Assembly (NCBI RefSeq): GCF_001425005.1
Contig: NZ_LMDB01000003.1
Coordinates: 124,264-188,263 of the forward strand
Source of the DNA: Duganella sp. Root336D2
GTDB lineage: Bacteria > Pseudomonadota > Gammaproteobacteria > Burkholderiales > Burkholderiaceae_D
Direction of reading: 5' to 3'
DNA: 64,000 bases
A program made the position numbers and the translations under genes. Below are positions 1 through 64,000 of this stretch, in pieces. The notes under the pieces are model-generated. The model was given only the letters and a program-made list of their open reading frames with translations, was not told the origin of the DNA and searched no databases. Every line of letters starts with the position of its first letter. Within the stretch, counting starts at the first letter, position 1.

Positions 1-2257
1 CCGCCGCGAGACCCTGCAGCAGTACTTCGCCGAATTCGACCTGTCGCCGGCACTGATCGAAGGCTTCGACGGCTTCCTGGCCAGCGACGCCAAGTTCACG
101 CTGGGCGTCTCGCCGCTGCACGCCGGCTTCGAACTGGATGAGGGCATAGCCTTCATCACCGAGACCGAACTGTATGCCGGCAGCGGCCGCCGCGCCGGCC
201 GCAAAAAACAGGAAGCGGTCACGCAAGTCGAATCGATGGTGCGCGACCTGTCCGAGCTCAAGATCGGCGACCCTGTGGTGCACATCAACCACGGCATCGG
301 CCGCTATATGGGCCTGGTCAGCATGGACCTGGGCGAAGGCGAAACCGAATTCCTGCACCTGGAATACGCCAAGGAGAGCAAGCTGTATGTGCCGGTGTCG
401 CAGCTGCACGTGATCTCGCGCTACTCCGGCGCCTCGCCGGACGACGCCCCGCTGCACACCCTCGGCTCCGGCCAGTGGGACAAGGCCAAGCGCAAGGCCG
501 CCGAACAGGTACGCGACACCGCCGCCGAACTGCTCAACCTGTACGCCCGCCGCGCCGCCCGCCAGGGCCACTCCTTCGAGTATTCCTCGCACGATTACGA
601 ACGCTTCGCCGACAGCTTCGGTTTCGACGAAACGCCGGACCAGGCGGCCGCGATCATGAACGTGATCAAGGACATGACCTCCGGCAAACCGATGGACCGC
701 CTGGTGTGCGGCGACGTTGGTTTCGGCAAGACCGAAGTCGCCCTGCGCGCCGCCTTCATTGCCGTCATGGGCGGCAAGCAGGTCGCCATCCTGGCGCCGA
801 CCACCCTGCTGGCCGAGCAGCACGCCCAGACCTTCGCCGACCGCTTCGCCGACTGGCCTGTGCGCCTCGCCGAAATGTCGCGCTTCCGCACCGGCAAGGA
901 AATCGCCAACGCCATCAAAGGCATGCAGGACGGCACGCTCGACATCGTGATCGGCACCCATAAACTGCTGTCGGACGACGTCAAGTTCGACCGCCTCGGC
1001 CTGGTCATCATCGATGAAGAGCACCGTTTCGGCGTGCGCCAGAAGGAAGCACTGAAGTCCCTGCGCGCCGAAGTCGACGTACTGACCCTGACAGCCACGC
1101 CGATCCCGCGTACCCTCGGCATGGCCCTGGAAGGGCTGCGCGACTTCTCCGTGATCGCCACCGCGCCGCAAAAGCGCCTGGCCATCAAGACCTTCGTGCG
1201 CAGCGAGAACGACTCCATCATCCGCGAAGCCGTACTGCGTGAGCTGAAGCGCGGCGGCCAGGTCTACTTCCTGCACAACGAAGTCGAAACGATCCAGAAC
1301 CGCCTGGCCAAGCTGACCGAAATGCTGCCGGAAGCGCGCATCGCCGTTGCCCACGGCCAGATGCACGAACGCGACCTGGAAAAAGTGATGCGCGACTTCG
1401 TGGCGCAGCGCTACAACATCCTGCTGTGCACCACGATTATCGAAACCGGTATCGACGTGCCGACCGCGAACACCATCATCATGCACCGCGCCGACAAGTT
1501 CGGCCTGGCCCAGCTGCACCAGTTGCGCGGCCGCGTCGGCCGATCGCACCACCAGGCTTACGCATACCTTCTGGTGACCGACGTGCAAGGCCTGACCAAA
1601 CAGGCGCAGCGCCGCCTCGACGCCATCCAGCAGATGGAAGAACTGGGCTCCGGCTTCTACCTCGCGATGCACGACCTGGAAATCCGCGGCGCCGGCGAAG
1701 TGCTGGGCGAAAACCAGTCCGGCGAAATGCTGGAAGTCGGTTTCCAGCTCTATACCGACATGCTGAACGAAGCCGTGCGCTCGCTGAAGGCCGGCAAAGA
1801 ACCCGACCTGGCGGCCCCACTGGCCACCACCACCGAAATCAACCTGCATACGCCTGCCCTGCTACCCGCGGACTTCTGCGGCGATGTGCACGAACGCCTG
1901 TCGATCTACAAACGCCTGGCCAATTGCGAAACCCAGAACGCAATCGACGACCTGCAAGAGGAGCTGATCGACCGCTTCGGCAAACTGCCCGACCCTGCCA
2001 AGGCGCTGGTGGAGACCCACCGCCTGCGCATCGCCGCCAAGACCGTCGGCATCATCAAGATCGATGCCCACTCGGAAGCGGTCAACCTGCAATTCATGCC
2101 GCAGCCGCCGATCGACCCGATGCGCATCATCCACCTGATCCAGAACCAGCGCCACATCAAGCTGAACGGACAGGACAAGCTCAAGATCACAGCGAATATG
2201 CCTGACCTGGCGGCCCGCGTGAACCAGATCAAGACCGCCATCAAACAACTGACATGA
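1..2257 (+). CDS. mfd: Transcription-repair coupling factor Mfd (5' end outside window)
   Basis: This is the C-terminal 751 residues of Mfd, the ATP-dependent translocase that removes RNA polymerase stalled at DNA lesions and recruits UvrA. The frame is open from base 2, so the N-terminal UvrB-homology part is missing only because the window starts here. Visible in order are the CarD-like polymerase-binding module (VVHINHGIGRYMG, near fragment residue 90), Walker A GDVGFGKTE (near 237), the DEEH box DEEHRFG (near 339), TATPIPRT, the helicase motif QLRGRVGRS (near 506) and a C-terminal TRCF region. The stop codon overlaps the serB start as ATGA, so the two genes are probably translationally coupled. 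Confidence 0.97.
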   Translation, partial: RRETLQQYFAEFDLSPALIEGFDGFLASDAKFTLGVSPLHAGFELDEGIAFITETELYAGSGRRAGRKKQEAVTQVESMVRDLSELKIGDPVVHINHGIGRYMGLVSMDLGEGETEFLHLEYAKESKLYVPVSQLHVISRYSGASPDDAPLHTLGSGQWDKAKRKAAEQVRDTAAELLNLYARRAARQGHSFEYSSHDYERFADSFGFDETPDQAAAIMNVIKDMTSGKPMDRLVCGDVGFGKTEVALRAAFIAVMGGKQVAILAPTTLLAEQHAQTFADRFADWPVRLAEMSRFRTGKEIANAIKGMQDGTLDIVIGTHKLLSDDVKFDRLGLVIIDEEHRFGVRQKEALKSLRAEVDVLTLTATPIPRTLGMALEGLRDFSVIATAPQKRLAIKTFVRSENDSIIREAVLRELKRGGQVYFLHNEVETIQNRLAKLTEMLPEARIAVAHGQMHERDLEKVMRDFVAQRYNILLCTTIIETGIDVPTANTIIMHRADKFGLAQLHQLRGRVGRSHHQAYAYLLVTDVQGLTKQAQRRLDAIQQMEELGSGFYLAMHDLEIRGAGEVLGENQSGEMLEVGFQLYTDMLNEAVRSLKAGKEPDLAAPLATTTEINLHTPALLPADFCGDVHERLSIYKRLANCETQNAIDDLQEELIDRFGKLPDPAKALVETHRLRIAAKTVGIIKIDAHSEAVNLQFMPQPPIDPMRIIHLIQNQRHIKLNGQDKLKITANMPDLAARVNQIKTAIKQLT

Positions 2258-3117
2258 ACAACGACATGACCATGAACCTTGTGCTGCAAGGCGTCGGCGA
2301 ATGCACCGCCCGCCTGCAGCGCATCGCCGCCCTGACCGCACCCAAGAACGTGGTGGCCATATCCGGCAACGCCCTGCGCTGCGAAGGAATCAGCTTCACC
2401 CCGGCCCTGCGCCAGACCATCGAAATCGCGGCCCAGGCAGCCCAGCTCGATGCCACCTACATGATGGGCCTGCGCCGACTGGACGAATTCAAGCTGGTAG
2501 CGATGGACATGGATTCGACCCTGATCACCATCGAATGCATCGACGAAATCGCCGACATGCAGGGCCTGAAGCCGCAAGTCGCCGAGATCACCGAAGCCGC
2601 CATGCGCGGCGAGCTCGATTTCTCCGAAAGCCTGAAACGCCGCGTGGCGCTGCTGGAAGGCCTGGACGCATCCGCCCTGGAACGCGTCTACGAAGAACGC
2701 CTGCGCCTGTCGATGGGCGCCGAAGACATGCTGAGAGCCGTACAAGCCGCCGGCCTGAAAACCCTGCTGGTATCGGGCGGCTTCACCTTCTTCACCGAAC
2801 GCCTGAAAGCCCGCCTTGGCCTCGACTTCACCCGCGCCAACGAACTGGAAATCGTTGACGGCAAACTGACCGGCAAGGTAATCGGCGAGATCGTCGACGC
2901 CACCGTCAAGCGCAGCACCGTCGAACACGTATGCGCCGCCATCGGCATCCTGCCCGAGCAAGCGATCGTCATGGGCGACGGCGCCAACGACCTGAAGATG
3001 ATGAGCATCTCCGGCATGTCGGTCGCCTTCCGCGCGAAACCGGTCGTGCGCGAACAAGCCAACGTCGCCCTCAACTACGTCGGCCTGGACGGCATCCTCA
3101 ACCTCCTAGCGCATTAA
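2254..3117 (+). CDS. serB: Phosphoserine phosphatase
   Basis: SerB hydrolyses O-phosphoserine, the last step of serine biosynthesis. It is a cytoplasmic HAD-superfamily enzyme. The 287-residue product has HAD motif I DMDST at 85-89 (first Asp is the nucleophile), motif II SGG at 174-176 and motif III/IV GDGANDLKM at 241-249. The N-terminal 80 residues form the short regulatory region usual in proteobacterial SerB. The start lies in the ATGA overlap with mfd; an alternative in-frame ATG lies six codons downstream. Length and motifs are complete. Confidence 0.97.
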   Translation: MNNDMTMNLVLQGVGECTARLQRIAALTAPKNVVAISGNALRCEGISFTPALRQTIEIAAQAAQLDATYMMGLRRLDEFKLVAMDMDSTLITIECIDEIADMQGLKPQVAEITEAAMRGELDFSESLKRRVALLEGLDASALERVYEERLRLSMGAEDMLRAVQAAGLKTLLVSGGFTFFTERLKARLGLDFTRANELEIVDGKLTGKVIGEIVDATVKRSTVEHVCAAIGILPEQAIVMGDGANDLKMMSISGMSVAFRAKPVVREQANVALNYVGLDGILNLLAH

Positions 3118-3149
3118 AAGTCGGGGTCAGGTCCGGCAATCGGACATTT
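3118..3149 (+). repeat. Half copy of the 35-bp-arm intergenic palindrome
   Basis: These 32 bases directly after the serB stop are identical to the first 32 bases of the left arm of the full palindrome at 61366-61438. The matching right arm is absent here, so this is a truncated copy. It abuts the aph-like pseudogene and may mark a past recombination or insertion edge. Confidence 0.85.
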
Positions 3150-3156
3150 TCGGCGA

Positions 3157-3420
3157 TCAGAACAGTTCATCCAGCAGTGAAACTGGAGCTTTCTTCGGTC
3201 CAGCTTATGGACACCGTACTGGACCAGGAATCGCTCCTGAAGTGATGCGCCAAACTCGCCGAGGCAATTCCAGGCTATCGCCAGGTCCTGGTAGCGATCA
3301 GCAATGTCGACTCGCCCGGCATCGCGTCTTGGCGAATACTGCAATCGGAATCGAGGTTCGGCACTTCAATCGGGACCCCGGCGGGAAAGAAGGATGAGTA
3401 AAAACTCGATCTCCGGTTCG
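3157..3420 (-). pseudogene. Broken aminoglycoside 3'-phosphotransferase, C-terminal remnant
   Basis: Read on the minus strand, about 3344 to 3178 encodes GRVDIADRYQDLAIAWNCLG... and then ...LDRRKLQFH, which closely resembles the C-terminal lobe of APH(3')-I kinases that phosphorylate kanamycin-type drugs. Just downstream, in another frame, 3177-3157 reads LLDELF followed by TGA, the usual APH(3') tail, so a one-base shift separates the two. Upstream a weak DRVFTHPSF resembles the family VTHGDFS motif in yet another frame, and the catalytic HGD is not intact. The N-terminal half is missing. The gene is non-functional. The limits above 3344 are approximate. Confidence 0.75.
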
Positions 3421-3509
3421 CGACGTTGTGTAGAGCCAAGTTGTTGGTCTCTTCGAGCAGCGCCTACCGCTGATGAGGGAATTCCTGCGGTCCTCATATC
3501 ACATCCCGC

Positions 3510-4049
3510 TTAATTCGAACTTCGTTGAAAAATAAGGTCGCCAGGCGCGAAGCTATAAAGAGGGCATGCCGGAAGCTCTGACCCAATGTACCCGCAGCGA
3601 CGCAGGAGTGCCTGCGAACGATCATTTTCCGGGGTAGTCGTGGCCCAGAACTCTGTGACTGCAAAGCCTCGCTCCAGTTCTTCGTGAAGCCATAATAATC
3701 CTGTCGCGGCGTGTCCACGGCCCCAATATTGAGGCCCAAAAAGGAACGCAACTTCGGCTAATTGGTGATGTACCGTCGCTTCAAGGCGCCCAAGCATCGA
3801 CCCGGCTTCGTCGCGCACAAGATAGTTAAGCCAAAGCTCTCCCTTAACATCCTCGCCAGGTCCCGCAATTGCACGCTCCAGTCCGAGCTTGAACTCCGAA
3901 AGGCTTGGTGGCTTCTCTTCGATGTGCAGATAGACGGCAGGATGGAGCAGGACTCCGGCCAGCTCGTCGAGATGTGAAGCCAGCAGGTTTTCGAAGTGCA
4001 AGTTTAGTGGCATGGACATTGATAGGTCTGGAAACGGACTTGCCTTCAT
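3510..4049 (-). CDS. GNAT-family N-acetyltransferase
   Basis: This is a 179-residue cytoplasmic protein of the GNAT fold (RimJ/RimL-like side), expected to transfer acetyl from acetyl-CoA to an amine. The acetyl-CoA pyrophosphate loop is visible as YWGRGHAATG followed by an amphipathic helix (LLWLHEELE) and a TTPEN-Q-LLRRCGY segment typical of the C-terminal beta-bulge region. The substrate cannot be read from sequence. The start at 4049 is uncertain, as in-frame ATGs at 4019 and 4013 are also possible. Base composition is less GC-rich than the flanking genes. Together with the adjacent aph remnant this suggests a small acquired patch between serB and the CoA-transferase gene. Confidence 0.8.
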   Translation of the reverse strand: MKASPFPDLSMSMPLNLHFENLLASHLDELAGVLLHPAVYLHIEEKPPSLSEFKLGLERAIAGPGEDVKGELWLNYLVRDEAGSMLGRLEATVHHQLAEVAFLFGPQYWGRGHAATGLLWLHEELERGFAVTEFWATTTPENDRSQALLRRCGYIGSELPACPLYSFAPGDLIFQRSSN

Positions 4050-4180
4050 CTGGCCTGCTTAATCGAGCTTCAAGTCGAAGGCTTCCGGCAATCCTTCGCC
4101 TGCGCAGCTCCAAAAGCCAAAGACATCATTGCGCTAGCACGCATTTTTCTGATCAAGATTTTGGGCTTGACGGCTAAAGC

Positions 4181-5374
4181 TCAGGCCACAATGCCGCGTT
4201 CGCGCAGAGCAGAGATTTCGGCCGCACTGACGCCCAGCAATGACAAAACGCTGTCAGTGTGCTCGCCCAGCGTCGGCCCTTGCCAACGCACTTCACCTGG
4301 CGTCTCCGATAGCTTCGGTACGATACCCGGCATCTTCACGTGCACCCCATCCGGCAGCTCCGTGTCCAGCAACATGTCGCGCGCCTGATAATGCGGGTCT
4401 GCGACGATATCCTTGACCGAGTAGATCCGGCCCGCCGGCACCTCGGCGCGCTCCAGCACCGCCAGCACTTCGTCAATGGTATGCGCGGAAGTCCAACCGG
4501 CGATTGCGGCGTCGATCAGCTTTTCCTGTGCCGCGCGGCCGTCGTTCTGTGCGAACTGCGGGTCATCCGCCATGTCGGCGCGGCCGATTGCATGCATCAG
4601 GCGCTTGTAAATCGGATTGCTATTGCCTGCAATGACCACATAAGAGCCATCGCGCGTCGGATAGGTGTTGGAAGGAGCAATGCCCGGCAGCGCACCGCCG
4701 CTACGTTCGCGCACATGGCCCAGCAGGTCATACTCCGGCACCAGCGATTCCATCAGGTTGAACACGCTCTCGACCAGCGACACATCAACCACCTGGCCAT
4801 CGCCATGGCCCATCTTCACACGCAACACCGACATCAGCGCGCCCATCACAGCATGCAAGGAGGCCAGCGAATCGCCAAGGCTCACGCCAACGCGTGCCGG
4901 CACGCCGCCCGCCTCACCCGTGGTGTAGCGAATCCCGCCCATTGCCTCGCCAATCGCGCCGAAGCCCGGACGGTCTTTATACGGGCCGGTCTGGCCGTAG
5001 CCGGAAATACGCACCATGGTCAGCCTGGGATTCAAGGCGTGCAGCAAGTCCCAGCCCAGGCCCAGCTTCTCCAGCGCGCCCGGCTTCATATTCTCGATCA
5101 GCACATCGGCATCCGCGCACAGCTGCTTGACCAGGTCGATGCCCTCCGGCGCCTTCAGGTTGATGGAGATGGACTTCTTGTTACGCGACTGCAGGTACCA
5201 CCAGAGCGAGGTCCCCTTGTGCAGCTTGCGCCATTTGCGGATCGGGTCGCCCTCGCCCGGCGCTTCAACCTTGATGACTTCCGCCCCGAACTCCGCCATC
5301 AGCCGCGCTGCGAACGGCGCAGCGATCAGCGTCCCGATTTCGATAACTTTAATTCCCTGCAGCGGACCCGCCAT
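4181..5374 (-). CDS. Family III CoA-transferase (CaiB/BaiF)
   Basis: The product moves CoA between an acyl-CoA donor and a carboxylic acid through an enzyme-bound aspartyl intermediate. The 397 residues match the family length. Visible are the N-terminal GIKVIEIGTLIAAPFAARLMAEFGAEVIKVE signature region, the ISGYGQTGPYKDRPGF segment and the likely nucleophile Asp168 in SLGDSLASLHA. I chose the ATG at 5374 because GAGGAG lies eight bases upstream; a GTG three codons earlier (5383) also exists but leaves almost no spacing. The substrate is unknown; formyl-CoA:oxalate, succinyl-CoA-dependent and carnitine-type members all look alike at this level. It is divergent from the Gfa-type gene at 5443. 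Confidence 0.9.
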   Translation of the reverse strand: MAGPLQGIKVIEIGTLIAAPFAARLMAEFGAEVIKVEAPGEGDPIRKWRKLHKGTSLWWYLQSRNKKSISINLKAPEGIDLVKQLCADADVLIENMKPGALEKLGLGWDLLHALNPRLTMVRISGYGQTGPYKDRPGFGAIGEAMGGIRYTTGEAGGVPARVGVSLGDSLASLHAVMGALMSVLRVKMGHGDGQVVDVSLVESVFNLMESLVPEYDLLGHVRERSGGALPGIAPSNTYPTRDGSYVVIAGNSNPIYKRLMHAIGRADMADDPQFAQNDGRAAQEKLIDAAIAGWTSAHTIDEVLAVLERAEVPAGRIYSVKDIVADPHYQARDMLLDTELPDGVHVKMPGIVPKLSETPGEVRWQGPTLGEHTDSVLSLLGVSAAEISALRERGIVA

Positions 5375-5442
5375 TTCGCACACTCCTCTTGCAATTACAT
5401 TATCATTAGCGCCAAACCAATCATTCTAACCGGAGGCGAAAA

Positions 5443-5790
5443 ATGCTGTACAAGGGAAGCTGCCATTGCGGCAATGTGAAGTTTGAAGCAGAAGGCAATA
5501 TCGAAGGCCTGGTAGCCTGCAACTGTTCCATCTGCCAGCGCAAGGGCGCGTTGATGTGGTTCATACCGCGCACCAGCCTGAAATTGCTGACGCCGGAAGA
5601 AGACCAGGCAACCTATGTTTTCAACAAGCACGTCATCAAGCACCGCTTCTGCCCGAAGTGCGGCATCCACACCTATGGCGAGGGAATTGCCCCTGGCGGC
5701 GGACTTATGGCAGCAGTCAATGCCAACGTGCTGGAAGACATTGAACTGGGCGCTTACCCTGTCACGCATTACGACGGACGCAAACTGTAA
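5443..5790 (+). CDS. GFA-family zinc protein (formaldehyde-activating-enzyme-like)
   Basis: This 115-residue cytoplasmic protein belongs to the GFA/CENP-V fold, named after the enzyme thought to help glutathione capture formaldehyde. The cysteine layout is characteristic: C7-H-C9 (SCHCG), C26-N-C28-x2-C31 (CNCSICQRKG) and C70-x2-C73 (CPKCG), enough to bind two zinc ions. Many family members have no proven activity, so the glutathione role is inferred. A ribosome site (CCGGAGG) precedes the ATG. The next gene starts 10 bases after the stop, so the two are probably co-transcribed. Confidence 0.9.
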   Translation: MLYKGSCHCGNVKFEAEGNIEGLVACNCSICQRKGALMWFIPRTSLKLLTPEEDQATYVFNKHVIKHRFCPKCGIHTYGEGIAPGGGLMAAVNANVLEDIELGAYPVTHYDGRKL

Positions 5791-5799
5791 GGAACCAAT

Positions 5800-6162
5800 A
5801 TGGCACAAGAACTCGTGTTCGACGAACAGACCCGCTCCGCCAAGGACTGGGCGTTCTGGCTGTACCTCGGCCACGGCCTGAGCGTATTCTTCACGCTCGG
5901 CGCCGCGTCCTTTATTCCCCTGATCCTGAATTACATCAAACGCGATGACAGCGCCGGTACCTTCGTCCACAGCCACCATGGATGGATGATCCGCTCGTTC
6001 TGGTGGTACCTGGTGTGGATGGCCATTGGCTGGCTGCTGTTCATCACCATTTTCGGCATGCTGTTCGCCCTGATGGTCTGGGGCGGCGCATGGCTGTGGA
6101 AAATCTACCGCCTGATTCGCGGCATCTCTGCCCTCAATAACAACGCCCCGGTCGGCAATTAA
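5800..6162 (+). CDS. Small three-helix membrane protein, DUF4870-like
   Basis: This is a 120-residue inner-membrane protein with hydrophobic stretches around residues 21-46, 66-82 and 84-105. The first helix is followed by NYIKRDDSAGTFVHSHHGWMIRSFWW, a pattern seen in DUF4870 and related proteins, where a K/R-rich loop separates the first helix from a helical pair. No catalytic motif is visible and I cannot assign a function. It starts 10 bases behind the Gfa-type gene and is likely its operon partner. Its stop is one base from the convergent cytochrome gene. Confidence 0.8.
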   Translation: MAQELVFDEQTRSAKDWAFWLYLGHGLSVFFTLGAASFIPLILNYIKRDDSAGTFVHSHHGWMIRSFWWYLVWMAIGWLLFITIFGMLFALMVWGGAWLWKIYRLIRGISALNNNAPVGN

Positions 6163-6163
6163 T

Positions 6164-7537
6164 TCATAACGTGCGCAGGAAGGCCACCAGGTCGGCCTTT
6201 TCTGCCGCAGTCAGTTTCGTCTCGAGGATCAGGTTGAAGAATTCGACCGTATCCTCGAGCGTCAGCAACCGCCCGTCATGCAGGTAAGGCGGCGATTCCT
6301 TGATGCCCCTTAGCGGGAAAGTCTTGATCGGGCCATCGCCCACCATCATTGCGCCCTTCGCTTCATGCTGTTTGAAGAATCGCTCCGTGTGCAAGTTATG
6401 CATCATGTTGTCGCTGAAATGCGGCGGTGTGTGGCACGTCACGCACTGGGCCTTGCCGAAAAAGAGCGCCTGGCCGCGCAACTCTTGTTCATTGGCCTTG
6501 CGCGGATCGAGCTTGCCGGTGACGCCCAGTTTTGGCGCGGGCGGGAAGTCGAGCAGTTCCTGGAATTCGGCCATGAAGTGCACCTGGCTGCCCCGTTCCA
6601 ATACGTTGACGCCCTTCTTGGTCGCGATCACCGGGTCGCCGTCAAAATACGCCGCACGCTGTTCGAACTCCGTGAAATCCTCCACCGATTTCAGCGCGCG
6701 CTGCGAACCGAACAGCCGCTGCAGGTTGACACCACGCAGAGATGGGGTATCAATGCGGTGGCGGAATGCCTGCGGCCGCGCATCGCCTGCCAGGTGGGTT
6801 GAAGCGTTGGTGTGTCCATTCGCGTGGCAGTCAAAGCAGGTGACGCCGCGGCTTGGCCGTTCCGAGCGGCGGTCTTCGGACTGGTTGAATTGTTGCTGCG
6901 GAAATGGCGTCAGCAGCAGGCGCAAGCCCTCAAGCTGCTTGGGATTCAGGATGCCGTTGAACATCTGGTGGAAGTTATCGATGGTCAGCAGCTTGCCCTT
7001 CGAGACGTCGCCCAGGTCCGGGCGCGTGGTCAGGAACATCGGGGCGGGAAATTCCGGCAGCAGGTGATCGGGGAAGTCGAACGCCAGGTCGAAGCGATTG
7101 AGGTCGCGCTGTTCCTGCTTCTTGATTTCGTCAATGTGGAACTGCGGGAACAGCATGCCGCCTTCCGGATGATTCGGATGCGGCAACGGCAGGAAGCCCT
7201 GCGGATACAGGCTTTTCTCGCGGATTTCGTCCGGGCTCATGGCGCCCAGTTTGTCCCAGGTGGCACCGCGCGGCAGTTTGACCCGGATGCCCTCCTGGAC
7301 CGGTTTGCCGCGGAACATGGTGACCCCGTTCGCAGGCCGGTTCGACAAGTCATAGCGGGTTTCAAGGAAAGCCGCCTGCTCACGCAGCAAGCCCGCCCGC
7401 GCCGCCTTCATCCGCTCAAATGTGGTCTGAAAATCTTCCTTCGCCACCACGGGCATATAGCTGGATGGTGGTGCCGCGGAAATCAAACAAGTAGCGCCAC
7501 ACAGCACGGCGCCTGCTGCAATCTTAAGAATTTGCAT
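6164..7537 (-). CDS. Periplasmic di-heme cytochrome c, peroxidase/MauG-like
   Basis: The 457-residue protein has a signal peptide (residues 1-21, ending ISAAP) and two heme c attachment sites, CFDCH at 234-238 and CVTCH at 365-369, each in one half of the protein. That layout belongs to the bacterial cytochrome c peroxidase/MauG superfamily. Segments such as TPSLRGV (264-270) and, near the C terminus, FPLRGIKESPPYLHDGRLLTLEDTVEFFN are typical of the family. It would act in the periplasm on peroxide or another small substrate. The N-terminal 200 residues are longer than in classical CcpA enzymes, so the exact reaction is open. It is monocistronic and convergent with the upstream pair. Confidence 0.88.
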   Translation of the reverse strand: MQILKIAAGAVLCGATCLISAAPPSSYMPVVAKEDFQTTFERMKAARAGLLREQAAFLETRYDLSNRPANGVTMFRGKPVQEGIRVKLPRGATWDKLGAMSPDEIREKSLYPQGFLPLPHPNHPEGGMLFPQFHIDEIKKQEQRDLNRFDLAFDFPDHLLPEFPAPMFLTTRPDLGDVSKGKLLTIDNFHQMFNGILNPKQLEGLRLLLTPFPQQQFNQSEDRRSERPSRGVTCFDCHANGHTNASTHLAGDARPQAFRHRIDTPSLRGVNLQRLFGSQRALKSVEDFTEFEQRAAYFDGDPVIATKKGVNVLERGSQVHFMAEFQELLDFPPAPKLGVTGKLDPRKANEQELRGQALFFGKAQCVTCHTPPHFSDNMMHNLHTERFFKQHEAKGAMMVGDGPIKTFPLRGIKESPPYLHDGRLLTLEDTVEFFNLILETKLTAAEKADLVAFLRTL

Positions 7538-7637
7538 GACGGTCTCCCCTCGCTTGATGTCCGACCAATTTAAGCAAGTAGGGAGACTCGATCAATACGC
7601 GCACGCCATTGTATTGATCTATCGCATAGATAGCTAA

Positions 7638-7950
7638 CTAGCGGTTCGCGAGGAACGCTGCGACCTTGCGCACCTCTTCGACCAGTGATGGTGAATTTTC
7701 ATGAGTCCAGCTATCGTCGCACCAGTCGCAGTTGTTCCACAGATCTCCCATCCAGCCTACTGCAATATCAGGCAAATTTTCAGGCTTTTGTCTTACCCGA
7801 AAGGTCGCCATAGAAATCCCAGATGTCAGGATGTGCCTCGCCGAGCTCATCGTTTGCAAGTTCCGCGACTACCGGGAGCTCGCCCAAGTCTCCCACGTCA
7901 CACCAGAACTCGACAGCAATTCGATTCAGCTCCTGGCGCCAATCGACCAT
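7638..7950 (-). pseudogene. Small hypothetical gene, apparently frameshifted
   Basis: A reading frame opens at 7950, two bases after the stop of the upstream aminotransferase-fold gene, and runs 56 codons (MVDWRQELNRIAVEFWCDVG...) to a TGA at 7780. The +1 frame overlaps it and continues to 7638 with an equally protein-like sequence (...NLPDIAVGWMGDLWNNCDWCDDSWTHENSPSLVEEVRKVAAFLANR). Joined, they give an acidic, Trp-rich protein of about 104 residues. I see no known domain. It could be a decayed gene, an assembly error or two overlapping genes. The position suggests coupling to the upstream gene. Confidence 0.5.
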
Positions 7951-7952
7951 AC

Positions 7953-9116
7953 TCACAGCTTTGCCAAGGCGCCCTCGATGTCCGCGATCAGGTCGTCGGG
8001 ATCTTCGAGGCCGATGTTGAAGCGGACCAGGGTGCCCTTCTCTTTCCAGCTCTTGCGCATGGCCTGGATGCGGTAGGGAATGCACAGGCTGTGCGCGCCG
8101 CCCCAGCTATAGCCGATGCCGAACAGTTCGAGCGAGTCCACGAAGCGGTCGGTCTGCGCTTCGGTGAACTTTTCGTCGAACAGGACCGAGAACAGGCCGC
8201 CGGCGCCGGTGAAGTCACGCTTCCAGTTTTCGTGGCCGGGGCAGTCTTCGAATGCCGGGTGCAGCACTTTGCGGATCTCGGGACGGGCCTTCAGCCAGCT
8301 TGCCACTTTGCGCGCGGATGCGTCGTGGGTTTCGAAGCGAATCTTGAGTGTGGGCAGGTTGCGCAGCACGAGGTAGGTATCGTCGGCGCTGACGCCCATG
8401 CCCAGCCGCATGTGGGCCATGCTGAGGCGTTCATGCAGCAGTGGATCGCGGGTGACCAGGGCCCCCATCAGCACGTCGGAGCCGCCGGACTGGTATTTGG
8501 TCAGCGCCTGCATCACGATATCGACGCCAAGGTCGAAGCCGCGCAGCGCCAGGCCGGCGGACCAGGTGTTGTCGAGTGCGACCAGCACGCCCTTTTGCTT
8601 CGCGGCGTCGCAGATCGCGCGCAGGTCCGGCACTTCCATCGAAACCGAGCCGGGAGCCTCAGTCCAGATCAGTTTTGTGCTGGGCTGGATCAGCTCTGTG
8701 ATGCCGGCGCCGATCATCGGGTCGTACAGCCGAGCTGTGATGCCGAAGTCGTTCGACATCCATTTGGCGAGGTCGCGGTTGGGGCTGTAGACGTTGTCGG
8801 GCAAGAGGACGTCGTCGCCGGATTTCAGCAGCCCGAAATTGCACATGGCGATGGCTGCCAGGCCGCTGGGGGCCAGCAGGCAGTGCGTGCCGCCTTCGAT
8901 TTCGGCAAGGCGGGCCTCCAGCGTGAACGTGGTAGGAGTGCCGTGCAGGCCGTAGGTATAGGCGTTCTTTTCTTTCCAGTCGCCAGAGCGCATGGCGGCG
9001 ACGTTCTTGAACAGGACGGTGGACGCGTGGTGGATGGCGCTGGGGAAAGCGGCGAAGCCTTCGGGCGGCACGTAGTCCGTGTGGATGATTTGGGTTTGGA
9101 GGTGCTTTTTGGTCAT
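7953..9116 (-). CDS. metC: Cystathionine beta-lyase-like PLP enzyme
   Basis: This is a Cys/Met-metabolism PLP-dependent enzyme of 387 residues, most like MetC-type cystathionine beta-lyase, which releases homocysteine, pyruvate and ammonia. The PLP-binding lysine is K207 in QALTKYQSGGSDVLMG, preceded by the VALDNTWSAGLAL segment whose Asp contacts the cofactor. The N-terminal YGLHGTPTTFTLEARLAEIEGG is the conserved tetramer/active-site region. I chose the ATG at 9116 (MTKKHLQTQ...); an upstream in-frame TTG adds six residues and is less likely. Cystathionine gamma-lyase or methionine gamma-lyase activity cannot be excluded from sequence alone. Confidence 0.88.
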   Translation of the reverse strand: MTKKHLQTQIIHTDYVPPEGFAAFPSAIHHASTVLFKNVAAMRSGDWKEKNAYTYGLHGTPTTFTLEARLAEIEGGTHCLLAPSGLAAIAMCNFGLLKSGDDVLLPDNVYSPNRDLAKWMSNDFGITARLYDPMIGAGITELIQPSTKLIWTEAPGSVSMEVPDLRAICDAAKQKGVLVALDNTWSAGLALRGFDLGVDIVMQALTKYQSGGSDVLMGALVTRDPLLHERLSMAHMRLGMGVSADDTYLVLRNLPTLKIRFETHDASARKVASWLKARPEIRKVLHPAFEDCPGHENWKRDFTGAGGLFSVLFDEKFTEAQTDRFVDSLELFGIGYSWGGAHSLCIPYRIQAMRKSWKEKGTLVRFNIGLEDPDDLIADIEGALAKL

Positions 9117-9166
9117 GGGACCTATTCTAACCAAAACCGAATCGAATTCCGCGGCCGCTGAACAGA

Positions 9167-9195
9167 CAGGGTCTGACCCTATGGGTCAGACCCTG
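9167..9195. terminator. 13-bp perfect hairpin between rimO and metC
   Basis: Arms 9167-9179 and 9183-9195 are perfect reverse complements (CAGGGTCTGACCC and its complement) around a 3-base loop TAT. It lies 12 bases beyond the rimO stop and upstream of metC, both on the minus strand. It lacks a clear T-run, so it is a hairpin that may end or process the rimO transcript. The sequence has the look of a dispersed palindrome. Confidence 0.6.
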
Positions 9196-9206
9196 GTTTA
9201 CCGGTT

Positions 9207-10598
9207 TTACTGCGCCTCGCCCCACAGGTCGTGCGCATCGGCAGTGGTGATCTCAACATCAAAGAACTGCCCAACCGCCAGCTTCTTCTTCGGATCGAAC
9301 GGACGCTTGACGTGCACCACGCCATCAATTTCCGGCGCATCCGCAGCCGAGCGGCCAATCGCGCCGCTAGGCGTCAGTTCATCGATCAGCACTTTCACCG
9401 TCGTGCCAACCTTGGCCTTCAAGCGATTGCGCGAAATCTCTTCCTGCAGCAGCATCACACGGCCACGGCGCTCTTCGCGCACTTCTTCCGGCACCGGGTT
9501 GGCCAGTTCGTTGGCGGTGGCACCTTCCACTGGCGAGTATGCGAAGCAACCCAGGCGGTCAATCTGCGCTTCCTTCAGGAAGTCCAGGAGGTACTCGAAT
9601 TCGGCCTCAGTCTCGCCTGGGAAGCCAGCGATAAAGGTTGAACGGATCGTCAGGCCCGGATTCATTTCGCGCCATTTCAGGATGCGCTCGAGGTTCTTCT
9701 CGCCGGAGGCCGGGCGCTTCATGCGCTTCAGCACATCCGGATGCGCGTGCTGCATCGGAATGTCCAGGTAAGGCAGAATATGGCCGTCGCCCATCATCGG
9801 GATGATCTCATCCACGTGCGGGTAAGGATAGACATAGTGCATACGCACCCACGCGCCATACTGCTTGGCCAACTCGGCCAGGGACTGGGTCAGCTGGGTC
9901 AGGTGGGTCTTCACCGGACGTCCATTCCAGAAGCCGGAACGGAACTTCACGTCCACGCCGTAAGCGGAAGTATCCTGCGAAATCACCAGCAGTTCCTTCA
10001 CGCCGGCCTTGAACAGGTTCTCCGCTTCCAGCATCAATTCAGCGATCGGGCGCGATACCAGGTCGCCGCGCATCGAAGGGATGATGCAGAACGAGCAGCG
10101 GTGGTTACAACCTTCGGAAATCTTCAGGTAAGCATAATGCTTCGGGGTCAGCTTGATGCCCTGTGGCGGCAGCAGGTCGATAAACGGCTCGTGCGGCTTC
10201 GGCAGGTGGGTGTGCACCTGGGCCATCACCTCGCCCACAGCGTGCGGACCGGTTACGGCCAGCACCTTCGGGTGGACCTTCTGGATGATGTCGTCACCGT
10301 CTTTATCTTTTTTGGCGCCCAGGCAGCCGGTCACGATGACCTTGCCATTTTCGGCCAGCGCTTCGCCGATGGCGTCCAGCGATTCCTGCACCGCAGCATC
10401 GATGAAGCCGCAGGTGTTCACGATCACGAGGTCGGCGCCGTCGTAGGACTTGGCGGTTTCGTAGCCTTCAGCGCGAAGCTGGGTCAGGATCTGTTCGGAG
10501 TCGACCAGCGCTTTCGGGCAGCCGAGGGAGACAAAACCTACTTTTGGGGCTGGAGTGCCGTCGGCGGGAGTGAGGCGAATGATTTGCTTGGATTGCAT
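9207..10598 (-). CDS. rimO: Ribosomal protein S12 methylthiotransferase RimO
   Basis: RimO adds a methylthio group to the conserved aspartate of ribosomal protein S12 using radical SAM chemistry. The 463 residues contain the N-terminal UPF0004 domain with cluster cysteines C27, C63 and C92, the radical-SAM CxxxCxxC at 164-171 (CNHRCSFC) and a C-terminal TRAM RNA-binding domain. The N-terminal [16 protein letters not shown] is diagnostic for RimO rather than MiaB. The start ATG at 10598 follows the phaR gene by about 105 bases holding a large inverted repeat, so rimO probably has its own promoter or survives read-through. Confidence 0.96.
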
Positions 10599-10636
10599 GG
10601 CAGAGAGCTGATGATTCAGGGCAATCCACCATTATA

Positions 10637-10703
10637 TCAAAAAATAGGGGCATATCCCATTTTCCGCACAGCGGAAAAATCGGGAATGCCCCTATTTTTT
10701 TGA
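10637..10703. terminator. Long imperfect inverted repeat with A/T-run ends
   Basis: The element reads TCAAAAAATAGGGGCAT on the left and ATGCCCCTATTTTTTTGA on the right. An inner stem (TTTTCCGC/GCGGAAAA) closes on the 3-base loop ACA. Overall it is a near-perfect palindrome of about 67 bases. It starts one base after the phaR stop. On the minus strand the stem is followed by a T-run, so it fits a rho-independent terminator for phaR. The A/T-run on both ends would let it work in both directions. Its two-step structure resembles a dispersed intergenic palindrome. Confidence 0.75.
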
Positions 10704-10704
10704 C

Positions 10705-11259
10705 TTACTTTTTATCGGCCGGAGGCGGCGCGAACGGGAAGGTGCCGAAGATATTCTTGCTCTGGTTCTGCATTTGCTCCTGCATTTGCACAAACAGGCT
10801 CTTCGACTGGTCGATGTAGTTATTCATCATGCCCTGCATGATAGGCGCTTGCACGTTCATAAACTGGGTCCACATTTCGGGGCTAAAGGAATTGCCATCG
10901 AACGTCGCGGCGCCCTGCGTGAATTTGCGCTGGATATCAGTAAATGCCTGGATATTCTTTTCCAGGTAAGAGCCCATCATGCCCTGCATTGCATGACCGT
11001 AGAAGCGGATGATTTGTGCCAGTACGTCGGTCGAGAACATCGGAACGCCACTCGCTTCCTCTTCCAGGATGATCTGGAGCAGGATGCTGCGAGTCAGGTC
11101 TTCATTTGACTTGGCGTCAACGACGGTGAATTCCTCGGCATCGAGCACGAGTTGCTTCACATCCGTCAGGGTAATGTAGGAACTGGTCTGGGTATCGTAA
11201 AGACGGCGATTTGGGTATTTCTTAATCAAACGTTCAGTACTTTTCTTTGCACTACTCAT
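10705..11259 (-). CDS. phaR: Polyhydroxyalkanoate synthesis repressor PhaR
   Basis: PhaR is a DNA- and granule-binding repressor that controls phasin and its own expression in response to PHA. The 184 residues begin with the highly conserved N-terminal DNA-binding domain (LIKKYPNRRLYDTQTSSYITLTDV, residues 11-34), followed by the PHB-accumulation repeat region (residues 70-115) and a Gln/Met-rich tail. It lies downstream of phaC on the same strand, the usual Burkholderiales arrangement, but phaA and phaB are not between them. The spacer to phaC carries its own -10-like sequence and a TTGCAATGCAA stretch that could be an autoregulatory site. Confidence 0.96.
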   Translation of the reverse strand: MSSAKKSTERLIKKYPNRRLYDTQTSSYITLTDVKQLVLDAEEFTVVDAKSNEDLTRSILLQIILEEEASGVPMFSTDVLAQIIRFYGHAMQGMMGSYLEKNIQAFTDIQRKFTQGAATFDGNSFSPEMWTQFMNVQAPIMQGMMNNYIDQSKSLFVQMQEQMQNQSKNIFGTFPFAPPPADKK

Positions 11260-11291
11260 CGCTGTGTCCCGTTGATAATATTTTCAAGCCC

Positions 11292-11297
11292 ATTATA
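11292..11297 (-). promoter_or_regulatory. Candidate phaR promoter -10 element
   Basis: On the minus strand this hexamer is a perfect TATAAT, 32 bases before the phaR ATG. No good -35 box is found at the usual spacing. About 33-45 bases further upstream lies TTGCAATGCAATATTG, a TGC-repeat resembling published PhaR-binding sites. The autoregulation idea is inference. Confidence 0.4.
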
Positions 11298-11356
11298 GGG
11301 CGAAAAAAAAGCTTTTGGCACGACAATATTGCATTGCAACTTAACGTTGCCGAGGT

Positions 11357-13090
11357 TCAATCTGCCTTTGCCTTTACATAACGCCCAGGTGCTGGCTCGA
11401 TCGGTTCATAACTGGCGCTGCCCAGTTTGCTGCGCGCCTTCACGTCCTTGCCGCCATTCGCCGCCAGGAACTCCGCCCATTCACCCCACCAGCTTCCCGG
11501 ATGTTCGGCCGCACCATTGAACCACTCATCGTGCGAGGCCGGGCGGGCATCATTGGTCCAGTAACTGCGCTTTTTCTTCGCGGCCGGATTAATCACGCCG
11601 GCAATGTGGCCGGAGGCGCCCAGGATGAACTTGTTCAGTTCCGGATTCTTGTTGTTCAGCAGCTTGGTCGACTGGTAGGCCGAATTCCACGGCACGATAT
11701 GGTCTTCACGCGAAGCATAGATAAAGGCCGGCGCCTGGATCTTCGACAGGTCGACTTTTTCGCCGGCCACGGTCAGCTTGCCCGGTACTTTCAGGCTGTT
11801 TTCCAGATAGGTGTTGCGCAAGTACCAGCAGAACATCGGGCCTGGCAGGTTGGTCGAGTCGGAATTCCAGTACAGCAGGTCGAACGGCGGCGGCTCGTTG
11901 CCCTTCAGGTAGTTCGACTGCACATAGTTCCACACCAGGTCGTTCGGGCGCAGGCTGGAGAATGTGCTTGCCAGGTCGCGTCCCGGCATCAGTCCGCCGG
12001 ATTTCAGGGTCTGCTCACGCAACTGCACCTGTGGCTCGTCCACGAACACGTTCAGCACGCCGGTATCGCTGAAGTCCAGGAAAGTGGTCAGCAGCGTGAT
12101 GCCGGCCGCCGGCTGTTCGCCGCGCGCCGCCAGCACCGCCAGCGCTGTTGACACCAAGGTACCCCCGACGCAGAAACCCAGCACGTTCAGCTTGTCCTGC
12201 CTGGTAATTTCACGGGCGATGCTGATGGCGTTGATCACGCCCTTCTCGATGTAATCGTCCCAGGTGGTGCCGGCCAGCGACTGGTCAGGATTGCGCCAGG
12301 AGACCAGGAACACGGTGTTGCCCTGCTCCACCGCGTAGCGCACCAGCGAGTTCTCGGGCTGCAGGTCGAGAATGTAGTACTTGTTGATGCAAGGCGGCAC
12401 CATCAGCAGCGGGCGCTCGTGCACGGTCTTGGTCAGCGGGGTGTACTGGATCAGCTGGAACAGCTCGTTCTCGTACACCACCTGGCCCTCGGTAGTGGCC
12501 AGGTTGCGGCCCACTTCGAACGCCTTTTCGTCGGACAGGGAAATATGGCCCTTCTGGATATCGCCCAGCAGGTTGGCCAGGCCCTTGGTCAGGCTTTCAC
12601 CCTTGGTTTCGATCAGTTTCTGGTGCGCTTCCGGGTTCGTAGCCAGGAAGTTGGCGGGCGACATCGCGTCGACCAGTTGCTGCACGGCGAAGCGGATCTT
12701 CTGTTTCTGGTGGGGGCTCGCGTCAACGGCTTCCGCCATTTGCATGAGGAATTTGCTGTTTAACAGGTATGATGCCGCATTGAACGCGGACACCGGGTTG
12801 CCCTGCCAGGCTTCGGACGAAAAGCGCCGATCCTTCAAGGAAGGCGCTTTACCGGTGGTCAGGAACTCCTGCCACAGCGCACCGAACTCGCCCATGTATT
12901 GGTTTTGCAGCTGCTCCATCGCTTCAGGGCGCACGGTGGCGCCGGCATCGCGCAGCAGCGCGGCGCCAGGGACAGCATCCATCTCCGGCATCATCTTGAA
13001 CCAGGATTGCCATTGGTTTGGATCGCTGATTTGCGCCATCCATGCGTTTGCGAAGGCTTGCGGGTCGGGCATGTTCATTTTTGAGTCCAT
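11357..13090 (-). CDS. phaC: Class I polyhydroxyalkanoate synthase PhaC
   Basis: PhaC polymerises 3-hydroxyacyl-CoA into PHA at the granule surface. The 577 residues match class I enzymes. Visible are the lipase-like box GFCVGG (305-310) with nucleophile Cys307, the catalytic Asp463 in SREDHIVPW and His495 in GASGHIAG, plus the usual N-terminal alpha-helical region of about 200 residues. It is followed by phaR after 97 bases. The phaC start lies only 22 bases from the divergent small gene at 13113, so its promoter must overlap that gene. No thiolase or reductase genes are next to it. Confidence 0.97.
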   Translation of the reverse strand: MDSKMNMPDPQAFANAWMAQISDPNQWQSWFKMMPEMDAVPGAALLRDAGATVRPEAMEQLQNQYMGEFGALWQEFLTTGKAPSLKDRRFSSEAWQGNPVSAFNAASYLLNSKFLMQMAEAVDASPHQKQKIRFAVQQLVDAMSPANFLATNPEAHQKLIETKGESLTKGLANLLGDIQKGHISLSDEKAFEVGRNLATTEGQVVYENELFQLIQYTPLTKTVHERPLLMVPPCINKYYILDLQPENSLVRYAVEQGNTVFLVSWRNPDQSLAGTTWDDYIEKGVINAISIAREITRQDKLNVLGFCVGGTLVSTALAVLAARGEQPAAGITLLTTFLDFSDTGVLNVFVDEPQVQLREQTLKSGGLMPGRDLASTFSSLRPNDLVWNYVQSNYLKGNEPPPFDLLYWNSDSTNLPGPMFCWYLRNTYLENSLKVPGKLTVAGEKVDLSKIQAPAFIYASREDHIVPWNSAYQSTKLLNNKNPELNKFILGASGHIAGVINPAAKKKRSYWTNDARPASHDEWFNGAAEHPGSWWGEWAEFLAANGGKDVKARSKLGSASYEPIEPAPGRYVKAKAD

Positions 13091-13112
13091 TCAGAATTTA
13101 AAAAGACTACTT

Positions 13113-13313
13113 ATGTTGATTGTTGCTGTTGCCTGGCTCTACGTCACCATCCTGATGGCGTTCACGGAACCAACCGTGGTCGCCGGGATCATGACTTTCC
13201 TGCTGTACGGCGTGTTGCCATTAGGAATACTATTTTATCTAACTGGCGGCAAACGCCGCAAACGCAAACGGGCAGCCGAAGCCGCCCGTCGTGATGATCC
13301 GCCTACTCCTTGA
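13113..13313 (+). CDS. Small membrane protein, function unknown
   Basis: A 66-residue protein starts at the ATG at 13113. It has two hydrophobic helices (MLIVAVAWLYVTILMAF, about 1-17, and VVAGIMTFLLYGVLPLGILFYL, about 22-43) and then a very basic tail (GGKRRKRKRAAEAARR). It is divergent from phaC, with only 22 bases between the starts, and its last 11 bases overlap the convergent pgeF gene. I do not recognise a function; the positive tail should be cytoplasmic. The tight packing and clean hydrophobic pattern support a real gene. Confidence 0.7.
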   Translation: MLIVAVAWLYVTILMAFTEPTVVAGIMTFLLYGVLPLGILFYLTGGKRRKRKRAAEAARRDDPPTP

Positions 13314-14124
13314 TCCAGATCAAAGTCGCCTGTCTTCCGGTGACCTTGTCCCTGCGGTAGGAATAGAAGCGGCTGGCGTCGGTAACCGTGCATAAACCGC
13401 CGCCAGACACCGCCGTCACCCCCACCCTGCGCAGCGCAAGCCGCGCCAGCGCATAAATGTCCGCCAGGTACTTGCCCGGGATTCCCGGTCTTGCGACGAA
13501 GGCGGCGCGTACTGCCGCTTCCTCCACAGCCGCGCCATCGGCGCTGGCCAGGAAGGCCGACAGGACGTCTTCACCGACCTCGAATTCCTGCGGGCCGATC
13601 GCCGGGCCAAGCCAGGCGATGATCTCGCCCTCGCCTGCCTCGGCACGCATGGCTTCCACCGTCGCCTCCAGGATGCCGCCGGCAAGGCTGCGCCAGCCAG
13701 CGTGGGCTGCGCCGACCACGCTGCCGGCGCGGTTCGCCAGCAGGACCGGCAGGCAATCCGCCGTCTGGATGGCACACACGGCTCCCGGCATGGCAGCAAA
13801 GCTGGCATCCGCCTCCGGCACTTCGCCCCGCCCATGACGGTCGGCGCGGACCACGGCAGTACCGTGGACCTGCGACAGCCAGGCCGGCTCGCTCGGCAAG
13901 CGTCCGCGCAGGATGGCCCGGTTAAATGCCACATTCGATGGATCGTCGCCGACGTGGACGCCGAGGTTCAAGCCGCCGCCCGTGGTGGGGATGGCCTGCG
14001 GCCCCGGTCCGTACGGCTCCGGGCTCACGCCACCGCGCCGCGTGGTACAGACAAAACCGATATTGGCGGGGGCGTCGGGCCAGTCAGGCACCAGCCATTG
14101 GGCCCCTTGGAAAGATTGCTGCAT
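13303..14124 (-). CDS. pgeF: Laccase-domain protein PgeF (YfiH/YlmD family)
   Basis: This copper-oxidase-4 family protein was once called polyphenol oxidase. Members act as purine nucleoside phosphorylase/adenosine deaminase or as peptidoglycan-editing enzymes. The three metal ligands of the family are present: H87 in SQVHGT, C124 in QTADCLPVLL and H141 in AAHAGWRSLAGG. Length (273) is normal. Its start directly follows the rluD stop with no gap, the conserved rluD-pgeF operon arrangement opposite bamD. Its 3' end overlaps the small convergent gene by 11 bases. Confidence 0.93.
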   Translation of the reverse strand: MQQSFQGAQWLVPDWPDAPANIGFVCTTRRGGVSPEPYGPGPQAIPTTGGGLNLGVHVGDDPSNVAFNRAILRGRLPSEPAWLSQVHGTAVVRADRHGRGEVPEADASFAAMPGAVCAIQTADCLPVLLANRAGSVVGAAHAGWRSLAGGILEATVEAMRAEAGEGEIIAWLGPAIGPQEFEVGEDVLSAFLASADGAAVEEAAVRAAFVARPGIPGKYLADIYALARLALRRVGVTAVSGGGLCTVTDASRFYSYRRDKVTGRQATLIWIKE

Positions 14125-15225
14125 TTATTCGTCGTCGAATTCGTCGTCGTAGATGTCGTAGTCTTCGTATTCGCCGTGCTCGGAGGCGGCAGCCGACAGG
14201 ACCGATTCATCCGGCTCCTCGATGGCCGCGCGCTCCATCAGCTCCTTGAAGTCATCCGCCAGCGGCACCAGCCACTCCACCGGCTCGCCGGTCACCGGAT
14301 GCACCAGGCCGAGGCGGCGCGCCTGCAGCGCCTGGCGCGGGAACACGCCGGCCATGTGCTGCTTGCCGTAGACCTGGTCGCCGATCAGCGAGAAACCCAG
14401 GTGCGCCATGTGGACGCGGATCTGGTGGGTGCGGCCCGTCTCCAGGCGGCACTGCACCAGCGATACCGGACGGCCGTCCAGCACGCCTTCAGCCAGGCGC
14501 TGGTAATGCGTAATCGCAGGCTTGGAGCCCATACTGGTCGATACCGCCATCTTGACGCGATCCTTCTGGTCGCGGCCCATGGACGCATCGATGGTGCCGC
14601 TCATGCGCGGCGTGCCCCATACGATGCACCAGTACACGCGTTTCACGGTACGCGCCTGCAGCTGGCGCACCAGGTCGGTCTGGGTCGGCAAGTCCTTGCC
14701 CACCACCATCAAGCCGCTGGTATCTTTGTCCAGGCGGTGCACGATGCCGGCGCGCGGCACGCCACCCAGCTGCGGCCAGCGATGCAGCAAGCCGTTCAGC
14801 ATGGTGCCGGACCAGTTGCCGGCGCCCGGGTGAACCACCAGGCCTGCCGGTTTATTGATCACCAGCAGGTTGTCGTCCTCGAAAACCACGTCCAGCGGCA
14901 CGTCTTCAGGCGCGAATGCCACGTCTTCCGGTGCCGGCTGCGGAATGACCAGGATTTTTTCGTCGCCATAGACGGTGGCGCGGACTTTGGCCGGCTTGCC
15001 ATCGACAGTAACATGGCCTTCTTCAATCCAGGATTGCAGGCGGCCGCGCGAAAACTGCGGCACCAGGCGGGCCACAACCTTGTCCAGGCGCTCGCCGCAG
15101 TCGGACTTGCTCAGTTCGAGCTCGATCGGCGCGAGGGGATCGGCCGTTAAATCACCTTCAAAATCGGCGTCAAAATCATTATCAGGCACTTGTTCTGCCG
15201 AATTCATCTCAGGTTTCAATATCAC
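14125..15225 (-). CDS. rluD: 23S rRNA pseudouridine synthase RluD
   Basis: RluD converts uridines 1911/1915/1917 of 23S rRNA helix 69 to pseudouridine. Seen are an S4-like RNA-binding domain (about 43-100) and the catalytic signature GIVHRLDKDTSGLMVV with Asp166 as the likely catalytic residue. The C terminus is an unusual acidic tail (YEDYDIYDDEFDDE), and the N terminus is also acidic. The ATG at 15225 or the in-frame ATG at 15207 could be the start. It is divergent from bamD and leads into pgeF. Confidence 0.95.
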   Translation of the reverse strand: MILKPEMNSAEQVPDNDFDADFEGDLTADPLAPIELELSKSDCGERLDKVVARLVPQFSRGRLQSWIEEGHVTVDGKPAKVRATVYGDEKILVIPQPAPEDVAFAPEDVPLDVVFEDDNLLVINKPAGLVVHPGAGNWSGTMLNGLLHRWPQLGGVPRAGIVHRLDKDTSGLMVVGKDLPTQTDLVRQLQARTVKRVYWCIVWGTPRMSGTIDASMGRDQKDRVKMAVSTSMGSKPAITHYQRLAEGVLDGRPVSLVQCRLETGRTHQIRVHMAHLGFSLIGDQVYGKQHMAGVFPRQALQARRLGLVHPVTGEPVEWLVPLADDFKELMERAAIEEPDESVLSAAASEHGEYEDYDIYDDEFDDE

Positions 15226-15240
15226 AGCATTCCCATCGGC

Positions 15241-15246
15241 TATAAT
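15241..15246 (+). promoter_or_regulatory. Candidate bamD promoter -10 element
   Basis: A perfect TATAAT lies 44 bases before the bamD ATG at 15291, in the divergent rluD-bamD spacer. The -35 region at 17-base spacing is weak (AATATC). This is assigned on the -10 match and position only. Confidence 0.4.
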
Positions 15247-15290
15247 CAGCCAAGTTTAGTATTTTGGTTAACGATTCCTTGCACATCAAC

Positions 15291-16088
15291 ATGCAAAAAA
15301 AATTATCAGTAGTTGCAGCAACAGTCGTACTGTTTAGTTTGTCAGCTTGTGGCCTGTTACCAGAACGTGCAGACGAGACTCGAGGCTGGTCCGCAACGAA
15401 ATTATACTCGGAGGCCAAGGAAGAACAGGCCAGCGGCAACTATGAACGTTCCGTTCAGCTGTTCGAACGCCTCGAATCCAGCTATCCGTTCGGCACTTAT
15501 GCGCAACAGGCGCAGATGGAAATCGCCTATTCCCACTACAAGTCGCAAGACCAGGCACAGGCGCTGGCCGCAGTGGAGCGCTTTATCAAGCTGCACCCGA
15601 ACCACCCGAACGTTGACTACATGTACTACCTGCGTGGCCTGGTGAACTTCAACGATTCGATCGGTTTGCTGAACTTCCTGTACGAACAGGATCCGGCAGA
15701 ACGCGACCCGAAAGCAACCCGCGAAGCGTTCGCCGCCTTCAAGGCACTGGTCGAAAAGTTTCCTGAAAGCAAATACGCGCCGGATTCGATTGATCGCATG
15801 AAGTACCTGATCAATGCGATGGCGAAGTATGAAGTGTACGTGGCGCGTTACTACTACCGCCGCGGCGCCTACCTGGCAGCAATCAACCGCGCCCAGGGCG
15901 TACTGACCGATTACGCGGATTCGCCGTCGATCGAAGAAGCACTGGCCATCATGTATCGCGGCTACGACAAGATGGGCAACTTCACCCTGCGCGATGATAC
16001 CAAGCGCGTCTTCGACAAGAATTTCCCTGACAGCAAGATGCTGGCGGAGGACGGTTTCAAGAAGAAGGCCTGGTACAACATCTGGTAA
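15291..16088 (+). CDS. bamD: Outer membrane assembly lipoprotein BamD
   Basis: BamD is the essential lipoprotein of the BAM complex that inserts beta-barrel proteins into the outer membrane. Starting at the ATG at 15291, the product is 265 residues with a clear lipoprotein signal (VLFSLSAC, lipidated Cys20). This start is preferred over an upstream TTG at 15264 because it gives a normal signal peptide. The mature part is a TPR-like repeat array with KLYSEAKEEQASGNYERSVQLFERLESSYPFG as the first repeat, closely matching family members. It is divergent from rluD. Confidence 0.95.
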   Translation: MQKKLSVVAATVVLFSLSACGLLPERADETRGWSATKLYSEAKEEQASGNYERSVQLFERLESSYPFGTYAQQAQMEIAYSHYKSQDQAQALAAVERFIKLHPNHPNVDYMYYLRGLVNFNDSIGLLNFLYEQDPAERDPKATREAFAAFKALVEKFPESKYAPDSIDRMKYLINAMAKYEVYVARYYYRRGAYLAAINRAQGVLTDYADSPSIEEALAIMYRGYDKMGNFTLRDDTKRVFDKNFPDSKMLAEDGFKKKAWYNIW

Positions 16089-16098
16089 GACCGGCAAT

Positions 16099-16129
16099 CC
16101 GGTGCCTGGCCCACAGGGCCCGGCACCGG
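16099..16129. terminator. Bidirectional terminator between bamD and yaaA
   Basis: A 14-bp stem with one mismatch (arms 16099-16112 and 16116-16129, loop ACA) fills the gap between the convergent bamD and yaaA stops. It is very GC-rich and placed to end both transcripts, though no strong T-run follows on either side. Confidence 0.7.
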
Positions 16130-16136
16130 GCTGTCG

Positions 16137-16895
16137 TCAGGCCGCGATCTTGCGGCGGAATACCCAGGTAGTATCGTTCGAGGCGTCAGCTTCGAATTTG
16201 TAGCCATCCACATCGAACTTCTTCAGCTTGGCCGGGTCGGTGATGTTGTTTACCGCCGCATACCGCGCCAGCATGCCGCGCGCGCGTTTGGCGAAGAAGG
16301 AAATAATCTTGTACTTGCCGCCCTTCCAGTCCTCGAACACTGGCGTGATGACCGGCATTGCCAGCTTCTTCGGTTTGACCGACTTGAAATACTCGTCCGA
16401 AGCCAGGTTTACCAGCACCGGCGAACCCTCTTTGTTCAGCGCCTCGGTAATCATGTCGCCCCAGAATTCGTAAAGATTCTTGCCGCGCGGGTTTTGCAGG
16501 CGGGTGCCCATTTCCAGCCGGTGCGCGTGGATCAGGTCCAGCGGCTTCAGCATGCCGTACAGGCCGGACAGGATACGGATGCGCGACTGGGTGTAATCAA
16601 GCTGCCTGGCCGACATCGCGCGCGCATTGAGACCATCGTAGACGTCGCCGTTGAAGGTCATGACCGCCTGGCGTGCCTCGCTGGTATCCTTGGTCCAGCT
16701 TGCGTAGCGCGCCACGTTCAGCGCCGATAAGGCATCGGAGAGGTCCATCAGCTCACCCAGCTGGTTGGGCGAAAAATCGCGCAGGCGTTCGATCAGCTGC
16801 TCCGAATGATCGAGGAACGCAGGCTGCGTTGCGAGTTTGGTGGTTGGCGGGGTTTCCAGGTCAAGACTTTTTGCAGGCGACAGCACAATCAGCAT
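16137..16895 (-). CDS. yaaA: YaaA family peroxide-stress protein
   Basis: YaaA (UPF0246) limits intracellular free iron and protects DNA during hydrogen peroxide stress. The product is 252 residues from the ATG at 16895, giving the typical N terminus [18 protein letters not shown] longer frame that opens 60 bases upstream would add an untypical extension. Family landmarks include the [11 protein letters not shown] segment and a central [24 protein letters not shown] block, which is diagnostic. It diverges from the PIN-domain gene at 16928 with 32 bases between starts. Confidence 0.93.
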
Positions 16896-16927
16896 AAGAT
16901 TCAAAATCCAAAACGAAAAACCCCGAC

Positions 16928-17377
16928 ATGATACCTGTTCCACCACAAGTTGCACCGAAGCGCATCGTTATCGATACCAATGTCTGCCTCGACCTGTTCG
17001 TTTTCCAGGACCCGCGCTGGGCATCGCTGCTGGCGGCGATTGAAAGCGGCGCGGTCGAAGCGATCACGCGTGCCGACTGCCGCGCCGAATACCTGTTCGT
17101 CCTGAACTACCCTCACCTGCCGCTCGATGAAAGTACGCGTCCCGCCAGTGCGGCCCGCTTCGACCAATACATCAAGGTGGTGCAGCCGCCGGAATCCGGC
17201 GCACGGCTGCCGGTTTGCACCGACCGCGACGACCAGAAGTTCCTGGAACTGGCGCGCGACGCCCAGGCCGACATCCTGATCACCAAGGACAAGGCCCTGC
17301 TCAAGCTGGCCAAGCGGCTGGCGAAAGCCGGCATGTTCAAGGTCATGCTGCCGGAAAAATGGAGCCTGGAGGCTTGA
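16928..17377 (+). CDS. Orphan PIN-domain protein (putative ribonuclease)
   Basis: This 149-residue protein has a PIN fold of the PIN_3 type, a metal-dependent RNase family best known as VapC toxins. Candidate metal ligands are D16 ([11 protein letters not shown]), E54, D101/D102 ([13 protein letters not shown]) and D121 (ITKDKALL), in the canonical order. No small antitoxin gene is next to it, because the upstream neighbour is the divergent yaaA. It may therefore be a solitary RNA-processing enzyme rather than a toxin. The catalytic set looks intact. Confidence 0.85.
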
Positions 17378-17457
17378 CATTCCAGTTTTACCCTCGGGGC
17401 AACACTTGTTTTATTTGGCTGCGCTAGAATGGAAAAAATGTCCATTTCCTGAGCACG

Positions 17458-18612
17458 ATGAAACAACTGACTTCCCGCCTGCCCCACATCGGCACCACCA
17501 TTTTTTCGCGCATGTCGGCCCTGGCTGGGCAGCATGGCGCGGTCAACCTGGGCCAGGGGTTCCCGGATTTCGCCTGCGACCCGAAGCTGGTCGACATGGT
17601 CACCGTCGCCATGCGCGAAGGTTACAACCAGTACCCGACCGGCGTTGGCGCGCTCGAACTGCGCCAGGCCATTGCCGACAAGATCAGTCGCTCCTACGGC
17701 CACCATTACGACGTCAATACCGAAATCACCGTCACGCCCGGTGCGACGGAAGCCCTGACCACCGCCATCCTGTGCAGCGTGCACCCCGGCGACGAAGTGA
17801 TCGTCATCGAGCCGGCTTATGACAGCTATCTGCCCGCCATCGAACTGGCGGGCGGCGTGCCGGTGCTGGTGCAGATGGAACTGGCGGCGCACGGCGGCTT
17901 CAGCGTACCGTGGACCCGCGTGGAGGCAGCCGTGTCGCCGCGCACGCGCATGATCATCATCAATACGCCGCACAATCCAACCGGCAGCGTACTGCGCGCC
18001 GCCGACATGGACGCGCTTCGTGAAATCGTGCGCGACACCGACATCCTGATCCTGTCCGACGAAGTCTACGAGCACATGGTCTACGACGGCCACCTCCACG
18101 AGTCGATGTGCCGCTATCCAGACCTGGCCGAGCGCTCGTTCGTCGTATCCAGCTTCGGCAAGACGTATCACGTCACCGGCTGGAAGGTCGGCTATGTCGC
18201 TGCGCCAATCATGATGTCGGTCGAATTCCGCAAGGTCCACCAGTACAACGTGTTCTCCGTGAATACGCCCATGCAGCACGGCATCGCCAGCTACATGGCA
18301 GACCCTGCGCCATATATTGGGCTGCCGGCCTTTTACCAGCGCAAGCGCGACTTGTTCCGCAGGGGACTGGAAGGCAGCCGCTTCGAACTGTTGCCTGCGG
18401 ATGGCACCTACTTCCAATGCGTGCGCTATGACCGCATTTCGTCACACTCGGAAGCGGAATTTGCGGAATGGCTGACCAGCGAAATCAAGGTCGCCGCCAT
18501 TCCCGTATCGGCGTTCTACCGCAACGGCAAGGATTCGGGCATTGTGCGCTTCTGCTTTGCCAAGAAAGACGAGACGCTGGCGCTCGCATTGGAGCGACTG
18601 GCGCGCGTGTAA
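17458..18612 (+). CDS. Methionine-type aminotransferase (class I/II PLP)
   Basis: This 384-residue fold-type I aminotransferase most resembles YbdL-type methionine aminotransferases, which transaminate methionine and aromatic or related amino acids to 2-keto acids. Visible are GQGFPDF (32-38), NTPHNPTGS (169-177), the cofactor-contacting DEVYEHMVYDG (201-211) and the PLP lysine K235 in SSFGKTYHVTGWKVGY. It may serve methionine salvage, but the substrate is inferred. The start at the ATG at 17458 gives the usual MKQLTSRLPHIGTTIFSRMS N terminus. The HD-GYP-like gene starts 19 bases downstream. Confidence 0.9.
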   Translation: MKQLTSRLPHIGTTIFSRMSALAGQHGAVNLGQGFPDFACDPKLVDMVTVAMREGYNQYPTGVGALELRQAIADKISRSYGHHYDVNTEITVTPGATEALTTAILCSVHPGDEVIVIEPAYDSYLPAIELAGGVPVLVQMELAAHGGFSVPWTRVEAAVSPRTRMIIINTPHNPTGSVLRAADMDALREIVRDTDILILSDEVYEHMVYDGHLHESMCRYPDLAERSFVVSSFGKTYHVTGWKVGYVAAPIMMSVEFRKVHQYNVFSVNTPMQHGIASYMADPAPYIGLPAFYQRKRDLFRRGLEGSRFELLPADGTYFQCVRYDRISSHSEAEFAEWLTSEIKVAAIPVSAFYRNGKDSGIVRFCFAKKDETLALALERLARV

Positions 18613-18630
18613 CCACTTCGGGGACAGATT

Positions 18631-19620
18631 ATGAACCAGTACCTCAACAGCTTACAGGACCTGGGCATGGAAGGCGGATCGCGGCTGGAGCCGCCGCCGT
18701 CCGTGCTGCATGAACTCAACCTGGCCAACAAGCGCCTGGAAAAGTTGTTGGGGGATTTGCGCAATGAACGCAATGCGGATGCCGATTTGCGCAACATCGC
18801 GCGCGAAGTAGTTCGCGCGGTCGAAATGAATCCCGAAATCGCACTGGCCTGCCTGTTCCTGAACCAGATCGCAGGCACCTATGCGGTACGCCACTGCATT
18901 GAAACCGCCATCGTGGTGATTCTCGTAGCGCGCGGCCTGGACAAGGCTTCGGATGAAGTGGTTTCGCTGACGGCGGCGGCATTGACCATGAATGTGGGGA
19001 TGCTGCGCCATCACGATAATTTCCAGAGCAAGCCGGGCACGCTGAATAGCGAAGAAATGGCGATTGTGCGCCGCCATCCGGAAGACAGCGCGGAGATCCT
19101 GAAGTATGCCGGCGTTGAGGACGACGAATGGATTTCCTGCGTCCTGATGCACCACGAGAATGACGACGGCACCGGCTACCCGGCCGGCATGACGCGCGAA
19201 CAGATCACCAACAACGCGCGCTTGCTTAGCCTGGCCGACCGCTATTGCGCACGGGTCTCGGCGCGCAACTACCGCTGCTCGATGCTGCCGGACAAGGCGC
19301 TTGAGAAGCTCCTGCACGATCCGCTGCATCCTGCCGATCCGTTCTTGCAGGAGCAGTTCCACCGCCAGGTCGGCAAATATCCGCCCGGGGTCCTGGTGCG
19401 CCTGGCGAACGGCGAGATGGGTGTGGTGACCGCGCGTGACAGCGGCGACGGCGTATTGGAGGTGCACTGCATGCGCGATGCGGCAGGCAAATCGCTGGCA
19501 GCGTCAGTGCATCGCCGCACCGACCAGCCGCAGTGCGCAATCCTCGAAGCCCTCACCGAGGACCAGGCCGAACTGCGCTTCAGCATGAAGCAGATCTGGG
19601 GCGCGCAAGCCGCGCTTTGA
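18631..19620 (+). CDS. HD-GYP-like protein with lost HD dyad
   Basis: The 329-residue product resembles HD-GYP cyclic-di-GMP phosphodiesterases but is degenerate. It keeps H88 (RHCIETA), H149 (RRHPEDS) and HHENDDGTGYPAG at 174-186, the GYP signature. Where the metal-binding HDIGK should follow, it has TMNVGM (119-124), with the HD dyad replaced by MN. The usual bimetal centre would be incomplete, so it may be a c-di-GMP-binding or scaffold protein rather than an enzyme. The C-terminal 80 residues carry a small beta-rich domain (YPPGVLVRLANGEMGVV), as in many HD-GYP proteins. It lies 18 bases behind the aminotransferase. Confidence 0.85.
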   Translation: MNQYLNSLQDLGMEGGSRLEPPPSVLHELNLANKRLEKLLGDLRNERNADADLRNIAREVVRAVEMNPEIALACLFLNQIAGTYAVRHCIETAIVVILVARGLDKASDEVVSLTAAALTMNVGMLRHHDNFQSKPGTLNSEEMAIVRRHPEDSAEILKYAGVEDDEWISCVLMHHENDDGTGYPAGMTREQITNNARLLSLADRYCARVSARNYRCSMLPDKALEKLLHDPLHPADPFLQEQFHRQVGKYPPGVLVRLANGEMGVVTARDSGDGVLEVHCMRDAAGKSLAASVHRRTDQPQCAILEALTEDQAELRFSMKQIWGAQAAL

Positions 19621-19644
19621 CTTGCACCACACCTGGGTTTGAAC

Positions 19645-20082
19645 GTGAGATTGAAATTTGGTGCGCGCGCACTCTTCGGTTGCCTTGCTTTGGCATCAGC
19701 CATTACCGGATTCTTTGTTTGGGCGAAGGCAGAGTATGGCCAAGCGGAGGCTGTATCCGTAGCCGAGACTTTTTTATTCAGGTTGCGAAGTGGCGATTAT
19801 GAAAACGCCTTCGAGTTGACGACCAAGAACGGCTATGTCGGCAAGACCCCAGCGGATCTGCAACAGTTCACCCAGCGTCACACCTGCTTGAGTGGCCGAT
19901 TCGTCTGGAGCTCTCCACCCCAGACTAATGGAAACCGGCTGCGCAGGCTGATTCGCGGGCAAAGCATCGATATGGACGAAGTGCGCGTCGAATTCGAGGG
20001 GGCTTGCCTACTGGGTGTCAGCTTGCGTCGAACTTCGGACAACAGGTGGCTGGTCTACTATTTTGCGAGCCATGCCGGGTAG
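19645..20082 (+). CDS. Hypothetical membrane-anchored or secreted protein
   Basis: About 145 residues from a GTG at 19645 (a TTG at 19639 is also possible). The N terminus has one hydrophobic helix (ALFGCLALASAITGFFVWA), which is either a signal anchor or an uncleaved signal. The rest resembles a small NTF2-like or DUF4878-like fold (VSVAETFLFRLRSGDYENAFELTT), often found in bacterial lipoproteins and membrane-tethered proteins, but I cannot assign a family with confidence. Start codon and function are uncertain. It sits alone between the HD-GYP-like gene and the convergent mshN end. Confidence 0.6.
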   Translation: MRLKFGARALFGCLALASAITGFFVWAKAEYGQAEAVSVAETFLFRLRSGDYENAFELTTKNGYVGKTPADLQQFTQRHTCLSGRFVWSSPPQTNGNRLRRLIRGQSIDMDEVRVEFEGACLLGVSLRRTSDNRWLVYYFASHAG

Positions 20083-20103
20083 TGAATGAATGCAGGTCGA
20101 CAC

Positions 20104-21192
20104 TTAATTTAATTGCTGCAAGCGCCGTTCGACAAAGGATTGCAGTTCCGGCGAGAGGCGGCCGGAATCCAGCGCACGCTGGAAAGCCGGCTTGGCCTCA
20201 GCCTCACGTTTGTCGCCCTGCAGCGCAATCCCCAGGCCCATCCACCAGATGCCATTGGCAGGCTGCAGTTGCACGGCAGCCCGGTAATGCTCCGCCGCCT
20301 CGCGATGCCGGCCAGCCCGCTCCAGCACACCGCCTAGCATCGCCCGGTAATCGGGATTCGATTGGGCGTAAGGCAGGCTCTTTTCCAGCGTATCCAGGGC
20401 GCCGCTGCCATGTTCCAGTTGCAGGCGTGCCAGCAGCATGGCCATGCCGGTCTGTTCCGGATTCAGCGCCAGGGCTCGCCGCAAATGGCGCATTGCATCG
20501 GCCTGCTGGCCGGTCTCCACCAGCACGCCGACAATCGTCTCGCGCGCAGCCAGGTAGCGCTGGTCCATCTCAAGCGCCGCTTCCAGGTCCGCAATTGCTT
20601 CCGCCACGCGCCCGAACGCCAGCTTGTCCTGGGCACGCTGGAACAGTGCCGTCGCTGATGCCTGTGCGCCTGGCTCGCGCGATGCCGGAGTTACGGCGCC
20701 GCCAGGATTTGCCTGGGCGCGCGCTTGCGTTTTAGGCGCCGCCATGGCGACGTTGTCGCTCTTGCGCCCCGCTGCCTTGGCGCCATTGCTGCCGGCTTCG
20801 CGCTTGGCCGGAGCTGCCGCAACTGTGGCGCCTTCCCTGGCTGCATCGTTGGCAGGTGCTGCAACAGCCGCCACCGCGTCCGCGGCCGGCAGTTGCAAGC
20901 CATCGACCATCTGTTCCGGCGGTGTCGCTTGCGGCTTTTCTGCAACCGGCGCCTGGCGGATAACTCCCGCGACGGGCGTCGCAGCCGCATCCGCGGGCAC
21001 ATTGCGCATATAGCGCCAGCCTGCGAAAGTGGCGACGCAGGCGACAATAATCACTCCGGCGAGAGCCAGCAAGACCGTGCGGTTGCGCGAAGTCCCGTAC
21101 TGGACCGCCTGCACGGAATCGGAAAGGCCGCTCCCTTGTGGAGCGCCGCCCCTGGCATCCAGGTCCTGCAGCATTTTGTTAATCAGGCTCAT
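20104..21192 (-). CDS. mshN: MSHA biogenesis TPR protein MshN
   Basis: The 362-residue product from the ATG at 21192 begins MSLINKMLQDLDARGG, the MshN signature, and has one transmembrane helix (about 39-59). A Pro/Ala-rich linker and a tetratricopeptide array follow in the C-terminal half (for example FGRVAEAIADLEAALEMDQRYLAARET). In MSHA systems it sits in the inner membrane with MshL and MshM and probably helps assemble the filament base. Its start overlaps the mshM stop by four bases. A frame opening 78 bases upstream is not needed. It is the last gene of the left locus. Confidence 0.88.
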   Translation of the reverse strand: MSLINKMLQDLDARGGAPQGSGLSDSVQAVQYGTSRNRTVLLALAGVIIVACVATFAGWRYMRNVPADAAATPVAGVIRQAPVAEKPQATPPEQMVDGLQLPAADAVAAVAAPANDAAREGATVAAAPAKREAGSNGAKAAGRKSDNVAMAAPKTQARAQANPGGAVTPASREPGAQASATALFQRAQDKLAFGRVAEAIADLEAALEMDQRYLAARETIVGVLVETGQQADAMRHLRRALALNPEQTGMAMLLARLQLEHGSGALDTLEKSLPYAQSNPDYRAMLGGVLERAGRHREAAEHYRAAVQLQPANGIWWMGLGIALQGDKREAEAKPAFQRALDSGRLSPELQSFVERRLQQLN

Positions 21193-22088
21193 AAGCTCAA
21201 ACGATAAGACAGCAAAGCGCCCGCGGCAGCGAGTGCTGCCAGGGCAAGTCCCGTGGCCAGCCACGGCCATCCGCGCCGGCTGGCCACCGCGGTATCCTTG
21301 GCGGCCAGTTTCACGTGGTGCGCATCAATGCGCTGGCGCCCTTGGCCGTATGCGACCAGCATGGCCTTGTGCGCAATGATGTTAACCAGGCGCGGGATGC
21401 CCCGGCTGGCAGCGAACAGCTTGCGCACCGCCCCTTTACTGAACAGGCGCGCCCCCGTAAAGCCCGCCACGCGCAGCCGGTGCGCCAGGTAGTACTCCAT
21501 GTCGTCGCGCGTCAAGCCGCCCAGGTCGTGCTGGAACGTTATGCGCTGTGCCAACTGGCGGATCGACCGCACCTGCAAATGCTCATTGAGTTCCGGCTGC
21601 CCGAACAGGACAATCTGCAGCAGCTTGCGTTTTTCCGTTTCCAGGTTGGTCAGCAGGCGCAGCGCTTCCAGGCTTTCGCGCGGGATCGTCTGCGCCTCGT
21701 CGACGCACAGCACGACACGCTTGCCTTGCGCCGCCAGTTCCAGCAAACGCGCGGTCAGCGACTTCAATAACTGGTGCTGGTCGACGTCGCTCGCCAGCGG
21801 CAATTCCAGTTCATCGGCCAGGGCCAGCATCAGGGTGCGTGGCTCAAGCAGCGGATTGGGCAAGTAGGCCGTGACGAAATCGTCGCCAAGCGTTTTCATG
21901 AACGTCCGGCACAGCAGGGTCTTGCCGGTGCCGACTTCGCCCGTGATCTTGATGAATCCTTCGCCGCTGCGCGCAGCCACCAGCAAGGTGTTCAGCGCCT
22001 CCTGCGAGTGCGGGCTCTTGAAGAAAAAGCTGGTGTCCGGCGTAATGCCGAACGGCGCCTCGCGCAAGCCGAAGTGGCTCTCGTACAT
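21189..22088 (-). CDS. mshM: MSHA biogenesis AAA ATPase MshM
   Basis: The 299-residue ExeA/GspA-like AAA ATPase has Walker A GEVGTGKT at 50-57, Walker B VVLCVDEAQ and the sensor region LRLLTNLETEKRKLLQIVLFGQPEL. A C-terminal transmembrane helix (about 273-295) anchors it in the inner membrane. Such proteins help assemble the secretin. It starts one base after the mshL stop and overlaps mshN by four bases. The right locus encodes a clear paralog at 36373 that shares MYxxHFGLxEAPFGITP but lacks the C-terminal helix. Confidence 0.92.
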   Translation of the reverse strand: MYESHFGLREAPFGITPDTSFFFKSPHSQEALNTLLVAARSGEGFIKITGEVGTGKTLLCRTFMKTLGDDFVTAYLPNPLLEPRTLMLALADELELPLASDVDQHQLLKSLTARLLELAAQGKRVVLCVDEAQTIPRESLEALRLLTNLETEKRKLLQIVLFGQPELNEHLQVRSIRQLAQRITFQHDLGGLTRDDMEYYLAHRLRVAGFTGARLFSKGAVRKLFAASRGIPRLVNIIAHKAMLVAYGQGRQRIDAHHVKLAAKDTAVASRRGWPWLATGLALAALAAAGALLSYRLSL

Positions 22089-22089
22089 A

Positions 22090-23871
22090 TCAGCGGCGCC
22101 CCGTCGACTGCTTCGGATCGAGAAGGTCGATGCGGCGGCTGCTTTCCATCAGGTCGTGGCTCCAGTCGCTGGCCGTATCGACAATGGTGGGCTTGATCAG
22201 GACCACCAGCTCACGCTTCTGGATGGTGTCGGCCGTGCTGCGGAACAAGCCGCCAATCACAGGGATGCGGCCGGCAACCGGGATTTGCGAGCGGTCGGCA
22301 CTGGTCGACTGGCGCATCAGGCCGCCGATCGCCACCACGCTGCCGTTCTCGCCGCGCACCATGCTGTCCATCTCCGAAGTGGCGGATGCCGCCAGCGGCA
22401 GGTTCAGGCTGCCGGCATTGCCCAGGTTGATATTCTTGTTCACCGTTGATACCTGGCTCACCGACGGGTGCACGTGCAGGATGATATTGCCTTTTTCATC
22501 GATCTGCGGCGTAACGTCCAGTACCACGCCGGAGAAGAACGGCTGCAGCGTGACATTCGGCGACACCGTGCCATTGCCGGTCGCATTGGTATTGGTGGTG
22601 GTGCTGACGCCGGTGACGAAGAATTCGTCGGTGCCGATCTTCAGCACTGCTTTCTGGTTGTTCAGTGTGGCAATGCGCGGGCTGGACAGCACATGCACCG
22701 TACCCTGCGACTCAAGGAAGGAAATCAGGGCCGCGAAATTGGAGCTCTGGAACGCCAGGCCGAACAGCGAACCTGGCGCACTGGCGGCAGCTGCCAGCGT
22801 GCTGCCAGGCGTACCCAGCAAGCCGTTCGGCTGGCCTATGAGGGAATTGGCGCCGTTAATGCGCGGCGCCAGCGCCGTGCCCGGGGCGATCATGCCGGCG
22901 GAAATGCGCGAACCGAAGGCGGCCCAGTTGATGCCGGACTGCGCCTTCTCGCTCAGCTCCACCTCGAGGATTTTTGCCTCCAGGATCACCTGGCGCGCGA
23001 CTGCCAGCTGGGTCGCCTTCAGGTAACGGTCGACGTTACGCAGGTCTTCCGGCATGCCGCGGATCACCACCAGGCCCGATTGGGGGCTGATGACGACGGC
23101 GCGCCCATCCTTGCCGGCGCCGACGATCGCTTCCAGCGACATCTTCAGCTCGGCCCAGAAATCGGACTCTGAGCGCGTGGTGACATTGGCCGCTTCATCC
23201 AGCACGTTGGCATTCGGCGAATTCGGGTCGCCATTATTGTTATTGCGGTTCTGGCGATTGTTGTTGCTGGAGTCACCATTGTTATTGTTGTTATTGTTGT
23301 TACCGGCGTTCTGCACCGATGTCGACGTCACGCGCAGGTTCGACGAGCCGCGGCGCGACGCGGTCAGGTAATTCACCTGGAACATCCGGCTTTGCATGGT
23401 CAGCGGCTTGATCGAAATGCGCGTGCCCTCGATCCGGTAGTCATAGCCGTACATCTCGCGCACCGCCTCCAGCGCCTCCGCAAGCGTCACGTCCTTCAGG
23501 TTGGCCGTGATATTGCCGCTGACTTCGGGGTGCACCAGCATGTTGTAGCGCGTGCCTGCCACCAGCGAATTGAAGAACTGGCTCGCCGGCACATCATTGA
23601 AGGCGACATTGAAGCGCTCTTCCAGCACCGGGCGCGCCTTAGGCAGCTGCCCTGCCAGTTGTTCGGCCGACGGCAGCAAGGCGTCGGATACCTGGCGCGG
23701 AACCGGCGCCGCAGCCGCTGACTGCGCCGCGGTTTTCACCTCGTTGCTGATGGTGCTGTAGGTGTCGCGCATCGGCGTCTGGGTACATGCCGCCAGCATT
23801 GCGAATGCGCCGCTGCCCATCGCCAGCCGGCAAATTTGTGAAGCTTTCGAGATGCTCGTTTTCTCTGTCAT
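22090..23871 (-). CDS. mshL: MSHA secretin MshL
   Basis: This outer-membrane secretin forms the gated pore through which the pilus exits. It has a lipoprotein signal (LAAC, Cys29), N-terminal secretin-associated domains (about 80-160) and a C-terminal secretin core with the VPVIGGLF region (IPVAGRIPVIGGLFRSTADT). Between the N and core parts lies an unusual Asn-rich tract (residues 188-220, almost all N with G, S and D), encoded by AAC/AAT triplets. The start at 23871 overlaps the mshK stop by four bases. Length (593) fits MshL. Confidence 0.94.
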   Translation of the reverse strand: MTEKTSISKASQICRLAMGSGAFAMLAACTQTPMRDTYSTISNEVKTAAQSAAAAPVPRQVSDALLPSAEQLAGQLPKARPVLEERFNVAFNDVPASQFFNSLVAGTRYNMLVHPEVSGNITANLKDVTLAEALEAVREMYGYDYRIEGTRISIKPLTMQSRMFQVNYLTASRRGSSNLRVTSTSVQNAGNNNNNNNNGDSSNNNRQNRNNNNGDPNSPNANVLDEAANVTTRSESDFWAELKMSLEAIVGAGKDGRAVVISPQSGLVVIRGMPEDLRNVDRYLKATQLAVARQVILEAKILEVELSEKAQSGINWAAFGSRISAGMIAPGTALAPRINGANSLIGQPNGLLGTPGSTLAAAASAPGSLFGLAFQSSNFAALISFLESQGTVHVLSSPRIATLNNQKAVLKIGTDEFFVTGVSTTTNTNATGNGTVSPNVTLQPFFSGVVLDVTPQIDEKGNIILHVHPSVSQVSTVNKNINLGNAGSLNLPLAASATSEMDSMVRGENGSVVAIGGLMRQSTSADRSQIPVAGRIPVIGGLFRSTADTIQKRELVVLIKPTIVDTASDWSHDLMESSRRIDLLDPKQSTGRR

Positions 23872-24224
23872 GGCTGTTGCGCCTTATCCTGTCCCGATGA
23901 TACCAATTTCAATACTTGTTTCTGCTTCCCGCGTTGCAGGACAACGGCACTCTCGCGTACCTCGACCAGCACGGCGCCGCCCACCTTCCCGCCCAGGGGG
24001 ACAATGGCACCGTCAATCACTGCCAGCTTGCGCCCGCCCGGGCGGCGCGCCACCAACACCGATTGCAGCTGGGGACCGGCGGCAACTACCGCCACGGCCG
24101 GACCACTGCGCTCGGTTTGCGGCGCCAGCACTTCCGGCGGCGGCCTGGTCGGGTCGGGCAGCGCCGTTTGCGCCAATACCGGCATTGCGGCAAACGCCAC
24201 CAGGGCGGCCAGGATAATTCTCAT
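23868..24224 (-). CDS. mshK: MSHA biogenesis protein MshK
   Basis: The 118-residue protein has a signal peptide (about 1-18, ending VLAQ) and a DPTRPPPEVLAP motif, typical of PilP/MshK-type periplasmic proteins that connect the inner-membrane platform to the secretin. The short C-terminal beta domain is visible as LQSVLVARRPGGRKLAVIDGAIVPLGGKVGGAVL. It overlaps mshJ upstream (24221-24224) and mshL downstream (23868-23871). The family is small and divergent, so assignment leans on position and the DPTRPP motif. Confidence 0.88.
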   Translation of the reverse strand: MRIILAALVAFAAMPVLAQTALPDPTRPPPEVLAPQTERSGPAVAVVAAGPQLQSVLVARRPGGRKLAVIDGAIVPLGGKVGGAVLVEVRESAVVLQRGKQKQVLKLVSSGQDKAQQP

Positions 24225-24916
24225 AGCTTCACCCAGGTTTCGTCGAGACTCAATGTGTACACCGTCAGCCTCAGGCTGGTCTCAGGATGCTTGATGACAC
24301 TCAGGCGTGCGCTGCCCCAGATCAGGCGCGGCGACACTTTTTCCAGTGTTGCCATATAGCCCAGCAGGTCGGCATAACTGCCCTGCACCACCAGCTCGAC
24401 CCCATGGCGGTACAGGATCGCCGGCGCCTGGCTGGACGGCTGCGGGGCCGCGCCCTGCGCGGCTGCGACAGCCTGGTCGAACTGTCCGTCGCGCAAGCCG
24501 CTGACCGGCAAAGTCTTCATCCCCACCACCTTCAGCCCGGGATGGCCGGCCAGCATTTGTTGCAGCAGCGGGACGATGCGCTGCGGCTGCACCATGCCCT
24601 GTTTGCGGTTCAACAAATCCTCGCTGGTTACGCGCGTTTCTTCCTGCACCGTGGCCAGGCGGCGCCGCATGGTGGCATTCGGATCCGCCTCGTAAGCCTT
24701 CAGCGTGGCAGCTATTTCCTTGTCCAGCGTGTCGGTCTGGGACTGTCCCTGCTGGATGGCGGCATGCAGCGACTGGCGCTCGGCCAGCATGGGTCCGAAT
24801 TTTCCGAACCATGCAATGCCGGCGACCAGCACGATGCCCGCAGCGAACAGGGCCGCTCGCTGCGGCAGCGGCATGGCATCAATGCGTTGTTCCAGTTTCA
24901 GCAGCGCGGCCTTCAT
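24221..24916 (-). CDS. mshJ: MSHA biogenesis protein MshJ (PilO-like)
   Basis: The 231-residue inner-membrane protein has one N-terminal helix (about 21-39, AALFAAGIVLVAGIAWFGK), then a long predicted coiled coil (residues 45-110) and a C-terminal ferredoxin-like region, as in PilO/GspM. It would pair with the PilN-like partner at 24913 in the platform. It overlaps both neighbours by four bases. Assignment comes from topology and operon order. Confidence 0.85.
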   Translation of the reverse strand: MKAALLKLEQRIDAMPLPQRAALFAAGIVLVAGIAWFGKFGPMLAERQSLHAAIQQGQSQTDTLDKEIAATLKAYEADPNATMRRRLATVQEETRVTSEDLLNRKQGMVQPQRIVPLLQQMLAGHPGLKVVGMKTLPVSGLRDGQFDQAVAAAQGAAPQPSSQAPAILYRHGVELVVQGSYADLLGYMATLEKVSPRLIWGSARLSVIKHPETSLRLTVYTLSLDETWVKL

Positions 24917-25647
24917 TGGTTCACCCCGCTTGGCACGGCGGCCGTACTGCGCAGCCGGAACTCAAGGAAACGCACCGGCGGCGGCGCTTCGGCCGGGGCG
25001 GCTGCCGCTGCCAGCGCCCCAGCTGCCGTGCTGCCTGCAACCGGCGGCAACGCTGTCAGCGGCATGTTCCCGGCCACGTCGGCGGCCGGCGCCTGCACTG
25101 CCGCAGGTCCCAATTCCAGGGTCTGGAAAGACTTGCCGCGCAAGACAGGTTCACCGCCAAGGCGCGACAGGTAGGCCGGCACCAGCGCCGCCTGCAGCAC
25201 GCGGCCCTGCATGCTCACGTCGCGCCGCTCGCCCTCTACTGCTACTTCCGTCAGCCATAAGCCGCTGACGCTCTGGCGTGCCAGAGCGCGGAAATACTCG
25301 GCGAAGCCTGCGGCGCCTTCGCCTTCGGCCTGGCGCAGCATCTGCATCGCTTGCTGCAGCGATTTCAAGCGTGATTCTTTCGTTGCCAGCTCAGCCTTCA
25401 AGACCGGGTCGCTGGGGCGCGGCGCAAACTCCGCGGCCACCGCCTGCACCCGCGCCTGCCGCTCCTTCAAGCGCATCTCCTGCTGCGACGCCTGCTTGCG
25501 CAAGGGCTGCAACTGCTGGTCGGCGAAAATGGTGATCGCAATGGTGCCGGCCGCCATGGCCAGCAGGGCGAGCGCCATGCCGCGCGCGCCAAGGCTGTGG
25601 CGCTGCCGCATGAAGATCGGGTTGAACAGGTTGATCTGCTGGCTCAT
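24913..25647 (-). CDS. PilN-like MSHA biogenesis protein (MshI2)
   Basis: The 244-residue protein starts MSQQINLFNPIFMRQRHSLG, where QQINLFNP is the short PilN-type N-terminal motif that docks onto the PilM-like partner. A helix follows (about 24-43, MALALLAMAAGTIAITIF), then a coiled coil and a periplasmic region with a long Ala/Pro-rich linker. It overlaps mshI upstream and mshJ downstream by four bases each. In several proteobacteria this gene is called mshI2. Confidence 0.85.
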   Translation of the reverse strand: MSQQINLFNPIFMRQRHSLGARGMALALLAMAAGTIAITIFADQQLQPLRKQASQQEMRLKERQARVQAVAAEFAPRPSDPVLKAELATKESRLKSLQQAMQMLRQAEGEGAAGFAEYFRALARQSVSGLWLTEVAVEGERRDVSMQGRVLQAALVPAYLSRLGGEPVLRGKSFQTLELGPAAVQAPAADVAGNMPLTALPPVAGSTAAGALAAAAAPAEAPPPVRFLEFRLRSTAAVPSGVNQ

Positions 25648-26588
25648 GGCGCGATCACTTCCTGGCGCAATGCTGCGCCGAGGGCGAAGAAGTAATGCGC
25701 CTGCTGCGCGCTGTCCTGCAACTCAGGCACAGCGGACAGGTCGATCACTTCCGCCAGGTTGCATTGGACTACCGGCATATACATATTCGACGACAGGTAA
25801 TTCAGCAGCGGCTCGCCGCAGCCGGGGGCCAGCGCCATCCTGGAGATTGAAACAAAGCCGAACTGCCGCTCGAAGTGGTCGAGCGAACGCTGGATCTCCA
25901 GCATCAGCCGGTCCAGTGCGGCATGGCGGCGATCGGCATCGCCCTCGTCCAGCAGTGCCGGCGTGACATCGATCCGGCGCGCCAGATACAGCTCGCCCTG
26001 GTAAGTGACGGTCAACAGGCCGCCCTGCGCGCCGATCGACAGCATCGCCAGGCCGCGTCCCTCCTGCTCCAGCAAAGCCGATACGTTGCGCTGGGCTGTC
26101 TCCGGAATGTCGATCACCTCCAGGTCGATGTCGGCGCCGAAGAACAGTTCCTGGCGCTGGCGGATCACGCTATTACGTGCCGCCACCACGAACATGCTGG
26201 GCGTGCGGCCGCTGGCGCGCTCCACCGGAATCGCCATCACATCGAAGGTCGCGTCGTCGACGTGGAAGTCGAGCATGTCCTTCATACGCCAGCGCACGGC
26301 CGTCTTCAGTTCATCTTGCGGAACGTTGGGTGCCTCCAGCGTCAACAGCTGGTACTCGCTGGGCGAGAGCAGCGTACTACAGCGGAATCGCGCGGCATTG
26401 CGCGAACGCGCCGCGCGCGCCAGCGCCTCGTCGGCGCCCTGGCCTTCAAGTCCCGCCTCCACACAGCCAAGCAGCACAGGCGTGCTTGCGCCGTGCCGGC
26501 GCATCGTCGCCAACGCCATGCCTTGCGGCATAGGCGCAAACACCAGCCAGGCGTCTTTTTCCTTTTTAGCTTTCGAAAAGAATCGCAT
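25644..26588 (-). CDS. mshI: MSHA biogenesis protein MshI (PilM-like)
   Basis: The 314-residue protein lacks a membrane helix and resembles actin-like PilM/GspL cytoplasmic domains that bind the PilN-type partner. The TLLSPSEYQLLTLEAPNVPQDELKTAVRWRMKDMLDF region is typical of the MshI/PilM family. It is the first gene of the I-(PilN)-J-K-L-M-N block, in which every junction overlaps or nearly abuts. It lies 87 bases downstream of the mshQ stop, so it may have an extra promoter there. Confidence 0.88.
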   Translation of the reverse strand: MRFFSKAKKEKDAWLVFAPMPQGMALATMRRHGASTPVLLGCVEAGLEGQGADEALARAARSRNAARFRCSTLLSPSEYQLLTLEAPNVPQDELKTAVRWRMKDMLDFHVDDATFDVMAIPVERASGRTPSMFVVAARNSVIRQRQELFFGADIDLEVIDIPETAQRNVSALLEQEGRGLAMLSIGAQGGLLTVTYQGELYLARRIDVTPALLDEGDADRRHAALDRLMLEIQRSLDHFERQFGFVSISRMALAPGCGEPLLNYLSSNMYMPVVQCNLAEVIDLSAVPELQDSAQQAHYFFALGAALRQEVIAP

Positions 26589-26618
26589 CGCGCCCTGTCT
26601 TCAAACTTTTAGATGAAG

Positions 26619-26636
26619 AAACAATCGTAATTGTTT
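26619..26636. promoter_or_regulatory. 18-bp dyad between mshQ and mshI
   Basis: AAACAATCGTAATTGTTT forms perfect 7-bp arms around CGTA in the 87-base spacer between the mshQ stop and the mshI start. It is AT-rich and short of a T-run, so it looks more like an operator than a terminator. No binding protein is proposed. Confidence 0.35.
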
Positions 26637-26675
26637 GATTAATATGCCATATTTTGCCATTGTTCAGCCCCGGTG

Positions 26676-29600
26676 TCAGTACAATTCCCTTATATAGGTG
26701 ACAGGTGTGTTGCGATAAATGCCAAATGTCGCCCTGCCCACCGTACTTGGCAGCCATTCCGGCGCCAGCAAAGGGTCGAAGTAATAATCCGCCGTGCCAT
26801 TGTTGCCTGCACCCGGCGCTTTCAGCAGGAAGCGCGTCTGGCCGCTGCTGATGGAGCGCAGTGCGGTCGAGGTGGCGCCCAGCACTGGCTTGCAGCTGGC
26901 GCCGGCCAACAGGTTCTTCTTGCAGTTGGTGAATTTGAGCAAAGCGGGATTGACCACGTCGGCCATCGAATCGCCGGCGCTGGTGGCCCAGCGCGTACCG
27001 TTCCAGTATTGCACGCGCGCGTTGACCGGCTGGTATTGCAACTCCGAGCCGAACAGGTTCGGCAACTGCAGGCGCGCATTCACCAGCACCACCTCGCCCT
27101 CGACCAATGCGCGCGCCGCGTTGTATCCGTACAGCGAGCTGACGCCGTCGGCATCGGTGGCGCGTACATACACCAGGACAGGCGCCTGGCGCCCGGCAGC
27201 CGCGGTACCGGTGATCGAATACGGGTTCGCCAGTTTGTAGTCGACCGACAGCGACAAGGTCCCTTCGTCATTATCGAAATCGATGTCGCCGCTGTCCTTC
27301 ACCATCGCCGCTTTTTTGTCGCGCCGCAGGGAATTGTCAGGAGCGGCCGCAGCGAAGACCAGCGCCGGGCACACGCCCCCGTTGGGCGGCGCGAGCGTCT
27401 GGTTGCCTGCGCCGCACATGTAAAGCGCCTTTGAAAACGCACCGCGGTAATTTTTCAGCAGGTTGCCCTCCACATCGTGCGCCGTCACAGTCGTGGCAAA
27501 CGGCAGGCCCGAATACACCATGCCGCTGGTGGCGGAACATGGGACGTCGGCCGGGCAAGGCAGGATAGGCCCCAGCGAGTCGGCCGCTTCCAGCTTGGTG
27601 TTGAAGTGGTCGGGCACGAAACGGCCTATATTGGTCGTGGCCGGACTGATGCCGCCGCTGCCAAGGTAGTCGTTGCCGGCCAGGGTCGCCTTTACGGTAA
27701 TGATGCCTACTTCAGGATAGTTGAAGGTGCCGCTTGAGCGTCCCAGCGAAAACGGATTGAGGCTGCCCTCAAGGGCCGGCCGCGCCACCATGTCGGCAAA
27801 GGAAAGACCGTCGCTTGGATCCGGATCGAAATCCACGCTGCGCGGCGACACCTCGTTGCCGAAGTTCTGCGCAAAGTACTTGGTGCCGCTGGTCTTGTCG
27901 CGGGTCCGCACACCGACGCGTATCGTGAATGGTTCGCCGGCGGCCGCGAACTGTGCGCCGGTGGCAGTGCTGGCACTTGGATTGTCGGTACGGGTTCCAT
28001 CTGCAGCGGTCTTGTAGACTTCCATCTCCAGCATGTAAGGACGCATCACCACCGGCCCGCTGGCGCCCGTCTTGCCCAAGGAGTCCTGCATGAAAAGCTT
28101 GATGCGGCCGACGTCGAAATAATTGAACGTCAGCGGGGTGCTGATGCTGGCCTGGTTGGCGTCGACCACCAGGGCGCGATATGCCGACCATTGCGTGCCG
28201 CTTGGAGTGGCGCTGTTCTCCGCGCATTTTGGCAGCAAGGCGCTGCGGTCGGGGAAGGAAGCGAACTCCGACGATCCCTTGACTGGATTCTGGCAGGACA
28301 TACCAAAGCGCATCGAGACCGTCGTCGGCAAAGTCGCACTGGGAGCGGTCGGGACGCCGGACGAATTGACCAGCGTGATGTACACGGGAATATCGTCGCC
28401 CGCGACTACGCTCTTCCAGTCAATGAACAGGCATTGTCCTGCGCTGCCGAACGCCACGCCCTTGGTGCATTTCGATTTCGTAAATACGTAGGGCGCCACG
28501 TCCACCGAAGCGGTGTCGGTGGCAGTGTTGTTCGACATCTGGTTGTCGAATTCACTGCCGCTCACAGTGACGGTATTGCTAAGCGAATTCGTCACTGCGT
28601 TGACCATGACAGTCAGTTGTAGCGGCGGCGCACTGGCGCCAACATCCAGCGGCGTGTTGTAGTTGCAGGTGACTTTCTGGCCGGGCTGGGCGCAGGTCCA
28701 GCCATCGCCGCCCGCATACACCAGGCTCACTTGCGCAGGCAGGTCGTCGACCACCTGCACGGTGCCCGGCTCCGCCGCCGGGCCATAGTTGGTGACATTC
28801 ACTGTGTACACCATGGTTTGGCCGAGCGTCGGCGCCTGATCGCGCGAGATCGTAATGCCGAGGTCGGTCACCGGCGTATTCGGCACCGCGATCACCTCGG
28901 CGCTCAGCAGCACCAGGTCCTGGTCGGAACGGTACACCGTGGCGGCGCTGGTTTGTCCCGCCTGGATCACCGGGCTGCTGACCGTGTAAGAATCGTAGTC
29001 AATGCCATAGGAAGCCGAATCGGTGCCGGCAATGGTACTGACGGAATTGAACTGGTTGCCCGGCGGATTGACGGTGTTCGACATCGAATAGCCGTTGAAG
29101 GTCAGGAACTCGCCGTTGGACGTACTGCTCAGCGTGCTGTCGCCTTCCCAGGTGATGTGCGCAATGCGCCCGGTCTGTGTTGTCAGTGGCGGAATCTTGA
29201 AATTCGACAGCGACAGGCTCACGCTGCTGTACTGGATGTACTGGAAGCCTTCGTAGATATTCAGCACGCGGAACGTTTCGCTCGGCAGCGAATAGACCAC
29301 CACCATTGCCCAGCCGCCGACCACGGCCTGCACATCGCACCACTTCGCCGCATTATTGATGGTCAGGCCCGAAAACGTATATTTGCCGTTGCGCTTGGCG
29401 GTGACCTCGGCCGTGATGTCATAAGCGCCGCTGAAGAAATCGTAGCCCACGGTGGCGCTCTTGTACTGGCGCGAGGCGGGCGCCGTAATCGCCTTGCCCT
29501 CGAAGACCACGCCATAATCGGTGGTGGTACCGGAAGCGGCCCAGTAAAGCTGGGCGCTGAGGATCTTGGCCGTTGTCGGAATCCCGCTCAAGGTCACGTC

Positions 29601-29804
29601 CGTGATCTCGTTGGCGGCATAAATGGTGCAAGGATTGGTCGTGTTGGACGCCTTGCGCAGCGTCCTTTCCGCGCCAACGAAATTGACGTTGCCGGCAAAG
29701 CTCTTGAACAGCGAAATAGTGGTATCCGCATGCGCAGGCGCCGCCAGCACCATGCACATGGCGGCAGTGAGCAGGAAGCGGCAAAGGCGCAACAGGCTAT
29801 TCAC
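26676..29804 (-). CDS. mshQ: MshQ-like adhesin of the MSHA locus
   Basis: From the GTG at 29804 the product is about 1042 residues with a signal peptide (LLRLCRFLLTAAMCMVLAAPAHA). The first half carries two beta-rich parts, including a DUF11-like domain (TDLGITISRDQAPTLGQTMVYTVNVTNYGPA), a repeat type used in surface adhesins. The C-terminal half matches the DUF6701/MshQ region (SSGTFNYPEVGIITVKATLAGNDYLGSG). MshQ proteins are secreted products of MSHA operons, probably tip adhesins. I chose GTG at 29804 because it follows mshP by four bases with GGAGA nearby. Paired cysteines suggest disulfides. Confidence 0.85.
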   Translation of the reverse strand: MNSLLRLCRFLLTAAMCMVLAAPAHADTTISLFKSFAGNVNFVGAERTLRKASNTTNPCTIYAANEITDVTLSGIPTTAKILSAQLYWAASGTTTDYGVVFEGKAITAPASRQYKSATVGYDFFSGAYDITAEVTAKRNGKYTFSGLTINNAAKWCDVQAVVGGWAMVVVYSLPSETFRVLNIYEGFQYIQYSSVSLSLSNFKIPPLTTQTGRIAHITWEGDSTLSSTSNGEFLTFNGYSMSNTVNPPGNQFNSVSTIAGTDSASYGIDYDSYTVSSPVIQAGQTSAATVYRSDQDLVLLSAEVIAVPNTPVTDLGITISRDQAPTLGQTMVYTVNVTNYGPAAEPGTVQVVDDLPAQVSLVYAGGDGWTCAQPGQKVTCNYNTPLDVGASAPPLQLTVMVNAVTNSLSNTVTVSGSEFDNQMSNNTATDTASVDVAPYVFTKSKCTKGVAFGSAGQCLFIDWKSVVAGDDIPVYITLVNSSGVPTAPSATLPTTVSMRFGMSCQNPVKGSSEFASFPDRSALLPKCAENSATPSGTQWSAYRALVVDANQASISTPLTFNYFDVGRIKLFMQDSLGKTGASGPVVMRPYMLEMEVYKTAADGTRTDNPSASTATGAQFAAAGEPFTIRVGVRTRDKTSGTKYFAQNFGNEVSPRSVDFDPDPSDGLSFADMVARPALEGSLNPFSLGRSSGTFNYPEVGIITVKATLAGNDYLGSGGISPATTNIGRFVPDHFNTKLEAADSLGPILPCPADVPCSATSGMVYSGLPFATTVTAHDVEGNLLKNYRGAFSKALYMCGAGNQTLAPPNGGVCPALVFAAAAPDNSLRRDKKAAMVKDSGDIDFDNDEGTLSLSVDYKLANPYSITGTAAAGRQAPVLVYVRATDADGVSSLYGYNAARALVEGEVVLVNARLQLPNLFGSELQYQPVNARVQYWNGTRWATSAGDSMADVVNPALLKFTNCKKNLLAGASCKPVLGATSTALRSISSGQTRFLLKAPGAGNNGTADYYFDPLLAPEWLPSTVGRATFGIYRNTPVTYIRELY

Positions 29805-29808
29805 TTCT

Positions 29809-30258
29809 TCAATCTCCGAAATCGACCTGGATGACCCGCTGCACATAGTCGGAACTATTGTTCGCATTCGGGCAAGCGCCTGCTGCAGGCTGGTTGCAGG
29901 CCACCGAGCGCATGCGATAGCGCTTGATCGCTCCCAGCACCGTGGTGGTGCAAGTCACGGTAACAGTATAGGGGCTCAGGGTGGTATTGGCCGGCATGGC
30001 GAAGCTGGACGTGGACGAAGCGCCGCTCGCTGCCGGGCACAAGGCGGCGCTGCGCAACTGGCGGTGCAGGCCCCATTCCACACCGGAGCGCGCGGCCTGG
30101 TAGGCGCGCGTTCCCTGCACGTCGAGCCCGAAGGCTGCCTGCTGGGTGGTGGTGACGGTGACGATGGCCACCGCCAGGAAGGACAGGACCACGACCAGGA
30201 AAATGGCCGCAACCAGGCTCACGCCGCGCTGCCGCGAATGTCTGCGCATGGTCGTCAT
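29809..30258 (-). CDS. mshP: MSHA minor pilin MshP
   Basis: The 149-residue protein has a PilX-type N terminus, RQRG|VSLVAAIFLVVVLSFLAVAIVTVTT, with the prepilin-peptidase Gly before the helix but no Glu5. This is a GspK/PilX-like minor pilin, which is expected at the tip complex. The ATG at 30258 overlaps the mshO stop; a second in-frame ATG at 30249 is possible. Four cysteines lie in the C-terminal half. Placement between mshO and mshQ matches the MSHA operon order. Confidence 0.85.
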   Translation of the reverse strand: MTTMRRHSRQRGVSLVAAIFLVVVLSFLAVAIVTVTTTQQAAFGLDVQGTRAYQAARSGVEWGLHRQLRSAALCPAASGASSTSSFAMPANTTLSPYTVTVTCTTTVLGAIKRYRMRSVACNQPAAGACPNANNSSDYVQRVIQVDFGD

Positions 30259-31070
30259 ATCGGGTTATCCACGTGGATCTGGTGGAACAGCGTCACCGAC
30301 TCCGCCGGCACATCCGGCCGCGCCAGTGTCAGGCTGATGCCAAGCAGGCCTGAACGGGTATTGGCGATATTCGCCTCATACGTAAATTGGCAGGCCGTGA
30401 CGTTGGTGGCCAGTATGGCCGTATCCGGCGCTGCAGCTGGCGGCGCGTAGTTCCATTGCCGCACCAGCTGGCGATTCGCCAGGTCGCAGACAAACTTGAC
30501 CGGGCCGGTCACCACCTGGAACCGGCGCGCAGGCGAACTCAGTACAGGCGCGCTGCCGCCCGGACCGGCGAAAGGATTGTTGGCCAGGGTAACGGTATTG
30601 CCCGCCACCGCACTGACCAAGGCAATATTGTCGCCCGCGTAAGCATCTGCGCGGTCAATGCCGGGCCCCAGGTTGTACACCACGATGGAGTCGGTGCCAG
30701 GCACAATCGCAGGCGACGGCATCTGGCCCACCACGGTAAAAGTACGGTCGGTGCTGTCGACGAAATCAAGGTAGGCGGCGCCCTCGTTATCTTCTTCGGC
30801 CAGATAGCGCCCACCGGATTTGGTCGGGAAGAATTCCACCGTGGTGCCACCGCCGGTGACCCGCGCGCTATTGGGCAGCGCCCGCCGCACCTCGCGTGCA
30901 ATGCGCCGCACCGCGATGTCGGCGGCGTCGCTCAACTCGGCGCGCGCGGCGCTGTCGACATAAGCCTGCACCGGTGCGCGCAGGAATACGGCAACCATGC
31001 CGACCACGATGCCGGTCACGACCATCACAACGATCATCTCGATCAGCGTAAAGCCCCCTGCCCGCCTCAT
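30255..31070 (-). CDS. mshO: MSHA minor pilin MshO
   Basis: The 271-residue prepilin has the cleavage motif RRAGG|FTLIEMIVVMVVTGIVVGMVAVFL (cleavage after Gly6), then the PilW/GspJ-like body of a minor pilin. It overlaps mshD by four bases and mshP by four bases, so the tip-complex genes are translationally coupled. Assignment to mshO rests on operon order and the PilW-like length. Confidence 0.87.
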   Translation of the reverse strand: MRRAGGFTLIEMIVVMVVTGIVVGMVAVFLRAPVQAYVDSAARAELSDAADIAVRRIAREVRRALPNSARVTGGGTTVEFFPTKSGGRYLAEEDNEGAAYLDFVDSTDRTFTVVGQMPSPAIVPGTDSIVVYNLGPGIDRADAYAGDNIALVSAVAGNTVTLANNPFAGPGGSAPVLSSPARRFQVVTGPVKFVCDLANRQLVRQWNYAPPAAAPDTAILATNVTACQFTYEANIANTRSGLLGISLTLARPDVPAESVTLFHQIHVDNPI

Positions 31071-31654
31071 TGCGCCACCTGCGGCGAGTGACGGGTGCGG
31101 TAAGTGTCGAGTTCAACGAAATCGGTCGCCAGCGGGCCGTGGGTCACGCGCACCGTCAGCCGCAGTACTTCCTGCGTCGCGACCGCAGCGGTCGACGTGA
31201 TCCCGTTCAGCGATTCGGCACGCAAAGTGAGCGTCGCAGCGTACCCGCTCACTCCCAGTTCGTTGCCAGCGGCGTCTACAAGTTTGCCGGCCGCGTTATT
31301 GAAGGCGGCAACCGGCACCCCTAGACTTCCCACATAGTCATTGATGTTATCGAAAGGCCGTGGTGTGTTGCCGGGCTCGGTTCCGACACCTTCGGGCGTC
31401 GCACAATTGGCGGGCGCCGCAGGGTTTTCCGTGGTGTCGCTCGGATCGCAGAATGTGAATGCCGCCAGCTGCACTTCCTCCAGCAAACCCTCGGCGATCA
31501 GCAAGGCCTGCTTGCGGCGCAGCGGGTCGGCACTGGTATTGCTGGTATTGGCCAGCGTCCGCAGGATAGCTGCAGCCGCGATGCCGACAATGATAATGAA
31601 CAGGATCAATTCGATAAAAGTCAGGCCCGACTGGCGTTGGCGTCTAATAGACAT
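31067..31654 (-). CDS. mshD: MSHA minor pilin MshD
   Basis: From the ATG at 31654 the product is 195 residues, MSIRRQRQSG|LTFIELILFIIIVGIAAAAILRTL, a PilV/GspI-like minor prepilin cleaved after Gly10, with Leu rather than Phe as the first mature residue. A frame opening further upstream would add an unneeded leader. The start overlaps the mshC stop by 11 bases. It lies between mshC and mshO as in other MSHA operons. Confidence 0.87.
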   Translation of the reverse strand: MSIRRQRQSGLTFIELILFIIIVGIAAAAILRTLANTSNTSADPLRRKQALLIAEGLLEEVQLAAFTFCDPSDTTENPAAPANCATPEGVGTEPGNTPRPFDNINDYVGSLGVPVAAFNNAAGKLVDAAGNELGVSGYAATLTLRAESLNGITSTAAVATQEVLRLTVRVTHGPLATDFVELDTYRTRHSPQVAQ

Positions 31655-32174
31655 AGCCGGTTTCCCATTGCACCCTGACCGCCTGCTGTACACTGCCGGC
31701 ACTCACCTGGAGGTTGAGGGAGCTGAACTCCGCACCCGAAGACAGCTGAGGTTTGCCAGCTGCATCGAAAAAGAAATGGTTGTTTGCGGCGCCAGCCGGC
31801 GACAGCCCCAGGGTCACATTGGCCGGGGGCGCTATACAGGCCCATGAGCGGTCTGTGCCGCATTGGCCGCTGTTAAAGCTGTTGCCGCCGCCAGGATCTC
31901 GCACGTGATTGGCAGCACTGCAGTTGGCGGCAAAACAAAGCGCCACGCTGGTGCCGTCAAGGTAGACGTATATTGGCCGGTTCTGGGCGATCGCCAATTG
32001 TTGGCCATAGCGCAGGGTGGCCCTGGCTTGCGCCGCAAAGCCAGCCGCATCGTAGTCGCCGCGCGCAAAAAAACGACCGAAAGCAAGCGCTGACAGGATG
32101 CCGATAACAACCAGCACAATGATCAGCTCGACCATTGTGAAGCCGCGGTCAGGCGAAGCTCCGCTGGTTGCCAT
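31644..32174 (-). CDS. mshC: MSHA minor pilin MshC (GspH/FimT-like)
   Basis: The 176-residue prepilin starts MATSGASPDRG|FTMVELIIVLVVIGILSALAFGRFF with cleavage after Gly11 and Glu at position 5 of the mature protein. The GspH/FimT-like body includes three cysteines (CFAANC, GQCG). It comes 24 bases after the major pilin gene, as in MSHA operons, and leads into mshD with an 11-base overlap. Confidence 0.87.
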   Translation of the reverse strand: MATSGASPDRGFTMVELIIVLVVIGILSALAFGRFFARGDYDAAGFAAQARATLRYGQQLAIAQNRPIYVYLDGTSVALCFAANCSAANHVRDPGGGNSFNSGQCGTDRSWACIAPPANVTLGLSPAGAANNHFFFDAAGKPQLSSGAEFSSLNLQVSAGSVQQAVRVQWETGYVY

Positions 32175-32198
32175 CGCTCCGTTATATTGCCGGGCCGC

Positions 32199-32726
32199 TT
32201 AGCAGCCGGACGTATCTTGCGAAATGACTGGGGGCGTGACGACAGGCGGAGTTGCCGCGCTGATCACAGCTGCCGTATATTTCACATAGCACTTGGCGCC
32301 CTTGGTCGATCCCGCAACACTGTTCGGCACAAACGCAGTTTCAGTGGCCGAGGTAGCTGGGCCATTACCTGCCCCCTGGCTTGGGGCGATGGTCGTGTAA
32401 TCGGCACTGTTGATGCCAGCCATGCTTGCGATTTGCGTACCGGTGACGGTCGGGTAGCCAGCGGCATCAACCGTGACGTCCAGGCCTTCGAGCTTTACCG
32501 GGGACGATTGCGAGATCAGCCAGCGGCTATGGACCATCGCGTTTGCAGCGTTCAGCGAACCACGCACTGCCGATACGCTTGCAGCACGTGCTTCAGTGCC
32601 GACATCCAGGAAACGCGGCAGAGCGGTTGCGGCCAGAATGCCGAGAATCACGATCACAACGATCAGTTCGATCAAGGTAAAGCCGGCTTGCTGCGAGCGG
32701 TTCATCGAGTTTGGAATATTTTTCAT
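32199..32726 (-). CDS. mshA: MSHA-type major pilin MshA
   Basis: From the ATG at 32726 the product is 175 residues, MKNIPNSMNRSQQAG|FTLIELIVVIVILGILAATALPRFLDV, a classical type IV prepilin cleaved after Gly15 with Glu5. The C-terminal part has two cysteines (CYVKY and the terminal GC) that would form the D-region loop. The start is fixed by GGGAG seven bases upstream; an upstream in-frame ATG at 32768 adds an untypical leader. There is a single pilin here where Vibrio has mshB and mshA, so mshB appears absent from this set. Confidence 0.9.
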   Translation of the reverse strand: MKNIPNSMNRSQQAGFTLIELIVVIVILGILAATALPRFLDVGTEARAASVSAVRGSLNAANAMVHSRWLISQSSPVKLEGLDVTVDAAGYPTVTGTQIASMAGINSADYTTIAPSQGAGNGPATSATETAFVPNSVAGSTKGAKCYVKYTAAVISAATPPVVTPPVISQDTSGC

Positions 32727-32770
32727 CACTTCTCCCATGAGTTCAAAAATCATACGGACCAGCGTCATGG

Positions 32771-33253
32771 CTAGTCATTTAGTTGATTCAGAACAACGCC
32801 GGCATTTTCTGCGGGCGGTTCTGATGGCCTGACGGTTCGTTCGGGCAAGCGCCGCAATTCTAACTTGAAATAGAGCATTTGTTGTTGCTTCAATGAAGAT
32901 TTCTCTGGGGCAAGTAATACATACACCAGCTCCTTCGACTCCCTATCAAAGAACCACGTCCCCGGTTCGGCCGGAGCGCTGCCCCGGTTCGCGAACTCGC
33001 CCACGTAATTGACGGGCTTCACCGCCAGCAGTTGCATCGGATTGCTGCCCGCAAGCGCATCCGTTGCTGCGTTGGATCTTAGGCGATGCATTTCCACTGC
33101 GGCGCGCAGTTGTGACAGCGTCACATCTATTGCCCGCTCCTCTGCGCTCCTAGTGTAGAACGGAATCTTGCCGAGGAAAACGGCCAGTAGCACCAAACCA
33201 ACGATCAACCATACCAATGCTTCAAAACGCCGGAACCTGCTCTGCTTCGTCAT
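32771..33253 (-). CDS. mshF: MSHA biogenesis protein MshF
   Basis: The 160-residue protein has one N-terminal helix (about 11-30, ALVWLIVGLVLLAVFLGKI), then a pilin-like alpha-helical segment (ERAIDVTLSQLRAAVEMHRLRS) but no cleavage motif. MshF sits between mshG and the pilin genes in MSHA operons and its role is not well defined. It overlaps mshG by four bases. Assignment leans on position. Confidence 0.8.
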   Translation of the reverse strand: MTKQSRFRRFEALVWLIVGLVLLAVFLGKIPFYTRSAEERAIDVTLSQLRAAVEMHRLRSNAATDALAGSNPMQLLAVKPVNYVGEFANRGSAPAEPGTWFFDRESKELVYVLLAPEKSSLKQQQMLYFKLELRRLPERTVRPSEPPAENAGVVLNQLND

Positions 33254-34485
33254 TTTTTGAAAGCGACTTTGCCCAGGTCCCAGATCGGCAGGAACACGCC
33301 GAGCGCCAGGATCAGCACCATGATGCCCAGGAAGGTAATCAGGATCGGCTCGATCTGCGCCGACAAGGTCTTCAGTTCATAGTCGACCTCGCGTTCGTAC
33401 ATCGAGGCGATCTCTTCCATCAAGTCGTCGAGCGAGCCGGTTTCTTCGCCGACCGCGATCATCTGCAGCACCACGGGCGTAAAGACATTGGCCGCAACTG
33501 CCGTACGCAGGATGCTTTCGCCGCGCTCGACGCCGTCGCGCATCTGTTCGACGCGGGCAGCCAGGTAAGCGTTGTCCACGGTCTGCGACACGACCGTCAG
33601 GGCCTGCACGATCGGCACGCCGCTGCGGGCCGACAGCGAAAAGCTCCTGGCAAAGCGCGACATGGTTCCTTTGTGGATGATCTTGCCGGCGATCGGCAGG
33701 CGCAATTTCCATCGGTCCCAGTTATAGCGCCCCGCTTCGGTCGCGATCCATGAGCGCCAGCCGAAGCCCGCAACGACTAGCAGGCCGGCGAACAGGGGCC
33801 AGTAATTGACGGTGAAATTCGAAGTCGACAGCAGGATGCGCGTCATCAGCGGAAGCTCCGCATTCAAGCTGCGGAATACCCCGGCGAAGGCGGGGATCAC
33901 CCACATATTGATCACGACCATTGCCACCGCCATCGCAATCACCACGAAAGTCGGGTAGCGCAGCGCCGAACGTACGCGCTCTTGCATATCGCGTTCGAAT
34001 TCAAGGTGGTCGAACAGGTGCAGGAAGACCTCGTCCAGCCGGCCGGTCATTTCGCCGACCCGTATCATCGACAGGTAAAACGGCGTGAATGCTTCCGGAT
34101 GGCGCCGCATCGATGCCGACAGCTCACGGCCGGCATCGAGCGACTCGCGCAGGTCGGCGATCACCCGGGCAAAGGCTTTGCTGATGGCCGACTCCTGCAA
34201 GCCAGCGAGGCCGCGCATGATGGGCACCCCCGATTTCAGCAAGGTATGCATCTGCCGGCTGAACAGCTGCACGTCCATCGAATTGACGCTCTTTTCCGTC
34301 AGCTTTTCCCACAGCTGGCTCCAGCCCGACTTGCCAGTGGCGCGGTTGGCGGTCTCGGTAATTTCTACCGGGGTCACCCCGGTTGCAAACAGTTGGTCGG
34401 CCACGGCTCCGCTGTCCGCGCCCTCCAGCACGCCGGCCAGCAATTCACCACGGCCATTCCGGCCTTTGTATGCGAAATAAGGCAA
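33250..34485 (-). CDS. mshG: MSHA platform protein MshG (GspF/PilC family)
   Basis: The 411-residue integral membrane platform couples the cytoplasmic ATPase to the filament. It has two homologous GspF domains (about 70-190 and 275-400), and each ends in hydrophobic helices. The motifs FSRQMHTLLKSGVPIMRGL and ARSFSLSARSGVPIVQALTVVS repeat this duplication. The start lies one base downstream of the mshE stop. The overlap with mshF and the tight spacing indicate one transcript. Confidence 0.94.
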   Translation of the reverse strand: MPYFAYKGRNGRGELLAGVLEGADSGAVADQLFATGVTPVEITETANRATGKSGWSQLWEKLTEKSVNSMDVQLFSRQMHTLLKSGVPIMRGLAGLQESAISKAFARVIADLRESLDAGRELSASMRRHPEAFTPFYLSMIRVGEMTGRLDEVFLHLFDHLEFERDMQERVRSALRYPTFVVIAMAVAMVVINMWVIPAFAGVFRSLNAELPLMTRILLSTSNFTVNYWPLFAGLLVVAGFGWRSWIATEAGRYNWDRWKLRLPIAGKIIHKGTMSRFARSFSLSARSGVPIVQALTVVSQTVDNAYLAARVEQMRDGVERGESILRTAVAANVFTPVVLQMIAVGEETGSLDDLMEEIASMYEREVDYELKTLSAQIEPILITFLGIMVLILALGVFLPIWDLGKVAFKK

Positions 34486-34486
34486 C

Positions 34487-36193
34487 TCAATCCTCTAACT
34501 GGTTACTGATACGCATCGCCTCCGAGACAGTGGTACGTCCCTGCACCACCTGCTGCACCGCATGGCGCCGCAGGGTCTGCCCGGCCATCTGCTGGGACGC
34601 AGCCTTGAGGAAGGTTGCCGGGTCCGGATCATTGGCAGCGTCCACCACCGACTGGGTCATTTCCAGCAGCTCATAAATCCCGGTGCGTCCGCGATAGCCA
34701 AGGCCATTGCAATGGGAACAGCCCTTGCCATAGAAGTAGCGGCCCATGTCGACCTTGTCCTTGAGCTCGAGGCTGAGCCATTCGTGCTCGTTCGGCGTCA
34801 AGGTGTAAGGCGTGGTGCAGGACTCGCAGATCAGGCGCAGCAAGCGCTGCGCCAGCACGGCCTGCAGCGAGCTGCCCACCATATAGCGCGGCACCCCCAT
34901 GTCCATCAGGCGCAGCGGTGTGCTGGCGGCATCGTTGGTGTGCAGGGTCGACAGCACCAGGTGGCCCGTCATTGCGGCGCGCAGGCCGATCTGGGCGGTT
35001 TCCTGGTCGCGCATTTCGCCGACCAGCACGATATCCGGGTCCTGGCGCAGCGCGGAGCGCAGCACGCGCGCAAAATCGAGCTCGATCTTCTCATTGACCT
35101 GCACCTGGTTGATGCCGGCCAGGCGGTATTCGACCGGGTCTTCGACGGTGATCAGTTTCTTTTCCATCGAATTGAGTTCGGCCAGCGCGCAGTACAGCGT
35201 GGTGGTCTTGCCGCTGCCGGTGGGCCCGGTCACCAGCACCAGGCCGTTCGGGCGCGCCACGATGGCGCGGAAGCGGTCCAGCAACGGCTTGGGCATGCCG
35301 ATGGCATCCAGGCGCAAAGTCATGCCGCTCTGGTTCAGCAAACGCATGACGATGGATTCGCCGTACTGCGTCGGCATGGTGGAAATACGCACGTCGATGC
35401 GGGCAGCCTTCACCCGCACGGCGAAGCGGCCATCCTGCGGCAGGCGCTTCTCGGAGATGTCCAGGTCGGACATCAGTTTCAGGCGCAGCGCCAGTGCCTG
35501 CGCGATCTTGATATCCGCTTCCGTTTGCAGGTGCAGCACGCCGTCGATACGGAAGCGGATCTGCAGCCGGCCTTCCTGCGGCTCGATGTGGATGTCGGAC
35601 GCGCGCACCTGGGCCGCATCGTCGAACAGCGATTGCAGCAGCTTGACCACCGGCGCTTCTTCCAGCCCCGGACTGGCGGCAGCGAGTGCGCCAAAGTCCA
35701 CCGAGCCCTCGCCCATCTCCTGTTCCAGCTCGCGTGCCAGGCCGGAGATGTCTTCCGTGCGGCGGTAAATGCGGTCGATGGCGGCCAGCACCTCGGTCTC
35801 GTTGACCACGGCCAGCTCGATAGTCTGTTTCAGCAGGCGTGCAATTTCGTCATACGCAAACAGGTCGGTCGGGTCGGACAGGCCGACCAGCATGGTTCCC
35901 TTGCGGTCTTCCAGCACCAGGGCGCGGAAGCGGCGCGCCTGGGTTTCCGGCAGCAGCCGAACCAGGTCGGAACTGATCTGGTAGAACTTGAGGTTGATGT
36001 AGGGGATGTTGAGCTGGCGCGCGAGCGCGCCGGAAATCTGTTCTTCGGTGACAAAGCCGTGTTCAACGAACACCCGCCCCAGTTTTCGCCCGCTGCGCTT
36101 CTGCTCCGCGAGCGCCATGCCCAACTGTTCTTCCGACAGCAGCTTTTGCTGCACCAGGATTTCACCTAAACGAACCTTTTCCGGTCTCGTCAT
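34487..36193 (-). CDS. mshE: MSHA assembly ATPase MshE (GspE/PilB family)
   Basis: MshE powers pilus extension and, in other species, senses c-di-GMP through its N-terminal domain. The 568 residues carry an MshE N-terminal domain (RLGEILVQQKLLSEEQLGMALAEQKRSGRKLGRVFVEHGFVTEEQ, about 8-52), Walker A GPTGSGKTT at 323-331, the Asp-box VEDPVEY, Walker B DPDIVLVGEMRD and a C-terminal zinc tetracysteine (CESC...CSHC). A GGGGAAG ribosome site precedes the ATG. The N-terminal pattern includes the RLGxxL motif and spacing reported for c-di-GMP binding. It is first in the left operon. Confidence 0.94.
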   Translation of the reverse strand: MTRPEKVRLGEILVQQKLLSEEQLGMALAEQKRSGRKLGRVFVEHGFVTEEQISGALARQLNIPYINLKFYQISSDLVRLLPETQARRFRALVLEDRKGTMLVGLSDPTDLFAYDEIARLLKQTIELAVVNETEVLAAIDRIYRRTEDISGLARELEQEMGEGSVDFGALAAASPGLEEAPVVKLLQSLFDDAAQVRASDIHIEPQEGRLQIRFRIDGVLHLQTEADIKIAQALALRLKLMSDLDISEKRLPQDGRFAVRVKAARIDVRISTMPTQYGESIVMRLLNQSGMTLRLDAIGMPKPLLDRFRAIVARPNGLVLVTGPTGSGKTTTLYCALAELNSMEKKLITVEDPVEYRLAGINQVQVNEKIELDFARVLRSALRQDPDIVLVGEMRDQETAQIGLRAAMTGHLVLSTLHTNDAASTPLRLMDMGVPRYMVGSSLQAVLAQRLLRLICESCTTPYTLTPNEHEWLSLELKDKVDMGRYFYGKGCSHCNGLGYRGRTGIYELLEMTQSVVDAANDPDPATFLKAASQQMAGQTLRRHAVQQVVQGRTTVSEAMRISNQLED

Positions 36194-36372
36194 ACCACTT
36201 CCCCGATTACATTATTTGCTGGCATTGTATGCGAAGGAATCGTGCAAGCATAGCAAATCCAGTTAGCAGAATAACCACACTCCAGCCACGATGCTGGAGC
36301 GCGACGAATTCTTGCGATACGTGATCCAATTGCAGGGCCCATTTCCAATCGACCCGATGCCTGCACGCCGCC
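36194..36372. promoter_or_regulatory. Shared divergent promoter region of the two filament loci
   Basis: The 179 bases separate mshE (minus strand) from the AAA ATPase gene of the right locus (plus strand). The region holds no gene I can support. It includes a GC dyad with 7-bp arms at 36280-36299 (CTCCAGC and its complement around CACGAT). I found no convincing -35/-10 pair on either strand. Because both operons read outward from here, their promoters and any common regulation should lie in this spacer. Confidence 0.6.
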
Positions 36373-37257
36373 ATGTACCAGCAACATTTTGGCCTGCACG
36401 AGGCCCCCTTCGGCATTACGCCGAACCCCGCCTTTTTTTATAGCGGGAATACGCGCGGCGAAATCCTGTCCGCCTTGCTTTACGCTGTCACCCAAGGCGA
36501 AGGTATCGTCAAGGTGACCGGCGAAGTCGGCTGCGGCAAGACCATGCTGTGCCGCATGCTCGAGGCGCGCTTGCCGCGCGGCGTCGACGTGCTCTACCTC
36601 GTCAATCCAACTTTGGGCCCGCAGGAAGTATTGCATGCCATCGCCGCCGAGCTCGGACTCAACACCAACGGCCGCCGTGCCGATGAGGTGTTGCGCGCCC
36701 TGCACGCCGAACTGATCGCTCGCCATGCCGCCAAGCACCGCGTGGTGCTCCTGGTCGAAGAAGCGCAGGCGATGCCGCTTGAAACGCTGGAGCAGGTGCG
36801 CCTGCTGACCAACTTGGAAACCGCCAGCAGCAAGCTGTTGCAGATCGTGCTATTCGGCCAGCCGGAACTGGATGAGCATCTGGCCCTGCCGCGCATGCGG
36901 CAACTGCGCGAGCGCATCACGCACAGCTTCAATGTGCCGCCGATGCCGCGCGAGCAGATCCCCTACTTCCTGTCGCACCGCTTGCGCGCTGCAGGCTACC
37001 AGGGGCCGGAACTGTTCAGCCGAGGCGCGGTGCGGCTGATTGCGCGCGGCTCGCAAGGCATCGTTCGCCGCATCAATGTACTGGCGGACAAATCGCTGAT
37101 GGCTGCCTTTGCCGAGGATTTGCCGTATGTAAATTCCTACCACGTGCGGCAGGCGATTGAAGACAGCCTTTATTCGTGCGCGGTGGTTCGCGGTAATCGC
37201 AGTATGATCGTTTTCGATAAACTCCTGGCAACTTGCTTCAGGCGGCGAACGACATGA
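36373..37257 (+). CDS. Second MshM-like AAA ATPase (right filament locus)
   Basis: This 294-residue ExeA-like ATPase is paralogous to mshM at 21189. It starts MYQQHFGLHEAPFGITPNPAFFYSG, has Walker A GEVGCGKT (50-57), Walker B VVLLVEEAQ and the same LLTNLETASSKLLQIVLFGQPEL sensor region. Unlike mshM it lacks a C-terminal transmembrane helix, so it may be soluble or rely on another anchor. It is the first gene of the plus-strand locus and overlaps the secretin gene by four bases. No clear ribosome site is seen. Confidence 0.9.
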   Translation: MYQQHFGLHEAPFGITPNPAFFYSGNTRGEILSALLYAVTQGEGIVKVTGEVGCGKTMLCRMLEARLPRGVDVLYLVNPTLGPQEVLHAIAAELGLNTNGRRADEVLRALHAELIARHAAKHRVVLLVEEAQAMPLETLEQVRLLTNLETASSKLLQIVLFGQPELDEHLALPRMRQLRERITHSFNVPPMPREQIPYFLSHRLRAAGYQGPELFSRGAVRLIARGSQGIVRRINVLADKSLMAAFAEDLPYVNSYHVRQAIEDSLYSCAVVRGNRSMIVFDKLLATCFRRRTT

Positions 37258-39074
37258 AGAACCTTGCGGCTTCCCTGTTATGCGTCCTGCTTGCGGCTTG
37301 CGCAGCGCCGAAACTTCCCCTATCCCCTACCCATGTGGCCGAACCCGAGCCGGTGGCAGGCGCGATTCCGGAACCGGTGCAGCAAAGCGCCGCACTTGCG
37401 CCGCCCCGGCCGGCTGCGCGGCAGGAGACCTATAGCGTGTCGGTGCACCGCGTACCGGTGCAATCGGTGCTGTTTGCGCTGGCGCGCGATGCAGGGCTGA
37501 ATGTCGACGTGCATCCTGCTATTGATGGCACGGTAACGCTGAATGCACTCGACCAGACCTTGCCGCAGCTATTGGCGCGCATCGGCAAGCAAGTCGATAT
37601 GCGCTACGAACTGCAGGGAAAGAACCTGCTGGTGCTGCCGGACCAGCCGTACTGGAACCACTACAAGATCGACTACGTCAATATCGCGCGCAGCACCAAT
37701 AGCAGCGTGAGTATCGCGACGCAGATTTCCACCACGGGCGGTTCTGCCTACGGTGGCGGCGGCACGCCATCCAACCCGGTACCCACTGCCGGCAGTTCGC
37801 TGGGCAGCGGCGGCAACAACAACTCCACGACATCGGTTGCCAATCGTTCCGATAACAATTTCTGGTACAGCCTCGAGAAGAATATTCGCGATATGCTGCG
37901 CCCGACCACGCTCAATGACCAGCTTACCGATCCGCTGGCGCAGATGCGCGAACAAGCCAATGCGATGATGCAGCAAATGCAGGCCGGAGGCGGTGCTGCA
38001 CCGGAAGCCGGCTACCCTGGCGCGCAGGCCAGTGCGGCGCAGGCACGCGCACTAGTTGGCGGGCCTGCCGCGAATACCGCGTTCGGTAACGGCGGGGCCC
38101 CAGCGGGCCGTAACCCGCCGTCCGTGATCGCCAATCCGGAAGGCGGTTTGCTATCCGTGCGCGCCACCAGCCGGCAGCATGAAAAGGTACAGGAATTCCT
38201 CGACATCATCATGTCCACCGCCAAACGGCAAGTACTGATCGAGGCGACCATCATCGAGGTCAAGCTCAGCGACCAGTACCAGCAGGGCATCAACTGGGCG
38301 CGCATCAATAGCAATGGCAAGCTGGGACAGGGACAGGTCGGCACCACACCACTTCCCTCCGGCGTAGCGCCAAAAAGCTCGGCCGGGGTCTTCATCTTTG
38401 ACTACGCCAACCCGACTACACGCTTCGGCAATATCACGGCCACCATCCAGCTGCTGGAATCGTTTGGCAAAGTAAAGGTGCTGAGCAGCCCCAAGATCAG
38501 CGTGCTGAACAACCAGACGGCTTTATTGAAAGTGGTCGACAACAGCATCTTCTTTACGCTGAAAGTCACGCCTGCGGTCCTCACGTCGACCGGCACCATT
38601 GCGACGCCGGCCACCTATGAGTCCAAGGTGGAGACGGTACCAGTGGGCTTCGTCATGAGCGTAACGCCGCAGATTTCGGCGGAAGATGAAGTCACGCTCA
38701 ATGTGCGGCCGACCATTACGCGCATTGTCGATTATGTCGAGGACCCCAATCCCGAATTGAGCAAACAGAATGTGAAGAGCCGGGTACCGGTGATCCAGGC
38801 CCGTGAAATGGAGTCCATCCTCAAGATCCAGAGCGGACAGGTCGCCGTCATGGGCGGCTTGATGCAGGATTCCGTCGACAACAAGAAAGACAGCATTCCC
38901 TTGCTCGGTTCCGTGCCGGTGCTGGGCAACCTGTTCTCGTACCGTAATGAGACGGCCAGCAAAACCGAACTGGTGATCTTCCTGCGGCCGGTGGTCGTGA
39001 AGGATGCCAGCCTGGCTGGCGACTATCGCAGCTACCGCTACCTCATGCCCCCGCGGCCGGCGGGTGAATTATGA
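37254..39074 (+). CDS. Second MshL-like secretin (right filament locus)
   Basis: The 606-residue secretin starts at the ATG at 37254 (MKNLAASLLCVLLAAC, lipoprotein Cys16), in an ATGA overlap with the ATPase stop. An earlier in-frame start lies inside the upstream gene and is not used. It has an N-terminal STN-like domain (TYSVSVHRVPVQSVLFALARDAGLNVDV), a variable linker rich in Gly, Asn and Ala, and the secretin core (VLSSPKISVLNNQTALLKV; VPVLGNLFSYRNET). It would form an outer-membrane pore. It is a divergent homolog of mshL with its own N-terminal region, so substrates may differ. Confidence 0.92.
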   Translation: MKNLAASLLCVLLAACAAPKLPLSPTHVAEPEPVAGAIPEPVQQSAALAPPRPAARQETYSVSVHRVPVQSVLFALARDAGLNVDVHPAIDGTVTLNALDQTLPQLLARIGKQVDMRYELQGKNLLVLPDQPYWNHYKIDYVNIARSTNSSVSIATQISTTGGSAYGGGGTPSNPVPTAGSSLGSGGNNNSTTSVANRSDNNFWYSLEKNIRDMLRPTTLNDQLTDPLAQMREQANAMMQQMQAGGGAAPEAGYPGAQASAAQARALVGGPAANTAFGNGGAPAGRNPPSVIANPEGGLLSVRATSRQHEKVQEFLDIIMSTAKRQVLIEATIIEVKLSDQYQQGINWARINSNGKLGQGQVGTTPLPSGVAPKSSAGVFIFDYANPTTRFGNITATIQLLESFGKVKVLSSPKISVLNNQTALLKVVDNSIFFTLKVTPAVLTSTGTIATPATYESKVETVPVGFVMSVTPQISAEDEVTLNVRPTITRIVDYVEDPNPELSKQNVKSRVPVIQAREMESILKIQSGQVAVMGGLMQDSVDNKKDSIPLLGSVPVLGNLFSYRNETASKTELVIFLRPVVVKDASLAGDYRSYRYLMPPRPAGEL

Positions 39075-40708
39075 GCTTGCTGATGCAGGCCTTGCGCAAG
39101 GCCGAACGCGCGCGCGCGCAGAACGGACATGATGCGGAACACGAGCCCAGCCTGGAGCCGCCACCATTTGGTGCGGATGCCGTGCCTTCGCCTGCGCCGA
39201 TCGAAGGCGGACCTGCCTTCGCTGTCATGCCTGACGCCTGGCGGCTCGAACCGCTTGATGCCGAGCCACCGGTCGTTGCGGCGCAGGAAGCGGCACATGA
39301 CCCTGTGCCGCCGCAAGCGCGCCATGAGCCGAAGCAGCCGCCGCCTGCAGCGGCCGCCCCACGCGCCACAGTTTCGCCCCGCGCGGCGGCAGGCAGCCCG
39401 GGCAACGGGGCCGCCGCTGGCCCAGGGAAAGGCATGGAGGCTGGCGGGTCGCGCAGCGCGGGATTGCAGCGGGCGATGGCCTCGCCACCGCGCCGGCTTG
39501 CGATCCTGGCCGCCGCCCTGGCGGCCCTGCTCGCGGTATTTGCCTTTATTTACTGGCGTGCCGTGTCAGCGCCCGGCCCCGGAGCGCGGCTGCCGATGGT
39601 GCCCATGCCGGCGCCCGGATCGCCTCCGGTAGCGCAGGACGGCTCGCAGCAAGGTGCGCCCATACCGGTGACACCCTATGTTACCCCGCCCGGCGGCGAT
39701 CCCGGCCTGCAGGCCGCTGCACCAGGCAGCGCCGCCGGTGCAGCCGAAGCCGGCGCGGGCGACTCGTTTGCCTCGGCGGGCGCCAACGGGACTTCGGGAT
39801 TGGTCGGCGCAGGCGCTGCCACGCCAACGCCAACGCCTGCCGCAAAAGCGCCAGCCTCGCGCCCGAATGCCGAGGTTGCGATCCCCACGCCCGAACAGCT
39901 TGCCGCCATCACCGATCCCGCCATTCGCGCCGAAGCAATGCGCGACGCCGGGGAACGCGCGGCACGGCAGGTGCGCGCAGAGGGCGCGGCAGCGTCGCAA
40001 CCGGCTGGAGGGCAAAGCAGGCTGCAGGCACAAAATGCCGGCAGCATTGCGGCCAGCGTCGTAAGATCGCCTGCGCCTAAAACAGCAATAGGCGACACCG
40101 GCACCGTCCAGTTTGTGCGCAGCACGGCGTCGAGCCAGGTCGAGCCAGCCGTACAGAATGGCTACGCCGCCCTGAAGTCCGGCGACCTCGCCACCGCGCA
40201 CCAGCAATACGATCTCGCCCTGCTGCAAGACCCGACGAACCGCGACGCACTGCTCGGCGCCGCCGCCGTGGCGCTGCGCGAACACGATGGGCAACAGGCA
40301 TCCAGCAATTACCTGCGCCTGCTCGAACTGGACCCCAACGACCCGGATGCCCTGGCCGGACTCACCGAACTGCGCCCCGGCGACCTGCAGGCAAACGAGA
40401 TCAAACTGCGCGGCCTGGCGCGCCAGCACCCCGACTCCGGCCCCGTGCAATTCGCCCTTGGCAACCTGTTCGCGCGCCAGGGCCGCTGGCCGGAAGCCCA
40501 GCAAAGCTACTTCCGCGCCTTCAGCGCCATGCCCGAAAACGCGGACTACGCTTTCAACCTTGGCGTCGGCCTTGACCGCATGAACCAGCCGCGCCTGGCC
40601 CAAACCTATTACCGCCGCGCGCTGGAACTGGCGCAGGCCAGTCCTCCAACATTCAACATCGAAGCCGTCCGCAAGCGATTGCAAATCCTGGAAACGCCGC
40701 CCCGATAA
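39071..40708 (+). CDS. MshN-like TPR membrane protein (right filament locus)
   Basis: The 545-residue protein starts MSLLMQALRKAERARAQ, a GspB/MshN-like cytoplasmic lead. It has a single helix (about 141-162, AILAAALAALLAVFAFIYWRAV), a long Pro/Ala/Gly-rich periplasmic linker and a C-terminal TPR array (from about 355, for example LKSGDLATAHQQYDLALLQDP). It is longer than MshN of the left locus (362) because of the linker. It overlaps the secretin stop by four bases and precedes the ATPase by six bases. Confidence 0.87.
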   Translation: MSLLMQALRKAERARAQNGHDAEHEPSLEPPPFGADAVPSPAPIEGGPAFAVMPDAWRLEPLDAEPPVVAAQEAAHDPVPPQARHEPKQPPPAAAAPRATVSPRAAAGSPGNGAAAGPGKGMEAGGSRSAGLQRAMASPPRRLAILAAALAALLAVFAFIYWRAVSAPGPGARLPMVPMPAPGSPPVAQDGSQQGAPIPVTPYVTPPGGDPGLQAAAPGSAAGAAEAGAGDSFASAGANGTSGLVGAGAATPTPTPAAKAPASRPNAEVAIPTPEQLAAITDPAIRAEAMRDAGERAARQVRAEGAAASQPAGGQSRLQAQNAGSIAASVVRSPAPKTAIGDTGTVQFVRSTASSQVEPAVQNGYAALKSGDLATAHQQYDLALLQDPTNRDALLGAAAVALREHDGQQASSNYLRLLELDPNDPDALAGLTELRPGDLQANEIKLRGLARQHPDSGPVQFALGNLFARQGRWPEAQQSYFRAFSAMPENADYAFNLGVGLDRMNQPRLAQTYYRRALELAQASPPTFNIEAVRKRLQILETPPR

Positions 40709-40714
40709 AGCACA

Positions 40715-42409
40715 ATGGCCGACACGCAGAAAATCCCGCTCGGCAAACTGCTGATCCAGAAAGGCGTCATCAGCCAAGACCAGCTGCGGATCGCACTGAC
40801 CGAGCAAACACGCAACAACGAGCCCCTGGGCAAGTTGCTGATTGCGCTCGGCTTCGTGACCGAAGCGACGATGCGCGAGGCGCTCAGCGAAAAGCTGAAT
40901 ACCCGCTCGGCCGACCTGAAAAGCCTGGTGGTCGACGCCGTTGCACTCCAGCTGATTCCCAAGGAGGTGGCCAAGCGCTACCGGGTCTTCCCCATCGTGT
41001 ACGAACGGGCGACCGATGAACTGGTGCTGGCCATGTCCGACACCACCAACATCGTCGCGCTCGACCAGATCAACGCCATGCTGGTCAAGGGCATCACGCT
41101 GGTGCCGCTGCTGGTCAACGATTCCGATATCGCCTACGCCATTGACCATTACTACGGTTTTGAGCTGTCGATCGACGGCATCCTGCACGAAATCGAAACC
41201 GGCGAGGTGACGCTGGATGCCGCCTCCGACGAATACAGCCAGCCCATGGTGCGCCTGATCGACGCCCTGCTGGCCGATGCGGTGCAGAACAGCGCTTCGG
41301 ATATCCACTTCGAGCCCGAGCACAGCTTCCTGCGCATCCGCTACCGTATCGACGGCATCCTGCGCCAGATCCGCAGCCTGCACCGCTCGTACTGGCCCGC
41401 CATGGCCGTGCGGCTCAAGGTGATCAGCCATATGAACATCGCGGAAACCCGCGCGCCGCAGGATGGCCGCATTTCGATCCGGTTTTCCGGCCGCCAGATC
41501 GACTTTCGCGCCAGCAGCCAGCCCACCACCCATGGCGAAAACATCGTGCTGCGCGTGCTGGACCGCCAGAAAGGCATCGTCCCCCTGGAAAAGCTGGGCC
41601 TGGCCGAGCATGAACTCGACGTATTGAAGCTGATGATCGCGCGGCCCGACGGGCTGATCCTTGTCACCGGCCCCACTGGCAGCGGCAAGACCACCACGCT
41701 GTACTCGATCCTGAACCATATCAACACGGAATCCGTGAACATCATGACCATGGAAGACCCGGTCGAATATCCCATGCACCAGATCCGCCAGACCTCGGTC
41801 AACGAATCGGCCAAGCTGGGCTTTGCCGACGGCATCCGCTCCATGATGCGCCAGGACCCCGACGTGATCCTGGTCGGCGAAATCCGTGACAAGGAGACCG
41901 CCGACATGGCGCTGGCGGCAGCCATGACCGGGCACCAGGTCTATTCCACGCTGCACACCAATTCCGCGGTCGGCGCCATTCCGCGCCTGCTCGACCTTGG
42001 CGTAGTAGCCGATGTCCTGTCGGGGAATATCATCGGCATCATCGCCCAGCGCCTGGTGCGCAAGCTTTGCCCGCACTGCAGGCAGCCGGTCGAAGCCGAC
42101 GAACTGGAACGACGCCTGCTCGGGCTCCCGGCCGACCAGGCGCCCGTCACGATCTTCCGCGCCGGCGCCTGCGACCGCTGCGCGCACCAGGGCTACAAAG
42201 GCCGCATGGCGATCATGGAGCTGTTGCGAATGAGCGCTGAATTTGACGAAATGGTGGCGCGCCGCGCACCGGCGCGGGAGCTGCGCAATGCCGCCCGTGC
42301 CGCCGGCCTGCACTCGCTGGTAGACGACGGCATGCGCCGCGTGATGGAAGGCCTGACCACGCTGGACGAGGTGTCGCGCGTGGTCGACCTCACTGACAGG
42401 CTGAGCTGA
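40715..42409 (+). CDS. Second GspE/PilB-type assembly ATPase (right filament locus)
   Basis: The 564-residue ATPase has an MshE N-like domain (IPLGKLLIQKGVISQDQLRIALTEQTRNNEPLGKLLIALGFVTE, about 7-50), Walker A GPTGSGKTT at 319-327, MEDPVEYP, Walker B DPDVILVGEIRD and the C-terminal tetracysteine (CPHC...CDRC). The N-terminal spacing is close to the c-di-GMP-binding MshE domain, but arginine in the RLGxxL position is replaced (PLGKLL), which may alter binding. It is clearly distinct from mshE at 34487. No PilT-type retraction ATPase is present in either locus. Confidence 0.92.
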   Translation: MADTQKIPLGKLLIQKGVISQDQLRIALTEQTRNNEPLGKLLIALGFVTEATMREALSEKLNTRSADLKSLVVDAVALQLIPKEVAKRYRVFPIVYERATDELVLAMSDTTNIVALDQINAMLVKGITLVPLLVNDSDIAYAIDHYYGFELSIDGILHEIETGEVTLDAASDEYSQPMVRLIDALLADAVQNSASDIHFEPEHSFLRIRYRIDGILRQIRSLHRSYWPAMAVRLKVISHMNIAETRAPQDGRISIRFSGRQIDFRASSQPTTHGENIVLRVLDRQKGIVPLEKLGLAEHELDVLKLMIARPDGLILVTGPTGSGKTTTLYSILNHINTESVNIMTMEDPVEYPMHQIRQTSVNESAKLGFADGIRSMMRQDPDVILVGEIRDKETADMALAAAMTGHQVYSTLHTNSAVGAIPRLLDLGVVADVLSGNIIGIIAQRLVRKLCPHCRQPVEADELERRLLGLPADQAPVTIFRAGACDRCAHQGYKGRMAIMELLRMSAEFDEMVARRAPARELRNAARAAGLHSLVDDGMRRVMEGLTTLDEVSRVVDLTDRLS

Positions 42410-42410
42410 T

Positions 42411-43607
42411 ATGCCACAGTTCATTTACCGCGCCATGGACGCCAGCGGCAGCATCGTGCCGGGGAATATGGACGCGCATAATGTGCCCGACCTCGAACTG
42501 CGCCTGCAGCGCATGGCGCTGGACCTGATCGACTACCGCGAAACGCGCCAGCGCAAGCTGCGCATCGGCGGCCAGCGCGTGACGCGGCGCGACCTGATCA
42601 ACTTCTGCTTCCACCTTGAGCAAATGAGCAGTGCCGGCGTGCCGATGCTGGAAGGATTGCGCGACCTGCGCGATGGCGCCGACAACCTGCGGCTGCGAGA
42701 AATCATTACCGACCTGGTGGAGAAGATCGAAGGCGGCCTGCAACTCTCCAGTGCGCTGGCATCGTATCCGGAGGTCTTCGACCAGAGTTTTACCAGCCTG
42801 GTACGCGCAGGCGAGCAAAGCGGCAAGGTCAATGAAGTCTTCCGCGACCTGGCGGAAAACCTCAAATGGCAAGATGAGCTGGCGGCGCAGGCGCGCAAGG
42901 CCATCACCTATCCGGCCTTTGTGCTGGTCATCGTCAGCGGGGTGATGTTCTTCCTGATGATCTACCTGGTGCCGCAGCTGACTGCATTCATCAAGAACAT
43001 GGGGCAGGAGCTGCCGCTGCATACGCGTATCCTGATCGCGCTGTCGGACATTTTTATCCATTACTGGTACCTGCTGCTGGCGATGCCGGTGTTGGCGTGG
43101 CAGCTGCTGCGCTGGCAGTTGCGGCGCGACGATCGCACTGCTTTCGCCTTCGACCGCCTGATGCTGCGTGCGGTACCGGTGCTGCACAAACTGATCATGG
43201 CCCGCTTCGCGACCTATTTCGCCCTGATGTATTCCGCCGGGATTCCCGTGCTCGAATGCATTCGCCTGTCGGAAGGCATTGCCGGCAACCGCGTGGTGGC
43301 GGCCGCCATGCGCCGCGCGCGCGAGCTGATTTCGGAAGGCCATACCGTCGCTGCGGCCTTCAAGCAGGTCGAGCTGTTCCCGCCGCTGGTGGTGCGCATG
43401 CTGCGCGTTGGCGAAGCCACCGGCGCACTCGATGCGACGCTGCGCAATGTCGCCTATTTCTACAACCGCGAAGTAAGGGAGCGGATCGAGCGCATGCAAT
43501 CCATGATCGAGCCGGCGATGACCGTGATCCTCGGCATCGTGCTGGGCTGGATCATGCTCTCCGTGCTCGGGCCGATTTACGACACCATCAGTTCGATCAG
43601 GATCTGA
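42411..43607 (+). CDS. Second GspF/PilC-type platform protein (right filament locus)
   Basis: The 398-residue platform protein has two GspF domains (about 60-185 and 265-385) and hydrophobic helices (KAITYPAFVLVIVSGVMFFLMIYLVPQLTAF; IEPAMTVILGIVLGWIMLSVLGPIY). It starts one base after the ATPase stop and ends four bases before the next gene. It is paralogous to mshG at 33250, with which it shares the family layout. Confidence 0.93.
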   Translation: MPQFIYRAMDASGSIVPGNMDAHNVPDLELRLQRMALDLIDYRETRQRKLRIGGQRVTRRDLINFCFHLEQMSSAGVPMLEGLRDLRDGADNLRLREIITDLVEKIEGGLQLSSALASYPEVFDQSFTSLVRAGEQSGKVNEVFRDLAENLKWQDELAAQARKAITYPAFVLVIVSGVMFFLMIYLVPQLTAFIKNMGQELPLHTRILIALSDIFIHYWYLLLAMPVLAWQLLRWQLRRDDRTAFAFDRLMLRAVPVLHKLIMARFATYFALMYSAGIPVLECIRLSEGIAGNRVVAAAMRRARELISEGHTVAAAFKQVELFPPLVVRMLRVGEATGALDATLRNVAYFYNREVRERIERMQSMIEPAMTVILGIVLGWIMLSVLGPIYDTISSIRI

Positions 43608-43611
43608 GTCC

Positions 43612-45156
43612 ATGACCCGCAAACTACTCCTGCACCTGACCGGCGAGCGGCTTTGCTGCTGGCTGTGGGAACGCGGCAGCCTCGGTACCGGTCCCTGCTT
43701 CGAGCACACGCCCGCCGGCTTGCAGCAATTTACCGCATGGCTGGAGGGCCGCGAGGATACGCCTGCCCTGATGCTGGCCGACCTGGTGGAAGAAGACTTC
43801 CAGCGCCACTTGCTGCCGCACGTTGCCGGCCGCGCGGGGCACGCCATGCGCGACAGGCGCCTGGCGCAGGCGTGGCGCGACACGCCTTTCCGCTGCGCGC
43901 ACGTACAAGGCCGCGAGGATGAGGGGCGGCGCGACGATATCGTTCTCCTCTCCGCGCTGACCAACCCGGCCATGCTTGTCCCCTGGCTCGAGGCGCTGGA
44001 AAGCCAGCGTATTCCGCTGGCGGCGCTTTATACGCCCGCACTCCTGAGCGCAGACTTGCTGCCGGAAGGAGCACGGCAGGAGCCGCATCTCCTGCTGGTG
44101 ACGGAGCATGCGGGCGGCATAAGGCAGACCTATTTCCAGTACGGTAAACTGCGCTTTTCCCGGCTCGCGCAAGCCGCGGCAAGTCCCGAGCAGGAAGCGG
44201 AGCGCACCCGCCAGTTCCTGGTCGGCGCGCACATGCTGAAACGCGACCTACCCTTGCAGGTGCTGGCTTTGCTGCCCCTGGCCCGTATCGCCACCCCGCC
44301 CGCGGCCAGCATTGCCCCGCTGCTTGACTGGCGCGTCATGCCGCTGGCGGAAGCGGCGGCCCGGCAACGGCTGGCTGCTTCCGACAATCCCGACCAGCTG
44401 ATTCTCGGCATGGCGGCACGCACCGCCCCGCCCAGCCACTACCCGCTTGGTGTACGCCAGCGCTATTACAGCCTGTGGCGCGCGCGCAAATCCCTGTATG
44501 CGTCGAGCGCGGTCATGGCGGCATGCTGCCTGTTGTGGACGGGCGCCAATATGATCGGCTACTCGCTGGCGCGCAGCCATACGCAGGCGCTACAGCGGGA
44601 GACGCATGGATTCACCACCGCGTACCAGGGCAGCATGTCAAGCATGCCGCCAGCCGTCGACAAGACTGCCAATATGAAGGCCGCGGTGCAGATCGCGCAA
44701 ATGGTGGCGCGCCAGGGACCTTGGCCGCAGGCGGTCATGGCCGTGCTGAGCGAGGCCCTTGAGCGTTCACCGCAAATCCGCTTGACGCAGCTCGATTGGC
44801 GGGCCAATGCTCCAGGCGTGGCGCCGGTGACGGCGAGCAGCGCCTTCCCGGGCACGGCAACTTCGCCTGCCCTGGTGGCGCCCCAGTCGTCCATGCTGAT
44901 CGGGATTCCCAAGGCGCCGCCGCAGCAGGTGCGGCTGCAGGCAGAAGTGCTGGTAGGCCAGGACGACTATCGCAGCGTCCTGCTCAGCATGAATCGCTTT
45001 GCGCAGGAACTGGCGCGCACGCCGGGCATGACGGTGGAGATCGAGCAACTGCCGTTTGATGTCAGGCCAAACGTCAAACTCAGTGGCAAGGCGGGTTCGC
45101 CGACCGGCCTGGGAGAGCGCTCCAAATTCACTTTGAATCTCAGGTGGGCGCCATGA
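43612..45156 (+). CDS. PilM/PilN-like membrane protein (right filament locus)
   Basis: The 514-residue protein has a large cytoplasmic region (about 1-295) that looks like an actin-like PilM/GspL domain, one central helix (about 297-318, SLYASSAVMAACCLLWTGANMIGYSLA) and a periplasmic part. One protein thus appears to combine a PilM-like and a PilN-like role. Assignment relies on topology and operon order (after the GspF gene, before a PilO-like and a PilP-like gene). It overlaps the next start by four bases. Confidence 0.72.
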   Translation: MTRKLLLHLTGERLCCWLWERGSLGTGPCFEHTPAGLQQFTAWLEGREDTPALMLADLVEEDFQRHLLPHVAGRAGHAMRDRRLAQAWRDTPFRCAHVQGREDEGRRDDIVLLSALTNPAMLVPWLEALESQRIPLAALYTPALLSADLLPEGARQEPHLLLVTEHAGGIRQTYFQYGKLRFSRLAQAAASPEQEAERTRQFLVGAHMLKRDLPLQVLALLPLARIATPPAASIAPLLDWRVMPLAEAAARQRLAASDNPDQLILGMAARTAPPSHYPLGVRQRYYSLWRARKSLYASSAVMAACCLLWTGANMIGYSLARSHTQALQRETHGFTTAYQGSMSSMPPAVDKTANMKAAVQIAQMVARQGPWPQAVMAVLSEALERSPQIRLTQLDWRANAPGVAPVTASSAFPGTATSPALVAPQSSMLIGIPKAPPQQVRLQAEVLVGQDDYRSVLLSMNRFAQELARTPGMTVEIEQLPFDVRPNVKLSGKAGSPTGLGERSKFTLNLRWAP

Positions 45157-45779
45157 TCGTCTTTCGCGAGTTTTCCCTGCTGCGAAATGCCGTGCTGGTG
45201 TTCCTGGCCACGCTGGCCGTTTCGCTGGCCCTGGTGTCTGCGAGTTCATGGCATCTGCGGCGCGCCCATTTCGAGGAGGCCGCAGCTGTACTGGAACGCG
45301 ACGGGGCGCGCTTGCGGCTGGCCCACGCCGAGACGGAAAAGGAAGAGATCCGCCAGTACCAGCCGCAGTTCGTGGAGCTGCGCCGCCGCGGACTGGTGGG
45401 GCCCGAGCGGCGGCTCGACTGGGTGGAGGCGATCCGGCAGATTCAGGAGCAGCGGCGCTTGCTGCCTTTGACTTATGAAATCGAGGTCCAGCAGCCGTAC
45501 CGGCTTGAGACCACGTTACCGACGGGCGACTACGCCTTGCTTGGCAGCCGGATGGCCCTGCATATGGACTTGCTGCACGAACTGGATTTACTGAACTTCC
45601 TTTCCGACCTGCGTTTGACCGGGACTTTCGCCGTGCAGGATTGCGTGATCCGGCGCGCTGCGGGCGCATCGCCGGCAACCGGCGTCCTGGCGCCGACCCT
45701 GAATGCCGATTGCACCTTGAACTGGCTGACCTTGACGCCTGCCACGACGCCCGGAAAGCCGCTGCGAGGCCCGCTATGA
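45153..45779 (+). CDS. PilO/MshJ-like protein (right filament locus)
   Basis: From the ATG at 45153, which overlaps the upstream stop as ATGA, the product is 208 residues. It has one N-terminal helix (about 10-34, RNAVLVFLATLAVSLALVSASSW), then a coiled coil (RRAHFEEAAAVLERDGARLRLAHAETEKEEIR) and a small C-terminal domain, like PilO. A GTG 9 bases earlier is less likely. It overlaps the next gene by four bases. Confidence 0.72.
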   Translation: MIVFREFSLLRNAVLVFLATLAVSLALVSASSWHLRRAHFEEAAAVLERDGARLRLAHAETEKEEIRQYQPQFVELRRRGLVGPERRLDWVEAIRQIQEQRRLLPLTYEIEVQQPYRLETTLPTGDYALLGSRMALHMDLLHELDLLNFLSDLRLTGTFAVQDCVIRRAAGASPATGVLAPTLNADCTLNWLTLTPATTPGKPLRGPL

Positions 45780-46318
45780 GGCGCGGTTTGCCGGCGCTGC
45801 TTCTGCTACTGGCCTGCCAGGCTGGCGCGCAGAGTTTCGTCAGCCTGGGGCGGCTGTTCACCACGCCGGACGAACGCGTGCGGCTTGATGCGCAGCGCAA
45901 CCAGGCGGCGCCAGCCGGCAGCATAGCGGGGCCGGGCAGCGTCCAACCGCCGGCCGGCGGGACTGCTGCGCCGGGGATGAATTCATCGCCGGGCTGCCCC
46001 CCCGGGGCGGCGCCGGGATGCTTGCCGGCTGGCGAGCCCGGCATGGGCGGTGCGAACGGCGCCATGACAGGCGCGGACGGTACGGCCGAGCTGCCGGGAG
46101 CGGGCAATGCGGAGCCGGCAGGACTTCGGCTGGGCGGGGTGATCCGGCGCAGCAATGGCGCGGCGATGATCATCGTGAATGGCGAAGCGCAGCCCGCGCC
46201 CCCGGGGGCTGCCACGCGCGGCACGGTTACTTTGCAGGCTGACGGGCGCTCTGTCGTGCTGAAGCCGGGCCAGCGCTACGATCCGGCCACTGGGGAAGTG
46301 CATGAAGCCGCGCGCTAA
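45776..46318 (+). CDS. PilP/MshK-like periplasmic protein (right filament locus)
   Basis: From the ATG at 45776 (ATGA overlap) the product is 180 residues with a signal peptide (MRRGLPALLLLLACQAGA), a GRLFTTPDERVRLDAQRNQ segment and a C-terminal beta domain (LRLGGVIRRSNGAAMIIVNGEAQP...GQRYDPATGEV) that resembles GspC/PilP homology-region folds. A Gly/Pro-rich linker joins them. It may contact the secretin. It overlaps the first pilin-like gene by 17 bases. Confidence 0.72.
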   Translation: MRRGLPALLLLLACQAGAQSFVSLGRLFTTPDERVRLDAQRNQAAPAGSIAGPGSVQPPAGGTAAPGMNSSPGCPPGAAPGCLPAGEPGMGGANGAMTGADGTAELPGAGNAEPAGLRLGGVIRRSNGAAMIIVNGEAQPAPPGAATRGTVTLQADGRSVVLKPGQRYDPATGEVHEAAR

Positions 46319-46976
46319 GCAAGGCGGCGCTGCGCTACTGGCGCTCCTGCTGGTTGCCACGGTAGCCATGGCTGCGCTGCTGCTGTCGGCTTTCAGCGGC
46401 GGCAGCGTCGAACGCGCACGTGAACAGCGAACCCATGCCCTGCTGGCGCAAGCCAACGAGGCACTGATCGGCTTTGCCGCGACCCACGGCCGCCTGCCGC
46501 GGCCCGCGACGGACGAGGCCGGACGCGAACGATCGGCATCGTGTGCCAGCGAAGCCGACTGCAGCGGCCTGCTGCCGTGGATGGAGCTGGGCGTGCCGGC
46601 GCAAGACAACTGGGGCCGCCAATTGCGCTACAGCGTAACGCCGGCATTCACCGTCGCACCGCTGGCACGGACCGCACTGGTTGCCGGCAAGCGCGTCCTG
46701 TCGCGCGACGCGAGTGGCGCGCTGTTCTTCGTGGCCGGCCAAGAGACATGTTCGCTGGCCGCGCAATGTTCGCCGGCGCTCATCTTCTCGCGCGGCCGCA
46801 GCGATGCGCTGGACAGCCAGGACGAAGCCGGCAACCTGCAGGCGACCGCCGACTTCATGCAGCGGCCACGCAGCGCCGACAGCGACGCGCCGGGCGGCGC
46901 CTTCGACGACCTGCTCGTCACCGTCCCCCTGCACACGCTCTACGAAAGGATGGCGGCCGCCAGGACCCTGCCATGA
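46302..46976 (+). CDS. Atypical pilin-like protein (right filament locus)
   Basis: The 224-residue protein begins MKPRAKQGG|AALLALLLVATVAMAALLLSAF, a hydrophobic N-terminal helix with Gly where prepilin peptidase would cut, but with no Phe and no Glu5, like GspK/PilX minor pilins. The globular part (EALIGFAATHGRLPRPATDEAG...GLLPWMELGVP...APGGAFDDLLVTVPLHTLYERM) is paralogous to the next protein. Four cysteines lie in two short loops. It overlaps both neighbours. Confidence 0.78.
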   Translation: MKPRAKQGGAALLALLLVATVAMAALLLSAFSGGSVERAREQRTHALLAQANEALIGFAATHGRLPRPATDEAGRERSASCASEADCSGLLPWMELGVPAQDNWGRQLRYSVTPAFTVAPLARTALVAGKRVLSRDASGALFFVAGQETCSLAAQCSPALIFSRGRSDALDSQDEAGNLQATADFMQRPRSADSDAPGGAFDDLLVTVPLHTLYERMAAARTLP

Positions 46977-47674
46977 AACAGCAAACTGCCTTCACCCTGG
47001 TTGAAATGGCGATCGTGCTGGTGATCGTCGGCCTGCTGCTGGGCGGCATGCTGGCGCCCCTGTCGGCGCAGATGGAACAGCGGCGCGCCGCCGATACCAT
47101 CAAAGCGCTGGAAGAAGCACGCGACGCGCTGGCCGGATTCGCCGCCCGCAACGGCTACCTGCCCTGCCCCGCCATCTCCGCCTCCAACGGCCTGGAGGAC
47201 CGCAGCGGCACCCGCTGCAGCAACGGGCGCCGCCTCGGGTTCCTGCCGTGGGCGACCCTGGGCCTGCCCAAGCTCGACGCCTGGCAGCACCTCTACCTGT
47301 ACAGCGTCACCCCTTCGTTCAGCGACAGCGGCGTGCCGTTCCGCCTCAACACCGCGCGCGACATCAGCATCGCCAGCCGTGAAGCGACGGGCGCACTGGT
47401 ACCGGCCAGCGCCCAGAACGATATTCCCGCCGTGGTGCTGTCGCAAGGCCGCAATGGCTTCGGCGCCTTCAGCGACGTAGGCGTGCAGGCTGCCGACATG
47501 GGCCAGGGCAATGTCGACGAAAAAGCCAACTTCCAGGGCGACGGCCGCATGTTCATCGCGCGCGACCGCGCCGACAACCCTGCTGCTCCAGGCGGCGCTT
47601 ATGACGATATCGTGGTCTGGCTATCGCCCAACATCCTGTTCAACCGAATGCTCGCAGCCCAAAGGCTGCCGTGA
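46973..47674 (+). CDS. Prepilin with Ala at the cleavage site (right filament locus)
   Basis: From the ATG at 46973 (ATGA overlap) the product is 233 residues. The N terminus is MKQQTA|FTLVEMAIVLVIVGLLLGG. It has Phe1 and Glu5 of a prepilin, but Ala rather than Gly at -1, which prepilin peptidases tolerate poorly. The body shares GFAARNGYLPCPA, GFLPWATLGLP and the C-terminal APGGAYDDIVVWLSPNILFNRM pattern with the preceding protein, so the two arose by duplication. A longer upstream frame lies inside the preceding gene and is a shadow. Confidence 0.85.
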   Translation: MKQQTAFTLVEMAIVLVIVGLLLGGMLAPLSAQMEQRRAADTIKALEEARDALAGFAARNGYLPCPAISASNGLEDRSGTRCSNGRRLGFLPWATLGLPKLDAWQHLYLYSVTPSFSDSGVPFRLNTARDISIASREATGALVPASAQNDIPAVVLSQGRNGFGAFSDVGVQAADMGQGNVDEKANFQGDGRMFIARDRADNPAAPGGAYDDIVVWLSPNILFNRMLAAQRLP

Positions 47675-47695
47675 ACACAAACCAAGGAGAGCGCC

Positions 47696-48244
47696 ATGAA
47701 ACATCGCGGCTTCACCCTCGTTGAAATCGCCATTGTCCTGGTCATCATCGGCCTGCTGCTTGGCGGCGTGCTGAAAGGCCAGGCCCTGATCGACAGCGCC
47801 AAGGTCAAAAGCATCATCCAGCAGGCCACGGCATTGCAGGCGGCAGTCAACGCCTACCAGGACCGCTTCCGCGCCCTGCCCGGCGACGATATCCTGGCCA
47901 CCACCCACATTCCCGGAGCAGCCGGCAATGGCAATGGCGACGGCCAGATCACCGAATACCAGCTGGCGCCGCAGCACCTGGCGCTGGCAGGCCTGATCAC
48001 CGGCTCCTACAACGGCAGCACCGATTTCATGACCAGCGCCCAGGGCGGCGCGGTGTACATTTACAACGACGTGGTCGGCGGCCGGGGCGGTAATGGGATC
48101 CGCTTCGACAACCTGCCGGACACGTTTGCGGAGCAGATCGACGCCAAGCTGGATGACGGCAAACCGGATTCCGGCAACGTGCGCGCGACTGGGCCTTATA
48201 CTAATAACGGAAGCATCATCACGCGCCTGGCAATCTTTTTCTGA
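47696..48244 (+). CDS. Prepilin, candidate main subunit of right locus
   Basis: The 182-residue prepilin has a canonical short leader, MKHRG|FTLVEIAIVLVIIGLLLGGVLKGQALIDSAKVKSIIQQ, with Gly at -1 and Glu5. The body has no cysteine and contains GGAVYIYNDVVGG and a C-terminal GSIITRLAIFF. It resembles a small major pilin or pseudopilin and is the best candidate for the main filament subunit here. It has its own ribosome site (CAAGGAG), 8 bases before the ATG. It is the last gene of the right locus. Confidence 0.85.
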   Translation: MKHRGFTLVEIAIVLVIIGLLLGGVLKGQALIDSAKVKSIIQQATALQAAVNAYQDRFRALPGDDILATTHIPGAAGNGNGDGQITEYQLAPQHLALAGLITGSYNGSTDFMTSAQGGAVYIYNDVVGGRGGNGIRFDNLPDTFAEQIDAKLDDGKPDSGNVRATGPYTNNGSIITRLAIFF

Positions 48245-48250
48245 GACTCT

Positions 48251-48976
48251 ATGACAGCAAACCCTGAACGGCGCCGCGTCTTCCTGATGCGGCATGGCAG
48301 CGTCACCTACTTCGACGAGGCCGGCAAACCCCACCTCCCGGAAACCGTCCCCTTGAACGATGCTGGCCGCGCGCAAGCGGCGGCAGCCGGCCGTGCTTTC
48401 GCGGCCGACGGCATCCAGTTTGACCGCGTCATCGTCTCCGGCCTGCCGCGCACCGTCGAAACCGCAAAGCGCGTGCTGGCGGAAACCGGCCAGCAGATCC
48501 AGCTCGAAACCTGGCCCGAACTGGCCGAAATCCGCGGCGGCAAGCTGGCCGGCATCCCCGACGACAAGCTGCGCGAGGCCTTCACCGGCGTTTTCGAAGG
48601 CGTGGTGCCGGAGCAGCGCCGCTTCCTCGGCGGCGAATCGGTGGGCGAGCTGATGGACCGTATACATCCGGCGATCGCCAGCCTGGTCGCCGACGACAGC
48701 TGGGACACCGTGCTGCTGGTGCTGCACGGCGGCGTCAATCGCGCCATCCTGTCTTATGCCCTGACCGGCGGCCAGCGCCTGTTCCTCGGCAACCTGTCGC
48801 AGGCCGCCGGCTGCATCAACGCGCTGGACGTCGGCCATGCGCGCCACGACTGGATTGTGCGTTTTTCCAACTACGCGCCGCCCGCCCCGCTGCAAGGCGC
48901 AACCCGCAACACCACGATGGAGCAGCTGTTTAACGAATATTCCAAATCGCGCTTGCTTTCCCGCCCACAAAAATAG
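48251..48976 (+). CDS. Histidine phosphatase-family protein
   Basis: The 241-residue product belongs to the phosphoglycerate mutase-like histidine phosphatase family, which hydrolyses or transfers phosphate from small molecules through a phosphohistidine. The N-terminal MRHGSVTYFDEAG carries the catalytic RHG (nucleophile His), followed by SGLPRTVETAKRV and a later LVLHGGVNRAIL with the second active-site histidine. The substrate is unknown. It lies six bases behind the pilin gene but its function appears unrelated. Its stop overlaps the operator-like site at 48972. Confidence 0.88.
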   Translation: MTANPERRRVFLMRHGSVTYFDEAGKPHLPETVPLNDAGRAQAAAAGRAFAADGIQFDRVIVSGLPRTVETAKRVLAETGQQIQLETWPELAEIRGGKLAGIPDDKLREAFTGVFEGVVPEQRRFLGGESVGELMDRIHPAIASLVADDSWDTVLLVLHGGVNRAILSYALTGGQRLFLGNLSQAAGCINALDVGHARHDWIVRFSNYAPPAPLQGATRNTTMEQLFNEYSKSRLLSRPQK

Positions 48977-48986
48977 TACGATCGTT
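48972..48986. promoter_or_regulatory. Operator-like site upstream of the ACAD11-type pair
   Basis: AATAGTACGATCGTT lies 14 bases before the phosphotransferase start. It matches the site at 59510-59524 at 13 of 15 positions, and its core ACGATCGT is a palindrome. The position across the likely promoter/start of an acyl-CoA dehydrogenase operon suggests a TetR-type fatty-acid or branched-chain catabolism repressor, as described for Betaproteobacteria; that is inference. Confidence 0.5.
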
Positions 48987-49000
48987 CGGAAGGAGGCATT

Positions 49001-50071
49001 ATGTTCGAAGAATTCATGGGCACCAAGGAGGTGTCGGCGCGCCACCGTTTCGACACCGCCGCACTGGACACCTACCTGCGCCGGCACGTGGAAGGCTATC
49101 CGCAAGGCGAGTTGAAGGTCGAGCAGTTCAAGGGCGGCCAATCGAATCCCACCTTCAAGCTCTCAATCGGCGGCCAGCACTATGTGCTGCGCACCAAGCC
49201 GGCGCCGGCCGCCAAGCTGCTGCCATCGGCCCATGCAATCGAACGCGAATTCCGCGTAATGGACGCCCTGCACAGGGCGGGCTTCCCGGCCGCACGCCAG
49301 TATTGCCTGTGCATGGACGAAGAGGTGATCGGCCGCGCCTTCTACGTGATGCAGTTTGTCGAAGGCCGCGTGCTATGGGACCAGGCCCTGCCCGGCATGG
49401 CGCCCTCCGAGCGCGCCGCGATCTACGATGAACTGAATCGCGTCATCGCGCAGTTGCATAGCATCGACTACAGCGCCATCGGGCTTGGCGACTACGGCAA
49501 GCCTGGCAACTACTTCCAGCGCCAGATCGAACGCTGGAGCAAGCAGTACAAGGCATCCGAGACCGAAACCATCGAAGCGATGGACCAGCTGATCGCCTGG
49601 CTGCCGGCCAATATTCCGCCCGGCGAAGACACCGCCATCGTGCACGGCGACTTCCGCCTCGACAACATGATCTTCCACCCGACCGAGCCGCGCATCCTGG
49701 CGGTGCTGGACTGGGAACTGTCGACGCTGGGCCATCCATTCGCGGACTTCAGCTACCACTGCATGAGCTGGCACATCGAGCCGGGCCAGTTCCGCGGCAT
49801 CGCAGGCCTGGACCTGGAAGCGCTCGGCATCCCATCGCAGCGCGAGTACATTGCGCGCTACGCCGAACGCACCGGCAAGGACATCCGCCTGGAAGACTTC
49901 AACTTCTACCTGGCATTCAATATGTTCCGCCTGGCCAGCATCATGCAGGGCATCATGAAGCGCTACGTGGACGGTACGGCTTCCAGCGCGCAGGCGCTGG
50001 AATCGGGCAAGCTGGCGCGCCCGATGTCGGCCATGGGTTGGGCCTACGCCCAGGGCAAGGCAATCGAATAA
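49001..50071 (+). CDS. Phosphotransferase-family kinase, ACAD10/11-type N-terminal homolog
   Basis: The 356-residue APH-fold kinase has the catalytic HGDFRLDN at 215-222 (Asp217 base) and the metal-binding DWE at 237-239. It is close to the kinase domain that in animals is fused to ACAD10/ACAD11 and in bacteria occurs as LvaA-type proteins. There it phosphorylates 4-hydroxyacyl-CoA to allow removal of the hydroxyl group. The ribosome site (GGAGG) precedes the ATG. The acyl-CoA dehydrogenase follows after 10 bases, so the two form a split ACAD11-like unit. The reaction is inferred from family knowledge. Confidence 0.9.
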
Positions 50072-50081
50072 GGGAATCGCA

Positions 50082-51314
50082 ATGGACTTCGACTACTCCC
50101 CGCGCACCAAGGAATTGCAGGCGCGCCTGCTGGCCTTCATGGACCAGCATATCTACCCGAACGAGAAGGCGTTCCACGAAGAAGTGGAGCGCAACGGCCG
50201 CGAAAAAGGCAGCCGCTGGATCCCGACCGAACTGATTGAGCGCCTCAAGCCGCTCGCGCGCGAACAGGGCTTGTGGAACCTGTTCCTGCCGCGCTCGAGC
50301 CGTGCGCCGGAAGGTTTGTCCAACCTCGATTACGCGCCGCTGTGCGAAATCATGGGCCGCGTGCCGTGGGCGGCGGAGGTGTTCAACTGTTCCGCGCCCG
50401 ATACCGGCAATATGGAAACGCTGGAGCGCTACGGCACCGAGGAACATAAACAGCGCTGGCTGGAACCGCTGCTGCGCGGCGAGATCCGCTCCGCGTTCGC
50501 GATGACCGAACCTGCGGTGGCGTCGTCGGACGCTACGAATATCGAGACGCGCATCGAGCGCGACGGCGAGCACTATGTGATCAACGGGCGCAAATGGTGG
50601 ATTTCGGGCGCCGGCGATCCGCGCTGCCAGGTCTATATCGCCATGGGCAAAACCGATGCCGATGCGCCACGCCACGCGCAGCAGTCGATGATCCTGGTGC
50701 CTGCCGATGCGCCCGGGCTGACCGTCCTGCGCCCCTTGCCGGTCTTCGGCTACGACGACGCGCCGCACGGGCACTGCGAAATGGTGTTCGAGAACGTGCG
50801 GGTGCCTGCTTCGCACCTTCTTCTGGGCGAAGGCCGCGGCTTTGAGATCGCCCAGGGGCGCCTGGGTCCCGGCCGCATCCACCATTGCATGCGCGCCATC
50901 GGCGTGGCCGAGCGTGCGCTGGTACTGATGGTGCAGCGCCTGTCATCGAGGGTTGCGTTTGGCAAGCGGCTTTCCGACCAGGGCGTGTGGCGCGAACGCA
51001 TCGCGGAATCCCGCATCAAGATCGACACCGCACGCCTGCTGACGCTGAAGGCGGCCTATATGATGGACACGGTCGGCAACAAGGTCGCCCAGTCGGAAAT
51101 CGCCATGATCAAGGTTTTAGCCCCGAATGTGGCGCAGCAGGTGCTGGATTGGGCCATCCAGGCCCATGGCGCGGCCGGCGTGTCGGACGATTTCCCGCTG
51201 GCCTACCAGTGGGCCGGCAACCGCACCCTGCGCCTGGCCGACGGCCCGGATGAAGTGCACCGCAACGCCATTGCCAAACTGGAAATTGCGCGCTTCTCGT
51301 CTACCAAAAGCTAA
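50082..51314 (+). CDS. Acyl-CoA dehydrogenase, ACAD11-like
   Basis: The 410-residue flavoenzyme has the usual three-domain ACAD fold. Visible are [19 protein letters not shown] and [11 protein letters not shown] (FAD/substrate region), [19 protein letters not shown], and a C-terminal [18 protein letters not shown], which is close to the ACAD10/11 signature. It oxidises the alpha-beta bond of an acyl-CoA. It lies 10 bases behind the kinase gene, and the pair is probably transcribed from the site near 48972. The substrate is not read from sequence. Confidence 0.92.
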
Positions 51315-51355
51315 GCTATCATCATCCTGCAGTCACTCTTCCGAAAGGATGTGCC

Positions 51356-54300
51356 GTGCAGGACGAATCCAGCAAGCCCTTGCCGCCGTTGCGGTCGCAG
51401 ATTGCGCTGCTGGCGGCGGCTTGCGCCGCGCCTGCGCTGCTGGCCGTAGCCCTGCTGCTGGTGTACTTCCAGCAGCGCGACCTGGGCCGCGCGGAACTGC
51501 AGCTGCAGCGCATCGAACGCGCGGCCGCAGCCATCGTGGACCGCCAGTTGCTGGCCGCGCAAGCAGCGGCCATCATGCTGGCCAGCAGTCCCAGCGCCCG
51601 CAGCGGCGACCTGGTAGCCCTGCGCAGCCAGGCTGCGGGCGCCCTGCCGCCGGCCTTGCCCTATCTCTCGCACGTTCTTTTCACTGAAAACGGCGCAGCA
51701 CAGCTCATCGCCGGCAGTGCGCTGCCAATTGAGCGCGCCGCCAATGCGGCCCGCATCAAGTTTGCGCCAAACGCGCGATCGGCCGCCAGCCTGCTGCCCG
51801 CGAATGGCAAGGAACCGGCCCACATTGCAATCGACGTGCCGATCCAGCGCCCGGGCAAGCCGCAGGCGGCGCTGAGCGTCCTGCTGCCGGCCGACACGCT
51901 GGACAAGATCGCCGAGGAGATGCAGCTTCCGTCCGACGCCGTGATCGCCGTGCTGGCGCCCGACGGGCGCCTGGTGGCCCGCAGCCACGACGACGGGCGT
52001 TCCCGCGGGCAGCCTGCGGCAGAAGCCTTGCATGGCCTGCCACTGCAAGTCGGCTACCTGCGCGGCGCCGACAGTCCATGGAGCGTGGCGGTCGCCGCAC
52101 CCGGGCTTGGAGCGCTGAATGCCTTCGATGGCCTGTTCTTCGGTCTGGCCGTCGTGCTCGCGGCGCTGGTGCTGGCCGGTTTTGCCGCCGCAGCTTTGGC
52201 CGCGCGCCGCATCGCAAACTCCATCGATGCGCTGCACGCGCCGGCCCAGGCCTTGGGAAGCGGTGCCAGCATCGAAGCTCCGCACGTCTCCTTCCAGGAG
52301 GCGCGGCAGATTGGCGATACCCTGCTGCGGCTTGACCGCGACCTGACCCGCCATCGGCAAGACCTGGAACGCGTGGTCGAGGAGCGCACCCAGCAACTGG
52401 AAAATTCCAACGCCCTGCTGGAGACGATTTACGCCACGGCGCCGGTCGGCCTGAGTTTTGTCGATACCAGGCTGCGCATCCTGATGATCAACGACTACCT
52501 GGCATCGATGAACGGCCTGGCGGTCAACGACCATATCGGGCGCCGCTTCGATGAAGTGATCAGCGATCGCGCCTTGGTGGCGCAGGTGAACCAGGCCTAC
52601 CGCAAGGTCCTGGCCAACGGCGAAGCGGTGCCCAACGCCGAAATCTCCGGCAATACCTCGGCGCGCCCCGGCCGCAGCAGCCACTTCCTCACCGGCTATT
52701 TCCCGGTATTCGGCGCCGACGGCACGATGGTCGGCATCACGACCGTGCTCATGGATATCACCCAGCAGAAGGAGACGGAAGCCGCACTGCGCCAGTCCAA
52801 AGCCCTGTTCAAGTCCGTGCTGGAAAACATGCCGGCCATGGTGTTCGTCAAGGATGCCCAGCACCTGCGCTTTGAACTGCTGAACCGCCAGGGCGAATTG
52901 CTGCTCGGCCGTCCGCGCGAGGACTTGCTCGGCAAGAGCGACCGTGATTTCTTCCCGCCGGAGCAGGCGGCGGCCTTCCAGGAATCGGACCGCAAGGTGC
53001 TGGCCGGCGAGCAGGTCATGGAGATTCCGGAAGAAGCGCTACGCATCGCCGCCGGCGAAATGCGCTACCTCACCACGCGCAAGGTGGCGCTGCGCGACGA
53101 ACAAGGCATCGCCACCCACTTGCTGGGCATCTCGCTCGACATCACTGACCGCAAACGCGCGGACGAAGCCTTGCAGCAGACTTCCCTCAGCCTGGCGCGC
53201 AGCACCAGCTTCCTGCATACGGTGACGGAAAACCTGCCAGGCCTGGTGGCCTATTGGGATGCCGGGCTGCGCTGCCATTTCGCCAACAAGTATTTCCTGG
53301 CCTGGTTCGGCAAAACGCTGGAGCAAGCCATGGGCGAACCGATCGACCGCGTGCTGCCGGCCGGCCTGCTGGAACAGATCCGGCCCCATATCAATGCGGT
53401 GCTGGATGGCAGTCCGCAGCACTTCCTGCGCGAACTGGAACTGCCGACGGGCGAGCCGCGCTACGCGTGGATCAATTTCATCCCCGACCGTGGCGAATCG
53501 GGCGCCGTACGCGGCTTTTATGCCCTGGGTTCGGATGTTACTGAACTTAAGCGCGGCGAACTGAAATTGCAGGAGCTGAACGAACAACTGATGCGGGCGC
53601 GCGATCGCGCCGAAGCTGCCAGCCGGGCCAAGAGCGAATTCGTGGCAAACATGAGCCATGAGATCCGCACCCCGATGAATGCCATTACCGGGCTGGCGCG
53701 CCTGCTGGAAGAGGCGCCCCTGGAACGGCGCGAGCGCAGCTTTGTCAGCAAGATCCAGCTTGCGACGCAAAGCCTGCTGGGCGTGGTCAATGACGTGCTG
53801 GACTTCTCGAAGATCGAGGCCGGCCAGCTCCAGCTCGAGCAGGCGCGCTTCAACCTCGATCAGTTGCTGGCCGGGGCCGCCGTGCTGGTCGCCAACGGCG
53901 CCTGGGACAAAGGGGTGGAGCCGGTGTTTGACATCGCCCCCACACTGCCGGCCGAAATGGTGGGCGATGCGATGCGCTTGCAGCAGGTGCTGCTCAACCT
54001 CCTCAGCAATGCCATCAAATTCACCGAACGCGGCGAAGTCGTGTTGACCGTGCGCGAAACCGAAGGCAGCGCCAATTCGCTGGCATTGGAATTCACCGTG
54101 CGCGACACCGGCATCGGCATTCCGGCGGAGCAGCAGCACCATATGTTCGACGCTTTCTCCCAGGGCGACAGCAGCACCAGCCGCCGCTATGGCGGCACGG
54201 GGCTGGGACTGGCCATCGCGCGCCGCCTGTCGGACCTGATGGGCGGCGTCATCGACGTCGAAAGCACGCTGGGCCGGGGTTCCACCTTCCGCTTTACCTG

Positions 54301-55780
54301 CCCTTTGCAGCGCCTTGCCGACAGCGCTCCCCGGGAAGCGCCGGCCCGCCTGCGCGGCTTGACCGTACTGGCGGTCGACGATAACGCCTCCGTGCGCCAG
54401 GCCCTGCTGAGGGCCGGCCGGGCCCTGCAATGGACCACCGTCGCAGTGGCCAGTGCCGATCAAGGCTTGCAGGCGCTGCGCACGCGTCGCTTCGACCTGA
54501 TGATGCTCGACAGCGCGATGCCCGCCACCGACGGCGTCGCCATGCTGGTGCAGGCGCGCGACGAACACCTGGCCCTCCCCAAAATCGTGATGATGGCGCC
54601 GGAGCGCTCCAGCGACGATTTGCAGCAGCTGGCCGACAGCCTGCAAATCGACGCCGTGCTGGCCAAGCCATTTACCCCGTCGGGCCTGCGCGACGCCGCC
54701 CTGGCCGCACTCACCGGCGCCAACCAGCCCGAGCACCGCAGCGGTAATGCCGCGCTTTCCGGCAGCCTGGCGGGCATGCACTTGCTGCTGGTGGAAGACA
54801 ATGAGATCAACCAGGAAATGGCGCGCTACATCCTGCTCCATTGCGGCGCATTGGTGGAGGTGGCGTCCAACGGCGAGATCGCGCTCGACATGCTGCGCGA
54901 CGACCCGCAGCGCTTCGACGCGGTGCTGATGGACCTGCAGATGCCGGTGATGGACGGCTACCGCGCCACCGAATCGATACGCTCCATGGGCCTGCGCTCC
55001 CTGCCCATCATCGCCATGACCGCCAATGTCATGCCGGAAGACCGCATACGTGCCATTGAATCCGGCGTCGATGCGCATATCGCCAAACCTATCGATGTCG
55101 ACGAAATGATCGCCACCCTGACCCGGCTCGCACCGCTGCATCCGGAACTTGTCGGCGCCGCACAGCCGGGCGGGGAGCAGCGCAGCGACGGCTGCCCCGC
55201 CTCCGTGCCCGGCATCGACCTGGAAGCCGCGCTGCGGCGCGTCGCCGGCAACTATGCCGCCTTCGCCGGCCTGCTCAAGCGCTTCGAGAATTCGCAGGGC
55301 GACGCCGTGCGCGAAATACGCGACTGCCTGGCGCAGGACAAGCGCTATGCCGCCACGCGCGTGCTGCATCGCCTGAAGGGCGTGGCCGCCAACCTCGGCG
55401 CCAGCGAGGTGGCCCGCCTCAGCGCCCAGGTGGAAGCCGCCGTTGCCGAAGGCCAGGACAGCTCGGCTGCCGCCCTGCTGCTGTCGCTGGAACAGGCGCT
55501 GGCCGTGGTGATCAGCGCCGCGCGCGAGCTGCCGGTCCCGGTGCCCGCCGCAGCCAGCAGTACGCCGGTATCCAGCCTGCCGCAAGCCCTGGGCGACTTG
55601 CAGATGCTGCTCAGGAACAGCAATATGCGCGCGCTGGCCGCGTTCAAGGCCCTCAGCCCCGTCCTCGAACAGCGCTGCCCCGACCTCCTGCCCGCCTTGG
55701 CCAACGCCATCGAGACGCTTGACTTCACCAGTGCCGAACAACGGCTGCAGGAAATCATGAAACGGGAGGAAACCGCATGA
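51356..55780 (+). CDS. Hybrid sensor histidine kinase with three PAS, two REC and one Hpt domain
   Basis: The 1474-residue protein from GTG 51356 (GAAAGGA ribosome site) is a BarA-like multi-step phosphorelay sensor. Order: helix (about 15-38), periplasmic sensor (40-255), helix (256-283) with a HAMP-like linker, PAS (354-475), PAS (482-605), PAS (619-740), HisKA with H768 (NMSHEIRTPM), HATPase (about 870-985, DTGIGIP and GGTGLGLAIARRL), REC1 (Asp1052), REC2 (Asp1193, MDLQMPVMDGY) and Hpt (His1338, VLHRLKGVAANLG). All phospho-acceptor residues seem present. The periplasmic domain is not identified. It overlaps the downstream REC-GGDEF gene by four bases. Confidence 0.93.
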   Translation: MQDESSKPLPPLRSQIALLAAACAAPALLAVALLLVYFQQRDLGRAELQLQRIERAAAAIVDRQLLAAQAAAIMLASSPSARSGDLVALRSQAAGALPPALPYLSHVLFTENGAAQLIAGSALPIERAANAARIKFAPNARSAASLLPANGKEPAHIAIDVPIQRPGKPQAALSVLLPADTLDKIAEEMQLPSDAVIAVLAPDGRLVARSHDDGRSRGQPAAEALHGLPLQVGYLRGADSPWSVAVAAPGLGALNAFDGLFFGLAVVLAALVLAGFAAAALAARRIANSIDALHAPAQALGSGASIEAPHVSFQEARQIGDTLLRLDRDLTRHRQDLERVVEERTQQLENSNALLETIYATAPVGLSFVDTRLRILMINDYLASMNGLAVNDHIGRRFDEVISDRALVAQVNQAYRKVLANGEAVPNAEISGNTSARPGRSSHFLTGYFPVFGADGTMVGITTVLMDITQQKETEAALRQSKALFKSVLENMPAMVFVKDAQHLRFELLNRQGELLLGRPREDLLGKSDRDFFPPEQAAAFQESDRKVLAGEQVMEIPEEALRIAAGEMRYLTTRKVALRDEQGIATHLLGISLDITDRKRADEALQQTSLSLARSTSFLHTVTENLPGLVAYWDAGLRCHFANKYFLAWFGKTLEQAMGEPIDRVLPAGLLEQIRPHINAVLDGSPQHFLRELELPTGEPRYAWINFIPDRGESGAVRGFYALGSDVTELKRGELKLQELNEQLMRARDRAEAASRAKSEFVANMSHEIRTPMNAITGLARLLEEAPLERRERSFVSKIQLATQSLLGVVNDVLDFSKIEAGQLQLEQARFNLDQLLAGAAVLVANGAWDKGVEPVFDIAPTLPAEMVGDAMRLQQVLLNLLSNAIKFTERGEVVLTVRETEGSANSLALEFTVRDTGIGIPAEQQHHMFDAFSQGDSSTSRRYGGTGLGLAIARRLSDLMGGVIDVESTLGRGSTFRFTCPLQRLADSAPREAPARLRGLTVLAVDDNASVRQALLRAGRALQWTTVAVASADQGLQALRTRRFDLMMLDSAMPATDGVAMLVQARDEHLALPKIVMMAPERSSDDLQQLADSLQIDAVLAKPFTPSGLRDAALAALTGANQPEHRSGNAALSGSLAGMHLLLVEDNEINQEMARYILLHCGALVEVASNGEIALDMLRDDPQRFDAVLMDLQMPVMDGYRATESIRSMGLRSLPIIAMTANVMPEDRIRAIESGVDAHIAKPIDVDEMIATLTRLAPLHPELVGAAQPGGEQRSDGCPASVPGIDLEAALRRVAGNYAAFAGLLKRFENSQGDAVREIRDCLAQDKRYAATRVLHRLKGVAANLGASEVARLSAQVEAAVAEGQDSSAAALLLSLEQALAVVISAARELPVPVPAAASSTPVSSLPQALGDLQMLLRNSNMRALAAFKALSPVLEQRCPDLLPALANAIETLDFTSAEQRLQEIMKREETA

Positions 55781-56706
55781 CATGGACCGACCAGGCGCGC
55801 AACGGGCGCCTGCTGATCGTCGATGACGCCATGGAGAATATCCAGATCCTCAACCACGTCCTGGGCGAGGAGCATGAGGTGCTGTTTGCCATGAACGGCG
55901 AGAGGGCGCTGGAGCTGGCGCACCAGCACCAGCCCGACCTGATCCTGCTCGATGCGGTCATGCCGGGCATGGACGGCTACGAAGTCTGCGCCGCCCTGCA
56001 CGCCTCGTCGGATGTGCACGACATCCCGGTGATCTTCGTCATCGCGCTGACCACGCCCGAGGACGAGACGCGGGCGCTGGAGGCCGGCGCGGTGGATTTC
56101 ATCACCAAGCCTTTCAACGTCGCCGTCGTGCGCGCCCGCGTGCGCACCCACCTCACCCTGAAACGCCAGTCCGACGCCATGCGCGAACTGACGCTGACCG
56201 ACGCCCTGACCGGCGTTGCCAACCGGCGCAGCTTCAACGACGCGATCCAGAACGAGTGGCGCCGCTGCACCCGTTCCGCCACGCCGCTCTCGGTCATCAT
56301 GATCGACATCGACCACTTCAAGCGCTACAACGACGCTTACGGCCACCAGGCCGGCGACGCCTGCCTGGTCCAGGTGGCCGACACCATGCTGCAATGCGCC
56401 GGCCGCTCACCGGACCTGCTGGCGCGCTACGGCGGCGAAGAGTTCGTCATCCTGCTGCCCCAGGTCGACGCGCCAGGCGCGCAAACGGTGGCCGAGCGCA
56501 TCCTGGAGAGCGTACGGGCACTGGCCATCCCGCACCGCATGTCATCGGCAAGCGACATGGTGACGGTCAGCCTCGGGGTGTCCACCCTCATGCCGGGCAA
56601 GGTGGGAAATCCGGAGGCGCTGGTGCGCTGCGCCGACAATGCCCTGTACCAGGCCAAGGAAGATGGCCGCAACCGCTACCGCGTCGCGGACTGCGATCAG
56701 GAGTAG
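55777..56706 (+). CDS. Response-regulator diguanylate cyclase (REC-GGDEF)
   Basis: The 309-residue protein has an N-terminal receiver domain with phospho-acceptor Asp59 (LILLDAVMPGMDGYE) and a C-terminal GGDEF domain with an intact active site GGEEF (219-223). An RxxD inhibitory I-site (R210-D213) sits five residues upstream, so product inhibition by c-di-GMP is likely. It starts in an ATGA overlap with the hybrid kinase, so the kinase probably phosphorylates it. It is convergent with the MaoC gene and overlaps it by 10 bases. Confidence 0.95.
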   Translation: MTWTDQARNGRLLIVDDAMENIQILNHVLGEEHEVLFAMNGERALELAHQHQPDLILLDAVMPGMDGYEVCAALHASSDVHDIPVIFVIALTTPEDETRALEAGAVDFITKPFNVAVVRARVRTHLTLKRQSDAMRELTLTDALTGVANRRSFNDAIQNEWRRCTRSATPLSVIMIDIDHFKRYNDAYGHQAGDACLVQVADTMLQCAGRSPDLLARYGGEEFVILLPQVDAPGAQTVAERILESVRALAIPHRMSSASDMVTVSLGVSTLMPGKVGNPEALVRCADNALYQAKEDGRNRYRVADCDQE

Positions 56707-57155
56707 CGCCGCATCAGGAATTCCGCCACGCAGGCCGGCTTCTCGCTGCCCTCGCATTCGACTGTCACCTCCCAGGCCAGCTGGTGGCCGCCGGCTACCG
56801 GCGCAATGCTGCGCAGGACGACATGGCCGCGCACGCGGCTGCCCACCGGCACCGGTGCCGGAAAGCGGACCTTGTCCAGGCCGTAGTTCAAACCCATGCG
56901 CATGTCTTCCATGAACACCGCGTCCTGCAGCAGGCCGGGCAACAGCGATAGTGTCAGGAAACCGTGTGCCACCGTGCCGCCGAAGGGCGATTCGGCGGCG
57001 GCGCGCAGCGGTTCGGTGTGGATCCATTGCTGGTCGTTGGTCGAGGCGCCGAACGTGTTCACCCTTTCCTGGGTGATGTCGACCCAGCCCGAAACGCCAA
57101 CTTCCTGCCCGACCAACGCTTCCAGCTCCCCAACATTACGTACCAAACGCGCCAT
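56697..57155 (-). CDS. MaoC-like enoyl-CoA hydratase
   Basis: The 152-residue protein from ATG 57155 is a hot-dog-fold MaoC dehydratase (R-specific hydratase type), which hydrates enoyl-CoA. The conserved block is SPFGGTVAHGFLTLSLLPG, with the hydratase-2 His and surrounding residues, preceded by NDQQWIHTEP with the candidate catalytic Asp. It overlaps the upstream acyl-CoA dehydrogenase stop by one base. It is the last gene of the operon that starts at 59479. A longer frame upstream is a shadow of the dehydrogenase. Confidence 0.9.
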   Translation of the reverse strand: MARLVRNVGELEALVGQEVGVSGWVDITQERVNTFGASTNDQQWIHTEPLRAAAESPFGGTVAHGFLTLSLLPGLLQDAVFMEDMRMGLNYGLDKVRFPAPVPVGSRVRGHVVLRSIAPVAGGHQLAWEVTVECEGSEKPACVAEFLMRRYS

Positions 57156-58279
57156 CAGCCTGCCTCCTTGAATCCTGGCTGCGCGATGAAGCGCTCCAGG
57201 TGATGATCCGCATCGCCCAGCGTGATCTCGATCATCGCCAGGCGTTTGAAATAATGGGCCGCAGGCAGTTCGTCCGTCACGCCCATGCCGCCGTGCAGCT
57301 GCACGGCCTGCTGGCCAACGAAGCGCGCCGCCTGTCCGACGCGCACTTTGGCGGCGGAAACCACGCGGCGGCGCTCCTCGTGATCGTTCGACCCCACTTT
57401 GACCGCGGCCAGCATGGCCATCGAACGCGCCTGTTCGAGGTGGATGAACATATCGGCCATACGGTGCTGCAGCGCCTGGAATTTCCCGATCGGCGCGCCG
57501 AACTGCTGGCGTGTCTTCAGGTATTCCAGTGTAGCGGCGAAAATGGCGTCCATGGCACCGATGGCTTCGGCGCAAAGCAGCGCAGCGCCGTAGTCGGCGC
57601 CAGCCTCGATCAGCGGCCAGCCTTTACCTTGCTCGCCGAGCAGCGTGCCCTGGGCATCCTTGAATTCAACCGTTGCAGCGCGCTGGCCGTCGATGGTTCG
57701 ATAGTCGGTAACCCGCACGCCCGGCGCGTTGCGCTGCACCAGGTATAGGGAGATGCCGTCGCTATCGCGCTGGGCGCCGCTGCTGCGAGCGGATACGATG
57801 AACGCGCCGGCCTGGCCGCCATGCAGGACCACCGTCTTGCGGCCGCTGATCGCCCCGGCGCCAGCGCTGTCCGTGGCCAGTAGGTCGTTCAGCGCGTGGC
57901 GGGACTGCTGCTCACCCAATGCACACGCCAGTTTCAGCTCACCCGCCGCGACACGCTCCAGCAACGCCTCCTGCCCGCCCGCCAACTTGAGGAACTGCGT
58001 ACCGAGCACGGTGGCAAAGTACGGCTCGACCACCAGGCCCCGCCCCAGTTCCTGCATCACGACCATCATGTCGAGCGCGCTGCCGTTGAAACCGCCCTGC
58101 TGCTCCGGTACCGGCAGCGCCAGCATTCCCAGCTCCACCAGCGTGGCCCAGGCTTCGCCGGAAACGCCAGCTTCGGAGTGGATAATTTTCTTGCGCGCCT
58201 CAAAGCTGTAATCCTTGTCGACCCAGCGGCGCAGCGCATCGGCAAATTGCTGTTGTTCTTCCTTGAATGTGAAATCCAT
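57155..58279 (-). CDS. Acyl-CoA dehydrogenase
   Basis: The 374-residue flavoprotein belongs to the acyl-CoA dehydrogenase superfamily. It starts MDFTFKEEQQQFADALRRWVDKDY and contains ALLCAEAIGAMDAIFAATLEYLKTRQQFGAPIGKFQALQHRMADMFIHLEQARSM, the typical C-terminal helical domain, and ends near GMGVTDELPAAHYFKRLAMIEITLGDADHHLERF. The catalytic base is not obvious, so a dehydrogenase-like or heteromeric partner role is possible. It lies nine bases after the stop of the preceding dehydrogenase and overlaps the MaoC start by one base. Confidence 0.9.
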   Translation of the reverse strand: MDFTFKEEQQQFADALRRWVDKDYSFEARKKIIHSEAGVSGEAWATLVELGMLALPVPEQQGGFNGSALDMMVVMQELGRGLVVEPYFATVLGTQFLKLAGGQEALLERVAAGELKLACALGEQQSRHALNDLLATDSAGAGAISGRKTVVLHGGQAGAFIVSARSSGAQRDSDGISLYLVQRNAPGVRVTDYRTIDGQRAATVEFKDAQGTLLGEQGKGWPLIEAGADYGAALLCAEAIGAMDAIFAATLEYLKTRQQFGAPIGKFQALQHRMADMFIHLEQARSMAMLAAVKVGSNDHEERRRVVSAAKVRVGQAARFVGQQAVQLHGGMGVTDELPAAHYFKRLAMIEITLGDADHHLERFIAQPGFKEAG

Positions 58280-58288
58280 GCCGCCCCC

Positions 58289-59479
58289 TTACAATCCCAG
58301 GATCATCTGGGTGATGATGTTCTTCTGGATTTCGTTCGAACCACCGTAGATCGAAGTCTTGCGGAAATTGAAGTAGTAAGCGGCCAGCGGCGCCGCATCA
58401 TCGGCCCCGGCCAGCGCATGTTCGCGCTCGCCGTCCAGGTAATCCGGATCGAACGGCAAGGCTTGCGGACCGAGGGCTTCCACCATCAATTCGGTCAGCA
58501 TCTGCTGGATCTCGGAGCCGCGCACCTTCAGCACCGACGCCTGCGGCCCCGGACCGTGCGCCTCCTGCGCGATAGTGCGCAACACCGTCACTTCCAGCGC
58601 CATCAACTCGATTTCAAGGTTCGCCACGCGCGCAGCGAACAGCGGATCGTCCAGCAATGGCTTGCCGTTCTTCTGCTCCTGCTTCGCGACCTTTTTCAGG
58701 AACAGCAGCTCGCGCATGGAGCGCCCGACTGCCGCAATACCGGTGCGCTCGTGGCCAAGCAGGTACTTGGCATAGGTCCAGCCCTTATTCTCCTTGCCGA
58801 CCAGGTTCGCCACAGGCACCCGCACGTTGTCGAAGAAGACTTCATTCACTTCGTGGTCTTCATCCAGCATGATGATCGGGCGCACGATGATGCCGGGCGT
58901 CTTCATGTCGATCAGCAGGAAGGAGATGCCCTCCTGCTTGCGCACGTTCTGGTCGGTGCGCACCAGGCAGAAGATCATGTCGGCATGCTGACCCAGCGTG
59001 GTCCAGGTCTTCTGGCCATTGACGACGTAATGATCTCCGTCACGCACTGCCGTGGTTTTCAGCGAAGCCAGGTCGGAGCCGGCGCCCGGTTCCGAATAAC
59101 CCTGGCACCACCAATCGGTGCAATCGAGGATGCGCGGCAGGTAGAAGGCTTTTTGTTCGGGACTGCCGAAAGCCATGATGACTGGCGCCACCATATTGAC
59201 GCCGAAAGGCAGGATGGGCGGGGTGCCGGCAATCGCGCACTCCTCTTCCCAGATGTGGCGCTGGGTGGCATCCCAGCCAGGGCCGCCGGATTCGGTCGGC
59301 CACGCCGGCGCCGCCCAGCCTTGTCCCGCAACGATCTTATGCCAGCGCACATAGTCTTCGCGCTTCAGGCGCAAGTGCTTGCGGACTTTGGCTTGCAGGT
59401 CGGCCGGCAGGTTTGCTGCCAGGAAAGCACGCACTTCAGCGCGGAAGGCCTCATCCCTGGCAGAGTAATTCAGGTCCAT
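58289..59479 (-). CDS. Acyl-CoA dehydrogenase
   Basis: The 396-residue enzyme has all ACAD landmarks: GYSEPGAGSDLASLKTTAVRDGDHYVVNGQKTWTT (FAD binding and substrate loop), a middle beta domain, and the C-terminal YGGSNEIQKNIITQMIL, where Glu of GSNEIQ is common. It resembles ACADs that act with a partner subunit, because two dehydrogenases sit in tandem. A strong AAGGAGA site precedes the ATG. It is first in the three-gene operon and lies 31 bases from an operator-like site. Substrate unknown. Confidence 0.92.
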   Translation of the reverse strand: MDLNYSARDEAFRAEVRAFLAANLPADLQAKVRKHLRLKREDYVRWHKIVAGQGWAAPAWPTESGGPGWDATQRHIWEEECAIAGTPPILPFGVNMVAPVIMAFGSPEQKAFYLPRILDCTDWWCQGYSEPGAGSDLASLKTTAVRDGDHYVVNGQKTWTTLGQHADMIFCLVRTDQNVRKQEGISFLLIDMKTPGIIVRPIIMLDEDHEVNEVFFDNVRVPVANLVGKENKGWTYAKYLLGHERTGIAAVGRSMRELLFLKKVAKQEQKNGKPLLDDPLFAARVANLEIELMALEVTVLRTIAQEAHGPGPQASVLKVRGSEIQQMLTELMVEALGPQALPFDPDYLDGEREHALAGADDAAPLAAYYFNFRKTSIYGGSNEIQKNIITQMILGL

Positions 59480-59509
59480 GCTGTCTCCTTGAATTGGTCG
59501 CGCCAGCGA

Positions 59510-59524
59510 AATAGCACGACCGTT
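59510..59524. promoter_or_regulatory. Operator-like site upstream of the acyl-CoA dehydrogenase operon
   Basis: AATAGCACGACCGTT matches the site at 48972-48986 at 13 of 15 positions, and the core ACGACCGT is nearly palindromic. It lies 31 bases upstream of the dehydrogenase ATG at 59479. The placement in front of both ACAD operons suggests the same repressor controls them. Confidence 0.5.
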
Positions 59525-59533
59525 TCAAAGAGT

Positions 59534-60175
59534 CTACAGCGCTTTGCGCCTCCGCGCCACAAAGCCAATCAGACCCAGGCCGGCCAGCAACATGCCATAT
59601 TCGCCGGGTTCAGGGACGGGAGTGGTAATGCCATCCATCTCGCGCCCGAAGATGGTCAGGTTGGAGATCCCGGGATTGGACTGGTTATTGCCGGTGAACC
59701 ATTCGATATTCCAGGTGCCGCTCAATGTCTGGCCAGCGTCGATGCTCTGGTTATCGAACAGGAAGGCAGCGGCGCCATTTGCAGCCTTGAGCGACAGCAC
59801 CAGGTCGAGGGAAACACCCTGGGTCGCGCTGGTATTGGTGATGGACCAGGTGCCGGTCCTGCCGTCGCCTGCATCGAAGCTGAAGTCCAGCGTACTGTAC
59901 AGGCTAAAGCCCGAGCCTGAGCCGCCTTCATGCTTGCCCAGCAAGGTCCAGTCGCCGCCGCCTAAGCCGTCGAAAGCGCCGCCCATGCCGCTGGTATTGC
60001 CGCGCAGGCCGGCTTGCGGATTCCAGCCCGGGGTGAAGACGAAGGCGTCGGCGCTTTGTGCGTCGAGCGTGGCGTCGTCTGCAGAGGTATTACCGATGGT
60101 TGTAGCGCCGAAGGCGCTTGCCGCCAGGAGCATGCTGCTGGCGGCCAATGCAAACTTCTTTGCAATTGGTTCCAT
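59534..60175 (-). CDS. PEP-CTERM sorting-domain protein
   Basis: The 213-residue protein from ATG 60175 has an N-terminal signal (about 1-23, ending SAFG) and a C-terminal VPEPGEYGMLLAGLGLIGFVARRRKAL, the PEP-CTERM signal: Pro-Glu-Pro, a helix and a basic tail. Exosortase (EpsH) cuts such proteins and they are exported together with exopolysaccharide. The body is Gly/Ser/Asn-rich with no known domain. An AGAAGGGG ribosome site precedes the ATG. No exosortase gene is in this window. Confidence 0.92.
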   Translation of the reverse strand: MEPIAKKFALAASSMLLAASAFGATTIGNTSADDATLDAQSADAFVFTPGWNPQAGLRGNTSGMGGAFDGLGGGDWTLLGKHEGGSGSGFSLYSTLDFSFDAGDGRTGTWSITNTSATQGVSLDLVLSLKAANGAAAFLFDNQSIDAGQTLSGTWNIEWFTGNNQSNPGISNLTIFGREMDGITTPVPEPGEYGMLLAGLGLIGFVARRRKAL

Positions 60176-60519
60176 TCCGATTCCCCTTCTTGTGAAGTTG
60201 AGACTGCCACTTGAATGTAGCAATTTAGCGACCTCGACGGCGTTCATTACCTTTCCGAAATATAGTCACTCGCCCTCATGCATGGCGAAGGCAAAAGAAA
60301 CGCCGCAGATGGCCTATCCGCGGCGCAAATAAGGGGTATATAACTAGATTGTTCTCAGCAGCGGAGCTGCCGGGCCGGCACGGGGCCGACACTTTCATCT
60401 TATCAATTTTTACAACTCAGCACTCAATTTCTGCAATTCGTCGCATTTCGGCCATATGCATGGGGGATGGCCGATAGGATGCTCCCATCCCACTTAGCAT
60501 GTACAACAAGGACACAACC
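60176..60519. other. 344-base divergent gap with one hairpin and no gene
   Basis: The gap between the PEP-CTERM gene (minus) and the DUF2807-like gene (plus) has no supported coding region. It holds a hairpin at 60301-60325 (stem CGCCGC with GCGGCG plus an inner GAT/ATC pair). On the minus strand the hairpin is followed by TTTCTTTT, like a terminator or leader attenuator. It is A/T-rich near 60325-60430, where promoters for both genes could lie. Confidence 0.5.
60301..60325 (-). terminator. Leader hairpin upstream of PEP-CTERM gene
   Basis: Stem 60301-60306/60320-60325 plus 308-310/316-318, loop GGCCT, followed on the minus strand by a T-rich run. It would lie in the 5' leader of the PEP-CTERM transcript if transcription starts upstream, a possible attenuator; otherwise it ends an unseen small transcript. 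Confidence 0.4.
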
Positions 60520-61362
60520 ATGCGATCCAAGCGCACTCTCGCCGCCCTGCTCTCCCTCAGCCTGGCCGGCTGCGTCATCGTCCTGAACGACAGCAGCGAC
60601 TACGTCAAGGGCAGCGGTACGACTACCATCGAAAACCGCAGCATCGCCAGCGCCAGTGGGCTGCGCATCGAAAACCGCCATCGTGTGGACCTGGACGTTG
60701 AAGTGAAGGTAGGGGGCGCGCCATCGCTGGTAATCGAGGGCGACAACAACCTCGTGCCGCTGGTGCATACGGAAGTGAGCGGCGATACCCTGCGCGTATG
60801 GACCGAGGAGCGCCTGGACAGCCGCACACCGATCCACGTGCGTTACACCGTACAACGCCTGGATCACCTGGAGTCGAGCGGCTCCGTGCACACCGAGGTG
60901 CAAGGCCTGGCCGGCGGTCCGCTGAGCGTTTCACACAATGGCTCCGGCTACCTTGAACTGCGCGGCCGCGTGGATCAATTGGATATGCGCCACACCGGCT
61001 CAGGCCAGTTGTATGCGGACGGGCTGGAAAGCAAAGCCGCGGTGGTGGACATGGTCGGCTCGGGCCGTGTGAATATCGGCTCGGTACGCGGCGACTCGCT
61101 GCGCGTGTCGACCTCCGGCTCCGGCAGTTTTTACGCGCGCGGCATCGTGCGCACCCTCGACGTGCAGGTGCAAGGCTCCGGCAGCGCCCAGCTGAACGAC
61201 TTGCGCGCCGACGAAGCCAGCATCACCAGCAACGGATCCGGCGGCGTGCAAGCATGGGTACAGCACAAAGTCGACGCCCGCGCCAACGGCTCCGGACGCA
61301 TCGCCGTCACCGGCAACCCATCCCAGCGCACCCTGTACGGCCGCAACACTTCGATCCAATAA
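60520..61362 (+). CDS. DUF2807-like lipoprotein (head GIN domain)
   Basis: From ATG 60520, with AAGGAC just upstream, the product is 280 residues with a lipoprotein signal (LLSLSLAGC, Cys18). The body is a right-handed beta-helix-like repeat rich in G-S-G-S (GSGYLELRG, GSGQLYADG, GSGRVNIGS, GSGSFYARG, GSGSAQLND), typical of the DUF2807/GIN family of surface or envelope proteins. An ATG seven codons upstream exists but gives a poorer signal. The role is unknown; an envelope stress or adhesion role is conceivable. It ends at the large palindrome. Confidence 0.88.
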   Translation: MRSKRTLAALLSLSLAGCVIVLNDSSDYVKGSGTTTIENRSIASASGLRIENRHRVDLDVEVKVGGAPSLVIEGDNNLVPLVHTEVSGDTLRVWTEERLDSRTPIHVRYTVQRLDHLESSGSVHTEVQGLAGGPLSVSHNGSGYLELRGRVDQLDMRHTGSGQLYADGLESKAAVVDMVGSGRVNIGSVRGDSLRVSTSGSGSFYARGIVRTLDVQVQGSGSAQLNDLRADEASITSNGSGGVQAWVQHKVDARANGSGRIAVTGNPSQRTLYGRNTSIQ

Positions 61363-61365
61363 TAA

Positions 61366-61438
61366 AAGTCGGGGTCAGGTCCGGCAATCGGACATTTCGC
61401 GCAGCGAAATGTCCGATTGCCGGACCTGACCCCGACTT
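61366..61438. repeat. Perfect palindrome with 35-bp arms
   Basis: Arms 61366-61400 and 61404-61438 are perfect complements around a 3-base loop (GCA). The left arm begins AAGTCGGGGTCAGGTCCGGC. It fills the gap between the stop of the DUF2807-like gene and the convergent NHL/M23 gene, so it would stop both transcripts. A half-copy lies at 3118-3149. This is typical of a dispersed, REP-like intergenic element. Confidence 0.9.
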
Positions 61439-61439
61439 G

Positions 61440-63626
61440 TCAGTTGATTGTCACAGCGAGGTCGCGGCCGGTTGTGGCGGTGTTGCCGGCGTAGTCTGCC
61501 GCATAAATGCGCAGCGTGTAGTCGCCCGGTGCGAGACCACTTACCTGCCAGCGGCCTGGCACGACTTCGCCAGCAGACAGGTGGCTTAGCAGCGAGTAGG
61601 TGAAGCGCGTGGATTTGCTGCCGTAGACGGTAATGCCGCTATCGGCGGAGTACACCACCTTCACCGCCTCGCGCTGCTTTGGCAGCTGGTCATAGGTCTG
61701 CATGATGCGCGGCTGCTCGTAGCCCGAGACAGCTGTGCCGTCAGCTTGCAGCAGCTGGTAGCCCAGCTTGTACAAACCAAGTCGGCGGCGCGCGAGGTTG
61801 CCGTCCATCTGGTCGAATGCATCGACTACCACGTTCACTTCGCCCAGGTTGCGCGACACTTCCAGGCGCTGCCCTCTCTTGCCCGGCAGGCGCTTGTCGT
61901 TGGCGTCGTACAGGGCGATGCCCTGGATTACGGGCGAAATGGTGTCGCGCAGACCCGGGAATGGCAGGGCGAGCGGGTTCACAACGCGGCCGCGGTCGTA
62001 CAAATTGAGGTGGACGTGCGCCATCTGGTTCACCACACCCAGTTGTTCGCCGACATAAAAGCGCGTGCCGCGACGCACACGCACGCGTTCCGGCTTGCCT
62101 TTCTCGTTGAGCAGGAGCTGGAAACGGTCGTCCAATGCGCGGTTCTTCCTGTCGCGCCCGACCTTCATGTGGATGTAGCTGGTCGTGCCGAGGTTGATGC
62201 CTTCGCCCAGCGAAGCAAATGCCCAGTTCGGCAGCGGGTCGCTGACCTTGGCTTTTTCGACCACATGCACCGAGCTGCCGACGTCGGCCTGGACGTCGAG
62301 GCCGGCGTGGAAGTGATGGCGGCTGTCGCCGTCATAGCTTCCCCTCACCTCGCCCATCAGGCCCACCACTTCGTGCGGCTGGTTTTGCGGGAGGACCGGC
62401 CAGGGCATCGGGCCTTCACTGCGCCGGGCCATGATCTCGCTCGCTGTCGGCGCCGGTGCCGCCGCGGCCAGCGCCTGCCCTGCGGCCTGCGCGCTGCCGA
62501 TCAGCGGCGCGGCAGCTTGCGCGGCCGTGGGCAGCGGTGCCGCGTTTGCACCGGCATGCACCACGCGATGCAGGCGCTGTGCGGCGCCGTCCGAGAGGAC
62601 CAGCGTGCCGTTCGGCGCCAGCGCCAGGCTGCGCGGGCCGTAGACCTGGATATTGCCATCGATACCGGTAGCCGGATCGGCTGGCCGCGCCGCATCGGGC
62701 ATGCCGGCCAGGCTGCCATCCGGCGCCAGTTGCAGCAGGCGGCCGCGCGACGACACAGCGATATAGACAAAGCCATCATGCGTAAGCGCCAGCGCCATCG
62801 GGCGGCGCAGCAGCGGTTCCTTTTCCAGTTCGGGTGCCACGGCAAGGGTCACTACCGAGCCGTCCGGGTTAATGCGGCGCACGGCGTCATTGCTGGTATC
62901 GGCGATGTAGATGCCATCTTTGCCGATTGCGATTCCGCAAGGGGTGTCGAATTGCGCCGCCTCGCCAACGCCATCCGTGAAACCGGGGCTTGCGCTGCCA
63001 GCCAGCGTAGTGACCGTGCCATCGAGGGCGATTTTGCGAATCCGGTCGTTATAGGTGTCGGCGACATAGACGACGCCCGCCGCATCGACTGCCACGCCGA
63101 CCGGACCGTTAAACTGCGCCTGCGCACCCTGCCCGTCCGCAAAGCCGGCAATGCCGCTGCCGGCCAAGGTCGACACCGTGCCGTCCGCCGCGATCTTGCG
63201 GATCACATGATTGCCCGTATCGGCGACGTAGACATTGCCCTGCTTGTCCAGCGCTATGCCGGAAGGCGTGTTGAAGGCGGCGGCGGCGCCGATGCCCTCC
63301 CGGTAGCCTTCAATGCCGCCTGCCAGCACGCGCGTGCTGCCGTCCGCAGCCAGCACCGACACAGTGTTCTTTTCTCCGCCATCGGAGAAATAGACATTCC
63401 CCTGCTTGTCGACAGCAACCCCATATGGGTCGGCCAGTCCAGACTCCAGCAAGGTATCCAGCCGCGCCGGCCAGGCCCTCTCGGTTGGCGCCGGTCCGCG
63501 CTTGACCAGTTCCGGCAAGCGTGCCGCCACGCTGGCTACTGGCGCGGAATAGTAGAAATAGCCGCCGGCACCGGCAATCGCCAGCACAGCAGCCCCAATA
63601 GCAGTCAGTTTGATAGATGTACTCAC
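61440..63626 (-). CDS. NHL-repeat protein with C-terminal M23-type peptidase domain
   Basis: From GTG 63626 the product is about 728 residues with an N-terminal signal/anchor helix (about 5-25, IKLTAIGAAVLAIAGAGGYFYY). Residues about 50-310 are a series of NHL beta-propeller repeats (PYGVAVDKQGNVYFSD, PSGIALDKQGNVYVAD, PVGVAVDAAGVVYVAD, PCGIAIGKDGIYIAD). The C-terminal part is LytM/M23-like: HAGLD at 440-444 and HVH at 537-539 supply the usual zinc ligands, so it may cut peptidoglycan or a protein. A beta-rich tail follows. The propeller-peptidase fusion is unusual. The ATG frame upstream of 63626 is not needed. Confidence 0.85.
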   Translation of the reverse strand: MSTSIKLTAIGAAVLAIAGAGGYFYYSAPVASVAARLPELVKRGPAPTERAWPARLDTLLESGLADPYGVAVDKQGNVYFSDGGEKNTVSVLAADGSTRVLAGGIEGYREGIGAAAAFNTPSGIALDKQGNVYVADTGNHVIRKIAADGTVSTLAGSGIAGFADGQGAQAQFNGPVGVAVDAAGVVYVADTYNDRIRKIALDGTVTTLAGSASPGFTDGVGEAAQFDTPCGIAIGKDGIYIADTSNDAVRRINPDGSVVTLAVAPELEKEPLLRRPMALALTHDGFVYIAVSSRGRLLQLAPDGSLAGMPDAARPADPATGIDGNIQVYGPRSLALAPNGTLVLSDGAAQRLHRVVHAGANAAPLPTAAQAAAPLIGSAQAAGQALAAAAPAPTASEIMARRSEGPMPWPVLPQNQPHEVVGLMGEVRGSYDGDSRHHFHAGLDVQADVGSSVHVVEKAKVSDPLPNWAFASLGEGINLGTTSYIHMKVGRDRKNRALDDRFQLLLNEKGKPERVRVRRGTRFYVGEQLGVVNQMAHVHLNLYDRGRVVNPLALPFPGLRDTISPVIQGIALYDANDKRLPGKRGQRLEVSRNLGEVNVVVDAFDQMDGNLARRRLGLYKLGYQLLQADGTAVSGYEQPRIMQTYDQLPKQREAVKVVYSADSGITVYGSKSTRFTYSLLSHLSAGEVVPGRWQVSGLAPGDYTLRIYAADYAGNTATTGRDLAVTIN

Positions 63627-63665
63627 AGCCTGGATTCTACCTGCCCCTTTGCAGAAGATGAAGGC

Positions 63666-63698
63666 ATTGCCACGGTAGCCGCAGGCCGCCGTGGCAAT
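63666..63698 (-). terminator. Hairpin downstream of the serine hydrolase gene
   Basis: Arms 63666-63680 and 63684-63698 pair at 13 of 15 positions around the loop GCA, 15 bases after the hydrolase stop at 63714. On the minus strand a T/C-rich stretch follows. It probably ends the hydrolase transcript before the NHL/M23 gene. Confidence 0.65.
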
Positions 63699-63713
63699 CA
63701 CCGGCAAACTGCC

Positions 63714-64000
63714 TTACTGTGGCTTGGCCATGCCGGACATCAGGCTCATGACCAGCCGGGTTTCCTGCTGCTCGGCGCCGCTACCTTCGCCGGCATTGGC
63801 GACGACCAAAACGCCGCTTTGGCTGTCCGGCGCCAGGGCCACCAGGGCATTCCAGTAACCGTTGGAACCGGCGTGCATCAGTAGACGCATCGGTGCGTGG
63901 GCCGGCCAGTTGCTTTTCACGCCCCAGCCAAGGGCCGCGCCGGATTCCCCTTGGGGCGCATGGAGGAATCGATAGCCTTGCTGCGAAAGCAGTTTGCCCT
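63714..64000 (-). CDS. Beta-lactamase-fold serine hydrolase (5' end outside window)
   Basis: The last 95 or so residues of a beta-lactamase/penicillin-binding-protein-like serine hydrolase are present. Visible are ESGAALGWGVKSNW and LLMHAGSNGYWNALVALAPDSQSGVLVVANAGEG, where HAGSNG fits the third (KTG-like, H-x-G) motif of class C-type hydrolases. The catalytic SxxK and YxN lie outside the window. It ends with a short basic/hydrophobic tail. It might be an esterase or peptidase rather than a true beta-lactamase. Confidence 0.8.
   Translation of the reverse strand, partial: GKLLSQQGYRFLHAPQGESGAALGWGVKSNWPAHAPMRLLMHAGSNGYWNALVALAPDSQSGVLVVANAGEGSGAEQQETRLVMSLMSGMAKPQ

Follow-up and report, generated by a model that had tools for sequence, protein, structure and literature searches.

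A second type IV filament locus head-to-head with the MSHA operon of Duganella sp. Root336D2: a probable filament family of its own

Does a type IV filament locus that lies next to an MSHA operon encode a second MSHA pilus, a secretion machine or a system of its own? The question arises from a 64,000-nucleotide stretch of the genome of Duganella sp. Root336D2 (hereafter the window), for which a reading of the bare DNA (the sequence-only reading) had described two divergent type IV filament loci. Intact ORFs were found there for both: a left msh operon on the reverse strand (20104–36193) and, head-to-head with it, a right 11-gene operon on the forward strand (36373–48244), whose products we refer to as R1–R11. 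We consider it probable, judging from sequence comparisons, that the right locus represents a separate, self-contained, PilD-dependent filament family with a secretin sister to that of MSHA and a motor that is not gated by c-di-GMP.

The left set (mshE, G, F, A, C, D, O, P, Q, I, a pilN-like gene, J, K, L, M and N) is a canonical MSHA operon, and its earlier recognition as such is borne out by ORFs, family models, identities and clade placement. All on the reverse strand, mshE (34487–36193) and mshL (22090–23871) encode proteins 53% and 38% identical to those of the MSHA locus in an Aeromonas caviae record, and mshM (21189–22088) and mshN (20104–21270) follow; the left ATPase, secretin and platform are members of the MSHA clade in three trees. 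The divergent spacer (36194–36372, no strand) measures 179 bp, in agreement with the previous estimate of about 180 bp. Beyond it, the ten junctions of the right set span only a 17-base overlap to a 21-base gap, so that it looks like a single operon.

The AAA ATPase, secretin, TPR protein, assembly ATPase, platform and three pilin-like genes listed by the sequence-only reading for the right set are all intact, with confirmed coordinates on the forward strand. R1 (36373–37257; PF13401) is an MshM-like AAA ATPase with 47% identity to the left MshM. R2 (37254–39074; PF00263, PF07655) is a secretin that is sister to MshL in the secretin tree and has a start which we take to be lipobox-like. Both secretins pass the TIGR02519 MshL model (cut-off 250.2 bits), the right one with 275.0 and the left one with 261.7 bits, and R2 is thus 'MshL' by NCBIfam's curated model. 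R3 (39071–40708), recognized by TPR models, is an MshN-like protein with 32% identity to the left MshN over 78 columns; it also aligns to MshN by hhalign, a comparison in which TPR families may have merged. R4 (40715–42409) is an assembly ATPase with an MshEN domain (PF05157), PF00437 matching it as well as the left MshE, and R5 (42411–43607; PF00482) is a GspF/PilC-type platform. The closeness of R1 to MshM and of R2 to MshL speaks for a divergent second MSHA system that arose as a paralogous copy of the msh genes, as does the lack of a prepilin peptidase in the locus, a trait of the MSH loci of Denise 2019 (PMC6668835). In the accessible part of that source, mshA, E, G, L and M are the mandatory genes of the MSH model; by pairwise and hhalign comparison, homologues of E, G, L and M are present in the right locus, whereas MshA is matched N-terminally only.

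The pilins argue against such a copy: they match MshA, MshC and MshP in short N-terminal stretches only, and no counterpart of MshO or MshQ was matched in the right operon by the same comparisons. R10 (46973–47674; PF07963, alignment A3) is a prepilin with Glu5 that hhalign aligns to GspG over 104 columns versus 31 for MshA. One of its structure models reached a mean pLDDT of 71.5 and four others 43.9–52.2, and a comparison with the PDB returned no match at E ≤ 0.001, so that the GspG likeness stands on hhalign. R9 (46302–46976) is pilin-like without Glu5, shares a globular domain with R10 (33% identity over 230 columns, also seen by hhalign) and is a candidate tip pilin. R11 (47696–48244; PF07963), a further prepilin, is 96% identical in loci L043 and L094, 75–88% in several Duganella/Massilia-type loci (in some across a partial stretch) and 39% in L052 and L120. 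A PF06750 search of the genome gave a single prepilin peptidase match, beside pilB on another contig (C22), which upholds the earlier claim that the right locus has no such enzyme of its own.

Between platform and pilins lie three proteins without a useful family match (Pfam for R6, R7 and R8; NCBIfam for R6 and R7). The AlphaFold2 model of R6 (43612–45156, 514 aa; pLDDT 80) comprises a PilM/GspL-like cytoplasmic domain, after which come a long helix of membrane type and another, presumably periplasmic domain. It matches PilM (5eox, E 6e-10) and the GspL/EpsL cytoplasmic domain (target TM 0.59–0.62), with FtsA also among the structural matches, and at the sequence level hhalign aligned R6 with neither E. 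coli GspL nor the left MshI. The model thus gives R6 a membrane-anchored PilM/GspL-like domain; in the left operon two genes, one PilM-like and one PilN-like, take its place, a difference that again disfavours a second MSHA system. R7 (45144–45779, 211 aa), kept directly after R6 in most relatives, and R8 (45776–46318), a small secreted-type protein, show weak hhalign matches, that of R8 being to MshK, and would sit at the PilO/GspM and PilP/MshK places, respectively. Of the 'alignment proteins' that had been proposed for the right set, R6 is therefore backed by its modelled structure, whereas for R7 and R8 we infer the role.

The sequence-only reading had called for ATPase and secretin trees against MSHA, T4aP and T2SS, and in these the right proteins fall outside the MSHA and T2SS clades. 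In the ATPase tree (37 rows, which we picked from 153 candidates, dropping the long-branched OWN_C5, OWN_C12_916 and E. coli HofB), the R clade (100/100), the MSHA clade (100/99) and GspE (three rows, 100/98) are separate; an additional 61-row tree, built with a quick method, agrees in keeping R out of the MSHA and T2SS clades. The likewise hand-picked secretin (35 rows) and platform (40 rows) trees also separate R (98/97 and 100/100) from MSHA (99/99 and 100/99), and R stands apart from the PilB, PilQ or PilC references, of which each tree has one or two rows. The secretin tree joins R and MSHA as sisters (100/99), while in the platform tree R lies closer to GspF, with weak support (87/79). 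Since AU tests keep both R+MSHA (p = 0.20 for the ATPase, 0.29 for the platform) and R+GspE (0.17) or R+GspF (0.07), the ATPase and platform trees leave the sister group of R unsettled. Membership in the T2SS is ruled out for the secretin (R+GspD, AU p = 0.016) and was not found for the ATPase and platform. As the MSHA rows were gathered by likeness to the window's MshE, intermediate lineages may have been missed. On these phylogenies, the right locus has an ancestry separate from MSHA and T2SS and probably represents a distinct filament family.

The two motors also differ in the c-di-GMP contact motif of the MshE-type ATPase N-domain, which we took from the accessible part of PMC5013675. R4 has P, Q, P, K at the contact places versus R, Q, R/K, Q, and all four contacts are kept in 74/74 MSHA but 0/101 R ATPases, many of the latter being near relatives and thus not independent (the count excludes 3 R rows that were truncated and 22 rows identical to others, 17 of MSHA and 5 of R). 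At the level of aligned residues, the full contact set is systematically lost in the R4 family, a further point against a second MSHA system, which taken together we regard as improbable. Some R-family ATPases may still bind c-di-GMP, given that R4 passes the NCBIfam motif model (67.5 bits, cut-off 38) and that the first Arg is kept in 22/101 and the first Gln in 100/101. The R4 motor is most likely not gated by c-di-GMP, and the neighbouring motors would then be controlled differently, MshE by c-di-GMP and R4 not.

A separate family should be found independently of its neighbour, and the sequence-only reading had proposed to look in relatives for the right set without the left. Relatives carry the gene set as one block of unchanged order, whether or not an MSHA operon adjoins it. 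The R6 profile matches 73 of 369 class genomes, spanning 37 family groups; MshE (E ≤ 1e-160) is present in 106, with 35 genomes holding both, 38 R only and 71 MshE only. ATPase and platform adjoin R6 in all 20 fetched family loci (from 21 other matching genomes, one contig being too short) and in 19 of the 20 class loci fetched of the 73; in the phylum search, 6 of 39 were fetched, including two from the order to which the window strain belongs. Together with the trees, the occurrence of R without MSHA rules out a chance duplication of msh genes. Hence the right locus neither clusters inside an MSHA or T2SS clade nor is absent as a unit from relatives, the two outcomes that had been named as speaking against it. 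The rarity assumed for divergent pairs, by contrast, is not borne out here: head-to-head pairing is common in Oxalobacteraceae beyond the window strain (31 of 71 named loci with an AAA gene found, from the best 80 loci of the scan) and is the usual arrangement in their Duganella/Massilia-type members. Conservation also makes it very unlikely that the locus is a remnant or non-functional duplicate: although an ABC exporter part is gone from the window strain, all 11 genes are intact and tightly packed, Walker A is retained in 100/101 R ATPases, and the R proteins are 74–96% identical to those of the sister locus L043, except R3 (60%) and R8 (54%).

This exporter bears on what the machine may do. 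ABC ATPase and permease genes lie inside the operon in many relatives, and in 28 of the 31 divergent loci (best 80 of the scan) the spacer holds an ABC ATPase gene that is oriented like the R genes. The spacer spans 839–1243 bp in these 28, 149–153 bp in the other three, and 179–180 bp in the window and L043; the window's short spacer thus looks like a local loss. A stretch of about 40 bases in it is alike by eye in the window, L043, L093 and L094, four strains without the ABC gene. The idea that both loci share regulation through the spacer is weakened, since the ABC gene fills it in most pairs and no sigma-70-like site was found in the 179 bp. Weak ABC matches upstream of R1 in Gallionellaceae and Rhodocyclaceae, on the opposite strand, were read as a different ABC gene, presumably mla-type, and excluded from the counts.

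With the GspL-like plan of R6 and the longer GspG match of R10, the exporter genes give some weight to a T2SS-like machine, in which a GspG-like endopilus would drive cargo through R2, fed in relatives by the ABC exporter. We nevertheless find this doubtful: the secretin does not group with GspD, none of the models for GspC, H, I, J and K exceeded its cut-off on R7, R9, R10 or R11 (R8 was scanned with Pfam only), none of the 11 genes is a recognizable cargo gene, and the ABC genes, rare in class-level loci (ATPase 0/15, permease 1/16), do not occur in the window strain or in four related loci. Unlikely, in our view, is the more specific proposal of an unrecognized filament class that works with an ABC-2 exporter in two-step export, by ABC transport to the periplasm and by an endopilus through an MSHA-type secretin, in many families and at least one other class, with a motor input other than c-di-GMP.

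For the separate filament family that we favour, homology suggests how the parts would work together. PilD, encoded on the other contig, would cut the prepilins R9–R11; R4, acting on the platform R5, would polymerize R10 and R11 with R9 at the tip; and the PilM/GspL-like R6, with R7 and R8, would hold the R4–R5 motor. The filament may then pass through the lipoprotein secretin R2, positioned by R1 and R3; placement of the secretin by proteins of these types is a role known from MSHA and ExeA. From the genes alone, we lean slightly towards a short adhesive pilus as the product, and give a secretion-type endopilus a lesser but appreciable chance.

Among the literature matches listed, on MSHA, the filament superfamily and the host, none describes the right gene set, and we found no name for its family there; the accessible part of PMC2907700 contains nothing on the right locus. 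The system may have been seen earlier under the MSH name, as the 'MSH' clusters of rearranged order in Gallionella and Sideroxydans, mentioned in the accessible part of PMC3770913, may be this system. Public-genome counts of MSHA may likewise mix two machines, since the curated model calls R2-type secretins MshL. Since only one of their two motors has a full c-di-GMP site, the head-to-head pairs allow a side-by-side comparison of motor gating within one cell, and the recurring ABC genes and PilM–ATPase fusions are leads on partners.

Compared with known systems, the right locus resembles MSHA in its MshM-, MshL-, MshN-, MshE- and MshG-type genes, its lipoprotein-type secretin and the lack of its own prepilin peptidase, but differs in forming a separate clade in three trees, in an ATPase that has lost part of its c-di-GMP contacts, in the single R6 that replaces PilM- and PilN-like genes and in lacking an MshA/C/D/O/P/Q set apart from pilin similarity at the N terminus. 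With the T2SS (GspC–O) it shares the structural plan of R6, the GspG-like R10 and, weakly, the platform; unlike there, R2 is not GspD-type, its AAA and TPR partners are of the MSHA type, and GspC, H, I, J and K went unmatched over cut-off among the scanned ORFs. The T4aP (PilB/C/M–Q) has the same overall machine plan and presumably shares PilD, whereas the right locus holds no PilT and its PilM-like domain carries its own membrane anchor. Finally, the Myxococcus xanthus T4aP has a PilGHI ABC transporter encoded with the filament locus (PMC6060248, accessible part), as R relatives have ABC genes in theirs; this likeness is one of gene arrangement, and the window strain differs in missing the transporter genes.

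Two intact operons run in opposite directions in the window: the MSHA pilus (msh) operon on the left (20104-36193, minus strand) and a set of 11 genes on the right (36373-48244, plus strand), here called R1-R11, with 179 bp lying between the mshE and R1 start codons. The coordinates and gene classes given by the sequence-only reading proved correct. The right set encodes an AAA ATPase (R1), a secretin (R2), a TPR protein (R3), an assembly ATPase (R4), a platform protein (R5), a 514-residue PilM/GspL-like protein (R6), a 211-residue protein (R7), a secreted-type protein (R8), a pilin-like protein (R9) and two prepilins (R10 and R11), and its ten junctions range from a 17-base overlap to a 21-base gap. 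Judged by sequence, the left set is a true MSHA operon, because its MshE and MshL are 53% and 38% identical to those of the MSHA locus in an Aeromonas caviae record and its secretin passes TIGR02519 at 261.7 bits. In two loci from relatives (L043 and L094), mshE is 95-96% identical to that of the window and mshA 47-54%; relative to window 29809-32768, their mshD/O/P-like genes (in L043 also C) are inverted, with 29-35% identity, which would fit an exchange of the msh pilin cassette.

The two systems are independent, since among 369 genomes of the class, 35 carry both the right system and MshE (E<=1e-160), 38 only the former and 71 only the latter; their co-occurrence is above chance (odds ratio 2.9, p 1.4e-4, kinship uncorrected). 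An R6 query matches 22 of 116 family genomes, including the window's own, and a profile of R6 homologues matches 73 of the 369 class genomes (E<=0.001; 37 family groups) and 39 of 398 phylum genomes (E<=1e-10), 33 of these outside the class. Named holders among the best 80 loci of one scan include Duganella, Pseudoduganella, Massilia, Janthinobacterium, Rugamonas and Undibacterium, as well as Sulfuricella, Gallionella, Dechloromonas and Accumulibacter. The gene order AAA-secretin-TPR-ATPase-platform-R6-R7 recurs, and the ATPase and platform genes adjoin R6 in 20/20 fetched family loci and 19/20 fetched class loci, R6 itself being detected by profile only in one of the 19. Our literature search, conducted mostly outside subscription journals, found no paper naming this gene set; PMC3770913 mentions rearranged MSH clusters in Gallionella.

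Several right proteins resemble left ones by BLAST: R1 is 47% identical to MshM, R2 33% to MshL (330 columns), R3 32% to MshN (78 columns), R4 39% to MshE and R5 28% to MshG, while R6, R7 and R8 match no left protein at E<=0.01. Profile comparison likewise pairs R1 with MshM and R3 with MshN, although TPR families may have merged there, and yields no clear MSHA counterpart for R6-R8. In trees of rows that we selected, with few named references (E. coli, Aeromonas, own paralogues; one or two T4aP rows per tree) and MSHA rows collected by similarity to the window's MshE, the right system and MSHA form separate clades for the ATPase (100/100 and 100/99; a quick 61-row tree agrees), the secretin (98/97 and 99/99) and the platform (100/100 and 100/99). 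The two secretin clades are sisters (100/99), an ancestry that speaks for the right system being a pilus; a grouping of its secretin with GspD was rejected (AU p 0.016). Neither grouping is rejected for the ATPase (with MSHA, AU p 0.20; with GspE, 0.17) or the platform (with MSHA, 0.29; with GspF, 0.07). The ATPases, secretins and platforms of two further filament loci of the window's own genome (C2:140000-159999 and C37:353000-372999) pair together on long branches, and none of their ATPases or secretins exceeds an NCBIfam cut-off.

At the four c-di-GMP contact places of the motif given in PMC5013675, each of the 74 MSHA ATPases has R first, Q second, K or R third and Q fourth. The full set occurs in 0/101 right-type ATPases, many of them near relatives: 22 have R first, 100 Q second, four R or K third, and one Q fourth, with P third. 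P,Q,P,N is the arrangement seen most often among them (54/101), and R4 has P,Q,P,K; these motors are otherwise conserved, with Walker A present in 100/101. We infer that R4-type ATPases have lost c-di-GMP binding, and the R4 motor, unlike the neighbouring MshE, probably does not wait for this nucleotide. Annotation alone would miss the loss of the contact set, since R4 passes the NCBIfam c-di-GMP motif model (67.5 bits). A non-binding motor need not be dead: according to PMC11656802, an MshE variant of Vibrio that has lost c-di-GMP binding nevertheless restores the phenotypes and is considered constitutively active.

A divergent MshE lies no more than 3 kb from R1 in 9/17 family loci and in 31 of the 71 named loci with R1 found (among the best 80), the latter 31 being Oxalobacteraceae by record titles and, as we assume, by the placement of their genera; the pairing is thus long-established and stable in Oxalobacteraceae. 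In 28/31 named and 8/9 family divergent loci, an ABC ATPase gene oriented like the right set occupies the spacer, which is 839-1243 bp long there; in the window and four relatives (L043, L093, L094 and L095), this gene is absent and the spacer measures 149-180 bp. By eye, a stretch of about 40 bases within the window's spacer (36194-36372) is similar in L043, L093 and L094, and is a possible promoter or operator.

Wherever R1 was found, the ABC ATPase gene precedes it in 13/17 family, 34/71 named and 0/15 class loci. Among loci with R7, an ABC-2 permease gene lies downstream of it in at least 14/18 family, 25/57 named, 1/16 class and 3/6 phylum-search loci, and a gene for a third ABC-side protein in at least 13/18, 18/57, 0/16 and 2/6, many loci being cut short; a search of the window's own genome with the permease gave no match (E<=0.001). 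An ABC partner would favour a secretion endopilus. An NtrC-type sigma-54 regulator gene stands just upstream of R1 in 23/71 named, 10/15 class and 2/2 phylum-search loci, all without the ABC ATPase; one example is L157:6979-8433, beside a right-type operon.

Homology suggests that R4 and R5, held by R6-R8, would polymerise R10/R11 into a filament with R9 at its tip, passing through R2, which R1 and R3 would help to place. R2 starts with LLAAC, which resembles a lipobox. The machine would be PilD-dependent; the genome has one PF06750 peptidase match, on another contig, adjoining pilB (TIGR02538). The same genome encodes a further pilus motor ATPase besides PilB (C12:604937-606091; 873 bits against an NCBIfam TfpB cut-off of 850) and a 916-residue T2SSE ATPase (C12:944143-945375) whose MshEN and ATPase domains are preceded by about 330 additional N-terminal residues. 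R11 (47696-48244) is 75-96% identical in several related loci, in some over a partial stretch, and 39% in two others (L052 and L120); as it is often better conserved than R10 or R6, it may be the major subunit.

R9 and R10 have a globular domain in common. By hhalign, R10 matches GspG over 104 columns and the left MshA over 31, and its structure model has no significant PDB match; this GspG-like pilin points to an endopilus. R6 has no Pfam match, and among solved structures its model (mean pLDDT 80) is nearest to PilM (5eox, E 6e-10) and the cytoplasmic domains of EpsL/GspL (1yf5, 4pht; target TM 0.59-0.62); actin-like proteins, FtsA among them, also match, with weaker E-values. Two loci from another class encode an R-type ATPase with a PilM/R6-like domain fused in front (L280:6884-9853, 989 residues; L281:8375-11125, 916 residues), which supports a partnership of R6 and R4. 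The former fusion adjoins a second, unfused R-type ATPase, and the phylum search lists numerous further long open frames that share this partial match.

By sequence, the right system may be a pilus or a secretion endopilus, and it could belong to either of the groups considered by Denise 2019 (PMC6668835). Although hhalign finds no sequence match between R6 and E. coli GspL, the modelled R6 appears to follow the plan of the type II secretion protein, with a cytoplasmic domain, then a long helix and one more domain, a likeness that leans towards the endopilus.
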